Assembly (NCBI GenBank): GCA_902776685.1 | Contig: CACYRB010000011.1 | Location: 1 to 41,147, forward strand | Direction of reading: 5' to 3' | DNA from: an uncultured Prevotellaceae bacterium | GTDB taxonomy: Bacteria; Bacteroidota; Bacteroidia; Bacteroidales; Bacteroidaceae | Length of the DNA: 41,147 nt | Shown: positions 1 to 41,147 of the stretch, in pieces | How positions within the stretch are numbered: position 1 is the first letter of the stretch | Layout of the letters: each line of letters opens with the position of its first letter | Translations under genes and position numbers: made by a program | The notes under the pieces: generated by a model | What the model was told of the DNA's origin: nothing | The model's input: the letters and a program-made list of their open reading frames with translations, nothing else | Databases searched by the model: none

Positions 1-420
1 TAAGCATCTGCAAGGTTCAAAATGTCATCTACCGTTTTAGGAATCAGGTCGCTTCCGCCGGTGATCTCGATCCCAACCTCTTCTCCCGCTTCCTGCTGGG
101 ACTTAAGTGCTTCGATTTTATTTGCCGCCATCTCGTCCAGATAAGTCTGATTGTATAACAAGAGAGAAGTTTCATAGTAAAAAGGATAAGCAAGCAGCTT
201 GTCCTGATAAGTTACTGCATGCAGTGCTGCCTGCGGGAAGTTTTCCTCTGTCACGATCTGCTCCGGATCTGTGATCTCATCTGCCAGTCCTGCCAGATTT
301 ACCTTTTCCAGACTGTCATTACTGATCAGACACAGATCGGGCATTGCCTGCTCCTGCATCGTTGCCTGATTGATGCTCTCCACATATTCGACTGCGGATA
401 CGAGCGTTGGCACGATCCTG
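1..420 (-). CDS. ABC transporter extracellular solute-binding protein, internal fragment (foreign to the rest of the window)
   Basis: The minus strand is open without a stop from about base 420 to base 1. It encodes roughly 140 residues resembling the first half of a family-1 sugar-binding lipoprotein: MPDLCLISNDSLEKVNLAGL, then FPQAALHAVTYQDKLLAYPF, FYYETSLLLYNQTYLDEMAA, and PKTVDDILNLADAY at the edge. Such proteins capture an oligosaccharide outside the membrane for an ABC importer. The style is that of Lachnospiraceae/Firmicutes; Bacteroidota usually import sugars through SusC/SusD. Neither end is present: the left runs off the window, and near 410-430 the frame breaks into an unrelated Bacteroidota gene. 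I infer an assembly chimera or, less likely, a recent insertion. The family call is from recognition only. Confidence 0.7.
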
Positions 421-2505
421 ATATTTCTCGTCGAACTGAACACTATAGAACGACGGCATCTGTACCTTTTCTGTATTAGCATAGAACCATCCATAGTTCT
501 CCAGCGTACCATTCAGATATTTTCCTAAGCGCTCAGCATTGACACCATCGTTACCTGTCGGGCTGAAGGCTCCGGCAGCTTGCAACTGATAGCAGCCATT
601 GGGCACAGTCAGTTCCTGATAGACATCGGCCTTTGTGAGTCCCCATGTTTCCAGAACACGGTTCTTGTTTCCATCCCAGTCACCGCCAATGGCAAAGCCA
701 CCGGCATCGCCCTCACGTTTCCATGAACCGTTTCGGTCGTAGTTTGCGGGGAAGCTATTAGCCTCGATAAGCCACGACAGGTCGGAAGGATTATCGGCTG
801 TTGCCTTGGCGAGTTGTGCCATACGCTCTTCCTTAGTGATGAGCTGCCATGTGCCAGAAATATTGTTAGAGATAAATCCGTTTTCGTCGACACCGAGTCT
901 GTAGTTACCGCTTACAATGCGATAGGCATTGTTGGCAGCCGACTCTTCAGCGGGTTCAAACGACCACATTGTAACAGCATCGCCAGTGTCCATATATAGA
1001 TTATGACCGTTAACAGAGTGGTTGCCTGCAAAGAACGGATTGATGCGATAAGAAGTAAGTCCCGAAGCATCGGTCTCAGCAACCAGGCCGAAAGGCAGAC
1101 CGTCGACGTCAACCTGTGCACGGGTTGTCCAGTCTGCTGGAGCTTTCTCCATGTTGTTGTTTTGCAACCAAAGTCCGCTTTCTACATTGTAGAGGTAGTA
1201 TTCGCCTTCAGCAACCGGTGCACCTACGAACGGAGAAAGTCCTTCGGGAGAAGCCAGAGCAGAAACGCCCATAACGACTGGGGTACCTCCTGTAGCCGTG
1301 AGATTCACTGCAACAACACCCTTTGTCGGGTCGGCTTCTACTTCACCCTCGTAGAGACGGAAGCCGTAGCGCAAGTCGGCACCACCATTGTAGAAACGGC
1401 CAAGGCCATAAACAGCCTCATCGCCTTCTGCACTGTCGCGGTACCAGTCTTTCAGTGTGAACGAACCTTCTGTTGTACTCTGGTCTTCATACTGCACTGT
1501 CACCTGAATATTCTGAGGGCCACTGCCGCAAGCGCCGAGGAAGTAGAGCTTCTCACACTTGGGAGCACCGGCTATCTCCAGATAGGCCGTACGTGATTCG
1601 CCAGCCAAACGGGCAGCATTCAGTCCGGTATAATCCATGCGGTAGGTGATGCCTTTTTTCGAGGTAATCATACCATCTTCGGCCAGACCTCCGTCGTTGA
1701 GGGTTACGCTACCCACAGCCTTGGTCATCAGCACCCATCCCTGCTCGTCGATACCTGCGGTTACGGCATCGCCAATAGGATATTTCTCGGCGATGATGTC
1801 GTTGTTATATCCTTCGGTAACCACAACGGGAGCATAGTCGGCAGAGAAGCCAAGCACCGAGGGAATACCACCGCTGATACGGGTCACGGTGATTGAGGTT
1901 ACGGGGTTATTTGCCCCTTCGCTCACACCTGTAGCCACCTCATATTCGTCAAGGTGTACCTGATCTACGCCCTGCGGATTGCCGCTCGACGGATTGATGC
2001 GGTCGAGTTTGCTGAATGCCTCAAAGCTGTTGTAGTTAGAATTCCACCAGTCACCATAGCTGATACGCTGAGGATCACTACTCTGCCCATCGGCATAGTT
2101 GAACACAACGTCCAGCGAAGAAGCTCCGTTTGCTGAAATACCGAGCACCCACACGGTAGATGCCGTGATAGGCTCTTCAAATTTGAACGTTGTCGACTGA
2201 CCGTTTTCAGTGAACTTGAATGCGTTGTTTCCTTCATAGGGGAAATAGTAAGCATTCTGATGATTGGAAATCAGCGGCATCTCAAGACCAAGTCCGCGAT
2301 CATTAGGAACAAACAGACCTCGCATGTAGAATCCTGTCGTGGCGTTGTCGATACCTTGAACAAGGTGATCGGCCACGGGCAGTGCTTCAACAACAACGTC
2401 TGCATTGAAGCCGCTGGTCACTTTCAACGTAGCCAGCTGAGCCTCTTGCGCTTGCACGGTTAAACCGGCAAGTGCCATACCCAAAATGAGTAATTGCTTT
2501 TTCAT
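319..2505 (-). CDS. Large secreted surface protein, C-terminus lost at a chimeric junction
   Basis: It starts with a clear signal peptide (MKKQLLILGMALAGLTVQAQ) and continues as a beta-rich, Asp/Gly/Asn/Tyr-rich extracellular protein. I do not recognise a catalytic domain. Two stretches resemble each other: residues about 33-52 (FNADVVVEALPVADHLVQGI) and about 232-251 (YNNDIIAEKYPIGDAVTAGI). Each precedes a GFY/GWV strand, which suggests duplicated modules of about 200 residues. The segment after about residue 425 (EGEYYLYNVESGLWLQ) looks like a lectin-type or ricin-like module common in Prevotella surface proteins. Genuine sequence ends near 420-430 (FYSVQFDEKY); the last 25-30 codons to the stop at 319 are out-of-frame translation of the foreign fragment. 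A perfect promoter lies upstream. Confidence 0.75.
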   Translation of the reverse strand: MKKQLLILGMALAGLTVQAQEAQLATLKVTSGFNADVVVEALPVADHLVQGIDNATTGFYMRGLFVPNDRGLGLEMPLISNHQNAYYFPYEGNNAFKFTENGQSTTFKFEEPITASTVWVLGISANGASSLDVVFNYADGQSSDPQRISYGDWWNSNYNSFEAFSKLDRINPSSGNPQGVDQVHLDEYEVATGVSEGANNPVTSITVTRISGGIPSVLGFSADYAPVVVTEGYNNDIIAEKYPIGDAVTAGIDEQGWVLMTKAVGSVTLNDGGLAEDGMITSKKGITYRMDYTGLNAARLAGESRTAYLEIAGAPKCEKLYFLGACGSGPQNIQVTVQYEDQSTTEGSFTLKDWYRDSAEGDEAVYGLGRFYNGGADLRYGFRLYEGEVEADPTKGVVAVNLTATGGTPVVMGVSALASPEGLSPFVGAPVAEGEYYLYNVESGLWLQNNNMEKAPADWTTRAQVDVDGLPFGLVAETDASGLTSYRINPFFAGNHSVNGHNLYMDTGDAVTMWSFEPAEESAANNAYRIVSGNYRLGVDENGFISNNISGTWQLITKEERMAQLAKATADNPSDLSWLIEANSFPANYDRNGSWKREGDAGGFAIGGDWDGNKNRVLETWGLTKADVYQELTVPNGCYQLQAAGAFSPTGNDGVNAERLGKYLNGTLENYGWFYANTEKVQMPSFYSVQFDEKYQDRANARIRSRICGEHQSGNDAGAGNARSVSDQ

Positions 2506-2621
2506 GTTGTTTGGTTTTTAAATAATAATAGATATAGATAATTAACTCGTTTCTATAGAGTAAGATACGTAAGTCATGCTTTATAGGACGTAAATAGAAA
2601 ACCCATAGCACATATTTTCTG

Positions 2622-2653
2622 CAAAAATAAAGTTTTTTATCGGATAATGCAAA
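2622..2653 (-). promoter_or_regulatory. Bacteroidota promoter for the truncated surface-protein gene
   Basis: Read on the minus strand, TTTG (complement of 2650-2653), 20 nt, then TATTTTTG (complement of 2622-2629). This matches TTTG-N19/20-TAnnTTTG exactly and lies about 115 nt upstream of the start at 2505. Confidence 0.75.
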
Positions 2654-2733
2654 TTTTTCTTGCAAAAACAATTAAAAACTTGTACTTTTTGAGAAATCAT
2701 GCAACCCCTTTGGTATTCCCCTGGGGGGAGGCA

Positions 2734-3369
2734 TTATGGCCTGTGACCGACAGGATGATTGAGCATTGGCACTTGCGAAGTAGTCAGTCCAAGCTCTTTC
2801 CGAAGCGTTTCACTGTCCATCGTGGCGCGAGGCACTGTGGCCAGGTTCATGGCGGTGCAGATGAGACAGATGTTCTCCGACACGTAGCCGGCATCCATAG
2901 CTCCCAGCTCCGAGTGGTTGCGCACCTTGCTGATGTCGCTCACCAACACAAGCGAGACGGGAGCCTTGGCAGCAAAGTCCTGCCGACTGGCAACAGCCTT
3001 GCGCAGGTCTTTTCCGGTTATCTTTACGAGTTGGTGGTTCTGAGCATCGTAACGCCACGCGCCATCTTCGCGGCATACATACACCGTGATGTCTTGAGCA
3101 TTAATAGCCGACGGTGCAGTGATGCGTCCCTCTGCCGGTCGGTTTAGCCCGCAGGCAGCCCAAAGAATTTTCGAGAGCTCGCCATCGGTGAGCGGTGTGG
3201 CAGCAAACTCACGCTCGGAGCGACGGAACGTCAAGGCATCGACAAGCGTCATCGAGCCGTCGCTGCTGTTGTTCCATTCCGGACGCGGCAACTGTTTAAC
3301 ATCCTGCGCATTTATCGCTGCCGACGATATCAGGCAGAGAAGTGAAATGATTAAAAATCTTTTATTCAT
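2734..3369 (-). CDS. Secreted SagB-type nitroreductase family protein
   Basis: 211 residues starting at MNKRFLIISLL, with a signal peptide ending near INAQD. The body fits the FMN-dependent nitroreductase/SagB fold: RRSEREFAATPLTDGELSKI, LWAACGLNRP, and the closing LGLTTSQVPMLNHPVGHRP, where the NHPVG element is typical. These flavoproteins reduce or oxidise small substrates; the substrate here is unknown. A signal peptide is seen in many Bacteroidota members, implying a periplasmic location. The reading frame opens earlier, at 3444, but the promoter at 3393-3423 lies inside that extension, so initiation at 3369 (or 3375, two codons upstream) is much more likely. The gene is alone on its strand. 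Confidence 0.82.
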   Translation of the reverse strand: MNKRFLIISLLCLISSAAINAQDVKQLPRPEWNNSSDGSMTLVDALTFRRSEREFAATPLTDGELSKILWAACGLNRPAEGRITAPSAINAQDITVYVCREDGAWRYDAQNHQLVKITGKDLRKAVASRQDFAAKAPVSLVLVSDISKVRNHSELGAMDAGYVSENICLICTAMNLATVPRATMDSETLRKELGLTTSQVPMLNHPVGHRP

Positions 3370-3392
3370 ATACATTATATATATTAACTTTG

Positions 3393-3423
3393 CAAAATTA
3401 AGAATTATCATGATGTTTTCAAA
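3393..3423 (-). promoter_or_regulatory. Promoter for the nitroreductase gene
   Basis: Minus strand TTTG (complement of 3420-3423), 19 nt, TAATTTTG (complement of 3393-3400). The predicted transcript start is only about 15-20 nt upstream of the ATG at 3369, which decides the start codon. Confidence 0.75.
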
Positions 3424-3452
3424 ATTTTTCGGCATTTTTTTCAATAAAAAAG

Positions 3453-3484
3453 TTTGTCAATATAGATTTATTTTCGTATTTTTG
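3453..3484 (+). promoter_or_regulatory. Promoter for the DUF4332 gene
   Basis: TTTG at 3453-3456, 20 nt, TATTTTTG at 3477-3484. The roughly 110-nt leader contains a CCCCAACCCTCCCC-type Bacteroidota intergenic repeat fragment near 3515-3545. Confidence 0.75.
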
Positions 3485-3600
3485 CCTGCGAATGAAAACC
3501 TTAGCTAACAGACCTGCCCCCAACCCTCCCCTGATGAGGGATGCGGGATGAAGGATGGAAATTACTATTTTATGTTTAACCTATAAAACCGTTTTTAATT

Positions 3601-4008
3601 ATGGCTTACAAAATTATCGACGTCGAGGGAATCGGCGAAGTCTATGGCAAGAAACTTGTAGAAGCAGGCATTGAGACTGTTGAGGCCCTGCTCGAGAAAT
3701 GTGCTAAACCTGCCGGCCGCAAGGAGTTGGCTGAAGCAACCGAAATCTCTCAGAAGCTCATCCTTACATGGGCCAACCATGCCGACCTGATGCGCATCAA
3801 CGGCGTAGGTCCACAGTTCTCCGAACTGCTTGAAGCTGCCGGAGTGGACACCGTAAAAGAGTTCCGCCATCGCGTGGCTGAAAACCTGCAACCCAAACTC
3901 GAGGAAATCAACGAAGAGAAACATCTTGTCGGACGAGTTCCCGCATTGGTTGAGGTTGAGCGCATGATTGCTCAGGCCAAGGAACTTCCGCCAGTGATGG
4001 AATACTAA
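3601..4008 (+). CDS. DUF4332 domain-containing protein (helix-hairpin-helix fold)
   Basis: 135 residues, cytoplasmic, no signal peptide. DUF4332 proteins are built from helix-hairpin-helix-like pairs. Two such elements are visible: VEGIGEVYGKKLVEAGIETV near residues 8-27 and INGVGPQFSELLEAAGVDTV near 63-82, each with the GxG hairpin that in other HhH proteins contacts nucleic acid backbone. The C-terminus (RVPALVEVERMIAQAKELP) is helical. A role in DNA or RNA binding is inferred from the fold only. The start at ATG 3601 follows an AT-rich leader. The gene is monocistronic: its own promoter lies upstream and a strong hairpin follows 20 nt after the stop. Confidence 0.85.
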   Translation: MAYKIIDVEGIGEVYGKKLVEAGIETVEALLEKCAKPAGRKELAEATEISQKLILTWANHADLMRINGVGPQFSELLEAAGVDTVKEFRHRVAENLQPKLEEINEEKHLVGRVPALVEVERMIAQAKELPPVMEY

Positions 4009-4028
4009 AAAATAGAAATAAGAAATGG

Positions 4029-4060
4029 GAGGTGAGAAAGTTTCTCACCTCTCGTTTTGT
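4029..4060 (+). terminator. Intrinsic terminator after the DUF4332 gene
   Basis: A perfect 11-bp inverted repeat (GAGGTGAGAAA at 4029-4039, TTTCTCACCTC at 4041-4051) with a minimal loop, followed by CGTTTTGT. It lies 20 nt after the stop. A second, weaker hairpin (CACAAAC-GGA-GTTTGTG, 4083-4099) follows. Confidence 0.7.
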
Positions 4061-4135
4061 ATGAATTCCACTTTAAGCTTCACACAAACGGAGTTTGTGC
4101 TTTAAGCATTTCCTACTCTTATGTTTCATGCAGTA

Positions 4136-4207
4136 ATATGGGCCGTATAACTGACCTATATGGCCCATATAACCCACCTATATGGGCCATATAACTTTTC
4201 AAAAGTT
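4136..4207 (+). repeat. Intergenic 22-bp-period array, copy 1 of a 72-bp element
   Basis: Three units starting ATATGG at 4136, 4158 and 4180, exactly 22 bp apart. Each core (ATATGGGCCGTAT, ATATGGCCCATAT, ATATGGGCCATAT) is a near-palindrome. The element ends in the palindrome AACTTTT-C-AAAAGTT (4193-4207). It aligns without gaps over 72 bp with 20829-20900. It sits in the 423-nt gene-free stretch 4009-4431, which otherwise holds the terminator and hairpin before it and, at its end, the HU promoter; I see no RNA gene there. Confidence 0.85.
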
Positions 4208-4378
4208 TGTTTTCTAACTGGAAGAAATGGTTTTCAGGGTTCTTTTTTACCAACGATAATCACACGATAAAAACATTAAAAATGTACGACGTAAGTCTAA
4301 ATCCATGAAAATTAGTCGTTTCTGCAAAATATTTTACAAAAAAAACAAAATAAATTTTCATATCACAAGAAAAACTTG

Positions 4379-4386
4379 TAATTTTG
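4379..4386 (+). promoter_or_regulatory. Probable -7 box of the HU-family gene
   Basis: TAATTTTG about 45 nt before the ATG. The -33 position (TTTT near 4355) is weak. Confidence 0.5.
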
Positions 4387-4431
4387 CACTCCAAAATAAA
4401 TAATTATTAATACAAAATAGTTTCATTAACG

Positions 4432-4716
4432 ATGACAAAAGCAGATATTATCAACGAAATCGCTGAGACTACTGGCATCGACAAGAAAGATGTCAGCACC
4501 GTTGTAGAGTGTTTCATGAAGTCAGTGAAGGACAGCCTTCTCAACAAGCGCGAGAACGTCTATTTGCGCGGATTCGGCAGCTTCAACGTCAAGCACAGAG
4601 CAGCCAAGACTGCCCGTAATATTCTCAAGAACACCACTATGGTGATTGAGGCTCACGACATTCCCAGCTTCAAGCCTGCCAAGAGCTTTAGCGAGCAAAT
4701 GAAAAACGGGAAATAA
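4432..4716 (+). CDS. HU/IHF-family nucleoid DNA-binding protein
   Basis: 94 residues, the normal length for the family. The fold is recognisable from MTKADIINEIAETTGIDKKD at the N-terminus (helical dimerisation part), VYLRGFGSFNVKHRAAKTAR near residues 43-62 (the usual GFGxF hairpin leading into the DNA-binding arm), and IPSFKPAKSFSEQMK at the end (xxFKPxKxL/F). It binds and bends DNA as a dimer. The arm tip, where most HU proteins carry RNPxT followed by Pro, reads ARNILKN here, a divergence often seen among the multiple HU paralogues of Bacteroidota. A -7 box lies upstream and the small basic gene follows 88 nt downstream, possibly on the same transcript. Confidence 0.92.
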   Translation: MTKADIINEIAETTGIDKKDVSTVVECFMKSVKDSLLNKRENVYLRGFGSFNVKHRAAKTARNILKNTTMVIEAHDIPSFKPAKSFSEQMKNGK

Positions 4717-4804
4717 GAACAGCCCTGTTGGCGTCAGCGTCAACCATTGCTTCCTGCATAAATCATTACAAAATACAATAATAACAATTTAAAACAAAAG
4801 AATC

Positions 4805-4894
4805 ATGCCAAACGGTAAAAAGAAAAAAGGCCACAAGATGGCAACGCATAAGCGTAAAAAGAGACTGAGAAAGAATAGGCATAAGAGCAAGTAA
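4805..4894 (+). CDS. 29-residue, very basic protein; possible small ribosomal-subunit protein (bS22/mS38-like)
   Basis: ATG at 4805, stop TAA at 4892-4894, giving 29 residues that start MPNGKKKKGHKMATHK and end RKNRHKSK. More than half the residues are Lys, Arg or His. It is too short for ordinary gene callers. I recognise the pattern as a strongly conserved Bacteroidota mini-protein that sits near the RNase G gene. The HKM-x-THKRKKRLRKNRHK core resembles the short basic tail of mitochondrial mS38 and mycobacterial bS22 (RM-x-KKKHRKLLRRTR), so a structural role in the ribosome, bound to rRNA, is a reasonable inference but not shown. Its neighbours, an HU protein and RNase G, fit a nucleic-acid context. 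The leader is AT-rich without a Shine-Dalgarno sequence. Confidence 0.75.
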   Translation: MPNGKKKKGHKMATHKRKKRLRKNRHKSK

Positions 4895-4934
4895 ATACAC
4901 CCCACTTGCACACATATACAGTCTATTCTGAATG

Positions 4935-5003
4935 GGGGCGTGTCAAAACATCCGCACGAAGGAAATGTATTGACACGTCCCGCTTTCTTATAAAAAAGAA
5001 AGC
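4935..5003 (+). terminator. Double hairpin after the small basic gene
   Basis: First a 17-bp stem (4935-4951 with 4965-4981, one A-A mismatch and one G-U pair), then a second stem GCTTTCTT (4982-4989) with AAGAAAGC (4996-5003). There is no long U tract, so termination is probable rather than certain. Confidence 0.5.
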
Positions 5004-5021
5004 CTGAACAGAAACCCGAAG

Positions 5022-5109
5022 CCCCCTCCCAACCTCCCCCCGAAGGGGAGGGGCGCATCCGCACAGACATTTGAGTCCCTTTCCCCTTCGGGGGGAGGTT
5101 GGGAGGGGG
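5022..5109. repeat. Perfect 27-bp inverted repeat upstream of rng
   Basis: Arms 5022-5048 and 5083-5109 are exact reverse complements, C-rich on the left and G-rich on the right, with a 34-nt spacer. Each arm contains CCCCTTC or its complement, a word seen dispersed between genes in many Bacteroidota genomes. It ends 30 nt before the RNase G start, so a transcript would carry a very stable hairpin there. Confidence 0.85.
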
Positions 5110-5139
5110 TCTTAACTTTTATTATTATCAAGTAAAGAA

Positions 5140-6714
5140 ATGACAAGCGAAGTAGTAATTGACGTCCAACAGAAAGAAATTTCAATTGCACTGCTCGAAG
5201 ACAAGAAACTCGTTGAGTATCAGACCGAGCCGCGCTCTGCCTCTTTCTCTGTTGGCAACATCTACATAGCAAAGGTGAAGAAGCTCATGCCTGGGCTCAA
5301 CGCCAGCTTTGTCGATGTCGGATTCGAACGCGATGCCTTTCTTCACTATCTTGACTTAGGAAGTCAATTCAACTCTTTCGAGAAATACCTCAAGCAGGTA
5401 CAAAGCGACAGGAAGAAACTCTACCCCTTTGCCAAAGCCTCACGGTTGCCCGACCTTCCGCGCGACGGGAGTGTACAGACAGCACTCGCCAAAGACAAGG
5501 AAGTTCTTGTGCAAATCGTGAAAGAGCCCATCTCCACCAAAGGCCCGCGTCTGACGGGCGAAATCAGCTTTGCCGGACGCAACTTGGTGCTCATTCCCTT
5601 TGGCGACAAGGTGTCGGTTTCCTCCAAAATCAAAAGCGGCGAAGAGCGTTCCCGACTGAAACAGCTCATCCAAAGCATCAAGCCCAAGAACTGCGGTATC
5701 ATCGTTCGGACAGTAGCCGAAGGAAAACGCGTGGCCGAGCTCGATGCTGAAATCAAGATTCTTACCAAGCGATGGGAAGATGCACTGGTCAAAGTACAGA
5801 AGACCCAGCAACGCCCGCAACTCATCTTTGAAGAAACAGGAAGAGCCGTCGCCCTGTTGCGCGACCTCTTCAACCCAACCTACGAAAGCATCTACGTCAA
5901 CGACGACGACGTGTATCAGGAAGTCAAAGACTATGTTGCCCTCATCGCACCCGAAAAAGTAGAAATTGTCAAGCGTTATACCGGAAAAGTACCCATCTTC
6001 GACAATTTCAACATCACGAAGCAAATCAAGTCGGGCTTCGGCAAAACCGTAAACTACAAGCGCGGCGCCTATCTCATCATCGAGCACACCGAGGCCATGC
6101 ACGTTGTCGACGTGAACAGCGGCACACGCGTCAAGAGCGACAACGGCCAAGAGGCTAACGCCCTTGAGGTAAACCTGGGTGCAGCCGACGAACTCGCACG
6201 CCAGCTACGTCTGCGCGACATGGGCGGCATCATCATTGTCGACTTCATCGACATGAAGCTCGCCGAAGACCGGCAGATGCTCTACGAGCGCATGTGTGAG
6301 AACATGAAGCAAGACCGCGCCCGCCACAACATCCTACCCCTTTCCAAGTTCGGGCTCATGCAAATCACACGTCAGCGCGTGCGCCCGGCCATGGACGTAA
6401 AAGTAGAAGAGACCTGTCCCACCTGCTTCGGTAAAGGAAAAATCAAGTCGAGCATTATCTTTACCGACCAGCTCGAAAGTAAAATCGACAACCTTGTCAA
6501 CAAGATTGGCATCAAGAAATTTGCACTGCACGTACATCCCTACGTCGCTGCCTACATCAACCAAGGCTTTCCAAGCCTGAAACGACGTTGGCAGATGAGA
6601 TACGGATTCGGCGTGCGCATCATCCCCTCGCAAAAACTCGCATTCCTGCAATACGAGTTCTATGATAAAGACCATAACTTCATCGATATGCAAGAGGAGA
6701 TAGAAAACAAATAG
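5140..6714 (+). CDS. rng: Ribonuclease G (RNase E/G family)
   Basis: 524 residues, normal for RNase G without the RNase E tail. It is a 5'-end-sensing, Mg-dependent endoribonuclease that cuts single-stranded AU-rich RNA in rRNA maturation and mRNA decay. An S1-type RNA-binding region covers about residues 35-135 (FSVGNIYIAKVKKLMPGLNA; GFERDAFLHY). The DNase-like catalytic core has HVVDVNSG near 321-328 (D324) and IIIVDFIDM near 364-372 (D368), the pair that holds Mg. The zinc-link CPTCFGKG lies at 426-433 and supports dimerisation, and the C-terminal subdomain follows. The start fits MTSEVVIDVQ, the usual N-terminus in this phylum. The gene follows a strong inverted repeat and is followed by tcdA 100 nt downstream. 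Confidence 0.95.
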   Translation: MTSEVVIDVQQKEISIALLEDKKLVEYQTEPRSASFSVGNIYIAKVKKLMPGLNASFVDVGFERDAFLHYLDLGSQFNSFEKYLKQVQSDRKKLYPFAKASRLPDLPRDGSVQTALAKDKEVLVQIVKEPISTKGPRLTGEISFAGRNLVLIPFGDKVSVSSKIKSGEERSRLKQLIQSIKPKNCGIIVRTVAEGKRVAELDAEIKILTKRWEDALVKVQKTQQRPQLIFEETGRAVALLRDLFNPTYESIYVNDDDVYQEVKDYVALIAPEKVEIVKRYTGKVPIFDNFNITKQIKSGFGKTVNYKRGAYLIIEHTEAMHVVDVNSGTRVKSDNGQEANALEVNLGAADELARQLRLRDMGGIIIVDFIDMKLAEDRQMLYERMCENMKQDRARHNILPLSKFGLMQITRQRVRPAMDVKVEETCPTCFGKGKIKSSIIFTDQLESKIDNLVNKIGIKKFALHVHPYVAAYINQGFPSLKRRWQMRYGFGVRIIPSQKLAFLQYEFYDKDHNFIDMQEEIENK

Positions 6715-6715
6715 A

Positions 6716-6802
6716 GTTAAGAAGTGATAAGTGAAGAGTGAAAAGTCTCCATCAGTATGTAGGGACTTATTACTTTTCACTTATCTCTTTTCACTTCTTA
6801 AC
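6716..6802. repeat. Imperfect 31-nt inverted repeat between rng and tcdA, containing a dispersed intergenic word
   Basis: Left arm 6716-6746 and right arm 6772-6802 agree at about 27 of 31 positions when one is reverse-complemented (both begin GTTAAGAAGTGA and end AGTGAAAAGT). The left arm and loop contain a 28-nt word (6738-6765) that recurs at 14077-14104 with 26 of 28 identities. The longer open frame of tcdA would run through this repeat, which argues for the later start. Confidence 0.75.
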
Positions 6803-6814
6803 TTTTCACTTCTT

Positions 6815-7555
6815 ATGGACGAGACCCCGTTTTCACGAACCGAACTACTCTTCGGCACCGAAGCCGTTGAAAAGCTACGACAGTCCAAGGTTGCCCTCTT
6901 CGGCATCGGCGGCGTGGGCGGCTATGTCGCCGAAGTGCTTGCCCGCAGCGGAGTCGGCGAGCTGCACCTCATCGACAACGACCGCGTCGCACCTTCCAAC
7001 CTCAACCGTCAAATCTTTGCCCTCCATTCCACCATCGGACAATACAAGGTCGACGTGGCCGAAACTCGTATCCACGACATCAACCCCGCGTGTACCGTCA
7101 GGAAATACAAAATGTTCTATCTCCCTGAAAACGCCGACGAGATAGACCTCTCCACATTCGACTACGTGGTCGACTGCATCGACACCGTGAAAGCAAAACT
7201 CGAACTTGCACGACGCTGCCACCGCCTCGGCCTGCCCATCATTGCAAGCATGGGCGCAGCCCGCAAAACCGACCCCACAGCCTTTTGCGTCACCGACCTT
7301 GCAAAGACACAAGGCGACCCGCTGGCTAAAGTCATACGAAAAACCCTACGAAAAGAAGGCATCAACCACATGAAAGTGGTCTATAGCCAGGAAAACGATA
7401 GCGGGAACGATAACGGGAACGATAACGTTCAACCTTTCAACCATTCAACTATTCAACCTTCAACGCGTCCTCCACTACCCTCTTGCGCGTTTGTTCCTGC
7501 TGCCGCTGGCATCATCATCGGAGGCGAAGTGGTGAAAGATTTAATCAAATTGTAA
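6815..7555 (+). CDS. tcdA: tRNA threonylcarbamoyladenosine dehydratase (E1-like)
   Basis: 246 residues starting MDETPFSRTELLFGTEAVEK. TcdA uses ATP to cyclise t6A37 of tRNA to ct6A in the cytoplasm. Visible features: nucleotide-binding loop ALFGIGGVGGYVAEVLARSG (about residues 27-46), the adenylation segment LIDNDRVAPSNLNRQ, VVDCIDTVKAK, and C-terminal FVPAAAGIIIGGEVVKDLI. The loop between VVYSQE and SCAFVPAAAG is odd: it is Asn/Asp-rich, then Gln/Pro/Ser-rich, and its DNA (about 7391-7466) is a GGGAACGATAAC repeat followed by TTCAACC-type repeats normally found between genes. The insertion keeps the frame. MtaB, which also modifies t6A37, is encoded at 33.2-34.6 kb. Confidence 0.9.
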   Translation: MDETPFSRTELLFGTEAVEKLRQSKVALFGIGGVGGYVAEVLARSGVGELHLIDNDRVAPSNLNRQIFALHSTIGQYKVDVAETRIHDINPACTVRKYKMFYLPENADEIDLSTFDYVVDCIDTVKAKLELARRCHRLGLPIIASMGAARKTDPTAFCVTDLAKTQGDPLAKVIRKTLRKEGINHMKVVYSQENDSGNDNGNDNVQPFNHSTIQPSTRPPLPSCAFVPAAAGIIIGGEVVKDLIKL

Positions 7556-7564
7556 AGAAAATAA

Positions 7565-7595
7565 TTGCACAAATCGGTAATTATTTGTATCTTTG
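7565..7595 (+). promoter_or_regulatory. Promoter for the GLUG surface-protein gene
   Basis: TTG at 7565-7567, 20 nt, TATCTTTG at 7588-7595; leader about 80 nt, beginning 9 nt after the tcdA stop. Confidence 0.7.
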
Positions 7596-7679
7596 CAGTC
7601 AAAACATTCCCGTGCGAGGGAAAAATATACAAATTGGTAGGGAAAATCTAATTCACCAAAGTATAACAATATCAATATT

Positions 7680-10600
7680 ATGACTATCAAGCAGACATTC
7701 TGGGGGATGCTCATCACAGTGATGACGCTCTCCACCATGCCTACTTCAGTGTGGGCCGACAGCAGTTTTGGCGGTGGCTCGGGAACCGAGCGCGACCCGT
7801 ACATCATTTCAACCACCGATCACATGCGACAATTGTCCAACGACGTGAACGGAGGTAACGCTTACAGTGGCAAACATTTCAAGTTAGCTAACGACCTCGA
7901 TTTCGAAGGCCAGGAGTACAACATCATCGGAGGAACTATTTATGATCAGGGGGCCGTCCGCTCCTTCTGCGGCACCTTCGACGGAAACGGAAAGACCATC
8001 TCAAACGTCACAAACCTGAAAAACTTTAGTGGAAACGGTAATTATGCTGGCCTGTTTGCCAGTGTTAATGCGGGTGGTACGGTTAAGAACCTGACTCTCG
8101 GCGGAAACAGCAAAATCGCTGGAAAATCAATGGTCGGAGGTATAATAGGCCTTCTGCACTGGAGTGGCTCTGTTGTTAACTGCCACACCGAGGAAAGCGT
8201 TACGATTATTCCTAACGCTGGAGCTCTTTCTATGTTCGGCGGAATTGTTGGAGTTAATGTAGAGGGCTCTATCAGCAACTGTACGAACAGGGCCACCGTG
8301 ACCAAAGGCGACACAGGGGCCTCCGGTATAGGAGGCATCGTCGGAAATAATAACAAAGGAACAATAAACGGCTGTTGGAACTACGGACAGATTCTCGGCA
8401 CCCATTATATCGGTGCTATCGTAGGAGAGTTTATCAAAGGAACCGTGACCAACTGCTATATCAGCGGCGGTTGTACCATCAACGGCATCGGAGCGCCAGA
8501 ATCGTCGGTTGGGGTAGACTCCGATGACACGAAGCACGTCAACTCCATCCGCTTTGCCACCCCCGCCTTAACCGGTGGCACCTTCATTACCCAGCCCATT
8601 GTCACGCTCGACGGTACCGACTACTACGAGTCTGACAAACCCGTAGAGTTTTCCGAGCTCCATACCTTCGGCGGCGTGGCTACCGGCAAGATGTGGACCT
8701 TCGATGCCATAGCACGTGGACACGACAACATTCGCCTACGACAAAAGGAAGATGGGTCGTGGTTCTTCACCATGCCCCGATGGGATGTGGCGATTGCTGC
8801 GGAAATCGCAACCGACATCACCTACAAACCCAACAACATCAACATCGACATTCAGGAGTCGGCCCGCTACGACGGCGAGCCAAAAGTGCCCAAAATCACG
8901 CTGTGGGATGCCAAGGCCGGCAAATATCTGAAAGAGGGTACCGACTTCATGACCGACCGTAATCCTGAAGGCTATACCAACGTGGGCGAACACCCCATCA
9001 CCTTATGGGGAATCGGCAACTACGGCGGCGAATATACCGGAACATTCACCATAACGAATGCCTGGGATGGCGAAGGCACACAGGCCAGCCCGTTCCTCAT
9101 CGGCTCTACCGACGACATGGACATGCTGGCCAAACTCGTCAACGACAAGCAATTCAAGACTACGAACGTGTACTTCAAACAAACAGCCGACCTCGACTAC
9201 GCAGGCAAAACCTACACGGCGATAGGAACCAGCGAAATCGGTGGTAATGGTTTTGACGGTCATTTCGACGGTAGCTACCACAGCATCAATAACGTCACCT
9301 GTACGAATGATAAGAACGTCGGATTGTTTGGGCTTGTAAACCCTAATGCCTACATTCAAAGCATCACAATCGGCGGACGGTCATCGTTTACCGGCGGCGA
9401 GTATTCCGGTGCCATAGCAGCTCAGAATCATGGCAACATCTCTATGTGCAACATACCCGAAGGACATGATGTGACCGTCAGTGGTAATTACTTGGTTGGT
9501 GGCATTGCAGGCTATAACGATGGAGAAATCAATGCAGAATCGTATGGAACGGTCAAACATTACAGTGATGGCAGGTTTAAGGGAGTCGCAGGCGGCATTG
9601 TCGGCTGGAACGAAGGTACTGTAAATGGCAGTTTCCATGGCAGCATTGAAGGCGAAGGCTTGGTCGGCGGTATAGCCGCCCGGAACGTTGGGCAGATTTT
9701 TGGCTCGATCAACACCGGAAAGATTATGGCAAAAGAGGCTAACAGCATTGTAGGCGGTATCATCGGGGAAAACGTCCAAAACGGCTCGATAGACCACTGT
9801 ATCAGCAACGCCCTTATGGAAACAGTCAACGGCGTGGCCAATGCCGGAGCCATAGTAGGCAAAAGCAGAAATGAAAACATCACCAACAACTACTACATCG
9901 GCGCATGCCGCTACGGCGGAATCAACGGCACCGACGTGAAAGGAAAGGCCATGCGTGGCTGGCCCATCAGCGTCGACGAGCACATCGGCATGCACCCAGA
10001 CTACCAAAGCGCTTTCGTGGGCACCTATTTCGAAGATGAGAAAGGGCACTTCTACTATGTGGGCAAAGACGAGACTCTCGTGATGACGCTTGCTGCTGCC
10101 GAGTTTGAATATGAAGGATTCACTGCCAACGGCAACCCCATCCCCTTGACAGGACAGAACGAATGGGGCGACAACCTGTATTCGCTGACCATGCCCGCCG
10201 AGCATGTCTACATCAAAGGTGTAGGCCCGACGTTCGTGCTGCTCGACAACGACCGCTACGACTACAGCAACATCTACCGCATTGAGAGCAGCAAGGGGAA
10301 GACCTACGACGTGAGGATTAAAGACCGCACCCTTGAAAAGAACAACAAGTGGAGCACCATCTGCCTGCCGTTCAGTCTTTCGGCCGAAGCCATTGCCACA
10401 TCGCCCCTGGCCGGCGCTACCATCATGGAACTCGACCCCTCGCCCGAAGACAACAATAAGAAGACCGGCATTGAGGGTAATACACTCTACTTGACCTTCA
10501 AGACGGCCACGCAGATTGAGGAAGGAAAGCCCTATGTCATCAAGTGGTCTGACGACGGAGACGCCATTACCGACGTTCGATTCAAAGAGATGCTCATCGG

Positions 10601-11015
10601 CAGCGAGACACCGCAAACCATTACTGCAGCATCGGAAGGAATGGAAGAAGTCAAGTTCATCGGTAATTACTCGACTAAGGTTCTTTATCCGTATCACTAC
10701 AACCAGTTCTATATGAACGAACAAGGTCAGATAGTCACAAACGGAGACGAGGAGAAGCCCGTCAATGCCTTCCGAGGATATTTTGAAATTGAGGAATCGA
10801 TAACCATCGACGAGGTAAAGGTTGACTTCAGCGACGCCACAGCCATCGACATCATGCGTAATCCCTCATCCCTCACCACTCAATCCTCATCCGAAGGTGC
10901 TGTCTATGACCTGCAAGGCCGTAAAATCGCCGACGACGTCTCTTCATTCATGAAGCATCCTTCATATCGAAAAGGCATCTATGTCGTGGGAGGAAAGAAG
11001 ATGGTATTGAAATAA
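7680..11015 (+). CDS. Large GLUG-repeat secreted surface protein
   Basis: 1111 residues with signal peptide MKQTFWGMLITVMTLSTMPTSVWA (written from the second Met region; start ATG at 7680). It has two parallel repeat regions, each opened by a lead-in: GTERDPYIISTTDHMRQLSN (about residue 37) and GTQASPFLIGSTDDMDMLAK (about 464). GLUG-type repeats follow, of the form GGIVGxNxGTIxxCxN (for example GIGGIVGNNNKGTINGCWNY). Such regions form beta-helical surface adhesins. An MBG-like domain, YKPNNINIDIQESARYDGEP, lies near 380. The C-terminus (VYDLQGRKI ... GIYVVGGKKMVLK) resembles the tail domain common on Prevotella surface proteins and on type IX cargo. A role in adhesion or glycan contact is inferred. 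A promoter lies upstream and a 22-bp array directly downstream. Confidence 0.85.
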   Translation: MTIKQTFWGMLITVMTLSTMPTSVWADSSFGGGSGTERDPYIISTTDHMRQLSNDVNGGNAYSGKHFKLANDLDFEGQEYNIIGGTIYDQGAVRSFCGTFDGNGKTISNVTNLKNFSGNGNYAGLFASVNAGGTVKNLTLGGNSKIAGKSMVGGIIGLLHWSGSVVNCHTEESVTIIPNAGALSMFGGIVGVNVEGSISNCTNRATVTKGDTGASGIGGIVGNNNKGTINGCWNYGQILGTHYIGAIVGEFIKGTVTNCYISGGCTINGIGAPESSVGVDSDDTKHVNSIRFATPALTGGTFITQPIVTLDGTDYYESDKPVEFSELHTFGGVATGKMWTFDAIARGHDNIRLRQKEDGSWFFTMPRWDVAIAAEIATDITYKPNNINIDIQESARYDGEPKVPKITLWDAKAGKYLKEGTDFMTDRNPEGYTNVGEHPITLWGIGNYGGEYTGTFTITNAWDGEGTQASPFLIGSTDDMDMLAKLVNDKQFKTTNVYFKQTADLDYAGKTYTAIGTSEIGGNGFDGHFDGSYHSINNVTCTNDKNVGLFGLVNPNAYIQSITIGGRSSFTGGEYSGAIAAQNHGNISMCNIPEGHDVTVSGNYLVGGIAGYNDGEINAESYGTVKHYSDGRFKGVAGGIVGWNEGTVNGSFHGSIEGEGLVGGIAARNVGQIFGSINTGKIMAKEANSIVGGIIGENVQNGSIDHCISNALMETVNGVANAGAIVGKSRNENITNNYYIGACRYGGINGTDVKGKAMRGWPISVDEHIGMHPDYQSAFVGTYFEDEKGHFYYVGKDETLVMTLAAAEFEYEGFTANGNPIPLTGQNEWGDNLYSLTMPAEHVYIKGVGPTFVLLDNDRYDYSNIYRIESSKGKTYDVRIKDRTLEKNNKWSTICLPFSLSAEAIATSPLAGATIMELDPSPEDNNKKTGIEGNTLYLTFKTATQIEEGKPYVIKWSDDGDAITDVRFKEMLIGSETPQTITAASEGMEEVKFIGNYSTKVLYPYHYNQFYMNEQGQIVTNGDEEKPVNAFRGYFEIEESITIDEVKVDFSDATAIDIMRNPSSLTTQSSSEGAVYDLQGRKIADDVSSFMKHPSYRKGIYVVGGKKMVLK

Positions 11016-11028
11016 ATTGCATCGCTGC

Positions 11029-11150
11029 GATTCCCAAGCAGTGAGAATGTGATTCCCAAAACGTGAGAAACGGTTTTTCAGATTTTGAGAAACCATTTCT
11101 CACGTTTTGAGAAATCGTTTCTCAAAATCGCATACCGACTTTGAGAAACG
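11029..11150. repeat. Intergenic 22-bp-period array, sequence type 2
   Basis: TGAGAA(A) occurs at 11042, 11064, 11086 and 11108, exactly 22 bp apart, and again at 11142 after 34 bp. GATTCCC occurs at 11029 and 11051, also 22 bp apart. Later units carry both TTTTGAGAAA and its complement TTTCTCA, so adjacent units can pair. It fills most of the gap between convergent genes (plus strand ending 11015, minus strand ending 11199) and could act as a bidirectional terminator or a binding array. It does not resemble the arrays at 4136 and 20829 in sequence. Confidence 0.8.
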
Positions 11151-11198
11151 TTTTTACATAAAGCAGAACTTAAGATAAAAATGGCAACACAATGGGCT

Positions 11199-11555
11199 TC
11201 AAGGATTTAAATTCAGTATTTCGTCGAGAATTCCATTGAGTTCGCCACCCAGTCCGAGGGCACGATTGAGCAGTCCGTTCTTTGCGCCTTCTGCCATATA
11301 GCGCAGGCAACGCCCTTCGAGCTGTCCAATCTGCTTACGCTGCTCGGGAGTGTAGTCGTACTTCGCCATCTGCTTGCGCAGTTCGACAAAACGGTTGGCC
11401 GCTTGCTTCCATTCGGCAAGGGTATAGTCCTGGCTGTTGTCGCGGAGCTCAACGGAGAATCGTTCCATACGATTGATGGCGGTTTGCTTTGTGGCGCACG
11501 ATGTGCCGAGCGTAAGTATCAGCACAACGGCGAAGAGGATAAATGAACGTTTCAT
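11199..11555 (-). CDS. Small lipoprotein, helical, function unknown
   Basis: 118 residues from MKRSFILFAVVLILTLGTSC, a lipoprotein signal peptide with Cys at position 20 as the lipidation site. The mature part is mostly helical and charged: ATKQTAINRMERFSVELRDN, a central LAEWKQAANRFVELRKQMAK, YTPEQRKQIGQLEGRCLRYM, then a Gly/Leu-rich tail (GLGGELNGILDEIL). I do not recognise the family beyond a resemblance to small lipoproteins common in Bacteroidota. The open frame extends to 11600, but the -7 box at 11580-11587 lies inside that extension. It is monocistronic and convergent with the GLUG gene. Confidence 0.8.
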   Translation of the reverse strand: MKRSFILFAVVLILTLGTSCATKQTAINRMERFSVELRDNSQDYTLAEWKQAANRFVELRKQMAKYDYTPEQRKQIGQLEGRCLRYMAEGAKNGLLNRALGLGGELNGILDEILNLNP

Positions 11556-11579
11556 CATAAAAAAATTAGTATGCGTTGG

Positions 11580-11587
11580 CAAAAGTA
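11580..11587 (-). promoter_or_regulatory. Probable -7 box for the small lipoprotein gene
   Basis: Minus strand TACTTTTG. It lies about 25 nt before the ATG at 11555. No good -33 TTG is seen at the right distance. Confidence 0.45.
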
Positions 11588-11680
11588 ATAAATTATTCAC
11601 AATTCAGAATGAATAATGCATATTTTTTTCGTGACTTTAGATAAGTTACTCCGTCTCGGCAAAAAAATAAACGAGTTTAT

Positions 11681-11711
11681 TTTGTTCTACTCTCGACTTT
11701 TCGTAACTTTG
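11681..11711 (+). promoter_or_regulatory. Promoter for the LacI-antiporter operon
   Basis: TTTG at 11681-11684, 19 nt, TAACTTTG at 11704-11711, with a leader of about 17 nt before the ATG at 11733. The longer open frame from 11616 would start upstream of this promoter and is rejected. Confidence 0.75.
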
Positions 11712-11732
11712 CATCGGAAAGAATACAAAAAT

Positions 11733-12797
11733 ATGAAACAACGCATCAGAATAAAAGACATTGCGCTGAAGGCAGGGGTCTCGGCGGGCACGGTTGACCG
11801 CGTACTGCACAACCGCCCCGGAGTATCAGCCAAAGCGCGGAAGCTGATAGAGCAGGCTCTGTCGGAAACCAACTATAAGCCGAATGCCTATGCCAGTGCA
11901 CTGGCACAAAACCGAGTATATACGTTCGTAATGGTGCTGCCCCGCCACAGCGAGGAGACCTATTGGGACGAGATAGAGGAAGGTGCCCAGCGGGCTGTGG
12001 AGGCTCGCCACGACTTCGGCATCGACGTGAAACGCCTCTACTACACACGTTTCGACAATGCCTCGTTTGCCGAGTGCTCGCGCGAGTGTCTGGCTCTGAA
12101 TCCCGACGGCGTGGTGGTGGCTCCCTCTACGCTGAACAACACGCGCATGCTGGCCGACGGCCTGCACGAGAACGACATCCCGTTTGTGGTGCTCGACTCC
12201 TACATGCCCGACCTGCGACCGCTCTCCTTCTATGGCCAGGACCCTGTGCAAAGCGGACATTTTGCGGCCCGTATGCTGATGTTGCTGGCTACGGGCGAAA
12301 CGGAGATTATGCTGTTCAAGCAGACCAAGGACGGACAGGTTACGAGTAAGCAGCAGGCTAACCGCGAGGTGGGCTTCCGCCACTATATGGGCGAGCATTT
12401 TCCGGCAGTGAAGATTGTGGAGCTTGACGTTCCCTATGAGGCTTCGAAACGTGAAACAGAGAAACTGATTGATGCTTTCTTTGAGCAGCATAAGGGCATT
12501 CACAACGGCATAGCCTTCAACTCGAAGGCTCACATCGTGGGCGACTATCTCTTGCGTCGCAACAAGCGCGAGGTGCAGATTATGGGCTACGACATGGTGC
12601 CGAAGAACGAGTTTTGCCTGCGTCAGGGCAGCATCTCGTTTCTCATTGCCCAGCACTCGTTCATGCAAGGCTACAACAGTGTCGATGCGCTGTTCCGAGC
12701 TGTGGTACTGAAAAAGAAGGTTGAACCGGTAAACTACATGCCCATCGAACTGCTGACGCGGGAAAACGTTGATTTCTACAGAAGAACGCAATTGTGA
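11733..12797 (+). CDS. LacI-family transcriptional regulator
   Basis: 354 residues. The N-terminal helix-turn-helix (RIKDIALKAGVSAGTVDRVL, about residues 5-24, then HNRPGVSAKARKLIEQALSE) is the standard LacI DNA-binding domain. A type-1 periplasmic-binding-fold sensor domain follows (YTFVMVLPRHSEETYWDEIE; VVVAPSTLNNTRMLADGLHE; VVLDSYMPDL; GYDMVPKN). The GTVDRVLHNR form is typical of Bacteroidota LacI regulators, and the effector is usually a sugar. Its stop codon overlaps the GTG start of the NhaC-type antiporter (GTGA), so the two are translationally coupled and the regulator probably controls its own operon. No sugar-use genes are adjacent, which makes the effector unclear. Confidence 0.9.
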   Translation: MKQRIRIKDIALKAGVSAGTVDRVLHNRPGVSAKARKLIEQALSETNYKPNAYASALAQNRVYTFVMVLPRHSEETYWDEIEEGAQRAVEARHDFGIDVKRLYYTRFDNASFAECSRECLALNPDGVVVAPSTLNNTRMLADGLHENDIPFVVLDSYMPDLRPLSFYGQDPVQSGHFAARMLMLLATGETEIMLFKQTKDGQVTSKQQANREVGFRHYMGEHFPAVKIVELDVPYEASKRETEKLIDAFFEQHKGIHNGIAFNSKAHIVGDYLLRRNKREVQIMGYDMVPKNEFCLRQGSISFLIAQHSFMQGYNSVDALFRAVVLKKKVEPVNYMPIELLTRENVDFYRRTQL

Positions 12798-14065
12798 AAG
12801 GCCTGATTGCTCTGTCTCCACTGGCTGTGTTTGTGGCGCTCTATCTGGTCACATCGCTGGTTGTCGGCGACTTCTACAAGGTTCCGATAACGGTAGCGTT
12901 TCTTTTTGCCAGCATCTATGCCATTGCCATTGCACGCGGACAGTCGCTGCCCGAGCGCATCAAGGTGTTCGGGCGCGGCGCAGGATCCGAGGGGGTGATG
13001 ATGATGCTCTGGATTTTTATTCTTGCCGGAGCCTTTGCCAACTCTGCCAAGGAACTGGGGTGCATTGATGCCACGGTAGCTGCTGCGCTCGCCATCCTGC
13101 CGCCGGAGTGGATGCTGGCGGGATTGTTCCTGGCTGCCTGTTTCATCAGCATTGCCATCGGGACAAGTGTGGGAACAATCGTGGCACTCGTGCCCATAGC
13201 GGCAGGAATGGCTACGACAACCGGCACGAGTACTGCACTGATGACGGCTATCGTTGTGGGAGGCGCATTCTTCGGCGACAACTTATCGTTCATATCCGAC
13301 ACAACCGTCGTGGCAACATCGACACAGGGATGTCGCATGAGCGACAAGTTTCGGGTTAACGCTTTCATCGTCATGCCTGCTGCCATAGCCATACTCATTG
13401 CCTACGTGGTCATGGGAAGCGGCATAAGCACCTCGGCACAAGTTCCGGCGGTCCGCTTTTGGCTTGTCATACCTTATCTGGCTGTGTTCATCACGGCTGT
13501 TTGCGGTCTGAACGTAATGGCTGCCCTCACGCTGGGCATTGCACTGACAGGCATCATCGGCATCAGCACAGGCACTACTGAGTTTTTCGAATGGCTGAAC
13601 AGCGTCGGGAAAGGCATTCTCTCGATGAGCGAACTCATTATCATCTCGATGATGGCCGGCGGACTGTTGGAGGTGGTTAAGGAAAACGGCGGCATCGACT
13701 TCGCCATCAAGAAAGTCACGTCGCGCGTGAAAGGCAAACGCGGTGCCGAGCTGTCTATTGCCGCTATGGTTGCCATGGTGGATGTCTGCACAGCCAACAA
13801 CACCGTTGCCATTCTGACGGTAGGCGGAATTGCGAAGCAAATCGGCGACCGCTTCGGAGTAGACAAGCGAAAGGCCGCCAGCATTCTCGACACGTTCTCG
13901 TGCACCATGCAAGGATTCCTGCCCTACGGGGCGCAGCTGCTGATGGCCGCAGGACTGGCCTCTATCAGCCCGACAGCCATCATTCCCTACCTCTACTACC
14001 CCATGGCTGTCGGACTTTGTGCCCTTGCCGCCATCCTGCTGCGCTACCCACGACGATATAGTTAA
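12794..14065 (+). CDS. NhaC-family Na+/H+ antiporter (or related amino-acid/proton antiporter)
   Basis: 423 residues, about 10-12 hydrophobic segments, cytoplasmic membrane. The family signature is visible in FIAIGTSVGT-type and GDNLSFISDTTVVATSTQGC (about residues 162-181) segments; the second is the conserved GDxxSPxSDTT element of NhaC, with Ser-Phe-Ile-Ser here. A second half repeats the fold: ELSIAAMVAMVDVCTANNTV near 318-337. NhaC proteins exchange Na+ for protons, and relatives exchange lactate/malate or amino acids, so the substrate is not certain. Initiation is at GTG 12794, overlapping the regulator's stop. Coupling to a LacI-type regulator is unusual for this family. Confidence 0.85.
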   Translation: MKGLIALSPLAVFVALYLVTSLVVGDFYKVPITVAFLFASIYAIAIARGQSLPERIKVFGRGAGSEGVMMMLWIFILAGAFANSAKELGCIDATVAAALAILPPEWMLAGLFLAACFISIAIGTSVGTIVALVPIAAGMATTTGTSTALMTAIVVGGAFFGDNLSFISDTTVVATSTQGCRMSDKFRVNAFIVMPAAIAILIAYVVMGSGISTSAQVPAVRFWLVIPYLAVFITAVCGLNVMAALTLGIALTGIIGISTGTTEFFEWLNSVGKGILSMSELIIISMMAGGLLEVVKENGGIDFAIKKVTSRVKGKRGAELSIAAMVAMVDVCTANNTVAILTVGGIAKQIGDRFGVDKRKAASILDTFSCTMQGFLPYGAQLLMAAGLASISPTAIIPYLYYPMAVGLCALAAILLRYPRRYS

Positions 14066-14076
14066 ATGGTGAAAAG

Positions 14077-14131
14077 GTGAAAAGTCTCCATTAGTATGTG
14101 GGGATGCGCCAGCCAATTATGCATTATGAAT
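14077..14131. repeat. Composite dispersed intergenic repeat
   Basis: 14077-14104 matches 6738-6765 at 26 of 28 positions. 14102-14128 (GATGCGCCAGCCAATTATGC, then ATTATG) matches 18837-18865 apart from one substitution and small indels. The region between the antiporter and the next gene is therefore assembled from two words used elsewhere in the window. Confidence 0.75.
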
Positions 14132-14138
14132 TAAAAGA

Positions 14139-14948
14139 ATGGACATCATAAAACGGAACTTCTTTAGACTGTTACGCTCGGGAGCGTTAGGCGAATACGA
14201 ACGCCTTGAGCCAATGTCGGACTTCAAATGGAACCGACTGCTTCAACTGCTGCAAGCTCAGCAGGTGACATCGATTGCATACAAGGGACTGAAGAACCAT
14301 CAGTTTGACACCGACAAGACCTTTCCGCCCTCGCTACTCGAAAGCCTTGAGCGACTCGCTGCACAGGAGGTCCAGCCTGCCAAGCCCGCCACGCCCCGAC
14401 TGAGCAACCATGTGCTCAACCATCGGCTGAAGAAGATAAAAAACGCCGAACGACATGCCATCGACACATCTACCGAGACGCTGCAACTGCTCGATATTGT
14501 CGTTGACAACATTGCGCAAATCCTGAATCGTGGTATTTCGCTCAGCGGCATCCTTGAATTAGGACATTTTCTGCGAACGAAAGGAGACCGTGTCGACTTC
14601 GTGAAATTCGAGAAATGGCTCGACCATCTTCACATCAGACGCATGGCCGAACTGGAAGGCAGCATTCTGGTGGCTGTCTTCAACTTCGACACCGACGAAC
14701 TACCTTTCATGCAACGTTTTGTCAACGCTGCCTACCCCCTGACATTGAGAACACTGAAACATACAGCCAGCGACACGGCCGAAGAATGGCACTTCAAGCA
14801 AAGCAAGACCGGATTTCTGAAAAACAACTCAACAGTGCTTCGACGCAACTTGCGCCGCAGTATCCGCTACATCGCCTATTCGCCCATTGAAACCACAAGC
14901 AACTTCATGCGCAACTTTGTCAAGAGTCTGGCTGAAATCGAGGAGTAA
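14139..14948 (+). CDS. Conserved hypothetical protein, possibly a non-catalytic relative of NTP_transf_5
   Basis: 269 residues, soluble, no signal peptide. The N-terminus (FFRLLRSGALGEYERLEPMS, then WNRLLQLLQAQQVTSIAYKG) and the C-terminal third (LSGILELGHFLRTKGDRVDF, VKFEKWLDHLHIRRMAELEG) are reminiscent of the flanking helices of the uncharacterised nucleotidyltransferase family (PF14907). The central catalytic part, with its Gly-Ser and Asp-x-Asp motifs, is not visible. Residues 80-100 are Pro/Arg/Lys-rich (PAKPATPRLSNHVLNHRLKK). I would call it hypothetical with a weak structural hint. Its downstream neighbour is the GH25 gene, which has its own -7 box. Confidence 0.6.
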   Translation: MDIIKRNFFRLLRSGALGEYERLEPMSDFKWNRLLQLLQAQQVTSIAYKGLKNHQFDTDKTFPPSLLESLERLAAQEVQPAKPATPRLSNHVLNHRLKKIKNAERHAIDTSTETLQLLDIVVDNIAQILNRGISLSGILELGHFLRTKGDRVDFVKFEKWLDHLHIRRMAELEGSILVAVFNFDTDELPFMQRFVNAAYPLTLRTLKHTASDTAEEWHFKQSKTGFLKNNSTVLRRNLRRSIRYIAYSPIETTSNFMRNFVKSLAEIEE

Positions 14949-15034
14949 AGCCATGTATTGCCTTATAACCTTAAAATAGTGTTAAAAACACTAAAGACTA
15001 AACTTCAAACACCAAACGCTCGACATTTTTTTGC

Positions 15035-15042
15035 TAACTTTG
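15035..15042 (+). promoter_or_regulatory. Possible -7 box giving a near-leaderless GH25 transcript
   Basis: TAACTTTG ends only 6 nt before the ATG at 15049, so transcription would start at or within a few nt of the start codon. The -33 element is not recognisable, which lowers confidence. Confidence 0.4.
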
Positions 15043-15048
15043 CAAAAT

Positions 15049-15792
15049 ATGAAGAAGTTTGCAATTATTTTACTCAATATACTGGCGACTACGCTTACTG
15101 CCTCTGCACAATATTACATTGAATGCGAAGACACATGTCGCCACATGCACGGTATCGACATCAGCCACCATCAGAAAGAGATATTTTGGGAAGCCATCGG
15201 TGAGAACTCGAAAATGGCATTCGTGTACATGAAGGCCACTGAAGGGGGCGATTTCATCGACCCTGCCTTCGAACGGAATATCAGGTTGGCTAAACGTTAT
15301 GGGTTGAAAGTGGGGGTTTACCATTATTTCCGCGCCCGCACACCTCTCGAGAAACAGGCTCGCAACTTCCGTGCGCAATGTCGGCCCGAAGACCAAGACC
15401 TGCTGCCGATGATTGATATTGAAGACAAGCCTTCGGGAATGACTAACGCTCAGTTTGTTGATTCCGTGCAGAAATTCCTCGAAATCGTCACGCGCATCTA
15501 CAACCAAAAGCCATTGGTCTACACCTATACCAATTTCTACAACAACTACCTCCTGGGAAAAGTGAACGACTACAAGCTATGGATTGCACAATACTCTACC
15601 AATGAGCCACGACTGCGCGACGAACGCGACTACATCATGTGGCAATATACTGCCAAAGGACGTATCAACGGTGTGCAAGGCTATGTCGACAAGAACCGCT
15701 TTATGGGGCGTCACAGCATGCGCGAGATACGCTTCCGCAACTCTGGCAGCAACAGACATACGCACGTCGAAGTCTATCCGGTAGAAAGGTAG
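15049..15792 (+). CDS. Glycoside hydrolase family 25 lysozyme, secreted
   Basis: 247 residues starting MKKFAIILLNILATTLTASAQ, a signal peptide. GH25 enzymes hydrolyse the beta-1,4 link between N-acetylmuramic acid and N-acetylglucosamine in peptidoglycan. The strand motifs are all present: MHGIDISHHQ (about residues 30-39), AFVYMKATEGGDFIDPAFER, GVYHYFRA, LPMIDIED (the Asp and Glu of the DxE catalytic motif), LWIAQYS and IMWQYT. The likely location is periplasm or outside the cell, for wall turnover or competition. The longer frame from 15031 adds six residues before the signal peptide and overlaps the -7 box. The next gene starts 42 nt downstream. Confidence 0.9.
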   Translation: MKKFAIILLNILATTLTASAQYYIECEDTCRHMHGIDISHHQKEIFWEAIGENSKMAFVYMKATEGGDFIDPAFERNIRLAKRYGLKVGVYHYFRARTPLEKQARNFRAQCRPEDQDLLPMIDIEDKPSGMTNAQFVDSVQKFLEIVTRIYNQKPLVYTYTNFYNNYLLGKVNDYKLWIAQYSTNEPRLRDERDYIMWQYTAKGRINGVQGYVDKNRFMGRHSMREIRFRNSGSNRHTHVEVYPVER

Positions 15793-15834
15793 AACAACCA
15801 TCTTGAAACTACTCAATATTAAAATTAAATTGAT

Positions 15835-17037
15835 ATGGCCATTATAAAATGTCCCGAATGTGGGCACCAAGTAAGCGACAAAGCCCCAACATGCCCATCA
15901 TGTGGCGTAGAAATAGCACACCACATCATCCGTTGTAAATATTGCGGAGAAGTCTATCTCGACGATCAGAGTGTCTGTCCAAACTGCCACGACCACCAAG
16001 AAGACATACACACACCCGAAAACGAAGAAGAGACCTCTTTCGAAAAGGAAGACACCTATCAGGATGATGCCATCCCGCTCACCGTTCGACGAGAAAGCGA
16101 AGAAACGACGTCGCCCGAAAAAGACGAAAAAACCAGAAAAGCCTCCACTACAGAAAAGAACAAAGGAAAACGCGACTACAGTGCACTCATCGTTTCGTTT
16201 GTGCTGGCACTTATCATTTGCGGATGCTGTCTCTATTTCTACAACAATGCAAAGACAGAAAAGGAGAGTTCGGCCTACGAATATGCCATGAAAAGCAGCG
16301 AGCCCGACGTCTTGCAAAGTTATCTGAAAACCTATATCGATGCCCCCAAGCAACACCGCGAAGACATTGAGAAGCGCATGACACAACTGAAAAGCATCGA
16401 TAAAGAATGGATTAACGCGTTGGTCAGCAATTCAAAATCTGCCTTGCGGCGATATGTCGACACACACCCCGACTCCAAACATAAAGCGGAGGCTTTACAA
16501 AAAATTGACTCCATGGATTGGGCTATAGCAGCAAAGAACAACACCATCGATGCCATGCGCGAATATCTGGCCGACCACGAGAAAGGACTTCATGCCAACG
16601 AAGCGAACGAGCGAATCAAGAAGTTTAACGCCCTCATCGTGACCCCTGAAGAACAGACCATGATTGCTGGTCTCTTCAGAAAATTCTTCCAAAGCATCAA
16701 CTCAAAGAACGGCGAGGCCCTGACACAATATGTAGAACCCACCATGACATCGCTCATCGGACAGCCCAATGCTACAAAAGCCGACGTACAGGCTTTTATG
16801 GAAAAACAATACAAGGAAAACGTGTCTAACTTGAACTGGCATATCCTGGGCGACTACAAAACCCAGAAACACGAAATTGCCGAAGGACGTTACGAATACA
16901 TCGTTTCTTTCTCTGCCACCAAAGTCGAGGAGCACAAAGACAACTCAAAGGCCGAGGGGAAATACACCATCAACGGAACGGTTTCGCCCGATAAGAGAAT
17001 CAGCCTGCTCAATATGACAAAGTTGGCTAATCCATGA
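15835..17037 (+). CDS. Double-zinc-ribbon, single-pass membrane protein
   Basis: 400 residues. Two N-terminal zinc ribbons: Cys 6/9 with 20/23 (CPECG, CPSCG) and Cys 34/37 with 48/51 (CKYCG, CPNC). Then comes an acidic and Lys-rich linker to about residue 112, one transmembrane helix (about 116-136), and an extracytoplasmic part of about 260 residues. The latter has helical repeats (YAMKSSEPDVLQSYLKTYID, SALRRYVDTHPDSKHKAEAL, DAMREYLADHEKGLHANEAN) resembling a degenerate TPR-like domain, and an NTF2-like C-terminal segment (IAGLFRKFFQSINSKNGEAL onward). The layout resembles cytoplasmic-sensor/periplasmic-effector proteins; the function is unknown. Its stop overlaps the NudC start by 4 nt. Confidence 0.85.
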   Translation: MAIIKCPECGHQVSDKAPTCPSCGVEIAHHIIRCKYCGEVYLDDQSVCPNCHDHQEDIHTPENEEETSFEKEDTYQDDAIPLTVRRESEETTSPEKDEKTRKASTTEKNKGKRDYSALIVSFVLALIICGCCLYFYNNAKTEKESSAYEYAMKSSEPDVLQSYLKTYIDAPKQHREDIEKRMTQLKSIDKEWINALVSNSKSALRRYVDTHPDSKHKAEALQKIDSMDWAIAAKNNTIDAMREYLADHEKGLHANEANERIKKFNALIVTPEEQTMIAGLFRKFFQSINSKNGEALTQYVEPTMTSLIGQPNATKADVQAFMEKQYKENVSNLNWHILGDYKTQKHEIAEGRYEYIVSFSATKVEEHKDNSKAEGKYTINGTVSPDKRISLLNMTKLANP

Positions 17038-17828
17038 CAAGCTGGTTCGTCTTCAACAAGTACAGACTGCTGCTACAAGAACTTTCTGACGGCGAATATG
17101 CCATTCCACAAGCAGTCAATGCCCCGATACCACCATCGGAAAACATATCGCCTATACAGGTATTCGCAGCCACCGAAAGCAAGCACTGCGTCATGGCATT
17201 CCCCGTCGATGTCCCTGCTCCGGAAGGATACACCTTCTACGACCTGCGCCAAAGCTATTTTGTTCTGGCCGAGGCCGACTACCAGATGGCAGGCAAATGC
17301 CACGAGCTCGTCTACTGGGACCAGCGCACCCGCTATTGCGGCCACTGTGGCACACCACAGACAATCCGTGACGGGCTATATAAAGAATGTCCATCATGCC
17401 ATCAACAGTCATGGCCGCAACTCACCACCGCCATCATCGTACTCATAAGCCGCGGAGACGACGTGCTACTCGTACGTTCGAGAGATTTCCGGGGCCGCTA
17501 CTATGGACTCGTCGCAGGCTTTGTCGAAACGGGCGAATCACTTGAAGAGGCCGTCAGGCGTGAAGTAAAAGAAGAAACAAGCCTCACCATCCGCAACCTG
17601 CGCTATTTCGGTTCACAACCATGGCCATATCCCAGCGGACTCATGGTGGGCTTTACCGCCGAGTATGCCGACGGCGAACTGCAACTGCAAGCATCCGAAC
17701 TGTCAGAGGGAGGGTGGTTTCACTATAATCAGCTGCCCGAGATACCGCAAAAGATGAGCATCGCCCGACGACTCATCGACCATTGGACCGAGGAAAAGAA
17801 AAAAACGATAAGCTATGAAACAGATTAG
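17034..17828 (+). CDS. nudC: NAD+ diphosphatase / RNA decapping hydrolase NudC
   Basis: 264 residues. NudC hydrolyses NAD(H) to NMN(H) and AMP and removes NAD caps from RNA. It carries a zinc site at Cys 102, 105, 119 and 122 (CGHCG, CPSC), a Nudix box at about 162-184 (GFVETGESLEEAVRREVKEE), and the NudC signature SQPWPYPS at 194-201 that marks NADH specificity. The usual Gly near the end of the Nudix box (REUxEExGU) is Ser here (EETSL); the metal-binding Glu residues are intact, so activity is still expected. It overlaps its upstream neighbour by 4 nt and the downstream oxidoreductase by 14 nt, so it is part of one transcript. Confidence 0.93.
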   Translation: MTSWFVFNKYRLLLQELSDGEYAIPQAVNAPIPPSENISPIQVFAATESKHCVMAFPVDVPAPEGYTFYDLRQSYFVLAEADYQMAGKCHELVYWDQRTRYCGHCGTPQTIRDGLYKECPSCHQQSWPQLTTAIIVLISRGDDVLLVRSRDFRGRYYGLVAGFVETGESLEEAVRREVKEETSLTIRNLRYFGSQPWPYPSGLMVGFTAEYADGELQLQASELSEGGWFHYNQLPEIPQKMSIARRLIDHWTEEKKKTISYETD

Positions 17829-18798
17829 TTGGGGATTTATCGGCTGCGGAGAAGTCACCGAGAAAAAATCGGGTCCAGCCTTTAACGAAGTTGAAGGCTC
17901 CCACATCGAAGCCGTGATGAGCCGAAGCAAGGAAAAGGCACAATCCTATGCCACACGCCATCACATCAAGAAATGGTACGCCGACCCGCAGCAAATCATC
18001 GACGACCCCGACGTCAACGCCATTTACATCGCCACGCCCCCTTCAAGCCACGCCACGTTTGCCATCATGGCCATGAAAGCAGGCAAGCCCGTCTACGTGG
18101 AAAAGCCCTTGGCCTCAACCTACGACGACTGTGTCCGCATCAATCGCGTGAGCGAAGAAACAAGTGTCCCCTGTTTCGTGGCCTACTACCGTCGCTACCT
18201 CCCCTACTTTCAGCGCGTCAAGGCTATTATCGAAGCACAGGCCATCGGGAAAGTCACCAACGTGCAACTGCGTTTCTCCGTACCACCACGCGAGCTCGAC
18301 TACAACAGTGCCGGCCAGCTCCCCTGGAGACTTCAGCCCGACATTGCCGGCGGAGGCTACTTCTACGACCTCGCCCCCCATCAGCTCGACCTCCTGCAGC
18401 ACCTCTTCGGCATCATCACCCATGCACATGGCTATACCACCAACCGCGCAGGTCTTTACCAAGCCGAAGACACCATCAGTGCCGCCTTTCAGTTTGCCGA
18501 TGGTCTGCCAGGCAGCGCCTCATGGTGCTTTGTCGGACATGCCACCGCCAAAGAAGACAGCATCCACGTCATTGGCGAGCAAGGCATACTAACCTTCTCA
18601 GTATTCAACTACACCCCCATCCGCCTGACCAACGGCAACGGAACTGAGCACATCACCGTAGACAACCCGCCCTACGTCCAGCTGCCCATCATCAAAAACG
18701 TCATTGAAGACCTGCAAGGCACCGCCACCTGCCAATGCACCAGCGTAAGCGCCACTCCCGTCAACTGGGTCATGGACCGCATCCTGGGAAAACTGTAG
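17815..18798 (+). CDS. Gfo/Idh/MocA-family NAD(P)-dependent oxidoreductase
   Basis: 327 residues, cytoplasmic. The Rossmann N-terminus reads SWGFIGCGEVTEKKSGPAFN (about residues 5-24), followed by AIYIATPPSSHATFAIMAMK and the family hallmark VYVEKPLA with E96-K97-P98. The C-terminal substrate domain has GGGYFYDLAPHQLDLLQHLF, whose DLAPHQxD segment supplies the usual catalytic His. Members act on sugars, inositols or related polyols; the substrate cannot be read from the sequence. It starts inside the last codons of nudC (14-nt overlap), so the pair is translationally coupled. Whether that reflects a shared pathway is unknown. Confidence 0.88.
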   Translation: MKQISWGFIGCGEVTEKKSGPAFNEVEGSHIEAVMSRSKEKAQSYATRHHIKKWYADPQQIIDDPDVNAIYIATPPSSHATFAIMAMKAGKPVYVEKPLASTYDDCVRINRVSEETSVPCFVAYYRRYLPYFQRVKAIIEAQAIGKVTNVQLRFSVPPRELDYNSAGQLPWRLQPDIAGGGYFYDLAPHQLDLLQHLFGIITHAHGYTTNRAGLYQAEDTISAAFQFADGLPGSASWCFVGHATAKEDSIHVIGEQGILTFSVFNYTPIRLTNGNGTEHITVDNPPYVQLPIIKNVIEDLQGTATCQCTSVSATPVNWVMDRILGKL

Positions 18799-18851
18799 CG
18801 CTTCGCTAATGAATAATGAATAATGAATAGTTACCGCGATGAGCCAGTCCA

Positions 18852-18885
18852 ATTATGCATTATGCATTATGCATTATGCATTATA
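18852..18885 (+). repeat. Heptanucleotide tandem repeat (ATTATGC x4 plus ATTATA)
   Basis: Four perfect copies of ATTATGC start at 18852, 18859, 18866 and 18873. Each contains an ATG (18855, 18862, 18869, 18876), and because 7 is not a multiple of 3 these fall in successive frames. Only 18862 is in frame with the DUF4421 gene. Copy-number change would move the frame. Confidence 0.85.
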
Positions 18886-19962
18886 ATCTGCAGCCTCATG
18901 TTGCAGCTACTCCCGCAGCAAGTCCATGCTACGACCTTGCAGCCCGATACCATCGGCGAAAAAAAACACGTCATACAGAAAAACGTCGATGCCGCCTATC
19001 AAGTCGTCAAGTCATTCAACCACATCGACACCCTCTACATCGAGCCCCAACGCTACAACTACACCGTCATGTTCCAAAACACCAACACCTACGAGCTCTA
19101 CCGACTCAACGACAGCGACGGCCACAGCATCACCTTCGCGCCACGACCCTCCGTCAAGATTGGTCCCTACTTCGGATGGCGTTGGCTCTTCCTCGGCTAT
19201 ACCATCGACATCAGCCATCTCGGCGACGACAAGACCCGTCAGGAGTTCGACCTCAGCCTCTACAGCTCCAAGGTCGGCATCGATCTCTTCTACCGCAAGA
19301 CCGGCAACGACTACCTCATCCGTCGGCTCGACCTCGGCAGCGACATCAACACCGCCCCCATCAAAAACACCCACTACGACGGCCTCCATTCCAGCATAAA
19401 AGGCTTCAACGCCTATTACATCTTCAACCACCGCCGTTTCTCCTACCCCGCAGCATTCAGCCAAAGCACCGTACAGCGCATCAGCTGCGGCTCACCCCTC
19501 ATCGGCATCGGCTACACCCGCCACACCCTCAACGTCGACTGGAACAAGCTCAACGAAATCGTCGAGCAGCGCCTCGGTAGCGACATCGCCAGCCAGCGCA
19601 TCAACAGCTCGCTCATGTTCGAGAAAATCCAATACACCGACATCTCCCTCTCCGGAGGCTACGCCTACAACTGGGTGTTTGCCCGCAACTGGCTATTCGC
19701 CTCGTCGCTCTCGCTCGCCCTCGCCTACAAACGCACCAAAGGTGACTCCGAATACTCCCACTTTACCCTGCGAAACTTCTCCATCAAAAATTTCAACCTC
19801 GACGGCGTAGGCCGCTTCGGACTCGTATGGAACAACACCCGTTGGTATGCTGGCTCAAGTCTCATCATCCATGCCTACAACTACAACAAAAAAGAATTCT
19901 CCACCAACAACATCTTCGGCAGCCTGAACATCTACGTCGGATTTAACTTTATGAAACGATGA
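18862..19962 (+). CDS. DUF4421 family outer-membrane-like protein
   Basis: 366 residues if started at ATG 18862; the frame is open from 18823 and another in-frame ATG is at 18898. From 18862 the N-terminus (MHYALCIIICSLMLQLLPQQ, then VHA) works as a signal peptide, and its first residues are encoded by the ATTATGC repeat. The mature part matches DUF4421: TLYIEPQRYNYTVMFQN, FAPRPSVKIGPYFGWRWLFL, GYTIDISHLG, and many alternating strands ending with SLNIYVGFNFMKR. This suggests a small beta-barrel of the outer membrane. The function is unknown. Its stop overlaps the start of the DUF1460 gene (ATGA), so both are probably made together with the upstream genes. Confidence 0.82.
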   Translation: MHYALCIIICSLMLQLLPQQVHATTLQPDTIGEKKHVIQKNVDAAYQVVKSFNHIDTLYIEPQRYNYTVMFQNTNTYELYRLNDSDGHSITFAPRPSVKIGPYFGWRWLFLGYTIDISHLGDDKTRQEFDLSLYSSKVGIDLFYRKTGNDYLIRRLDLGSDINTAPIKNTHYDGLHSSIKGFNAYYIFNHRRFSYPAAFSQSTVQRISCGSPLIGIGYTRHTLNVDWNKLNEIVEQRLGSDIASQRINSSLMFEKIQYTDISLSGGYAYNWVFARNWLFASSLSLALAYKRTKGDSEYSHFTLRNFSIKNFNLDGVGRFGLVWNNTRWYAGSSLIIHAYNYNKKEFSTNNIFGSLNIYVGFNFMKR

Positions 19963-20810
19963 AACAACTCCTTTGCCTCTGTCTCTCATTTCTTCTGTGG
20001 CCCAGCACTTCCGCCGCACAAAGCCTGGAGCCATCCTACACCGACTCCCTGCGAGTAGTCCACTTACTCTGCGAAGCCGCGAAACTGCCTTCAGACACAA
20101 ATCTCATTCTGTGGTTTGCCCGCAAGTTTGTAGGGCAACCTTACGTTGGGAAAACCCTCGAAGTAAACCAAGAAGAAAAGCTCATCGTCAACCTGCGCGA
20201 ACTCGACTGTACCACATACGTAGAAACCGTATTGGCACTCTATGCCTGCACAAAAAACGGGCAACGGTCCTTTGCGCACTTCAAGCACCACCTACAACAA
20301 ATTCGCTATCGCGACGGTATCATCTCCTATCCCACCCGACTACACTATTTCTCTGAATGGATTGACAACAACACAATAAAAGGGTACGTCTGTGAACGAC
20401 AAATACCCAACCCGCCCTTTACTGCAATCCAAATCCTTCACATTGACTATATGCGTAGCCATGTCAACCAATATCCCATGCTCGTAAGCCATCCCGAATG
20501 GATTAGCCAGATTACCAACATGGAGCGACGACTTACCGGCAACCAATACCGCTACATCCCCAAAGGCACCCCAACAAACACCACACTCATGCGCAGGACA
20601 ATACACGATGGCGACATCATTGCCCTCACCACGATGAAGCCAGGTCTCGACACCTCGCACATCGGCATAGCCGTATGGCACGACGACGGTCTTCACCTGC
20701 TTAACGCATCGCTGCTAAGGAAAAAAGTTGTTGAGGAAATCCTTACCATCGACCAATACCAACAACGACAAACATCACAAACCGGATTCCGAGTCGTGGA
20801 AGTGAAATAG
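19959..20810 (+). CDS. DUF1460 protein: NlpC/P60-like N-acetylmuramoyl-L-alanine amidase fold
   Basis: 283 residues with signal peptide MKQLLCLCLSFLLWPSTSAA. DUF1460 proteins have a papain-like/NlpC fold, and characterised members act on cell-wall muropeptides. The catalytic Cys is C84 in LRELDCTTYVETVLAL, and the His lies in LDTSHIGIAVWHDDGLHLLN in the last quarter. The middle part (DGIISYPTRLHYFSEWIDNN) is the conserved FSEW segment. It is probably periplasmic or lipid-free secreted, acting in wall recycling together with the GH25 enzyme encoded in the same run. The start ATG overlaps the DUF4421 stop by 4 nt. A 72-bp palindromic array follows the stop. Confidence 0.88.
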   Translation: MKQLLCLCLSFLLWPSTSAAQSLEPSYTDSLRVVHLLCEAAKLPSDTNLILWFARKFVGQPYVGKTLEVNQEEKLIVNLRELDCTTYVETVLALYACTKNGQRSFAHFKHHLQQIRYRDGIISYPTRLHYFSEWIDNNTIKGYVCERQIPNPPFTAIQILHIDYMRSHVNQYPMLVSHPEWISQITNMERRLTGNQYRYIPKGTPTNTTLMRRTIHDGDIIALTTMKPGLDTSHIGIAVWHDDGLHLLNASLLRKKVVEEILTIDQYQQRQTSQTGFRVVEVK

Positions 20811-20828
20811 AGAAACTTTCAGAATGTT

Positions 20829-20900
20829 ATATGGGGCGTTTTACTGACTTATATGGGCCATATTGCATTGCAATATGGCCCATATAACTTTCCAAAAGTT
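20829..20900 (+). repeat. Intergenic 22-bp-period array, copy 2 of the 72-bp element
   Basis: ATATGG units at 20829, 20851 and 20873, exactly 22 bp apart. Units two and three form a perfect 17-bp inverted repeat around one base (20851-20867 with 20869-20885). The element ends AACTTTCCAAAAGTT (20886-20900), as the 4136-4207 copy does. It lies between convergent genes (DUF1460 and dapA). Confidence 0.85.
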
Positions 20901-20949
20901 AATCTCTGAACAACGATCTGCTTCGCTGACAATTACGCAGGGGGTTATA

Positions 20950-21837
20950 TTATATGCGTAGTTCTTTGAGGATGTCGGCGATTTTCTGTGAGGTGGCAAC
21001 CCGCGTGGGAACGAGCGGGAGCCGCAGCTCGTTCTCGATGAACCCCATTTCGTGGAGCAGGGCTTTAACGCCTGCGGGGTTTCCGTCGACGAAGAGGAGG
21101 GAATAGAGTTCGGTGAAACGGTGGTGGATTTTCCGGGCGGGCTCGTATTCGCCTCTGAACTCGAGGCGTATCATGCGCGACACTTCTTTTGGCAATGCGT
21201 TTCCGATGACGGAGATGGCTCCTGCTGCTCCCGAGGCGACCATGGAGAAGGTGAGTGCGTCGTCGCCGGAGAGGACGTCGAAACGGGCGGGCTTCTGCTT
21301 GATGATTTCGTCGACCTGCTCGAGCGAGCCTGCGGCTTCTTTGATGGCAACGATGTTCTGGCAGTCGGCTGCCAGTCGCAGGGTTGTAGACGATTTCAGG
21401 TTGACGCCGGTCCGCCCGGGAACATTGTAGAGCACGACGGGTAGCGGTGAGGCCTCGGCTATGGCGCGGAAGTGCTGATAGAGTCCTTCCTGAGACGGTT
21501 TGTTGTAATAGGGGCACACGCTGAGCACGCCGTCGATGCCGCTGAAATCGCCTGTGCGCAACTGGTCGACTACGGCTGCGGTGTTGTTTCCTCCACACCC
21601 CATCAGGATTGGCACGCGGCCTCCGGCCAGCTCGACTACGAGTTGCTTGATTTGATGTTTTTCTTCGGCGGTCAGGCAGGGTGTCTCGCCTGTGGTGGCT
21701 TGTATACACAGGAAGTCGGCTCCGTTTTGGAGTTGATAGTCAACGAGTCGCTTCAACGAGGGGTAGTCTACTTCGCCGTCGGCGGTAAACGGTGTTACGA
21801 GGGCGATGCCCAAGCCTTTGAAAATGTTTTGTGCCAT
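20950..21837 (-). CDS. dapA: 4-hydroxy-tetrahydrodipicolinate synthase
   Basis: 295 residues from MAQNIFKGLGIALVTPFTAD. DapA condenses pyruvate with aspartate semialdehyde, the first committed step to diaminopimelate and lysine, in the cytoplasm. Key elements: ATTGE (T48-T49 region), Tyr 137 in VVLYNVPGRTG, and the Schiff-base lysine K166 in VAIKEAAG. GDDALTFSM (GDD) and GAAGAISVIGN are also typical. The open frame extends to 21936, but the -7 box at 21904-21911 lies within that extension and the alignable N-terminus begins at 21837. It follows truA on the same strand with its own promoter. Confidence 0.95.
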   Translation of the reverse strand: MAQNIFKGLGIALVTPFTADGEVDYPSLKRLVDYQLQNGADFLCIQATTGETPCLTAEEKHQIKQLVVELAGGRVPILMGCGGNNTAAVVDQLRTGDFSGIDGVLSVCPYYNKPSQEGLYQHFRAIAEASPLPVVLYNVPGRTGVNLKSSTTLRLAADCQNIVAIKEAAGSLEQVDEIIKQKPARFDVLSGDDALTFSMVASGAAGAISVIGNALPKEVSRMIRLEFRGEYEPARKIHHRFTELYSLLFVDGNPAGVKALLHEMGFIENELRLPLVPTRVATSQKIADILKELRI

Positions 21838-21903
21838 AACAAATAGACATATTAACAAAATAACAATTTCGACATAGAATCGAATGCTGTTACAATCTGC
21901 CTG

Positions 21904-21911
21904 CAAAGATA
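21904..21911 (-). promoter_or_regulatory. Probable -7 box for dapA
   Basis: Minus strand TATCTTTG, about 65 nt before the ATG; the -33 element is poor. It supports the dapA start at 21837. Confidence 0.5.
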
Positions 21912-21952
21912 CTACTTTTTTTTGACATAATAACATAAGAACATCTTTTTTA

Positions 21953-22708
21953 CTACACTCTACACTGTGAATTAGAAAGATATTCTATTTTCTCTAAGAA
22001 AAGTGCATGTGCGGGCATGCTTTCGCCTGCCTCGGTGCGTTTCTGCATAGAAACAATGTGTACGAACTGGTCGACGGTGATGCGCCCGCGGCCTACGTCG
22101 ATGAGTGTGCCGACGATGGCCCGGACCATGTTGCGCAGGAAACGGTTGGCGGTGATGACGAAATGCCACTGGGATGGCGTGTCTTGCACCCAGCGTGCCT
22201 CGGTAACCTGGCAAAGAGTGGTCTTAACATCGGTATGGCTCTTGCAGAAAGCTGCAAAATCGCTTACGGTCAGCAGGTGGGCTGCTGCCTGGTTCATAAG
22301 GTCGAAGTCGAGGGGATAGGTGAGGTAGCAAGAATATCGATGAAGAAAGGGGTTCTTTCGGGTATGAACATAATAGTGATAGGTGCGTGCCCGTGCACTG
22401 AAGCGTGCATGCATGTCGTTGTCGACGGGGTGCAAGCTGGTTACAGAGATGTCGGAGGGAAGCAGCCGGTTGAGCCGATAGACGAGTTGTGAGGTGTCTA
22501 TTGTTTCTGGAGAATCGAAATGAGCTACCATCTCTCGGGCATGTACGCCTGTATCGGTGCGTCCGGCTCCCACGACATCGACCTGCCGGCGCTGAATGGT
22601 GCTCAGGGCTTGCTGCAACGTTTGCTGCACGCTGGCGGCATTGGGCTGTTGCTGCCACCCGTGGTAACGCTGGCCGTCGTAGGCGAAATGGATGAAATAA
22701 CGTTGCAT
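21953..22708 (-). CDS. truA: tRNA pseudouridine(38-40) synthase
   Basis: 251 residues, family length. TruA converts U38, U39 and U40 of the tRNA anticodon arm to pseudouridine. The catalytic Asp is D52 in VGAGRTDTGVHAREM. RYFIHFAYDGQRYHGWQQQP at the N-terminus, ARFSARARTYHYYV and NRFLRNMVRAIVGTLIDVGR near the C-terminus are all standard. It begins 7 nt after the stop of the small periplasmic protein gene and is probably the distal gene of the sigma-factor operon. Confidence 0.95.
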   Translation of the reverse strand: MQRYFIHFAYDGQRYHGWQQQPNAASVQQTLQQALSTIQRRQVDVVGAGRTDTGVHAREMVAHFDSPETIDTSQLVYRLNRLLPSDISVTSLHPVDNDMHARFSARARTYHYYVHTRKNPFLHRYSCYLTYPLDFDLMNQAAAHLLTVSDFAAFCKSHTDVKTTLCQVTEARWVQDTPSQWHFVITANRFLRNMVRAIVGTLIDVGRGRITVDQFVHIVSMQKRTEAGESMPAHALFLEKIEYLSNSQCRV

Positions 22709-22715
22709 GGACTGG

Positions 22716-23141
22716 TCAGCGGTCGCGCCGTGTGGCTCGCTTGAAGGCTTGGCGGTGGAATTTGTCTTCGGCTCGGATGATGCGGATTACTTTTCGGGCA
22801 GGAAGTACTTGAAGGAACTTGTTGTGGTAGGTGCGTTGTAGTTCTTTCAACTCGACATCGTTGTTGTCGCGTTGGCGGATGGCTTCTGCACAGGCTTTGT
22901 CGTTTGAGATGTCAATGTGCTTGTTTTTCCATCCTGCCGACATGATGGCAATCTGCTTTTTGCGCATCTCACGATAGATTGGGAAGAAACGTGAAGACTC
23001 CTGGGGAGTGAGCGCTGCTTCGGTGGCAACAAACTGTTCAAGCTCGGCTTCAAATTTTGCCGGGTTGAAGGGTCTTTGTTGGGCATGGCCAGCAAGTACA
23101 ACTGTCATCAAGAATGCTATTAGTAATAATCTGTGTTTCAT
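22716..23141 (-). CDS. Small secreted helical protein, Spy/CpxP-like
   Basis: 141 residues from MKHRLLLIAFLMTVVLAGHA, a signal peptide cut before QQRP. The mature protein is helical and highly charged, with the pattern FPIYREMRKKQIAIMSAGWK and RDNNDVELKELQRTYHNKFL, then LPARKVIRIIRAEDKFHRQA. Small periplasmic proteins of this look occur next to ECF sigma/anti-sigma pairs in Bacteroidota and are compared with Spy/CpxP-type stress chaperones or sensors. That comparison rests on size, helicity and context. The ORF extends seven codons upstream to 23162, and MKHR is preferred because it gives a compact signal peptide. Confidence 0.78.
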   Translation of the reverse strand: MKHRLLLIAFLMTVVLAGHAQQRPFNPAKFEAELEQFVATEAALTPQESSRFFPIYREMRKKQIAIMSAGWKNKHIDISNDKACAEAIRQRDNNDVELKELQRTYHNKFLQVLPARKVIRIIRAEDKFHRQAFKRATRRDR

Positions 23142-23182
23142 TTCAGTTTTTAGTTTTTTCAACTTTTCAACTTTTCACCTTT

Positions 23183-23581
23183 TTAATACCCTGAGACGTA
23201 GGCATAGATGTCTTCATTATCCATCATTGTATAATCGGTAATCACGTCAATATCGCTATCGCCCTGTGTGGCATAGGTTTTTGCCGTGGTTACCATGTTT
23301 TCGTGGTTCTGCTCGTGCTTCCACATTCCTGCAGACAGGGCAAACAGAACAGCAACAGCAAGACATGCGGCAACACCCATCCACGGACGCAGGAATCGCC
23401 GGGCTGCCTTCTTCATCGGAATGACCTCAGCCTTCTTTTCAGGCAGTTGCTCGATGATTTGATCGGCTATGCTGTCGAAGAAACCATCTGGCACACGAAA
23501 GGGGTCGGTATGGCCGAACTGCTTGCGAAGCAGCAATTCTTCCTGCTCAATCATGCTTTCGGTTTCGTCTTCTCTTTTCAT
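23183..23581 (-). CDS. Anti-sigma-factor-like single-pass membrane protein
   Basis: 132 residues. The N-terminal cytoplasmic part contains FRVPDGFFDSIADQIIEQLP (about 28-47), a motif I associate with Bacteroidota anti-sigma factors (FKVPEGYF type). It has one transmembrane helix at about 67-86 and an acidic periplasmic tail of about 45 residues rich in Asp and Tyr. There is no HxxxCxxC zinc motif, so it is not a ZAS-type anti-sigma. The position 45 nt after the ECF sigma gene supports the role: it would hold the sigma factor at the membrane until an envelope signal arrives. Confidence 0.78.
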   Translation of the reverse strand: MKREDETESMIEQEELLLRKQFGHTDPFRVPDGFFDSIADQIIEQLPEKKAEVIPMKKAARRFLRPWMGVAACLAVAVLFALSAGMWKHEQNHENMVTTAKTYATQGDSDIDVITDYTMMDNEDIYAYVSGY

Positions 23582-23626
23582 ATTATTGTATTGTTTATTT
23601 GTTTGACGTTAATAATTGTAAATGGT

Positions 23627-24172
23627 TTAATCGTGAAGGTTAAAATATTCAGTAATTTTCTTCACAGCGATGTGATAACTGGCTTTCAGTGAGCCTTCAC
23701 TCGTGTTAAGCAGCTGGCTCATCTCTGAATATTTCATCTCGTCATAGTAACGCAGAGTGAAAACCGTGCGCTGTACATCGGGAAGTCTTGAGATGGCCTC
23801 TTGCAGCTGGGCCTGTGTCTCATCGCCATCAAAATATTCATCTGCCATCAACCGGTTGGCAAGCGTCAGGTCCTCGTCGGCACTGACAGCCTGATGGGTC
23901 TTTTGTTTGCGGATGAAGTCGAGCGACTCGTTAATGGCAATGCGATAGAGCCACGTGGAAAGCTTTGACTTGTTTTGAAACTCTCCAAGGTTGCTCCATG
24001 CCTTAATAAAAACATTTTGCAAAATGTCGCTTGCGTCTTCGTGCGCAGTTACAATATGACGAATCTTCCAATACAAAGGTTCGCTATATTGTCGCACTAC
24101 GGCCTCGAATGCTTTTCGCGACTTCTGAGGGTCGGAGAGGTCGGCTATAATGACATTCTCATCATATTTCAT
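23627..24172 (-). CDS. ECF-type RNA polymerase sigma factor
   Basis: 181 residues, normal for ECF sigma factors. Region 2 is visible in AFEAVVRQYSEPLYWKIRHI, EDASDILQNVFIKAWSNLGE (2.2, core binding) and KLSTWLYRIAINESLDFIRK (2.3-2.4, -10 recognition). After a variable linker, region 4 is ISRLPDVQRTVFTLRYYDEM, KYSEMSQLLNTSEGSLKASY (helix-turn-helix for -33/-35 contact), HIAVKKITEY. It heads a minus-strand group: sigma, anti-sigma-like, Spy/CpxP-like, truA. No housekeeping -7 box is visible upstream of 24172, so autoregulation by its own promoter type is possible. Confidence 0.93.
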   Translation of the reverse strand: MKYDENVIIADLSDPQKSRKAFEAVVRQYSEPLYWKIRHIVTAHEDASDILQNVFIKAWSNLGEFQNKSKLSTWLYRIAINESLDFIRKQKTHQAVSADEDLTLANRLMADEYFDGDETQAQLQEAISRLPDVQRTVFTLRYYDEMKYSEMSQLLNTSEGSLKASYHIAVKKITEYFNLHD

Positions 24173-24190
24173 AGAGAAGGGAAAGTGTAT

Positions 24191-24240
24191 ATTGAGAAAA
24201 CGAAAAGTGAAGAACCTCTGCGGTCAGCAGGATTCCTCAC
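24191..24240 (-). terminator. Probable terminator of the small secreted-protein gene
   Basis: On the minus strand, GTGAGGAATCCTGC (24240-24227) pairs imperfectly with the segment 24221-24207, around a GGTCA-type loop, and is followed by CTTTTCGTTTTCTC. It lies 27 nt downstream of the stop at 24267. Confidence 0.5.
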
Positions 24241-24266
24241 TCTTTAGTTCTTTTTCCTCATTCGTA

Positions 24267-24572
24267 TTATCTGATAGATATTTTTCTTACCGTCTTGCCA
24301 ACCTTGATGATGTAGCATCCTTTGGGAAGGTTAAGCTCGTAACGCTTATCTGCACCTTCTACCTTGATGCTCATCACACGAACACCTGCTACATTATATA
24401 TATATAGCACCTGTCCGCTGGCACCGACAACACGAAGGGTCGATTCGTTTACAGAAATAGAGATGTTCTGGAAATCGTTATCAACAATCTCTATAGAGTT
24501 GCTCTTCTCTGCCATTACAGATACATTGCCCATAAGCAGAGCTGCAAGCGATATTATGAGTATTCTTTTCAT
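24267..24572 (-). CDS. Small secreted protein resembling an isolated C-terminal sorting-type domain
   Basis: 101 residues from MKRILIISLAALLMGNVSVM (signal peptide, cut near AEK). The remainder resembles the beta-sandwich tail found at the end of many Prevotella surface proteins and type IX cargo: STLRVVGASGQVLYIYNVAG, VRVMSIKVEGADKRYELNLP, KGCYIIKVGKTVRKISIR. Having this domain alone, straight after a signal peptide, is unusual but recurrent in the phylum. The function is unknown. A second Met one codon upstream (24575) is also possible. It has its own -7 box. Confidence 0.78.
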   Translation of the reverse strand: MKRILIISLAALLMGNVSVMAEKSNSIEIVDNDFQNISISVNESTLRVVGASGQVLYIYNVAGVRVMSIKVEGADKRYELNLPKGCYIIKVGKTVRKISIR

Positions 24573-24595
24573 CATAGGCTGTATATTTTACCTTG

Positions 24596-24603
24596 CAAAG
24601 ATA
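24596..24603 (-). promoter_or_regulatory. Probable -7 box for the small secreted-protein gene
   Basis: Minus strand TATCTTTG about 24 nt before the ATG; the -33 element is weak. Confidence 0.5.
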
Positions 24604-24680
24604 ATAATTTTTTTTCTCATTGATACTTTAAAGCGCCTCTTTGTTTGATTTTTAACAAGATTTAACCAAACAAGAATCTA

Positions 24681-25595
24681 TCATAACTCAACTGACAATC
24701 CTTCACGACTCAGTATGGTGTTCGGAAAAATCTGTTTAGCCTCATTTAATAATATCTGTTCATCGTCATATCGGGCACTGTAATGTCCTATCATCAGCTG
24801 CTTCACATGGGCATCACGAGCCACTTGGGCTGCCTCAGCAGCCGTACTGTGATAATATTTTGCTGCGCCATCGGCCTTGTCTGCCCCATAAGTGGCTTCA
24901 TGATAGAGCAAGTCAACATCCTTTATTCGTTCATGCAGCTGCGGCATGTATCGGGTATCACTACAATAGGCATAACTATGCGGCGGATTGGCCGGACGCG
25001 TCAGTCGCTCTGTAGGGATTACGGTGCCGTCATCCAGTGTCCAGCCCGCCCCTGCTTTGATGTTGTTAATCTGCGAAACCGGGATTCCATAGAAATCAAT
25101 CATCTCCGGCCTGATATGCGGCAGTGTAGACTTTTCGCGGAACAGATAACCGCAACACGGTACCCGATGTTCCAGCGGAAGGGTCTCAACGGTCAGACTC
25201 CTGTCTTCGAAAACAACCGTTTGTTGCGTTGTGTCAACAGCATGGAACAACACTTCGTAGCTGAGATCGTGAATAAACATGTCTATTTGCGACTGCAACA
25301 TAGGCTCAAGGGCTTGCGGAGCATAGATGTGCAACGGCATCGTGCGTCCAAGAAGTCCGAAGGAGGATATCATTCCAATAAGTCCAAAGCAATGATCGCC
25401 ATGAAGATGGGAAATAAAGACAGCAGACAGTTGGGCAAAACCGACGTGGGAGCGTCGCAATTGTATCTGTGCACCCTCGCCACAGTCCACCATGAACTGC
25501 TTGCCACGTACTTCCACCACTTGCATCGAAGGAAAATGCCTAAGTGTTGGAAGTGCACTGCCACAACCAAGGATATGTACCTTGAACTGACTCAT
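24681..25595 (-). CDS. rnz: Ribonuclease Z
   Basis: 304 residues, the short form of tRNase Z. It is a zinc metallo-beta-lactamase-fold endonuclease that removes the 3' trailer of tRNA precursors. Metal-binding motif HLHGDH lies at 63-68; other ligand regions are LPLEHRVPCCGYLF, YCSDTRYMPQL, LYHEATYG and YYHSTAAEAA, ending LMIGHYSARY (the HYSxR signature). The N-terminus VHILGCGSALPTLRHFPS is the usual first strand. It starts 9 nt after the lipoprotein gene stop, as the third gene of a mazG operon. Confidence 0.95.
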   Translation of the reverse strand: MSQFKVHILGCGSALPTLRHFPSMQVVEVRGKQFMVDCGEGAQIQLRRSHVGFAQLSAVFISHLHGDHCFGLIGMISSFGLLGRTMPLHIYAPQALEPMLQSQIDMFIHDLSYEVLFHAVDTTQQTVVFEDRSLTVETLPLEHRVPCCGYLFREKSTLPHIRPEMIDFYGIPVSQINNIKAGAGWTLDDGTVIPTERLTRPANPPHSYAYCSDTRYMPQLHERIKDVDLLYHEATYGADKADGAAKYYHSTAAEAAQVARDAHVKQLMIGHYSARYDDEQILLNEAKQIFPNTILSREGLSVEL

Positions 25596-25604
25596 TCCTT
25601 ACAG

Positions 25605-26159
25605 CTATTTCTGACGTTTGTACTGGAAAATACCTTTGTCACACTCCAGCCAAAGCGAGTCGGGACCTAAGGCGAGCACGTCAAACGTGTCGGTGTTCAG
25701 GACCAGCCGGCCATTGTATATTTTCCACGTCGTGTAGGGTTTACTTTCCGCCGAGCCCTTTGATGCAACGACACCGCCTTCTTTTATCTCGAAGTTCTTG
25801 GCGATGTCTGTCCATCGACCCTGAAGCGAGTTCAAATTTACCGCATGCTGAACACTCAATTCGCCGTCTACACTATGACCAATGATTGCCATACGGTCTC
25901 CCTCAAAGCAGCCGCCCTTAACCATCGAGTCTTTGTCTTCTACGTAGTATTCTACCGTGTCACCGTTGTCGGTCAGCAATACGATTTTCGACATACCACC
26001 TTCAAGAAACTTCCCATAGACCGTCGAGTCTGCGCCGTCGTCCATTTCCAGGCCGCCACCAATGGTAGGCTGTTCGTTCTTTGGTTTCTTTTCGTCACAG
26101 GCAGTCAGAACACAGAGAGACAATGCCAGCAACACTAAAAAATTAAAGCATTTTTTCAT
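25605..26159 (-). CDS. Lipocalin-like lipoprotein
   Basis: 184 residues from MKKCFNFLVLLALSLCVLTA with the lipidation Cys in LTAC-DEKK. The mature part is beta-rich: ADSTVYGKFLEGGMSKIVLL, GDTVEYYVEDKDSMVKGGCF, GDRMAIIGH, then the C-terminal module LQGRWTDIAKNFEIKEGGVV, which resembles the lipocalin-like domain of Bacteroidota lipoproteins. The ligand is unknown. The ORF extends upstream to 26201, into mazG; the start at 26159, 4 nt after the mazG stop, gives a proper signal peptide and fits an operon mazG, lipoprotein, rnz. Confidence 0.85.
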   Translation of the reverse strand: MKKCFNFLVLLALSLCVLTACDEKKPKNEQPTIGGGLEMDDGADSTVYGKFLEGGMSKIVLLTDNGDTVEYYVEDKDSMVKGGCFEGDRMAIIGHSVDGELSVQHAVNLNSLQGRWTDIAKNFEIKEGGVVASKGSAESKPYTTWKIYNGRLVLNTDTFDVLALGPDSLWLECDKGIFQYKRQK

Positions 26160-26163
26160 ATTC

Positions 26164-27045
26164 TTATTTATTCTTTTTTTTCTCGGGAACATTCCGTTCA
26201 CTTGTTTTTGCTTCTTCCCAAAGCCTGTCCTTCTCTTCCAACGATGTCTCCGTCAGCAACTTACCTTGTTTAAGGGTGTGTTCCTCAACATAATTGAAGC
26301 GGCGGATAAACTTTTGGTTCGTATGCTCAAGGGCATTATCAGGATTCAATTTGTAGAGCCGTGCCGCATTGATGACGGAAAAGAGAAAATCGCCCAGTTC
26401 TTCGGTCGAACGTTCCTTATCCTCACGCTTCAACTCCGCTTCCAGTTCGTCGAGTTCCTCGCGCACCTTCTTCCACACATCCTCTTTCTGCTCCCAGTCG
26501 AAGCCCACGTGGCGTGCTTTATCCTGTATGCGATAGGCCTTGATGAGCGAAGGCAAGGCATTGGGCACACCAGAAAGCACCGTCTTGTTGCCACCTTTCT
26601 CCTTTTGTTTGATTTGCTCCCAGTTGTCAAGCACCTGCTCCACATCTTTCACCTTGGTCGTCTGAACTCCATCTTCGGAATCTTCTCCATATGGCAATGG
26701 TTTCGGATCGGGTGCGCCCACCTGTGAGGGATGATAGACGTGCGGATGACGGAATATCAATTTGTCGACAGAGCGATTGCAGACATCTGCAATATCAAAA
26801 TCGCCTTGTTCCTCACCGATGCGAGCATAGAAACAAACATGCAGGAGCACGTCGCCGAGTTCCTTGCAGATTTCGTCTTTATCATCTTTCATCAGAGCAT
26901 CACACAGCTCAAATGTTTCTTCTATTGTGTTTGGCCGCAGACTCTCGTTGGTCTGCTTGCGGTCCCAGGGACATTTTTCTCTTAATGTGTCGAGCACGTC
27001 AAGGTATCGCCCGAAGGCCGCCAGTTTCTCTTCGCGTGTATGCAT
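26164..27045 (-). CDS. mazG: Nucleoside triphosphate pyrophosphohydrolase MazG
   Basis: 293 residues from MHTREEKLAAFGRYLDVLDT. It hydrolyses (d)NTPs to NMP and pyrophosphate, a housekeeping or stress role. There are two tandem MazG domains. The first has CPWDRKQTNESLRPNTIEET, the EExxE helix and CKELGDVLLHVCFYARI with metal-binding Glu/Asp. The second has FDWEQKEDVWKKVREELDEL and STEELGDFLFSVINAAR. The C-terminus is Lys-rich. A perfect promoter at 27067-27098 fixes the start at 27045; the frame's earlier Met at 27069 overlaps the -7 box. It diverges from valS. Confidence 0.94.
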   Translation of the reverse strand: MHTREEKLAAFGRYLDVLDTLREKCPWDRKQTNESLRPNTIEETFELCDALMKDDKDEICKELGDVLLHVCFYARIGEEQGDFDIADVCNRSVDKLIFRHPHVYHPSQVGAPDPKPLPYGEDSEDGVQTTKVKDVEQVLDNWEQIKQKEKGGNKTVLSGVPNALPSLIKAYRIQDKARHVGFDWEQKEDVWKKVREELDELEAELKREDKERSTEELGDFLFSVINAARLYKLNPDNALEHTNQKFIRRFNYVEEHTLKQGKLLTETSLEEKDRLWEEAKTSERNVPEKKKNK

Positions 27046-27066
27046 AACAGTTTTCGATTCTGCGTA

Positions 27067-27098
27067 CAAAGGTAGCTATTTTTCAACAATCGCCCAAA
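27067..27098 (-). promoter_or_regulatory. Promoter of the mazG operon
   Basis: Minus strand TTTG (complement of 27095-27098), 20 nt, TACCTTTG (complement of 27067-27074), with a leader of about 16 nt. Confidence 0.78.
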
Positions 27099-27150
27099 AT
27101 AAACAATTAAAAAAAACAACAATCTGCACCATGAATTATGAATAATTTTG

Positions 27151-27158
27151 TACCTTTG
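27151..27158 (+). promoter_or_regulatory. -7 box for valS
   Basis: TACCTTTG, 35 nt before the ATG at 27193. An ATTATGAATAAT word of the dispersed intergenic type sits just upstream; the -33 element is weak. Confidence 0.55.
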
Positions 27159-27192
27159 CACCCAAATTGCACTTTACACATTATTATAAGGT

Positions 27193-29925
27193 ATGGAATT
27201 AGCAACAAAATATGACCCTCGCGAAGTGGAGGGTAAATGGTATCAGTATTGGCTTGACAACAAGCTGTTCAGTTCTAAACCCGACGGACGCGAGCCCTAC
27301 ACTATCGTGATTCCCCCGCCCAACGTAACCGGCGTGCTCCACATGGGTCACATGCTTAACAACACCATTCAAGACATTCTGGTCCGCCGTGCACGCATGG
27401 AGGGAAAGAATGCTTGCTGGGTGCCCGGAACCGACCATGCCTCGATTGCCACAGAAGCAAAGGTTGTGAAAAAACTGGCTGCCGAGGGCATCAAGAAACG
27501 CGACCTTACACGCGATGAGTTTTTGAAACATGCCTGGGATTGGACCCACGAACACGGTGGAATCATCTTAAAGCAGTTGCGACGTCTTGGTGCATCGTGC
27601 GACTGGGACCGTACAGCCTTTACCATGGACGAGAAACGCTCCGAAAGCGTTATCAAGGTTTTTGTCGACCTCTACCGCAAGGGCTACATCTATCGTGGCC
27701 TGCGTATGGTGAACTGGGATCCAAAAGCACTGACGGCATTGTCTACCGAGGAGGTTATTTACAAAGAAGAACACTCAAAGCTATATCATCTGAAATATTA
27801 TCTTAAAGATGCCGAAGGGCTTGGCGACATCAACGCACTAAAAGACGCCGGCAATGTCATCCATAACGATGAACGCGGTTACTATGCCGTTGTAGCTACC
27901 ACACGCCCCGAAACCATCATGGGTGACACGGCTATGTGCATCAACCCGAAAGACCCAAAGAATCAATGGCTCAAAGGCCGACATGTCATCGTGCCGCTCG
28001 TAGGACGTGAGATTCCCGTCATCGAAGACCGCTATGTCGACATCGAGTTTGGTACAGGCTGTCTGAAGGTCACACCTGCCCACGACACAAACGACTATAT
28101 GCTGGGTAAGACCCACAACCTGAAGACCATCGACATCTTTAATGCCGACGGCACCATCAGCGAACAGTCGCCTTTGTATGTGGGTATGGACCGTTTCGAT
28201 TGCCGCAAACAAATCGCAAAAGATCTTGAAGAGGCAGGACTGATGGAACGCGTAGAAGAGTATGTGAACAAGGTCGGCTATTCCGAACGTAACCCCGACA
28301 CCGCCATCGAGCCGCGTCTTTCGCTGCAATGGTTTCTGAAGATGCAGCACTTTGCCGACATCGCTCTGCCGCCGGTAATGAATGACGAGCTGAAGTTTTA
28401 TCCTGCAAAATACAAGAACACCTACAAGAACTGGCTTGAGAACATTCAAGACTGGTGCATCTCTCGTCAACTATGGTGGGGTCACCGCATCCCAGCATAT
28501 TACTATACTTGCGAGACTGGAGACGAGGCTTTCGTTGTTGCCGAGACGCCCGAGGAAGCTCTCAACCTGGCACGTCAGGAAAGTGGCAATCTGAATCTGC
28601 AACCGAGCGACCTTCGTCAAGATGAAGATGCACTTGACACCTGGTTCTCATCATGGTTGTGGCCTATTAGCCTGTTCGACGGCATCAATCATCCGGACAA
28701 CGAGGAAATAACCTACTACTACCCCACCAGTGACCTTGTTACAGGTCCCGACATCATTTTCTTCTGGGTGGCTCGTATGATTATGGCTGGCTATGAGTAT
28801 GTGGGCAAAATGCCATTCCGAAATGTTTATTTCACGGGTATCGTGCGCGACAAGCTTGGCCGGAAGATGTCGAAATCGTTGGGTAACAGTCCCGACCCCA
28901 TTGAGCTCATCGACAAATACGGAGCCGACGGCGTTCGCATGGGTATGATGCTCTCTGCACCTGCCGGTAACGACATCCTGTTCGACGAAGCACTTTGCGA
29001 ACAAGGACGAAACTTCAACAACAAGATATGGAATGCTTTCCGTCTGGTCAAAGGCTGGCAAGTGGCTGATAATTGTGCCGACAGCGAATCGGCTACTACC
29101 AACAAGACCGCCATTGCCTGGATGAATGCCAAGCTTCGTGCAGCCAATGCCGAGCTCAACGACCATTTCTCAAAATACCGCATTTCTGATGCGCTGATGA
29201 CGGTCTACAAACTTTTCTGGGACGAATTTTCTGCATGGTATTTGGAAATGGTGAAACCGGCATACGTCAACGGAGAAGCACAGCCCATTGACCGTGAGAC
29301 CTATGAGGCTACGCTCGGTTTCTTCGACGCATTGTTGAAGATGCTCCATCCCTTCATGCCATTCATTACCGAGGAACTTTGGCAACATCTGTACGACCGC
29401 GAACCGGGAGAAAGCATCATGCGCGAATGTCTGAAACTCGAAGAACCTACAGCCGAAGAGTTGCAACTCATCAGCGACGTGGAGCAAATGAAACAAGTTG
29501 TATCAGGGGTGCGCACGGTGCGCAACCAGAAGAACATTGCCCCCAAGGAAAAACTCCAACTGTTGGCTATCGGCTCCAATCGTTATGAAGCCTTTAACGC
29601 CGTCATCACCAAGATGGCCAATCTTGAGTCCATCAGCATAGTGGATGAGAAGCCGACTGATGCCTCTGCTTTCATGGTTGGCACTGATGAATATGCCGTG
29701 CCACTTGGCTCGCTTATCGATGTTGAAGCTGAGATAGAAAAGGCTGAAGCACAGCTGAAGCATCTCGAAGGTTTCCTTGCCAGTGTGATGAAAAAGCTCT
29801 CAAACGAACGGTTTGTACAAAATGCTCCCGAGGCTGTTGTTGCCATGGAGCGCAAGAAGCAAGCCGACAGCGAGGAAAAGATTGCGGCCCTTCGCACAAC
29901 AATCGAAGAACTCAGAAAGAAATGA
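27193..29925 (+). CDS. valS: Valine--tRNA ligase
   Basis: 910 residues, full length. It is a class I synthetase that charges tRNA-Val, with an editing domain. The start [20 protein letters not shown] is standard. The HIGH-type motif is [20 protein letters not shown] near residues 41-60. The editing CP1 domain contains [20 protein letters not shown]; the KMSKS motif lies in [20 protein letters not shown]. The anticodon-binding domain and a C-terminal coiled coil (about 845-910, [20 protein letters not shown]) are both present, as in other ValRS. The stop TGA overlaps the ATG of the next gene, and a strong terminator hairpin follows within 20 nt. Confidence 0.97.
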
Positions 29926-31136
29926 AAAGCCGACTCATAAAGCCGAGAGCACTCAGAAGGTATGCCTTCTGGGTGTTCTCGGTTGCTTTTTTCTTTTCTC
30001 TGACCTCATGCCACGACGACCATCCTACGTCTGTTCCCGAATCACAAACAGCGGCAAAGACCATTCTCATGTTTCTGCCCTTCAGTGGTGACGACAACAA
30101 TAACTACAATCTTTACAATAATTTCCAACAAAACATCAGCGATATTGAGCAGGTAATCGTCAACAACGGCGGCATCGGAAACCGTCGGTTGCTGGTCTGC
30201 ATCTCGCTCTCTGCAACACGTGCGGCCCTTGTTGACCTTGTCTACGACAAAGGCAAGTGCCGCCGCGACACGCTACGACGCTATTCACACCCTGCGCTGA
30301 CTACAGCCGAAGGGCTTGCCACCATCTTTAACGACATGAAGGCCGTGGCACCAGCCGACCAATATGCGCTGATCGTTGGTTGCCATGGCGAAGGATGGTT
30401 ACCCGCCCGACGAAATGCCATGCCTCCTACGACACGTCACTTTGGCGGGCTCAGCAGCCAACACCAGATAGAGACTTCAACGCTTGCACGCGCAGTCAAC
30501 ATGGCCGGCCTGAAATTCCAATTCATGCTTTTCGATGTCTGTTACTTCTCTACCATTGAAGTGGCCTACGACCTGCGCCATGCAACAGACCATCTCATTG
30601 CCTCAACCAGTGAAATCATGGCTTACGGAATGCCCTATCAGCAAATGCTTCCAAGTCTGCTGAAGGATTCTCCCGACTACGATGCGGTTTGCCAACAGTT
30701 CTTGCATTTCTATGAAAACTATTACAGTTCCGGAAAACCCATGCCCTATGGAACGCTTGCCGTCACCGACCTACGCCAGATGGACAATATGGTTGAGACG
30801 ATGCGCGAGATAAACCGTCAATGCTCCTTTGACGACGCGTTCCTCTATCAGCTGCAAGATCTTGATGCAGGACACTGGGAGCCTACCATTTATTTCGATT
30901 TCGGCGACTATGCGCAAAGACTTTGCCACAATCGCGACGACCTGCACGAGCTGTTCATTGCGTCTTTGTCTAAACTTGTCGTCAGCAAGGTTGCAACCGA
31001 AAACATTTATTCTGCCGCAGGGAAAAAGGTTCTTAAGATTAATAGCTTTTCAGGACTTTCCATCAGCGACCCGTCTGTCAACGAACAAGCCACGGCATCA
31101 AAGCAACAAACGCCTTGGTGGAAAGCCACGCACTAA
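29922..31136 (+). CDS. Clostripain-like (C11 family) cysteine peptidase lipoprotein
   Basis: 404 residues from ATG 29922, which overlaps the valS stop (ATGA). The N-terminus is a lipoprotein signal with lipidation Cys 30 (FFFSLTSC). The C11 dyad is H155 in [11 protein letters not shown] and C207 in [11 protein letters not shown], the caspase-like arrangement that gives cleavage after Arg or Lys. It is probably anchored outside the cytoplasm. The codons for residues 8-25 form both arms of the valS terminator hairpin, so expression needs read-through. No good later start is seen: an in-frame GTG at 29973 would lose the basic n-region. The partner gene downstream is convergent (GldB-like). Confidence 0.85.
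29943..29999 (+). terminator. Strong intrinsic terminator or attenuator inside the start of the C11 peptidase gene
   Basis: Arms 29943-29960 and 29965-29982 pair over 18 bp with two G-U wobbles around the loop TATG. A T-rich run (TTGCTTTTTTCTTTTCT) follows at once. It lies 17 nt after the valS stop and within codons 8-21 of the overlapping peptidase gene. Confidence 0.85.
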
Positions 31137-31160
31137 ACTATCTGATTTACCGCACTCACA

Positions 31161-31940
31161 TCAACTCGACAACAGAGCCTTTATGCTGGTCTTTGGGTGT
31201 TGTTTCATGTAACGATCTACCTTCGCCGTATAAGGTGTTTTGAAGAACTGGCGACCCAGAGCCTTGTTGGTCACCCACATCACGCGTCCCATGTGCATGT
31301 CTCGTTCTTCCTGAGTAGCCTCCTCATAGTTGTTCAACGGATACAAACTTAAAAGATAGAACGAAATAGCATCAGGTACGACAAAGCGGCGTGCCATCGA
31401 ACGACGTTGCTCGGCCGAATAGAAACGCAAATATGGCTGATAATTTTCGCCCAAATATTTGTCAAGCGAAATTCCCACCGTCTGCTCGCCCACGACAATG
31501 CTTTGATTCAATGCGCTGATTTGCGCATAGAAAGTCGGAATCTTTATTCCTGGAAGCAACTTCTCTAATTGCGTAACAGCATTATCAAGATCGCGATTGA
31601 TATCCTTCATGTTTGCAAACTCGGTTTCTGCATCCATGATGATGGTCTGAAGGAGGGTGTCTTGAAAGAAACGGAGAAACTTACTATTGATTTCGGGATC
31701 GTTCACCTGTCCGAGTTTCATCATGTCTTCTATCAACATGCGCGTCTCCATCGGATAATCGGTGTTCATCTGCTGCAAAGCAGAGTAGTCGCCTGTTGTC
31801 AGATAACGACTCTCCAGGCGGTCATAGCGTTGCACTTCTATGCGCGACGCACGCTCCTCATCCTCGCTTGGCTTCAGCTTAAAGTTACAAGCCACACAAA
31901 GCAAGGCCATTGCAAGCAGTATGTAATATGCCCTCTTCAT
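31161..31940 (-). CDS. GldB-family lipoprotein
   Basis: 259 residues from MKRAYYILLAMALLCVAC, lipidation Cys 18. The body fits the gliding-motility lipoprotein GldB family: IEVQRYDRLESRYLTTGDYS near residue 33, the central IPTFYAQISALNQSIVVGEQ, VGISLDKYLGENYQPYLRFY, and a C-terminal helix-rich part (EERDMHMGRVMWVTNKALGR). GldB is essential for gliding in Flavobacterium, but homologues persist in non-gliding Bacteroidota, where the role is unsettled. The perfect promoter at 31948-31978 places the transcript start within a few nt of the ATG. The gene ends 24 nt from the convergent peptidase gene. Confidence 0.82.
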   Translation of the reverse strand: MKRAYYILLAMALLCVACNFKLKPSEDEERASRIEVQRYDRLESRYLTTGDYSALQQMNTDYPMETRMLIEDMMKLGQVNDPEINSKFLRFFQDTLLQTIIMDAETEFANMKDINRDLDNAVTQLEKLLPGIKIPTFYAQISALNQSIVVGEQTVGISLDKYLGENYQPYLRFYSAEQRRSMARRFVVPDAISFYLLSLYPLNNYEEATQEERDMHMGRVMWVTNKALGRQFFKTPYTAKVDRYMKQHPKTSIKALLSS

Positions 31941-31947
31941 TTCGGGA

Positions 31948-31978
31948 CAAAAGTACTAAAAAATATTGTAAAACACAA
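31948..31978 (-). promoter_or_regulatory. Promoter giving a near-leaderless gldB-like mRNA
   Basis: Minus strand TTG (complement of 31976-31978), 20 nt, TACTTTTG (complement of 31948-31955). The box ends 7 nt before the ATG at 31940, so the 5' leader would be about 0-3 nt. Confidence 0.7.
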
Positions 31979-32072
31979 GAAAATTGCTAAAAAAGTTAAA
32001 TTTATGGCTCAAAAACCGCAATTTAACTTTAATTTATTGAAAATTATTAGTTTATCGTTTGGGGCAGTACTT

Positions 32073-32151
32073 CATAGGGAGGACTGCAGTTTTCCATAGA
32101 GAGGACGAGAGTTTTCCATAGGGAGGACGAGAGTTTTCCATAGGGAGGACG
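32073..32151. repeat. Intergenic 22-bp-period array, sequence type 3
   Basis: CATAGGGAGGAC (second copy CATAGAGAGGAC) occurs at 32073, 32095, 32117 and 32139, exactly 22 bp apart. The units are contiguous; the last two whole units (GTTTTCCATAGGGAGGACGA) are identical. It lies just downstream of the GT2 gene, whose stop is at 32167 on the minus strand, and about 95 nt upstream of the gldB-like promoter. No internal palindrome was noticed, unlike the other arrays. Confidence 0.88.
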
Positions 32152-32166
32152 ATGCAATTAATAAAC

Positions 32167-33189
32167 TTAAGAAACCAAATCCGAATAATGTTTACGTTTC
32201 TTGGCATAGTATTGCCACACAATAGAAAAAGGTTTGCGGTCGGCTGTGGTCGTTTCCACCCTACCCTGTTGTATGGCCAAACGATCATTCTCAAACCCTT
32301 TCTTCCATTTTTTATAGGCCCTACGAGCACGGAATATAGCTTTGCAATCTGCGAAATTACCCTTGAAAAGCAAGGTTTGAAACGCAGCCACATAATCAAG
32401 CCACCACCGCATGCGCATTACAGGTTTCAAGTCAGACTCCGGCAAGTTCTTGTATAGCATGGTGAGACTGTTGCGGAAATTAAGGAAAGTCTTGCGAGGG
32501 TTGCCTTTCGGCAACGTTCCTCCACCAAAATGAAAGACCTGACTGGCAGGCACGCAATAGATCTTCCGACCTATCAGTCTCAGCCTCCAACAAAAGTCAA
32601 TCTCTTCGCAATGGGCAAAAAAACGGCCATCGAGTCCGCCCACACGCCAATAGTCTTCTGCCCGCACCATCAAGCAAGCTCCCGTGGCCCAGTGAATCTC
32701 TGCGACGGTGTCGTATTGTCCGTTGTCTTTCTCTACGGTGTCGAAAACGCGTCCGCGACAAAAAGGATAACCAAACCGGTCGATATAGCCACCGGCAGCT
32801 CCGGCATATTCAAACTTGCTATGATCTTTGTCGGATAACAATTTAGGCTGACAAGCTGCTGCATCAGGATGATTCTCCATAAAGTCAAACAATGGCGACA
32901 ACCAATGTTCCGAGACCTCGACATCGCTATTGAGCAACACGTAATATTCGGCCTTTACCTGAGCCAATGCCTTGTTGTACCCTTCTGCAAAGCCATAATT
33001 CTCCTCAAACCTAATGATGCCGACACTAGGATAGTTAGCCTTCAGAAAGTCGAGAGAATCATCGGTCGAGGCATTGTCAGCAACAATAACCTCAACCTCG
33101 TCGGTTGAATGCTTCATGACCGAAGGAAGATAGCGTTCCAACATCTGCCGGCCGTTCCAGTTTAAAATAACTATAGCAATATTATTCAT
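32167..33189 (-). CDS. Glycosyltransferase family 2, rhamnosyltransferase-like
   Basis: 340 residues from MNNIAIVILNWNGRQMLERY. GT-A fold: VIVADNASTDDSLDFLKANY, YYVLLNSDVEVSEHWLSPLF (nucleotide-sugar/metal site), and GACLMVRAEDYWRVGGLDGR, FFAHCEEIDFCWRLRLIGRK with the catalytic-region E-E-x-D-x-C-W-R typical of WbbL-like GT2 enzymes. The C-terminus is basic, with RWWLDYVAAFQTLLFKGNFA as a possible membrane-associated helix. It transfers a sugar to a lipid-linked or surface glycan; donor and acceptor are unknown. It starts 38 nt after the mtaB stop. The frame opens earlier (33240), but this Met gives the standard N-terminus. Confidence 0.9.
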   Translation of the reverse strand: MNNIAIVILNWNGRQMLERYLPSVMKHSTDEVEVIVADNASTDDSLDFLKANYPSVGIIRFEENYGFAEGYNKALAQVKAEYYVLLNSDVEVSEHWLSPLFDFMENHPDAAACQPKLLSDKDHSKFEYAGAAGGYIDRFGYPFCRGRVFDTVEKDNGQYDTVAEIHWATGACLMVRAEDYWRVGGLDGRFFAHCEEIDFCWRLRLIGRKIYCVPASQVFHFGGGTLPKGNPRKTFLNFRNSLTMLYKNLPESDLKPVMRMRWWLDYVAAFQTLLFKGNFADCKAIFRARRAYKKWKKGFENDRLAIQQGRVETTTADRKPFSIVWQYYAKKRKHYSDLVS

Positions 33190-33227
33190 CACTCTTTCCT
33201 CATTATACATTATTCTTAAGCGAAACG

Positions 33228-34586
33228 CTACAAGCTGCACATCAGTGCCGTATGGTCGTGGTTGAAGTCGCCAAGTCTGACGCGCATCAGCTGGTTGTCA
33301 TATTCCTCACGCACCTGCGAGACGGGCAACTCCACCCGGATATAGTTGCGCGTGAACCCATGCATGGCCTTCCCACGGGCAGAACGCTCGAACAACACTT
33401 CTGCGTCTTGTCCGATATGGCGTGCATAGAAAGCCTGTGTCTTTTCGTCAGAGAGGTCCAGCAGTCTTTTTGACCGTTGTTTCTTTTCCTGTTCACTCAC
33501 AACGTGCGGAATCTTCAGCGCCGCGGTTCCCGGTCGTTCACTATAAGGGAAGACATGCAACTGCGTTACATCAAGCGATTTCAGAAAATCATAGCACTCC
33601 TCAAAACATTCCTGCGTCTCGCCTCGTGTTCCAACCATCACATCGACACCAATGAAAGCATCGGGCATACGCTCTTTGATGCGGTTAATCTTATGGGCAA
33701 AGAGCTTCGTATCATAGCGTCGGTGCATCAACTTCAACACATTGTCCGACCCACTCTGCAAAGGAATATGGAAATGCGGCATAAAGGCACGGCTCTCGGC
33801 ACAGTAATCAATAAGGTCGTCGGTCAGCAAGTCAGGCTCAAGGCTGCTGATGCGGAAACGGCTGATGCCCTCGACTTGGTCAAGTTCACGTACAAGGTCG
33901 ATGAATCGCTCACCTGTCGTCTGACCGAAATCTCCGATATTCACGCCCGTCAACACAATCTCCTTTCCACCTTCTCGGGCAACCTCCTGCGCCTGCTCCA
34001 TCAACGAAGCAATAGTCGGGTTACGCGAAAACCCACGTGCAAAGGGAATGGTGCAATAGGTGCAGAAATAATTGCAGCCATCTTGCACCTTCAGGAAATA
34101 CCGGGTGCGATTGCCTCGTGAGCACGAAGGAGCAAACGTGCAGATGTCCTTTGTACGACCGACCACTTCTACCTTGGCAACGTGACGTTCTTCACTTCCA
34201 TTCGTCACGTTTAATACATCTATCCAATGCTCGCTCAACCGCGAAATAAGATTAGCCTTCTCGTTGCTGCCCAGCACAAGATCTACGCCATCGATACGAG
34301 CAACCTCTGATGGCTCAAGCTGCGCATAGCAGCCTGTAACCACAACAAAGGCATTGGGGTGCTGACGTATCATACGCCGAATCGCCTGCCGACACTTATG
34401 GTCGGCCACCTCTGTCACCGAACAGGTATTTATTAGACACAAGTCGGCCTCCTCGCCCTCCTCTATCGTCCGCACGCCCATCTCGGCAAGCATCCGTCCG
34501 AAAGTAGAGGTCTCAGCAAAGTTCAGCTTACAACCAAGCGTGAAGTAAGCCGCCTTCTTTCCTTGAAACACCGATGTATCTATCAT
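33228..34586 (-). CDS. mtaB: tRNA (t6A37)-C2 methylthiotransferase MtaB
   Basis: 452 residues. MtaB is a radical-SAM methylthiotransferase that converts t6A37 to ms2t6A37 in tRNAs reading ANN codons. The N-terminal UPF0004 domain supplies three Cys for the second [4Fe-4S] cluster: YFTLGCKLNFAE, LINTCSVTEVADHKCR and VVTGCYAQLEP. The radical-SAM CxxxCxxC is in DGCNYFCTYCTIPFARG. A C-terminal TRAM domain (about 390-450) ends VRLGDFNHDHTALMCSL. It works on the same tRNA position as TcdA, encoded at 6.8 kb. A -7 box lies 50 nt upstream. Confidence 0.94.
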   Translation of the reverse strand: MIDTSVFQGKKAAYFTLGCKLNFAETSTFGRMLAEMGVRTIEEGEEADLCLINTCSVTEVADHKCRQAIRRMIRQHPNAFVVVTGCYAQLEPSEVARIDGVDLVLGSNEKANLISRLSEHWIDVLNVTNGSEERHVAKVEVVGRTKDICTFAPSCSRGNRTRYFLKVQDGCNYFCTYCTIPFARGFSRNPTIASLMEQAQEVAREGGKEIVLTGVNIGDFGQTTGERFIDLVRELDQVEGISRFRISSLEPDLLTDDLIDYCAESRAFMPHFHIPLQSGSDNVLKLMHRRYDTKLFAHKINRIKERMPDAFIGVDVMVGTRGETQECFEECYDFLKSLDVTQLHVFPYSERPGTAALKIPHVVSEQEKKQRSKRLLDLSDEKTQAFYARHIGQDAEVLFERSARGKAMHGFTRNYIRVELPVSQVREEYDNQLMRVRLGDFNHDHTALMCSL

Positions 34587-34636
34587 AAAACTATCTATAC
34601 CTTATTATATATAATCTCCTACCATTTTTTCGCTTG

Positions 34637-34644
34637 CAAAGGTA
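34637..34644 (-). promoter_or_regulatory. Probable -7 box for mtaB and the GT2 gene
   Basis: Minus strand TACCTTTG, about 50 nt before the mtaB ATG; no clear -33 TTTG at 19-20 nt. Confidence 0.5.
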
Positions 34645-34824
34645 CAGAATAGTAATGAGAAAAAAGCATGTTTTTTCATCATTTTTACCGTTTTGTGTGG
34701 GCACACGAAAACTTTAACATTTGTTAAGTGTTTGAAAGCGACTGATATTCAGCACTTTACAAAAAAGTTACAAAATCGACAAAAAAAAATCTCAAAAAAA
34801 AGAACAACATATCAAAAAAATACT

Positions 34825-34832
34825 TACCTTTG
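34825..34832 (+). promoter_or_regulatory. Probable -7 box for the 56-residue lipoprotein gene
   Basis: TACCTTTG about 52 nt before the ATG at 34884. The region upstream (34700-34820) is very A-rich; I see nothing else in it. Confidence 0.5.
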
Positions 34833-34883
34833 CAGCGTTTTAATAATTAAATGATTGTTTTACAGATTTAAAAAGCAAAGAAA

Positions 34884-35054
34884 ATGAAGAAATTAGTTTT
34901 GATGTTCGTAGCTATCGCAGCTATCTCTTTCGCTTCTTGCGACGAGAAGAAAGCAGCCCCCGCAACTGACGGTGCAGATTCTACTCAGGTTGAACTCGCT
35001 GACACTACTGCTCAGGCTGACACCACTGCTCAGGATAGCGCTGCTGTTAAGTAA
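34884..35054 (+). CDS. 56-residue Asp/Thr/Ala-rich lipoprotein
   Basis: ATG 34884, stop TAA 35052-35054. The signal MKKLVLMFVAIAAISFASC places the lipidation Cys at residue 19. The mature 38 residues are disordered and acidic, with a short internal repeat: VELADTTAQADTTAQDSAAV. Its codon use is strikingly uniform (GCT, ACT and CAG dominate), as in highly expressed genes. It is flanked by a -7 box and a strong terminator, so it is a real, monocistronic and probably abundant envelope lipoprotein. The function is unknown; similar tiny lipoproteins are common in Prevotella. Confidence 0.88.
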   Translation: MKKLVLMFVAIAAISFASCDEKKAAPATDGADSTQVELADTTAQADTTAQDSAAVK

Positions 35055-35079
35055 TCAGTACGAACTATTGAGAGAAAAC

Positions 35080-35117
35080 AACCGCCAGACCTCAGGTCCG
35101 GCGGTTATTTTTTTCCT
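35080..35117 (+). terminator. Intrinsic terminator after the 56-residue lipoprotein gene
   Basis: Arms 35080-35091 and 35095-35106 pair over 12 bp with one A-C mismatch around the loop TCA, followed by ATTTTTTTTCC. It begins 26 nt after the stop. Confidence 0.88.
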
Positions 35118-35228
35118 TACTATTTACAATTAATTCGTTAAACGCAGCCTCCCCCCCGTAGCCGACCGCCGCGTCAGAGATTATGCGCCATGCACTATGA
35201 ACTATGCACTATAAACTGACATAAACGT

Positions 35229-35858
35229 TTATTGCGCAGCTGCTTCTTCCTGGTTTTTCAGTTTATCGAGTTCAACCAAGGCATATCGGCATACAAGGAA
35301 GAAGTCGCTCAACAAACTTTGTAAATATTTCTCTGGCTCAGGTATTTGAGGAATGAACAAAGCCTGTTTCTTACTATGAATAGAAAAGGTGCTTGCCGCC
35401 TCATTTACTGAATACACCACCGTAATCGGTGTTTTAATGTTGACGTCATTTATGATGCGCTTCACTCGCGAAATCGTATCAATGTCATAGAGTTCCCAAT
35501 CCTCCCACTGCAGGAACCATATTTCGATGAACGGATTATCGTTGGCCGTGTCAATGGCAAAGTGCCCTCCCTGCCATTCAAGCCACAAACGAGTCTCGTC
35601 ATCAGGCGAAAACTCATAGTTGACGTTCATCTTCTGCAATGTCTCAAGCAAGAAATCCTTTGTGTGGAAATTTCTTTCTTGCTTGTCCTGTGTGTTTTGG
35701 GCATTCTCCTGCCCGTTGTTCTCCGTTTCCTTCATAATAGTCTCCTTCTTTGTGTTAATATCCTCATTCCCTGATGTCATTTTTTGCTTTCCCCTGTCGT
35801 ACAGGAAATAAACAAGTACGACAACTGTTGCAACCAATATAACTGTTAAAATCCCCAT
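35229..35858 (-). CDS. Membrane-anchored YbjN-like protein
   Basis: 209 residues. One N-terminal transmembrane helix (ILTVILVATVVVLVYFLYDR), a Lys/Glu/Asn/Gln-rich linker to about residue 63, then an alpha/beta domain: HTKDFLLETLQKMNVNYEFS, GGHFAIDTANDNPFIEIWFL, IDTISRVKRIINDVNIKTPI, and a final helix LQSLLSDFFLVCRYALVELD. The strand and helix order fits YbjN-type (type III chaperone-like) domains, which bind partner proteins. This is a fold-level inference. It starts 2 nt after the stop of the PBP-like gene and is the third gene of the LytTR operon, which suggests it works with that membrane protein. Confidence 0.72.
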   Translation of the reverse strand: MGILTVILVATVVVLVYFLYDRGKQKMTSGNEDINTKKETIMKETENNGQENAQNTQDKQERNFHTKDFLLETLQKMNVNYEFSPDDETRLWLEWQGGHFAIDTANDNPFIEIWFLQWEDWELYDIDTISRVKRIINDVNIKTPITVVYSVNEAASTFSIHSKKQALFIPQIPEPEKYLQSLLSDFFLVCRYALVELDKLKNQEEAAAQ

Positions 35859-35860
35859 AG

Positions 35861-37036
35861 TTATTTACTTTTATTTAAAACACAATCCTCGTTCTGCGCC
35901 AGCCACTCTGCTATTTTACGAAAAACGGCACCCGCCATCGAACCGCCACTCGCAGGATACCCCTGCTTATTCAAACTCACGATGACACTGTATTTCGGTG
36001 CTTCAGCAGGGAAATAGCCACAAAACAAAACATGAAATTCCTGCATACTTACATCTTCGTTTATCGAAATGTCCTTTACTATTGCCGTTCCTGATTTGCC
36101 AGCAACACTCGTCAGAGGCGTCCTGACCCTCTTTGCCGTACCATCTGTAACGACTTCATACAACAGATGCTGCATTTTTGCAATATTCTCCTTGCTGGCA
36201 ATCTGCTCATTGATCACCGTTACAGGGGCTTGATGCAGCATTGGCATTACCATTCGACCGTTGTTGGCAATGGCATTGTAAAAAGTCAATATCTGCAGCG
36301 GAGCCATCTTCCGTTCATATCCAACAGCATTCCACAGCATCTGTCGACTGGCAGAAGCACTATCTTTCATCGAAGAACATATCATGGGGGTCAGTTCATC
36401 AATACCATCCACAGTAGATGGCTGTCCGAAAGACATATTGTCCAACAATTCAAAATAGCTTTTCTCGTTTCCTCGGAACACCTTTCGTACTGTTTTGCTG
36501 ATACCGATATTTGAGGAATTTTTCAAAGCACTTGCCAAGGTAATCTTTCCATAACCCCCTCTATGCCAATTGTGATCCTTCATACTGATACTGTCAATAT
36601 TCCATACACCACTACCTGTATCGACTTCGTCTTCAAGCTTTACCTTTCCGGTTTCCAACATCGCCAACAAGGCAGCTGTCTGCATCACCGACCCTGGTTC
36701 CTGTTGATACCCGAAGTTTTCACAAGGCTGAAACTTTCCGTCAAATCTACGTTCACGACCAACCATCGAGAGTATCTCGCCCGTTTCAACTCGCATGACA
36801 ATAACCTGTCCTTGCAAGCCGTCAATCATTTCCAATTCCTCGTTCAGCAAATAGTCTGTTGCAGCTTGCAACTCTGGAACTAAAGTTGTCCTGACGTTCG
36901 ACTTATCTTGAGAACACAGCCAAAGCCCTCCAAGAGCCAATACAACCGCAACAACAGCAAAAAGAATTTTATGCCACTTTTTGCGTTTGCCCAGCCTTTG
37001 CTCCTTTCCTAATATTTGCAATTCATCTTCTTTCAT
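35861..37036 (-). CDS. FtsI-like penicillin-binding protein with a degenerate catalytic motif (SxxQ)
   Basis: 391 residues: a Lys/Arg-rich cytoplasmic tail, one transmembrane helix (about 24-41) and a transpeptidase-fold domain. It closely follows Bacteroidota FtsI around the active site: YQQEPGSVMQTAALLAMLET, then VDTGSGVWNI, SMKDHNWHRGGYGKITLASA, LKNSSNIGISK, NAVGYERKMAPLQILTFYNA and VAGKSGTAIV. The SxN motif (S174-S175-N176) and KSG (K314-S315-G316) are present. The nucleophile motif is S116-V-M-Q119, with Gln (CAG) where the general-base Lys should be. The PBP dimerisation domain is also missing. I infer a non-transpeptidase, possibly a beta-lactam or peptidoglycan sensor. It overlaps lytTR by 4 nt. 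Confidence 0.85.
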   Translation of the reverse strand: MKEDELQILGKEQRLGKRKKWHKILFAVVAVVLALGGLWLCSQDKSNVRTTLVPELQAATDYLLNEELEMIDGLQGQVIVMRVETGEILSMVGRERRFDGKFQPCENFGYQQEPGSVMQTAALLAMLETGKVKLEDEVDTGSGVWNIDSISMKDHNWHRGGYGKITLASALKNSSNIGISKTVRKVFRGNEKSYFELLDNMSFGQPSTVDGIDELTPMICSSMKDSASASRQMLWNAVGYERKMAPLQILTFYNAIANNGRMVMPMLHQAPVTVINEQIASKENIAKMQHLLYEVVTDGTAKRVRTPLTSVAGKSGTAIVKDISINEDVSMQEFHVLFCGYFPAEAPKYSVIVSLNKQGYPASGGSMAGAVFRKIAEWLAQNEDCVLNKSK

Positions 37037-37416
37037 TTCTTTTCTACCTTTCCACTCGTTTTTTCCAGATATTCTTTCAGCTGTTTCAATGCCTCTTTTG
37101 AAGCTGACAGCGTAAACGCCTGATTCAACATCATGTCCGACATGACCAACTGCTGTTTGTTCACATTTATTTTGTAAATATATGCACGGTTTATTATCAG
37201 CTGGCGACCAATTCGAATAAACGTCTCAGCATCGTCACCCAGTTGTTGTTCTATCAGCTGCTGACAGTGAGCAAGGTTCATGGTAAACACCTGCTCCGTC
37301 TTGTCATGCAACACCATCGTAGAGTAGTTCCCTTCCGACATGATGTAAACCACCCGTTCAGGCTTTACTCTCACTAGTTCATTTACGTTTGATATAATAA
37401 TGACCTTATTTCTCAC
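37033..37416 (-). CDS. Stand-alone LytTR-domain transcriptional regulator
   Basis: 127 residues, almost entirely one LytTR DNA-binding domain: VKPERVVYIMSEGNYSTMVL (about 18-37), VFTMNLAHCQQLIEQQL, FIRIGRQLIINRAYIYKINV (the conserved FxRxHRxxxxN region, with Gly-Arg here) and a Lys/Glu-rich C-terminal helix. There is no receiver domain, so it is not a classic response regulator; activity may depend on its membrane partners. It heads the operon LytTR, PBP-like, YbjN-like (4-nt overlap, then 2-nt gap). The leader of about 130 nt starts at a promoter with paired direct repeats, which also occurs upstream of the TPR/protease gene, so autoregulation and co-regulation are likely. Confidence 0.9.
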   Translation of the reverse strand: MRNKVIIISNVNELVRVKPERVVYIMSEGNYSTMVLHDKTEQVFTMNLAHCQQLIEQQLGDDAETFIRIGRQLIINRAYIYKINVNKQQLVMSDMMLNQAFTLSASKEALKQLKEYLEKTSGKVEKK

Positions 37417-37516
37417 AGTAAATACAATAAAAGATTAAATCGTTCCCACCCTCTTTCGTTAGCCAGTATAGATCATTCCTGTTCTATGACAGTATCAACA
37501 GAAAACGTGCCAATTA

Positions 37517-37534
37517 CCCCCCTAATTAGGGGGG
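37517..37534. repeat. Perfect 18-bp palindrome in the LytTR operon leader
   Basis: CCCCCCTAATTAGGGGGG. It lies in the 5' untranslated region, about 20 nt after the predicted transcript start, and would form a stable hairpin in RNA. It could be a protein site or an attenuator; no U tract follows. Confidence 0.75.
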
Positions 37535-37550
37535 ATAACTCCCTTACACG

Positions 37551-37632
37551 ATACAAAATTACGAAATCTCTAACGTTCCACCAAATATCTCAGCGAAAGT
37601 TGTACGAAATACCCACTTGGTTGTATGAAATG
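37551..37632 (-). promoter_or_regulatory. LytTR-operon promoter with paired direct repeats (block copy A)
   Basis: On the minus strand: ATTTCATACAA then ATTTCGTACAA, whose starts are 21 bp apart (TTGTATGAAA at 37621-37630 and TTGTACGAAA at 37600-37609 on the plus strand). After 14 nt comes TTTG (37585-37582), 20 nt, TAATTTTG (37561-37554). All 82 bp align without gaps with 39880-39961. Direct repeats two helical turns apart upstream of a core promoter are the usual layout of LytTR binding sites; binding itself is inferred. Confidence 0.8.
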
Positions 37633-37667
37633 GGCACATCATAGACCTGTGCCCACTTTTGCTCCAA

Positions 37668-39770
37668 TCATTGAGCCTCTTTCACAATATCATCCTGAAT
37701 GATAGGAGCCTCGAATTTCGGAGCAGAATACTTTATCTTGATGACCTTCCGCTGATTATCAATCTCTATTTTCCCGATACGCGACAAAACCGTCTGGCCG
37801 AGGAGCAATGGCGCCTTCTGGTTTCGGACAACACTTGCGCGGACATTATCAAGTTCCATATCGCCAAACTTTACCTTTTTCAGATTGATTACCGTTCCCT
37901 CGCTTACATTACCGACAGCATCGGAAAAGTGAGCACTGCCAATGACATCTTTTTTTGAAAGATACCCGTTTTTCATCATAAACGAAGCCTCTACCATCGA
38001 AATAGACACGTCGGAAGCACCCGTATCAAAGACAAAACGCATAGGCAATTCGTTGATTTGGCATTTCACATAATAATTGCCGCCTTCTACTGTAAACGGA
38101 ACCTCACACACCCGTTCTTCCCTTCCTACAGGCATATTGTCTTCTTGCCTTTTCTTATTCTGTTCTTCTATGTATTTAGTTTCGTACGTGTTCATTAAAT
38201 CTTTGTAGCTCTGCATTTCACGGATAGCATCTAAATCATCGTCATTCTTGATGTGGGCAAAGCGGGTGAAACCTTTTTCCAGACTGTTGCGGAGAAAGGC
38301 TACCGCAGCGTCCCTATCCCCCATTCTGGCAAAAAGACATGCGGCATCGTAGTAATTGCCCGCACTCGCGGAGTTTGCAAGAATGGCATATTCAAACGAT
38401 TTGGCTTTCTCCACGTCACCGATACCGAGATAGGCATATTGTGCACAGTTCGATTCGCCCGGTATCGTGTCGATTGCAATAACCATCTGGTAGTCTTTCA
38501 TGGCAGCCTCCCTGTTACCCTTCAGCAGATATTTGTCTGCCCTTCCCAAATAGGCATAAGCAAAAGTCGGGTTGAGCGTGATGGCCGTAGAATAGTCCTC
38601 TATCGCTCCATCCGTATCCTTTAGGTTATCCTTTAGGTACCCTCTGCGATAGTATCCCCCGAAATATTCGGGATTAGCCTTGATATATTCATCGTATGCG
38701 GCAACAGCTTCATCGCCTCTTCCCATGTCATAGAGCAGGTCAGCCTTCATACCAACGTGATCGGCATCGTTTGGATCCAGCTCAATAGCCTGGTCGATAC
38801 TCGACAGCGCAAGGTCGTAATCGCCCAGTTCACTATAACAATCGGCCATGCAATAGTATATAGCATCATTCGGATCAATCGCAATCGTCTCCTTAAAGGC
38901 CTCTATAGCCTTGGTATAGTTTTTCTGACCGTAAGAAACTATCCCGATATAGTAGGGCCATAAGGCGCTATCAGGTTGTTTTGTATGTTCCACCTTAAGC
39001 TTTGAGATGAGCGCATCTACATAAGGTTCCTCTATAAGCATCATTATATCAATAGCCTTTCTGTTTGTGTCTATGCCAAGGGCCTTCACGATATCATCAA
39101 TACAATCATTGAAGCGATTCATACCAAAATACGTCTCAGCTCGGAAGGCGTATGGTTGAGAGAACGACGGGTCAAGTTTCATGCAGTACGAGAACAGGTC
39201 CACGGCTTCTTGATACCTTTGATTTTCCATGGCATTCCGTCCTTTTCCCATGAAGCCTAAAGTCTTCCCCGGCTCCAGTTTGCAAATCCTGTCAAAATCC
39301 GAGTCCGACTCCGCGTACATATCCTTCATATAATAATACTCCGCCCTGTCGTAGTAGGTGTTCACGTCCTTAGGATCAGCCTTCAAAGAAAGACTCCAGT
39401 CGTTCAGTGCATACTTCTCCTTGCCCAGCTTCAGGTTGATGTTTGCCCTTTGTCTGTACGCATAAGTTATCCACTCCTTATCCTTTTGCAACAACGATAT
39501 GGCTTTGTTTGTTGGCTCGATGGCTTCGCCGGGCATATCCGCATTATAATACAGACTGCCAATCATATAGTAGGCATAGCCATTCTTCGGATGTTCCACC
39601 AACTCTTTTTGCAAATAGTCCAAGGCCTCGGTCTGCTCGCCGTCGCTTTGTAGAATCTCAAGCGCCCTCTTGAAGTTGTAACTGTTTTTCAACTGTTCGG
39701 CTTTCTGAGCCGTCACACTACCAGCCAAGACAATGCTCAGCACAAAGGTCAACAAATAACACTTTCTCAT
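37668..39770 (-). CDS. Secreted TPR-repeat protein with C-terminal retropepsin-like aspartyl protease domain
   Basis: 700 residues with signal peptide MRKCYLLTFVLSIVLAGSVT (cut near AQK). Residues about 30-500 are tandem TPR-type helical repeats (for example YNADMPGEAIEPTNKAISLL, GQKNYTKAIEAFKETIAIDP, LALSSIDQAIELDPNDADHV). After a charged linker (about 525-545), a clan-AA aspartic protease-like domain follows: FTVEGGNYYVKCQINELPMR, the catalytic DTGAS with D582, ASVVRNQKAPLLLGQTVLSR and IEIDNQRKVIKIKY. A single-domain protease of this kind works as a dimer. It is probably periplasmic. The promoter is nearly identical to that of the LytTR operon, which tie the two together. Confidence 0.9.
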   Translation of the reverse strand: MRKCYLLTFVLSIVLAGSVTAQKAEQLKNSYNFKRALEILQSDGEQTEALDYLQKELVEHPKNGYAYYMIGSLYYNADMPGEAIEPTNKAISLLQKDKEWITYAYRQRANINLKLGKEKYALNDWSLSLKADPKDVNTYYDRAEYYYMKDMYAESDSDFDRICKLEPGKTLGFMGKGRNAMENQRYQEAVDLFSYCMKLDPSFSQPYAFRAETYFGMNRFNDCIDDIVKALGIDTNRKAIDIMMLIEEPYVDALISKLKVEHTKQPDSALWPYYIGIVSYGQKNYTKAIEAFKETIAIDPNDAIYYCMADCYSELGDYDLALSSIDQAIELDPNDADHVGMKADLLYDMGRGDEAVAAYDEYIKANPEYFGGYYRRGYLKDNLKDTDGAIEDYSTAITLNPTFAYAYLGRADKYLLKGNREAAMKDYQMVIAIDTIPGESNCAQYAYLGIGDVEKAKSFEYAILANSASAGNYYDAACLFARMGDRDAAVAFLRNSLEKGFTRFAHIKNDDDLDAIREMQSYKDLMNTYETKYIEEQNKKRQEDNMPVGREERVCEVPFTVEGGNYYVKCQINELPMRFVFDTGASDVSISMVEASFMMKNGYLSKKDVIGSAHFSDAVGNVSEGTVINLKKVKFGDMELDNVRASVVRNQKAPLLLGQTVLSRIGKIEIDNQRKVIKIKYSAPKFEAPIIQDDIVKEAQ

Positions 39771-39879
39771 AAATCCACTATTCTTTATTAATATCCCAAA
39801 TTAGATTAAACACTATTTCCCCTTTTTCACTACTCACTATGCACTTTTCATTAGGCCGCAGGCCGTAGCCCTCTTCACA

Positions 39880-39961
39880 ATACAAAATTACGACATCCCC
39901 AACGATCCACCAAACATTTCTACAAATCTTGTACGAAATACCCGCTTGGTTGTATGAAATG
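39880..39961 (-). promoter_or_regulatory. TPR/protease promoter with paired direct repeats (block copy B)
   Basis: Same layout as copy A: repeats at 39950-39959 and 39929-39938 (21 bp apart), 14 nt, TTTG (39914-39911), 20 nt, TAATTTTG (39890-39883). The predicted transcript start is about 105 nt before the ATG at 39770. The leader also carries a GGCCGCAGGCC word near 39855-39865. Confidence 0.8.
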
Positions 39962-40015
39962 CGGCAGCATACACTCTTTTTTGTATAGAATTTTCTTTAG
40001 AAATCTCAGTTTCCT

Positions 40016-40204
40016 CTATTTCTTCCCAAACAACATTTTTAAGATGGTGTTCCCTATTTTTCGTTCTACACCAGCCTTCGATGTTGGAAAGCCCGTCGAC
40101 CTTGCAATCTGCTGCCTTACCTTTGTTATTCCCAATGCCCGCTTCCATGAGAAGCTGAGGCCTGGGATAGGAGTTGATTTCTTATTCATGACTCTTATAT
40201 TCAT
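40016..40204 (-). CDS. 62-residue conserved basic protein, function unknown
   Basis: 62 residues from ATG 40204 (57 if started at ATG 40189, MNKKSTPIPG). The sequence LSFSWKRALGITKVRQQIAR followed by STGFPTSKAG and ERKIG is a pattern I recognise from short uncharacterised Bacteroidota proteins (SWKRALGI-x-KAK ... GIPTTKAGRQRKLG). It is rich in Lys and Arg, without a signal peptide. It begins 27 nt after the kinase stop on the same strand and is probably co-transcribed with it. Conservation of this kind despite small size argues for a real product; a nucleic-acid or protein-binding role is only a guess. Confidence 0.68.
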   Translation of the reverse strand: MNIRVMNKKSTPIPGLSFSWKRALGITKVRQQIARSTGFPTSKAGVERKIGNTILKMLFGKK

Positions 40205-40231
40205 TTTTTGAGTAAAACGCTGTATTATCTT

Positions 40232-41147
40232 TCAATCATTACTGTCATTCAATAAAATAAAAATTCCTACCACTCCTCCTAACACACAACCAACGGCTAT
40301 TAATGTGGAGTTCATTTCATCAGAAATTGTAATATTTCCATAGTCACGTAATGCAGCAATAACCGCTGCAACTATTGTTCCGCCAATAACAACAAAGAGG
40401 AAAGTGACAATAGCAAACAAAAAAACTATTTCATGCATAGGAATCTTTGTCTTTCTTTCTACTCCAGCATTTATAGAACAATTATCTCTATTTGTTTGTA
40501 CGTTTTCATTCGACTCTTTTTTCTTGTTTAATCGATATTCTAACCTATTTAGACTTACTCTTGCCTCTATATTTCCATTTTGTTGTGTTTGACATGCACG
40601 TTGAATAATCGTTCTTTCAGTGTCCTTCAGAAATATGTCAACGTTTTGAGAACGCTCATATCTGGATAATTTCATAGAAGCCTTGATGATGTCTTTAGTA
40701 CCTTGTGACAATCGCTTACTCATATATAAGACTATGCCACTGGCACGATGTACGGCAGATACTGGTCGCTTTCCGTGGAGTAAGTAAAAAAGAGTTGCGC
40801 CAAGGGCATAGACATCACTGGCAGGAGAGAACTCGTCAACTTTCTGTTGATATTGTTCTATGGGAGCATATCCTTCGCTCAGCCCTACAGGTGTACTGGT
40901 TGTTTGATGCCCTGATGCGTCATAGTTCTTCGAAATACCAAAATCAATCAGTAAAGCATTGTCATTATTATCTAAAACAATATTCGCTGGCTTTACATCG
41001 AAATGACAGATGTGTTCCTTTTCGTGCATGTACTTCAATGCCGAGGCTATCTGCCTTATGTATTTTAAGGCTTTACTTTCTGTTAATACACCATGTGCTT
41101 TGACATAATCCTGCAAAGAGCCACCCGAAAGATAGGGCATGACATAA
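40232..41147 (-). CDS. Eukaryotic-like Ser/Thr protein kinase, N-terminus beyond the window
   Basis: About 305 residues are visible; the ATP-binding lobe is cut off at the right edge. What remains: hinge region MPYLSGGSLQDYVKAHGVLT, catalytic loop HFDVKPANIVLD, LLIDFGISK (DFG magnesium site), activation segment TPVGLSEGYAPIEQ (APE as API-E) and DVYALGATLFYLLHGKRP. The catalytic Asp, Lys and Asn are intact, and the usual Arg before the Asp is Phe, so this is a non-RD kinase. A linker of about 60 residues leads to two transmembrane helices (VFLFAIVTFLFVVIGGTIVA; LIAVGCVLGGVVGIFILL) at the C-terminus, placing the kinase domain in the cytoplasm. Substrates are unknown. Confidence 0.9.
   Translation of the reverse strand, partial: YVMPYLSGGSLQDYVKAHGVLTESKALKYIRQIASALKYMHEKEHICHFDVKPANIVLDNNDNALLIDFGISKNYDASGHQTTSTPVGLSEGYAPIEQYQQKVDEFSPASDVYALGATLFYLLHGKRPVSAVHRASGIVLYMSKRLSQGTKDIIKASMKLSRYERSQNVDIFLKDTERTIIQRACQTQQNGNIEARVSLNRLEYRLNKKKESNENVQTNRDNCSINAGVERKTKIPMHEIVFLFAIVTFLFVVIGGTIVAAVIAALRDYGNITISDEMNSTLIAVGCVLGGVVGIFILLNDSND

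Follow-up and report, generated by a model that had tools for sequence, protein, structure and literature searches.

Dispersed intergenic elements of several sequence families share a 22-bp pitch in an uncultured Prevotellaceae genome

The genome of an uncultured Prevotellaceae bacterium carries dispersed, intergenic, non-coding arrays whose units keep a spacing of 22 bp and differ freely in sequence. The window analysed here comprises 41,147 nt of contig CACYRB010000011.1 (assembly GCA_902776685.1, 81% complete), and contains four such arrays with the 22-bp period that an earlier sequence-only reading had described. The phenomenon is real and larger than that reading saw. Its central proposal, that geometry matters where spacing is conserved and sequence is free, is well supported, even inside single elements.

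The first array belongs to family A and occupies 4136..4196, with three units (starts 4136, 4158 and 4180; pitch 22) sharing the core TATATGGSCCATATA. Its right outer unit is degenerate (AACTTTTCAAAAGTTTGTTTT, about 4193-4213), and the left outer unit is unrecognisable by eye. A second, diverged family A element lies at 20829..20891 (units 20829, 20851 and 20873, with an exact match of the A pattern at 20873-20891), between convergent genes for an amidase-like protein and DHDPS. These two arrays are copies of one element, as had been proposed, and the remaining two share no relationship with A or with one another. The family C array spans 11042..11124, where a diverged unit at 11042 precedes units at 11064, 11086 and 11108; it is built from the palindrome TGAGAAA-N3-TTTCTCA and a 5-bp linker, and two more clusters of the family occur in the 841-kb genome sample described below (L060:8850 and L080:12758). 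The family B array at 32073..32152 starts about 15 bp after the stop of a glycosyltransferase gene and consists of about 3.6 units of CATAGGGAGGACGAGAGTTTTC. Better-kept copies of this family read CAGTACTCCTTAGGGAGGACTG, an imperfect 22-bp palindrome, and 10 other places in the genome were found (search at E <= 10; weakest E 0.01). TRF returned a period of 22 for three of them, at 4136-4196 (score 94), 11064-11124 (73) and 32073-32152 (132), the top three scores of 42 rows; the 20829 array, which falls under the TRF and lag-22 thresholds used, and unit 11042 are visible by eye only.

Beyond the window, 841 kb (31%) of the same genome were sampled, and 83.6 kb of intergenic DNA were scanned for self-similarity at lags of 10-80. 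We observed 30 segments at lag 22, 19 at lag 44 and 9 at lag 66, against at most 3 at any other lag; three rounds of Markov-resampled sequence yielded none. The genome-wide excess on which the sequence-only reading had been staked beforehand is thus present, and no broad spread of periods occurs in this genome. Grouped by sequence, the 30 tandem arrays form 5-7 families, every one at 22. Distances from dyad to dyad peak at 22.0 and 22.5, also between different palindromes, and palindrome pairs of low identity at these two distances number 9 and 15, compared to 0.4 and 0.6 in randomised sequence; further peaks at 11, 33 and 55 bp follow trivially from the periodicity of the palindromes. A circular-palindrome statistic was weak, with p<=0.05 in 6 of the 30 22-bp arrays of this genome, we think because the palindromes occupy only part of the unit.

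The elements measure roughly 100-130 bp overall. Those of the two closely studied families are bounded, measure about 110 bp, and follow the order outer unit, inner units, outer unit, with 2-6 inner units per element, mostly 3. Each unit is composed of inverted half-sites, two short arms separated by ~5 bp, and the distance from one centre to the next is 22 bp; units are about 13-21 bp long and linkers about 1-9 bp. Palindrome-like inverted half-sites are seen in many units overall, and in some elements palindromes of different sequence share one pitch. The family A set consists of 30 elements of at least two units, the window's two included (29 under a second counting rule). All 67 of its 67 steps are 22 bp, though neighbouring units mismatch at 272 of 1474 sites (18.5%), and across the 30 elements column information drops to about 0 by 27 bp past the last A unit. 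In the mosaic family, which mixes two inner palindromes, 53 of 53 inner steps are 22.0, the outer steps are 21.5 (8) or 22.5 (41), and K units are confined to the element ends. Arms that are one mismatch off occur in this genome as pairs at 22 (59), 21 (2) and 23 (1), and in the reversed control at 21 (3) and 22 (1). The elements tolerate substitutions, but hardly any length change. The earlier suggestion of spread by copying 22-bp units was therefore only half right: in these closely studied families, what is dispersed is an element with definite limits, some five units long and closed by outer units of their own kind, and not an open-ended 22-bp repeat.

Although ~87% of the sample is coding, none of the 57 elements in the 841 kb has its centre inside an ORF of 150 aa or more; at a cut-off of 100 aa, 4 of the 57 do. 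A caller set to 70 aa runs short ORFs through 28 of 69 units, involving 11 ORFs, all of 73-133 aa. With ORFs of at least 150 aa, 47 of the 57 elements could be placed, as divergent 17 (expected 10-13), convergent 12 (8) and co-directional 18 (26-29); with ORFs of at least 100 aa, the 46 placed elements were divergent 13 (10-13), convergent 12 (8) and co-directional 21 (24-27). Family A alone leans to the gene 3' side (convergent 8, co-directional 11 and divergent 2 among 21 placed, with 4 more unplaced). In the window, every array does follow the 3' end of one gene or more, as had been pointed out, but this position is not general: the elements are intergenic and overall show no specific tie to gene 3' ends.

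The same geometry recurs with other cores in related species. Two-unit AAAG-N5-CTTT places are abundant (10-249) in 11 of 60 same-genus genomes, that of the window included, and the reversed-pattern control gave 0-1 in those 11 AAAG-rich genomes and at most 6 in any of the 60. The spacing is 22 bp at 71 of 75 AAAG places among those listed. Genomes rich in AAAG elements include G012, G269, G263 and G010, and sister genomes with none include G009, G016, G258 and G265. The AAAG-N5-CTTT cores are specific to each species, and where the core is non-palindromic the stem is only 4-5 bp. Lag autocorrelation undercounts mosaic arrays, as two genomes, G004 and G010, contain 58 and 73 AAAG places although no lag-22 segment appeared in the 100 and 60 kb scanned. 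A second Prevotellaceae genome carries CGATTCA-N5-TGAATCG at 22. Exceptions to the pitch were a spacing of 21 in the single locus read in genome G022, and of 21 and 23 beside 22 in other Bacteroidales loci; 22 itself is not obligatory and not universal. In a comparison of orthologous sites, none of 80 ValS loci had both amidase and DHDPS matches, and a single GldB-GT2 pair was found, 1.4 kb apart; in same-genus DHDPS loci in forward orientation, the detector passed over even the diverged array of the window itself. With one genome compared per species, neither movement nor a change in copy number was seen.

We tentatively postulate, with somewhat less than even confidence, that these are dispersed, presumably mobile non-coding elements of several families that carry putative phased dimer-binding sites. 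Judged from sequence, a protein that touches the same face of the DNA again and again, as suggested earlier, appears to be the best fit, because the pitch is strict, the half-sites are inverted, and the half-sites vary independently in family A. A dimeric protein would recognise the elements as double-stranded DNA, with one dimer per unit and neighbours packing on one helix face, two turns apart. At a superhelical density near -0.05, DNA of 10.5 bp per turn adopts about 11 bp per turn, hence 22 bp per two turns. The candidate partner may be a nucleoid or regulatory protein, or else a transposase or accessory factor responsible for the spread of the elements. Arms and cores would diverge along with this partner, so that each species acquires its own word set while the pitch is held. 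Repeats are usually recognised by their sequence; here, spacing and symmetry are conserved, and the sequence is exchanged from one species to the next and, within an element, even from slot to slot. This would point to a putative DNA-reading partner that values helical phase over word, in bacteria that are frequent members of the rumen and human microbiomes, and would explain how the elements escape sequence-based repeat finders. An unlikely extension is that part of the genus shares a recognition system, whose DNA-binding protein would read pitch and inverted symmetry while the word serves as a fast-changing, species-specific code. The protein would perhaps form a filament in which each helical turn takes up one subunit and the orientation of the subunits alternates. 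Some hundreds of arrays would then tag the genome, and protein and words would co-evolve like lock and key.

The pitch could also be functionless, the arrays being neutral palindromic satellites amplified on single-stranded DNA, through slippage or through copying primed by hairpins, in a process whose inherent step is ~22 nt. We hold this to be improbable, even though an identical step in unrelated families, palindrome-like units and a copy number varying from 2 to 6 per element are what such copying would produce. The pitch outlasts copying, since every spacing is 22 between A neighbours that mismatch at 18.5% of their sites; moreover, outer units unlike the inner ones stand only at the ends, and the A half-sites are not kept complementary. 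These half-sites change independently (519 Watson-Crick pairs, compared to 528 expected under independence), which speaks against a hairpin. For the E and G inner words, covariation is seen at the level of the whole word (164 against 142 expected; 0 of 2000 permutations), which could also be explained by a hairpin, and hairpin-templated correction under the satellite model could yield such whole-word differences. That the elements act at the RNA level, as tandem hairpins at gene ends serving as terminators or mRNA stabilisers, is very unlikely. The 3' position of the four window arrays and the lean of family A alone would agree with such a role, but contexts overall have no 3' bias, stems reach only 4-5 bp where cores are non-palindromic, the A half-sites do not covary, and wobble was not favoured on the sense strand, with no clear GU preference (GU 21, AC 17). 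An RNA hairpin would, furthermore, have no need of a fixed pitch. A T-rich tail was found at 0 of 26 AAAG clusters, and together with the lack of an overall 3' bias this led us to reject an intrinsic terminator (GC-rich stem, T run, gene 3' end). No RNA family exceeded its gathering score in the window, none appeared at E <= 1 around the 11.6-kb repeat, and no tRNAs were found.

Two further alternatives concern the mode of spread. Family A, and by eye the mosaic family, consist of bounded non-coding elements with inverted ends and unrelated flanks, as MITEs do, and as we read them, the flanks of many mosaic elements run on as inverted repeats. The elements might accordingly be MITEs of an ordinary insertion sequence that carry a 22-bp minisatellite by chance, as proposed for BrickBuilt of Porphyromonas gingivalis, with the pitch incidental. 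BrickBuilt is a MITE/minisatellite with 23-nt units, and 22-nt repeats are cited in strain W83 (available text of PMC4596501). Its host belongs to the same bacterial order, and its intergenic, dispersed copies resemble the present elements in their near-equal tandem units, inverted-end flanks and variable unit number (same source). According to the parts of PMC4596501 available, BrickBuilt has a long leader and tail and IS5-like ends and forms one family, reported from P. gingivalis and P. gulae; neither palindromic or mosaic units nor a common pitch among unrelated families is described there. The present elements have a pitch of 22, and the BrickBuilt-type TIR (GAGACCTTTGCA-type, 1 mismatch allowed) gave 2 matches across the 841-kb sample, both more than 400 bp away from any AAAG element. 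No target-site duplication was established; direct repeats of 3-4 nt near the ends of 4 of 25 mosaic elements are taken as chance. An incidental minisatellite would also have to arise at one pitch in each family, and we regard this origin as distinctly unlikely. Within the sampled third of the genome, no gene was flanked by two elements within 3 kb.

Quite improbable, too, is an origin as palindromes of the REP/BIME type, mobilised by a TnpA_REP (RAYT) tyrosine transposase. The likeness is that of short, intergenic, palindrome-like, high-copy (57 elements in 841 kb), species-specific and mosaic units, and a family-D array lies about 230 bp from one of two Y1_Tnp genes found in the genome. Both genes carry YxxxQxxHH and are thus subclass-1.2-like, although at 81% completeness a RAYT gene could have been missed. 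In the available text of PMC6006769, subclass 1.2 is generally without REP-like structures, and the structures that flank genes of the Bacteroidetes subclass 2.6 are 'atypical', with further copies in other parts of the genome. Among the best-scoring 30 order-wide Y1_Tnp loci (1.8-3.4 kb each), of which 13 have the Q-HH signature and none could be assigned to class 2, so that they do not bear on subclass 2.6 itself, 0 of 30 had a 22-bp array and two had a 21- or 26-bp array. A GT[AG]G foot near the arms, scored on AAAG units, was present in 6 and 7 of 69 units on the two strands. Compared to BIME/REP, the present elements have a fixed 22-bp pitch and units of ~13-21 bp, the GT[AG]G foot is not the rule, and no class-2 RAYT was found; the REP/RAYT accounts, as far as their available text goes, describe no family that conserves pitch with free sequence (PMC6006769, PMC3733652).

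A literature search returned no named element with this pitch rule, in agreement with the earlier statement that none was known, but BIME/REP and BrickBuilt (PMC4596501) come close to it in kind. Phage and plasmid searches gave no exact match in viral_contigs (one A and one mosaic pattern) and no plasmid match (one mosaic element). CRISPR arrays, with identical repeats and unique spacers of 25-40 bp, were rejected in view of diverged units, linkers of about 1-9 bp and dozens of dispersed short arrays. DNA-uptake-signal dialects are likewise species-specific words, but neither the pitch nor the arrangement in arrays would match them. The BOX element of Streptococcus pneumoniae (boxA-boxB(n)-boxC) is similarly dispersed and modular, with terminal modules that enclose inner ones in varying number; its modules measure about 45-60 bp, it forms a single family, and it is not known to have a 22-bp pitch. 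In plasmid centromeres and iterons, phased operator sites vary in sequence between systems while their spacing is kept for cooperative dimer binding. Such sites occupy one or a few loci per replicon, whereas the elements described here are dispersed in dozens to hundreds of copies.

By ValS, the window's genome lies near Prevotella, the first 20 relatives listed being Prevotella or Prevotellaceae at 81-83% identity. The window is contig 11 of this assembly (2.71 Mb, 132 contigs, 81% complete). The sequence-only reading had described four 22-bp arrays here, and all are present, with units starting at 4136/4158/4180, 11042/11064/11086/11108, 20829/20851/20873 and 32073/32095/32117/32139. TRF assigns a period of 22 to three of the four, which are the window's three top-scoring arrays. 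As proposed, one element (family A) is present as two copies, at 4136 and at 20829; the arrays at 11042 (family C) and 32073 (family B) share no relationship with A or with one another. A perfect hairpin (GAGGTGAGAAAGTTTCTCACCTC) at 4029-4051, 3' of a DUF4332 gene, has TGAGAAA/TTTCTCA arms in common with the family C array at 11042.

The periodicity extends beyond the window. The sample, 841 kb or 31% of the genome, consisted of the window together with the leading 20 kb from each of 40 further contigs, and ORFs were called by a simple script. Within 83.6 kb of intergenic DNA, self-matching segments number 30 at a lag of 22, 19 at 44 and 9 at 66; no other lag between 10 and 80 gives more than three, and three rounds of Markov-resampled sequence give none. 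Absence of a genome-wide 22-bp excess and a broad spread of periods would each have spoken against the observation; the sampled genome shows neither. The 30 tandem 22-bp arrays form five sequence clusters at a threshold of 15/22 or seven at 16/22, the latter being the safer split because shuffled units score 14 at the 99% level and 16 at the 99.9% level. Several unrelated 22-bp families thus coexist within one genome. At one sampled locus (L064), two distinct families, TGAGAACATGCTTCTCA at 9428-9506 and TAAACCTATCGTTTA at 9557-9645, occupy a single intergenic region with 50 bp between them.

Pitch, the centre-to-centre spacing of neighbouring units, is under tighter constraint than sequence. 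In family A, all 67 adjacent-unit steps (29 elements) measure 22 bp in a search allowing any gap up to 48, while adjacent units mismatch at 272 of 1474 positions (18.5%). Many of the units examined are palindrome-like, including those of family A (AGTTATATGGSCCATATAACT), family C (TGAGAAA-N3-TTTCTCA) and family D (GTAATATA..TATATTAC); the family B unit (CAGTACTCCTTAGGGAGGACTG) is an imperfect palindrome. A further, mosaic family carries AAAG/CTTT arms round five bases, with core ACSGT in E units, CTWAG in G units, and others. Distances between palindrome centres peak sharply at 22.0 (68 pairs) and 22.5 (16 pairs); pairs of differing sequence number 9 and 15 at these distances, where randomised sequence gives 0.4 and 0.6. 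Of 46 pairs of exact AAAG-N5-CTTT neighbours no more than 60 bp apart in the sample, 44 are spaced at 22, and the reversed motif forms no pairs. With one arm mismatch, the spacings are 22 (59), 21 (2) and 23 (1), compared with 21 (3) and 22 (1) in the control.

In the mosaic family, three or more units were recognised in 28 elements. Irrespective of orientation, their layouts are K-E-E-G-K (13), K-E-G-G-K (5), K-G-E-G-K (2) and eight single variants, mostly shorter, with the outer unit K confined to the ends. All 53 inner steps are 22.0; outer steps are 22.5 (41) or 21.5 (8); K is longer by one base. Family A, too, has defined ends: an alignment of 30 elements remains informative through an outer unit of CCRAAAG-N5-CTTTTG type, its information then dropping to near zero by 27 bp. 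By our reading of the sequences, 22 bp again separate the dyad of this unit from the last A unit. In the five D clusters the outer units are of AAAG-N5-CTTT type, some imperfect.

These are dispersed, non-coding, intergenic elements of fixed pitch and free sequence, with defined bounds in family A and the mosaic family. No ORF of 150 aa or more contains the centre of any of the 57 sampled elements, and ORFs of 100 aa or more contain four of the centres, in a sample that is about 87-89% coding. Against 150-aa ORFs, 47 placed elements lie in divergent (17; expected 10-13), convergent (12; expected 8) and co-directional (18; expected 26-29) settings, and are thus rarer than expected between co-directional genes. 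The proposed 3'-side placement does not hold over these 47; family A alone leans 3' (8 convergent, 11 co-directional and 2 divergent among 21 placed).

Family A is essentially species-specific, its pattern with one mismatch having 52 sites in its own genome and two in 59 relatives (one of these two among 35 same-genus genomes). The geometry of the arrays is not. With one genome per species, we searched for two AAAG-N5-CTTT units separated by any gap of 3-15 bases, using the reversed pattern as control. Pairs occur in 30 of 60 same-genus genomes, the window's included. At least ten places are found in 11 of the 60 (own 159, G255 249, G012 154, G269 145, G263 118, G010 73, G022 73, G004 58, G260 27, G256 15, G257 10) and 0-7 in the rest; the control reaches at most 6 in any. 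Among the + strand places listed, which cover some of the genomes, 71 of 75 have exact 22-bp spacing (33 in G010, 33 in G012, 5 in G017), and the other four are each the sole match of their genome; in the window's genome, all 14 listed + strand places that were counted are at 22. Cores differ between genomes: ACSGT and CTWAG in the window's genome, GTTAT, GTCAT and GTTAC in G010, CTATG, GGCTG and CACTG in G012, GCCGT and GTGGC in G269, and ATGGT and GTATC in G260. In another Prevotellaceae genome, RUG11701 (G247), CGATTCA-N5-TGAATCG units of variable core lie 22 bp apart. The single locus read in G022 (L334, contig C12) has five AAAG/CTTT units in four steps of 21.

Outside the genus, pairs occur in 31 of 147 genomes, mostly singly, with scattered spacing and at control level; the exception, G123, has a run at 21-bp pitch (G123:C4:280297-280498). 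The AAAG version is not order-wide, and G022 and G123 suggest that pitch might be a trait of the species, shifting by single bases. By lag analysis, arrays at 22 make up 30/57 in the window's genome, 13/26 in the 54 best-ranked named ValS loci (mostly Prevotella), 5/15 in 26 lower-ranked ones (mixed Bacteroidales; four at 21, three at 23), 2/20 in same-genus samples (three at 23), 0/6 in the order sample (two at 23) and 1/4 in phylum outgroups; no array was present in 200 kb of E. coli K-12. Among Prevotella-like genomes, then, a spacing of roughly two helical turns, most often 22, is common, and outside them the pitch is looser.

In supercoiled DNA, two helical turns span close to 22 bp. We postulate that a dimeric protein would read the elements as double-stranded DNA, with neighbouring units on one helix face. 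Family A half-sites vary independently (519 complementary pairs against 528 expected if uncoupled, 67 distinct units), which fits one dimer subunit per half and counts against an obligately paired hairpin; sense-strand wobble in co-directional settings shows no clear preference (mismatched pairs GU 21, AC 17). E and G words, with coupled changes (164 complementary pairs against 142 expected, 27 distinct units), count against the half-site argument. We infer that the elements are mobile, given that the flanks of some thirty A copies are unrelated and that family A is missing from near relatives. In the sampled 31% of the genome, no two elements enclose a gene within 3 kb.

The elements are close in kind to BIME/REP repeats and to the Porphyromonas gingivalis BrickBuilt MITE, which has 23-nt units according to excerpts of PMC4596501. 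Unlike REPs, they generally lack a GT[AG]G foot. A class-2 RAYT transposase was not found in the 81%-complete genome; passages of PMC6006769 mention atypical structures at Bacteroidetes subclass-2.6 genes, a class to which the elements could be related. Unlike BrickBuilt, no BrickBuilt ends occur near the AAAG elements, and unlike MITEs, 25 mosaic elements show no target-site duplication. On defining points, membership in REP/BIME, BrickBuilt or MITE fails or is doubtful. Literature searches limited to open-licence PMC papers listed no earlier account of a family that keeps its pitch while its sequence varies freely, and the passages of PMC6006769 and PMC3733652 describe none.

Other repeats also occur. 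An array of ~27-bp units (TATCGTTTCCCCGATGTGAAGCCCC) at L082:1120-1290 (contig C22, about 18647-18817) adjoins a Y1_Tnp gene, with a family D array on the gene's opposite side. In the window, a 90-bp promoter-like stretch at 11625-11713, ending in CGTAACTTTGCATC, lies upstream of a LacI-type regulator gene. At 86-97% identity, it recurs in four further places in the genome and in eight other same-genus genomes among those listed. This dispersed, promoter-like module may be mobile and has no Rfam match. Tandem repeats of 7 bp, perfect or nearly so (TAATGAA, ATTATGC, ACTTTTC, ATGAACT), are common, as at 6765-6815, 18807-18884 and 35190-35217, and similar GTGAAAA or TCATCCC runs flank many mosaic elements (such as at L046, L053 and L062).
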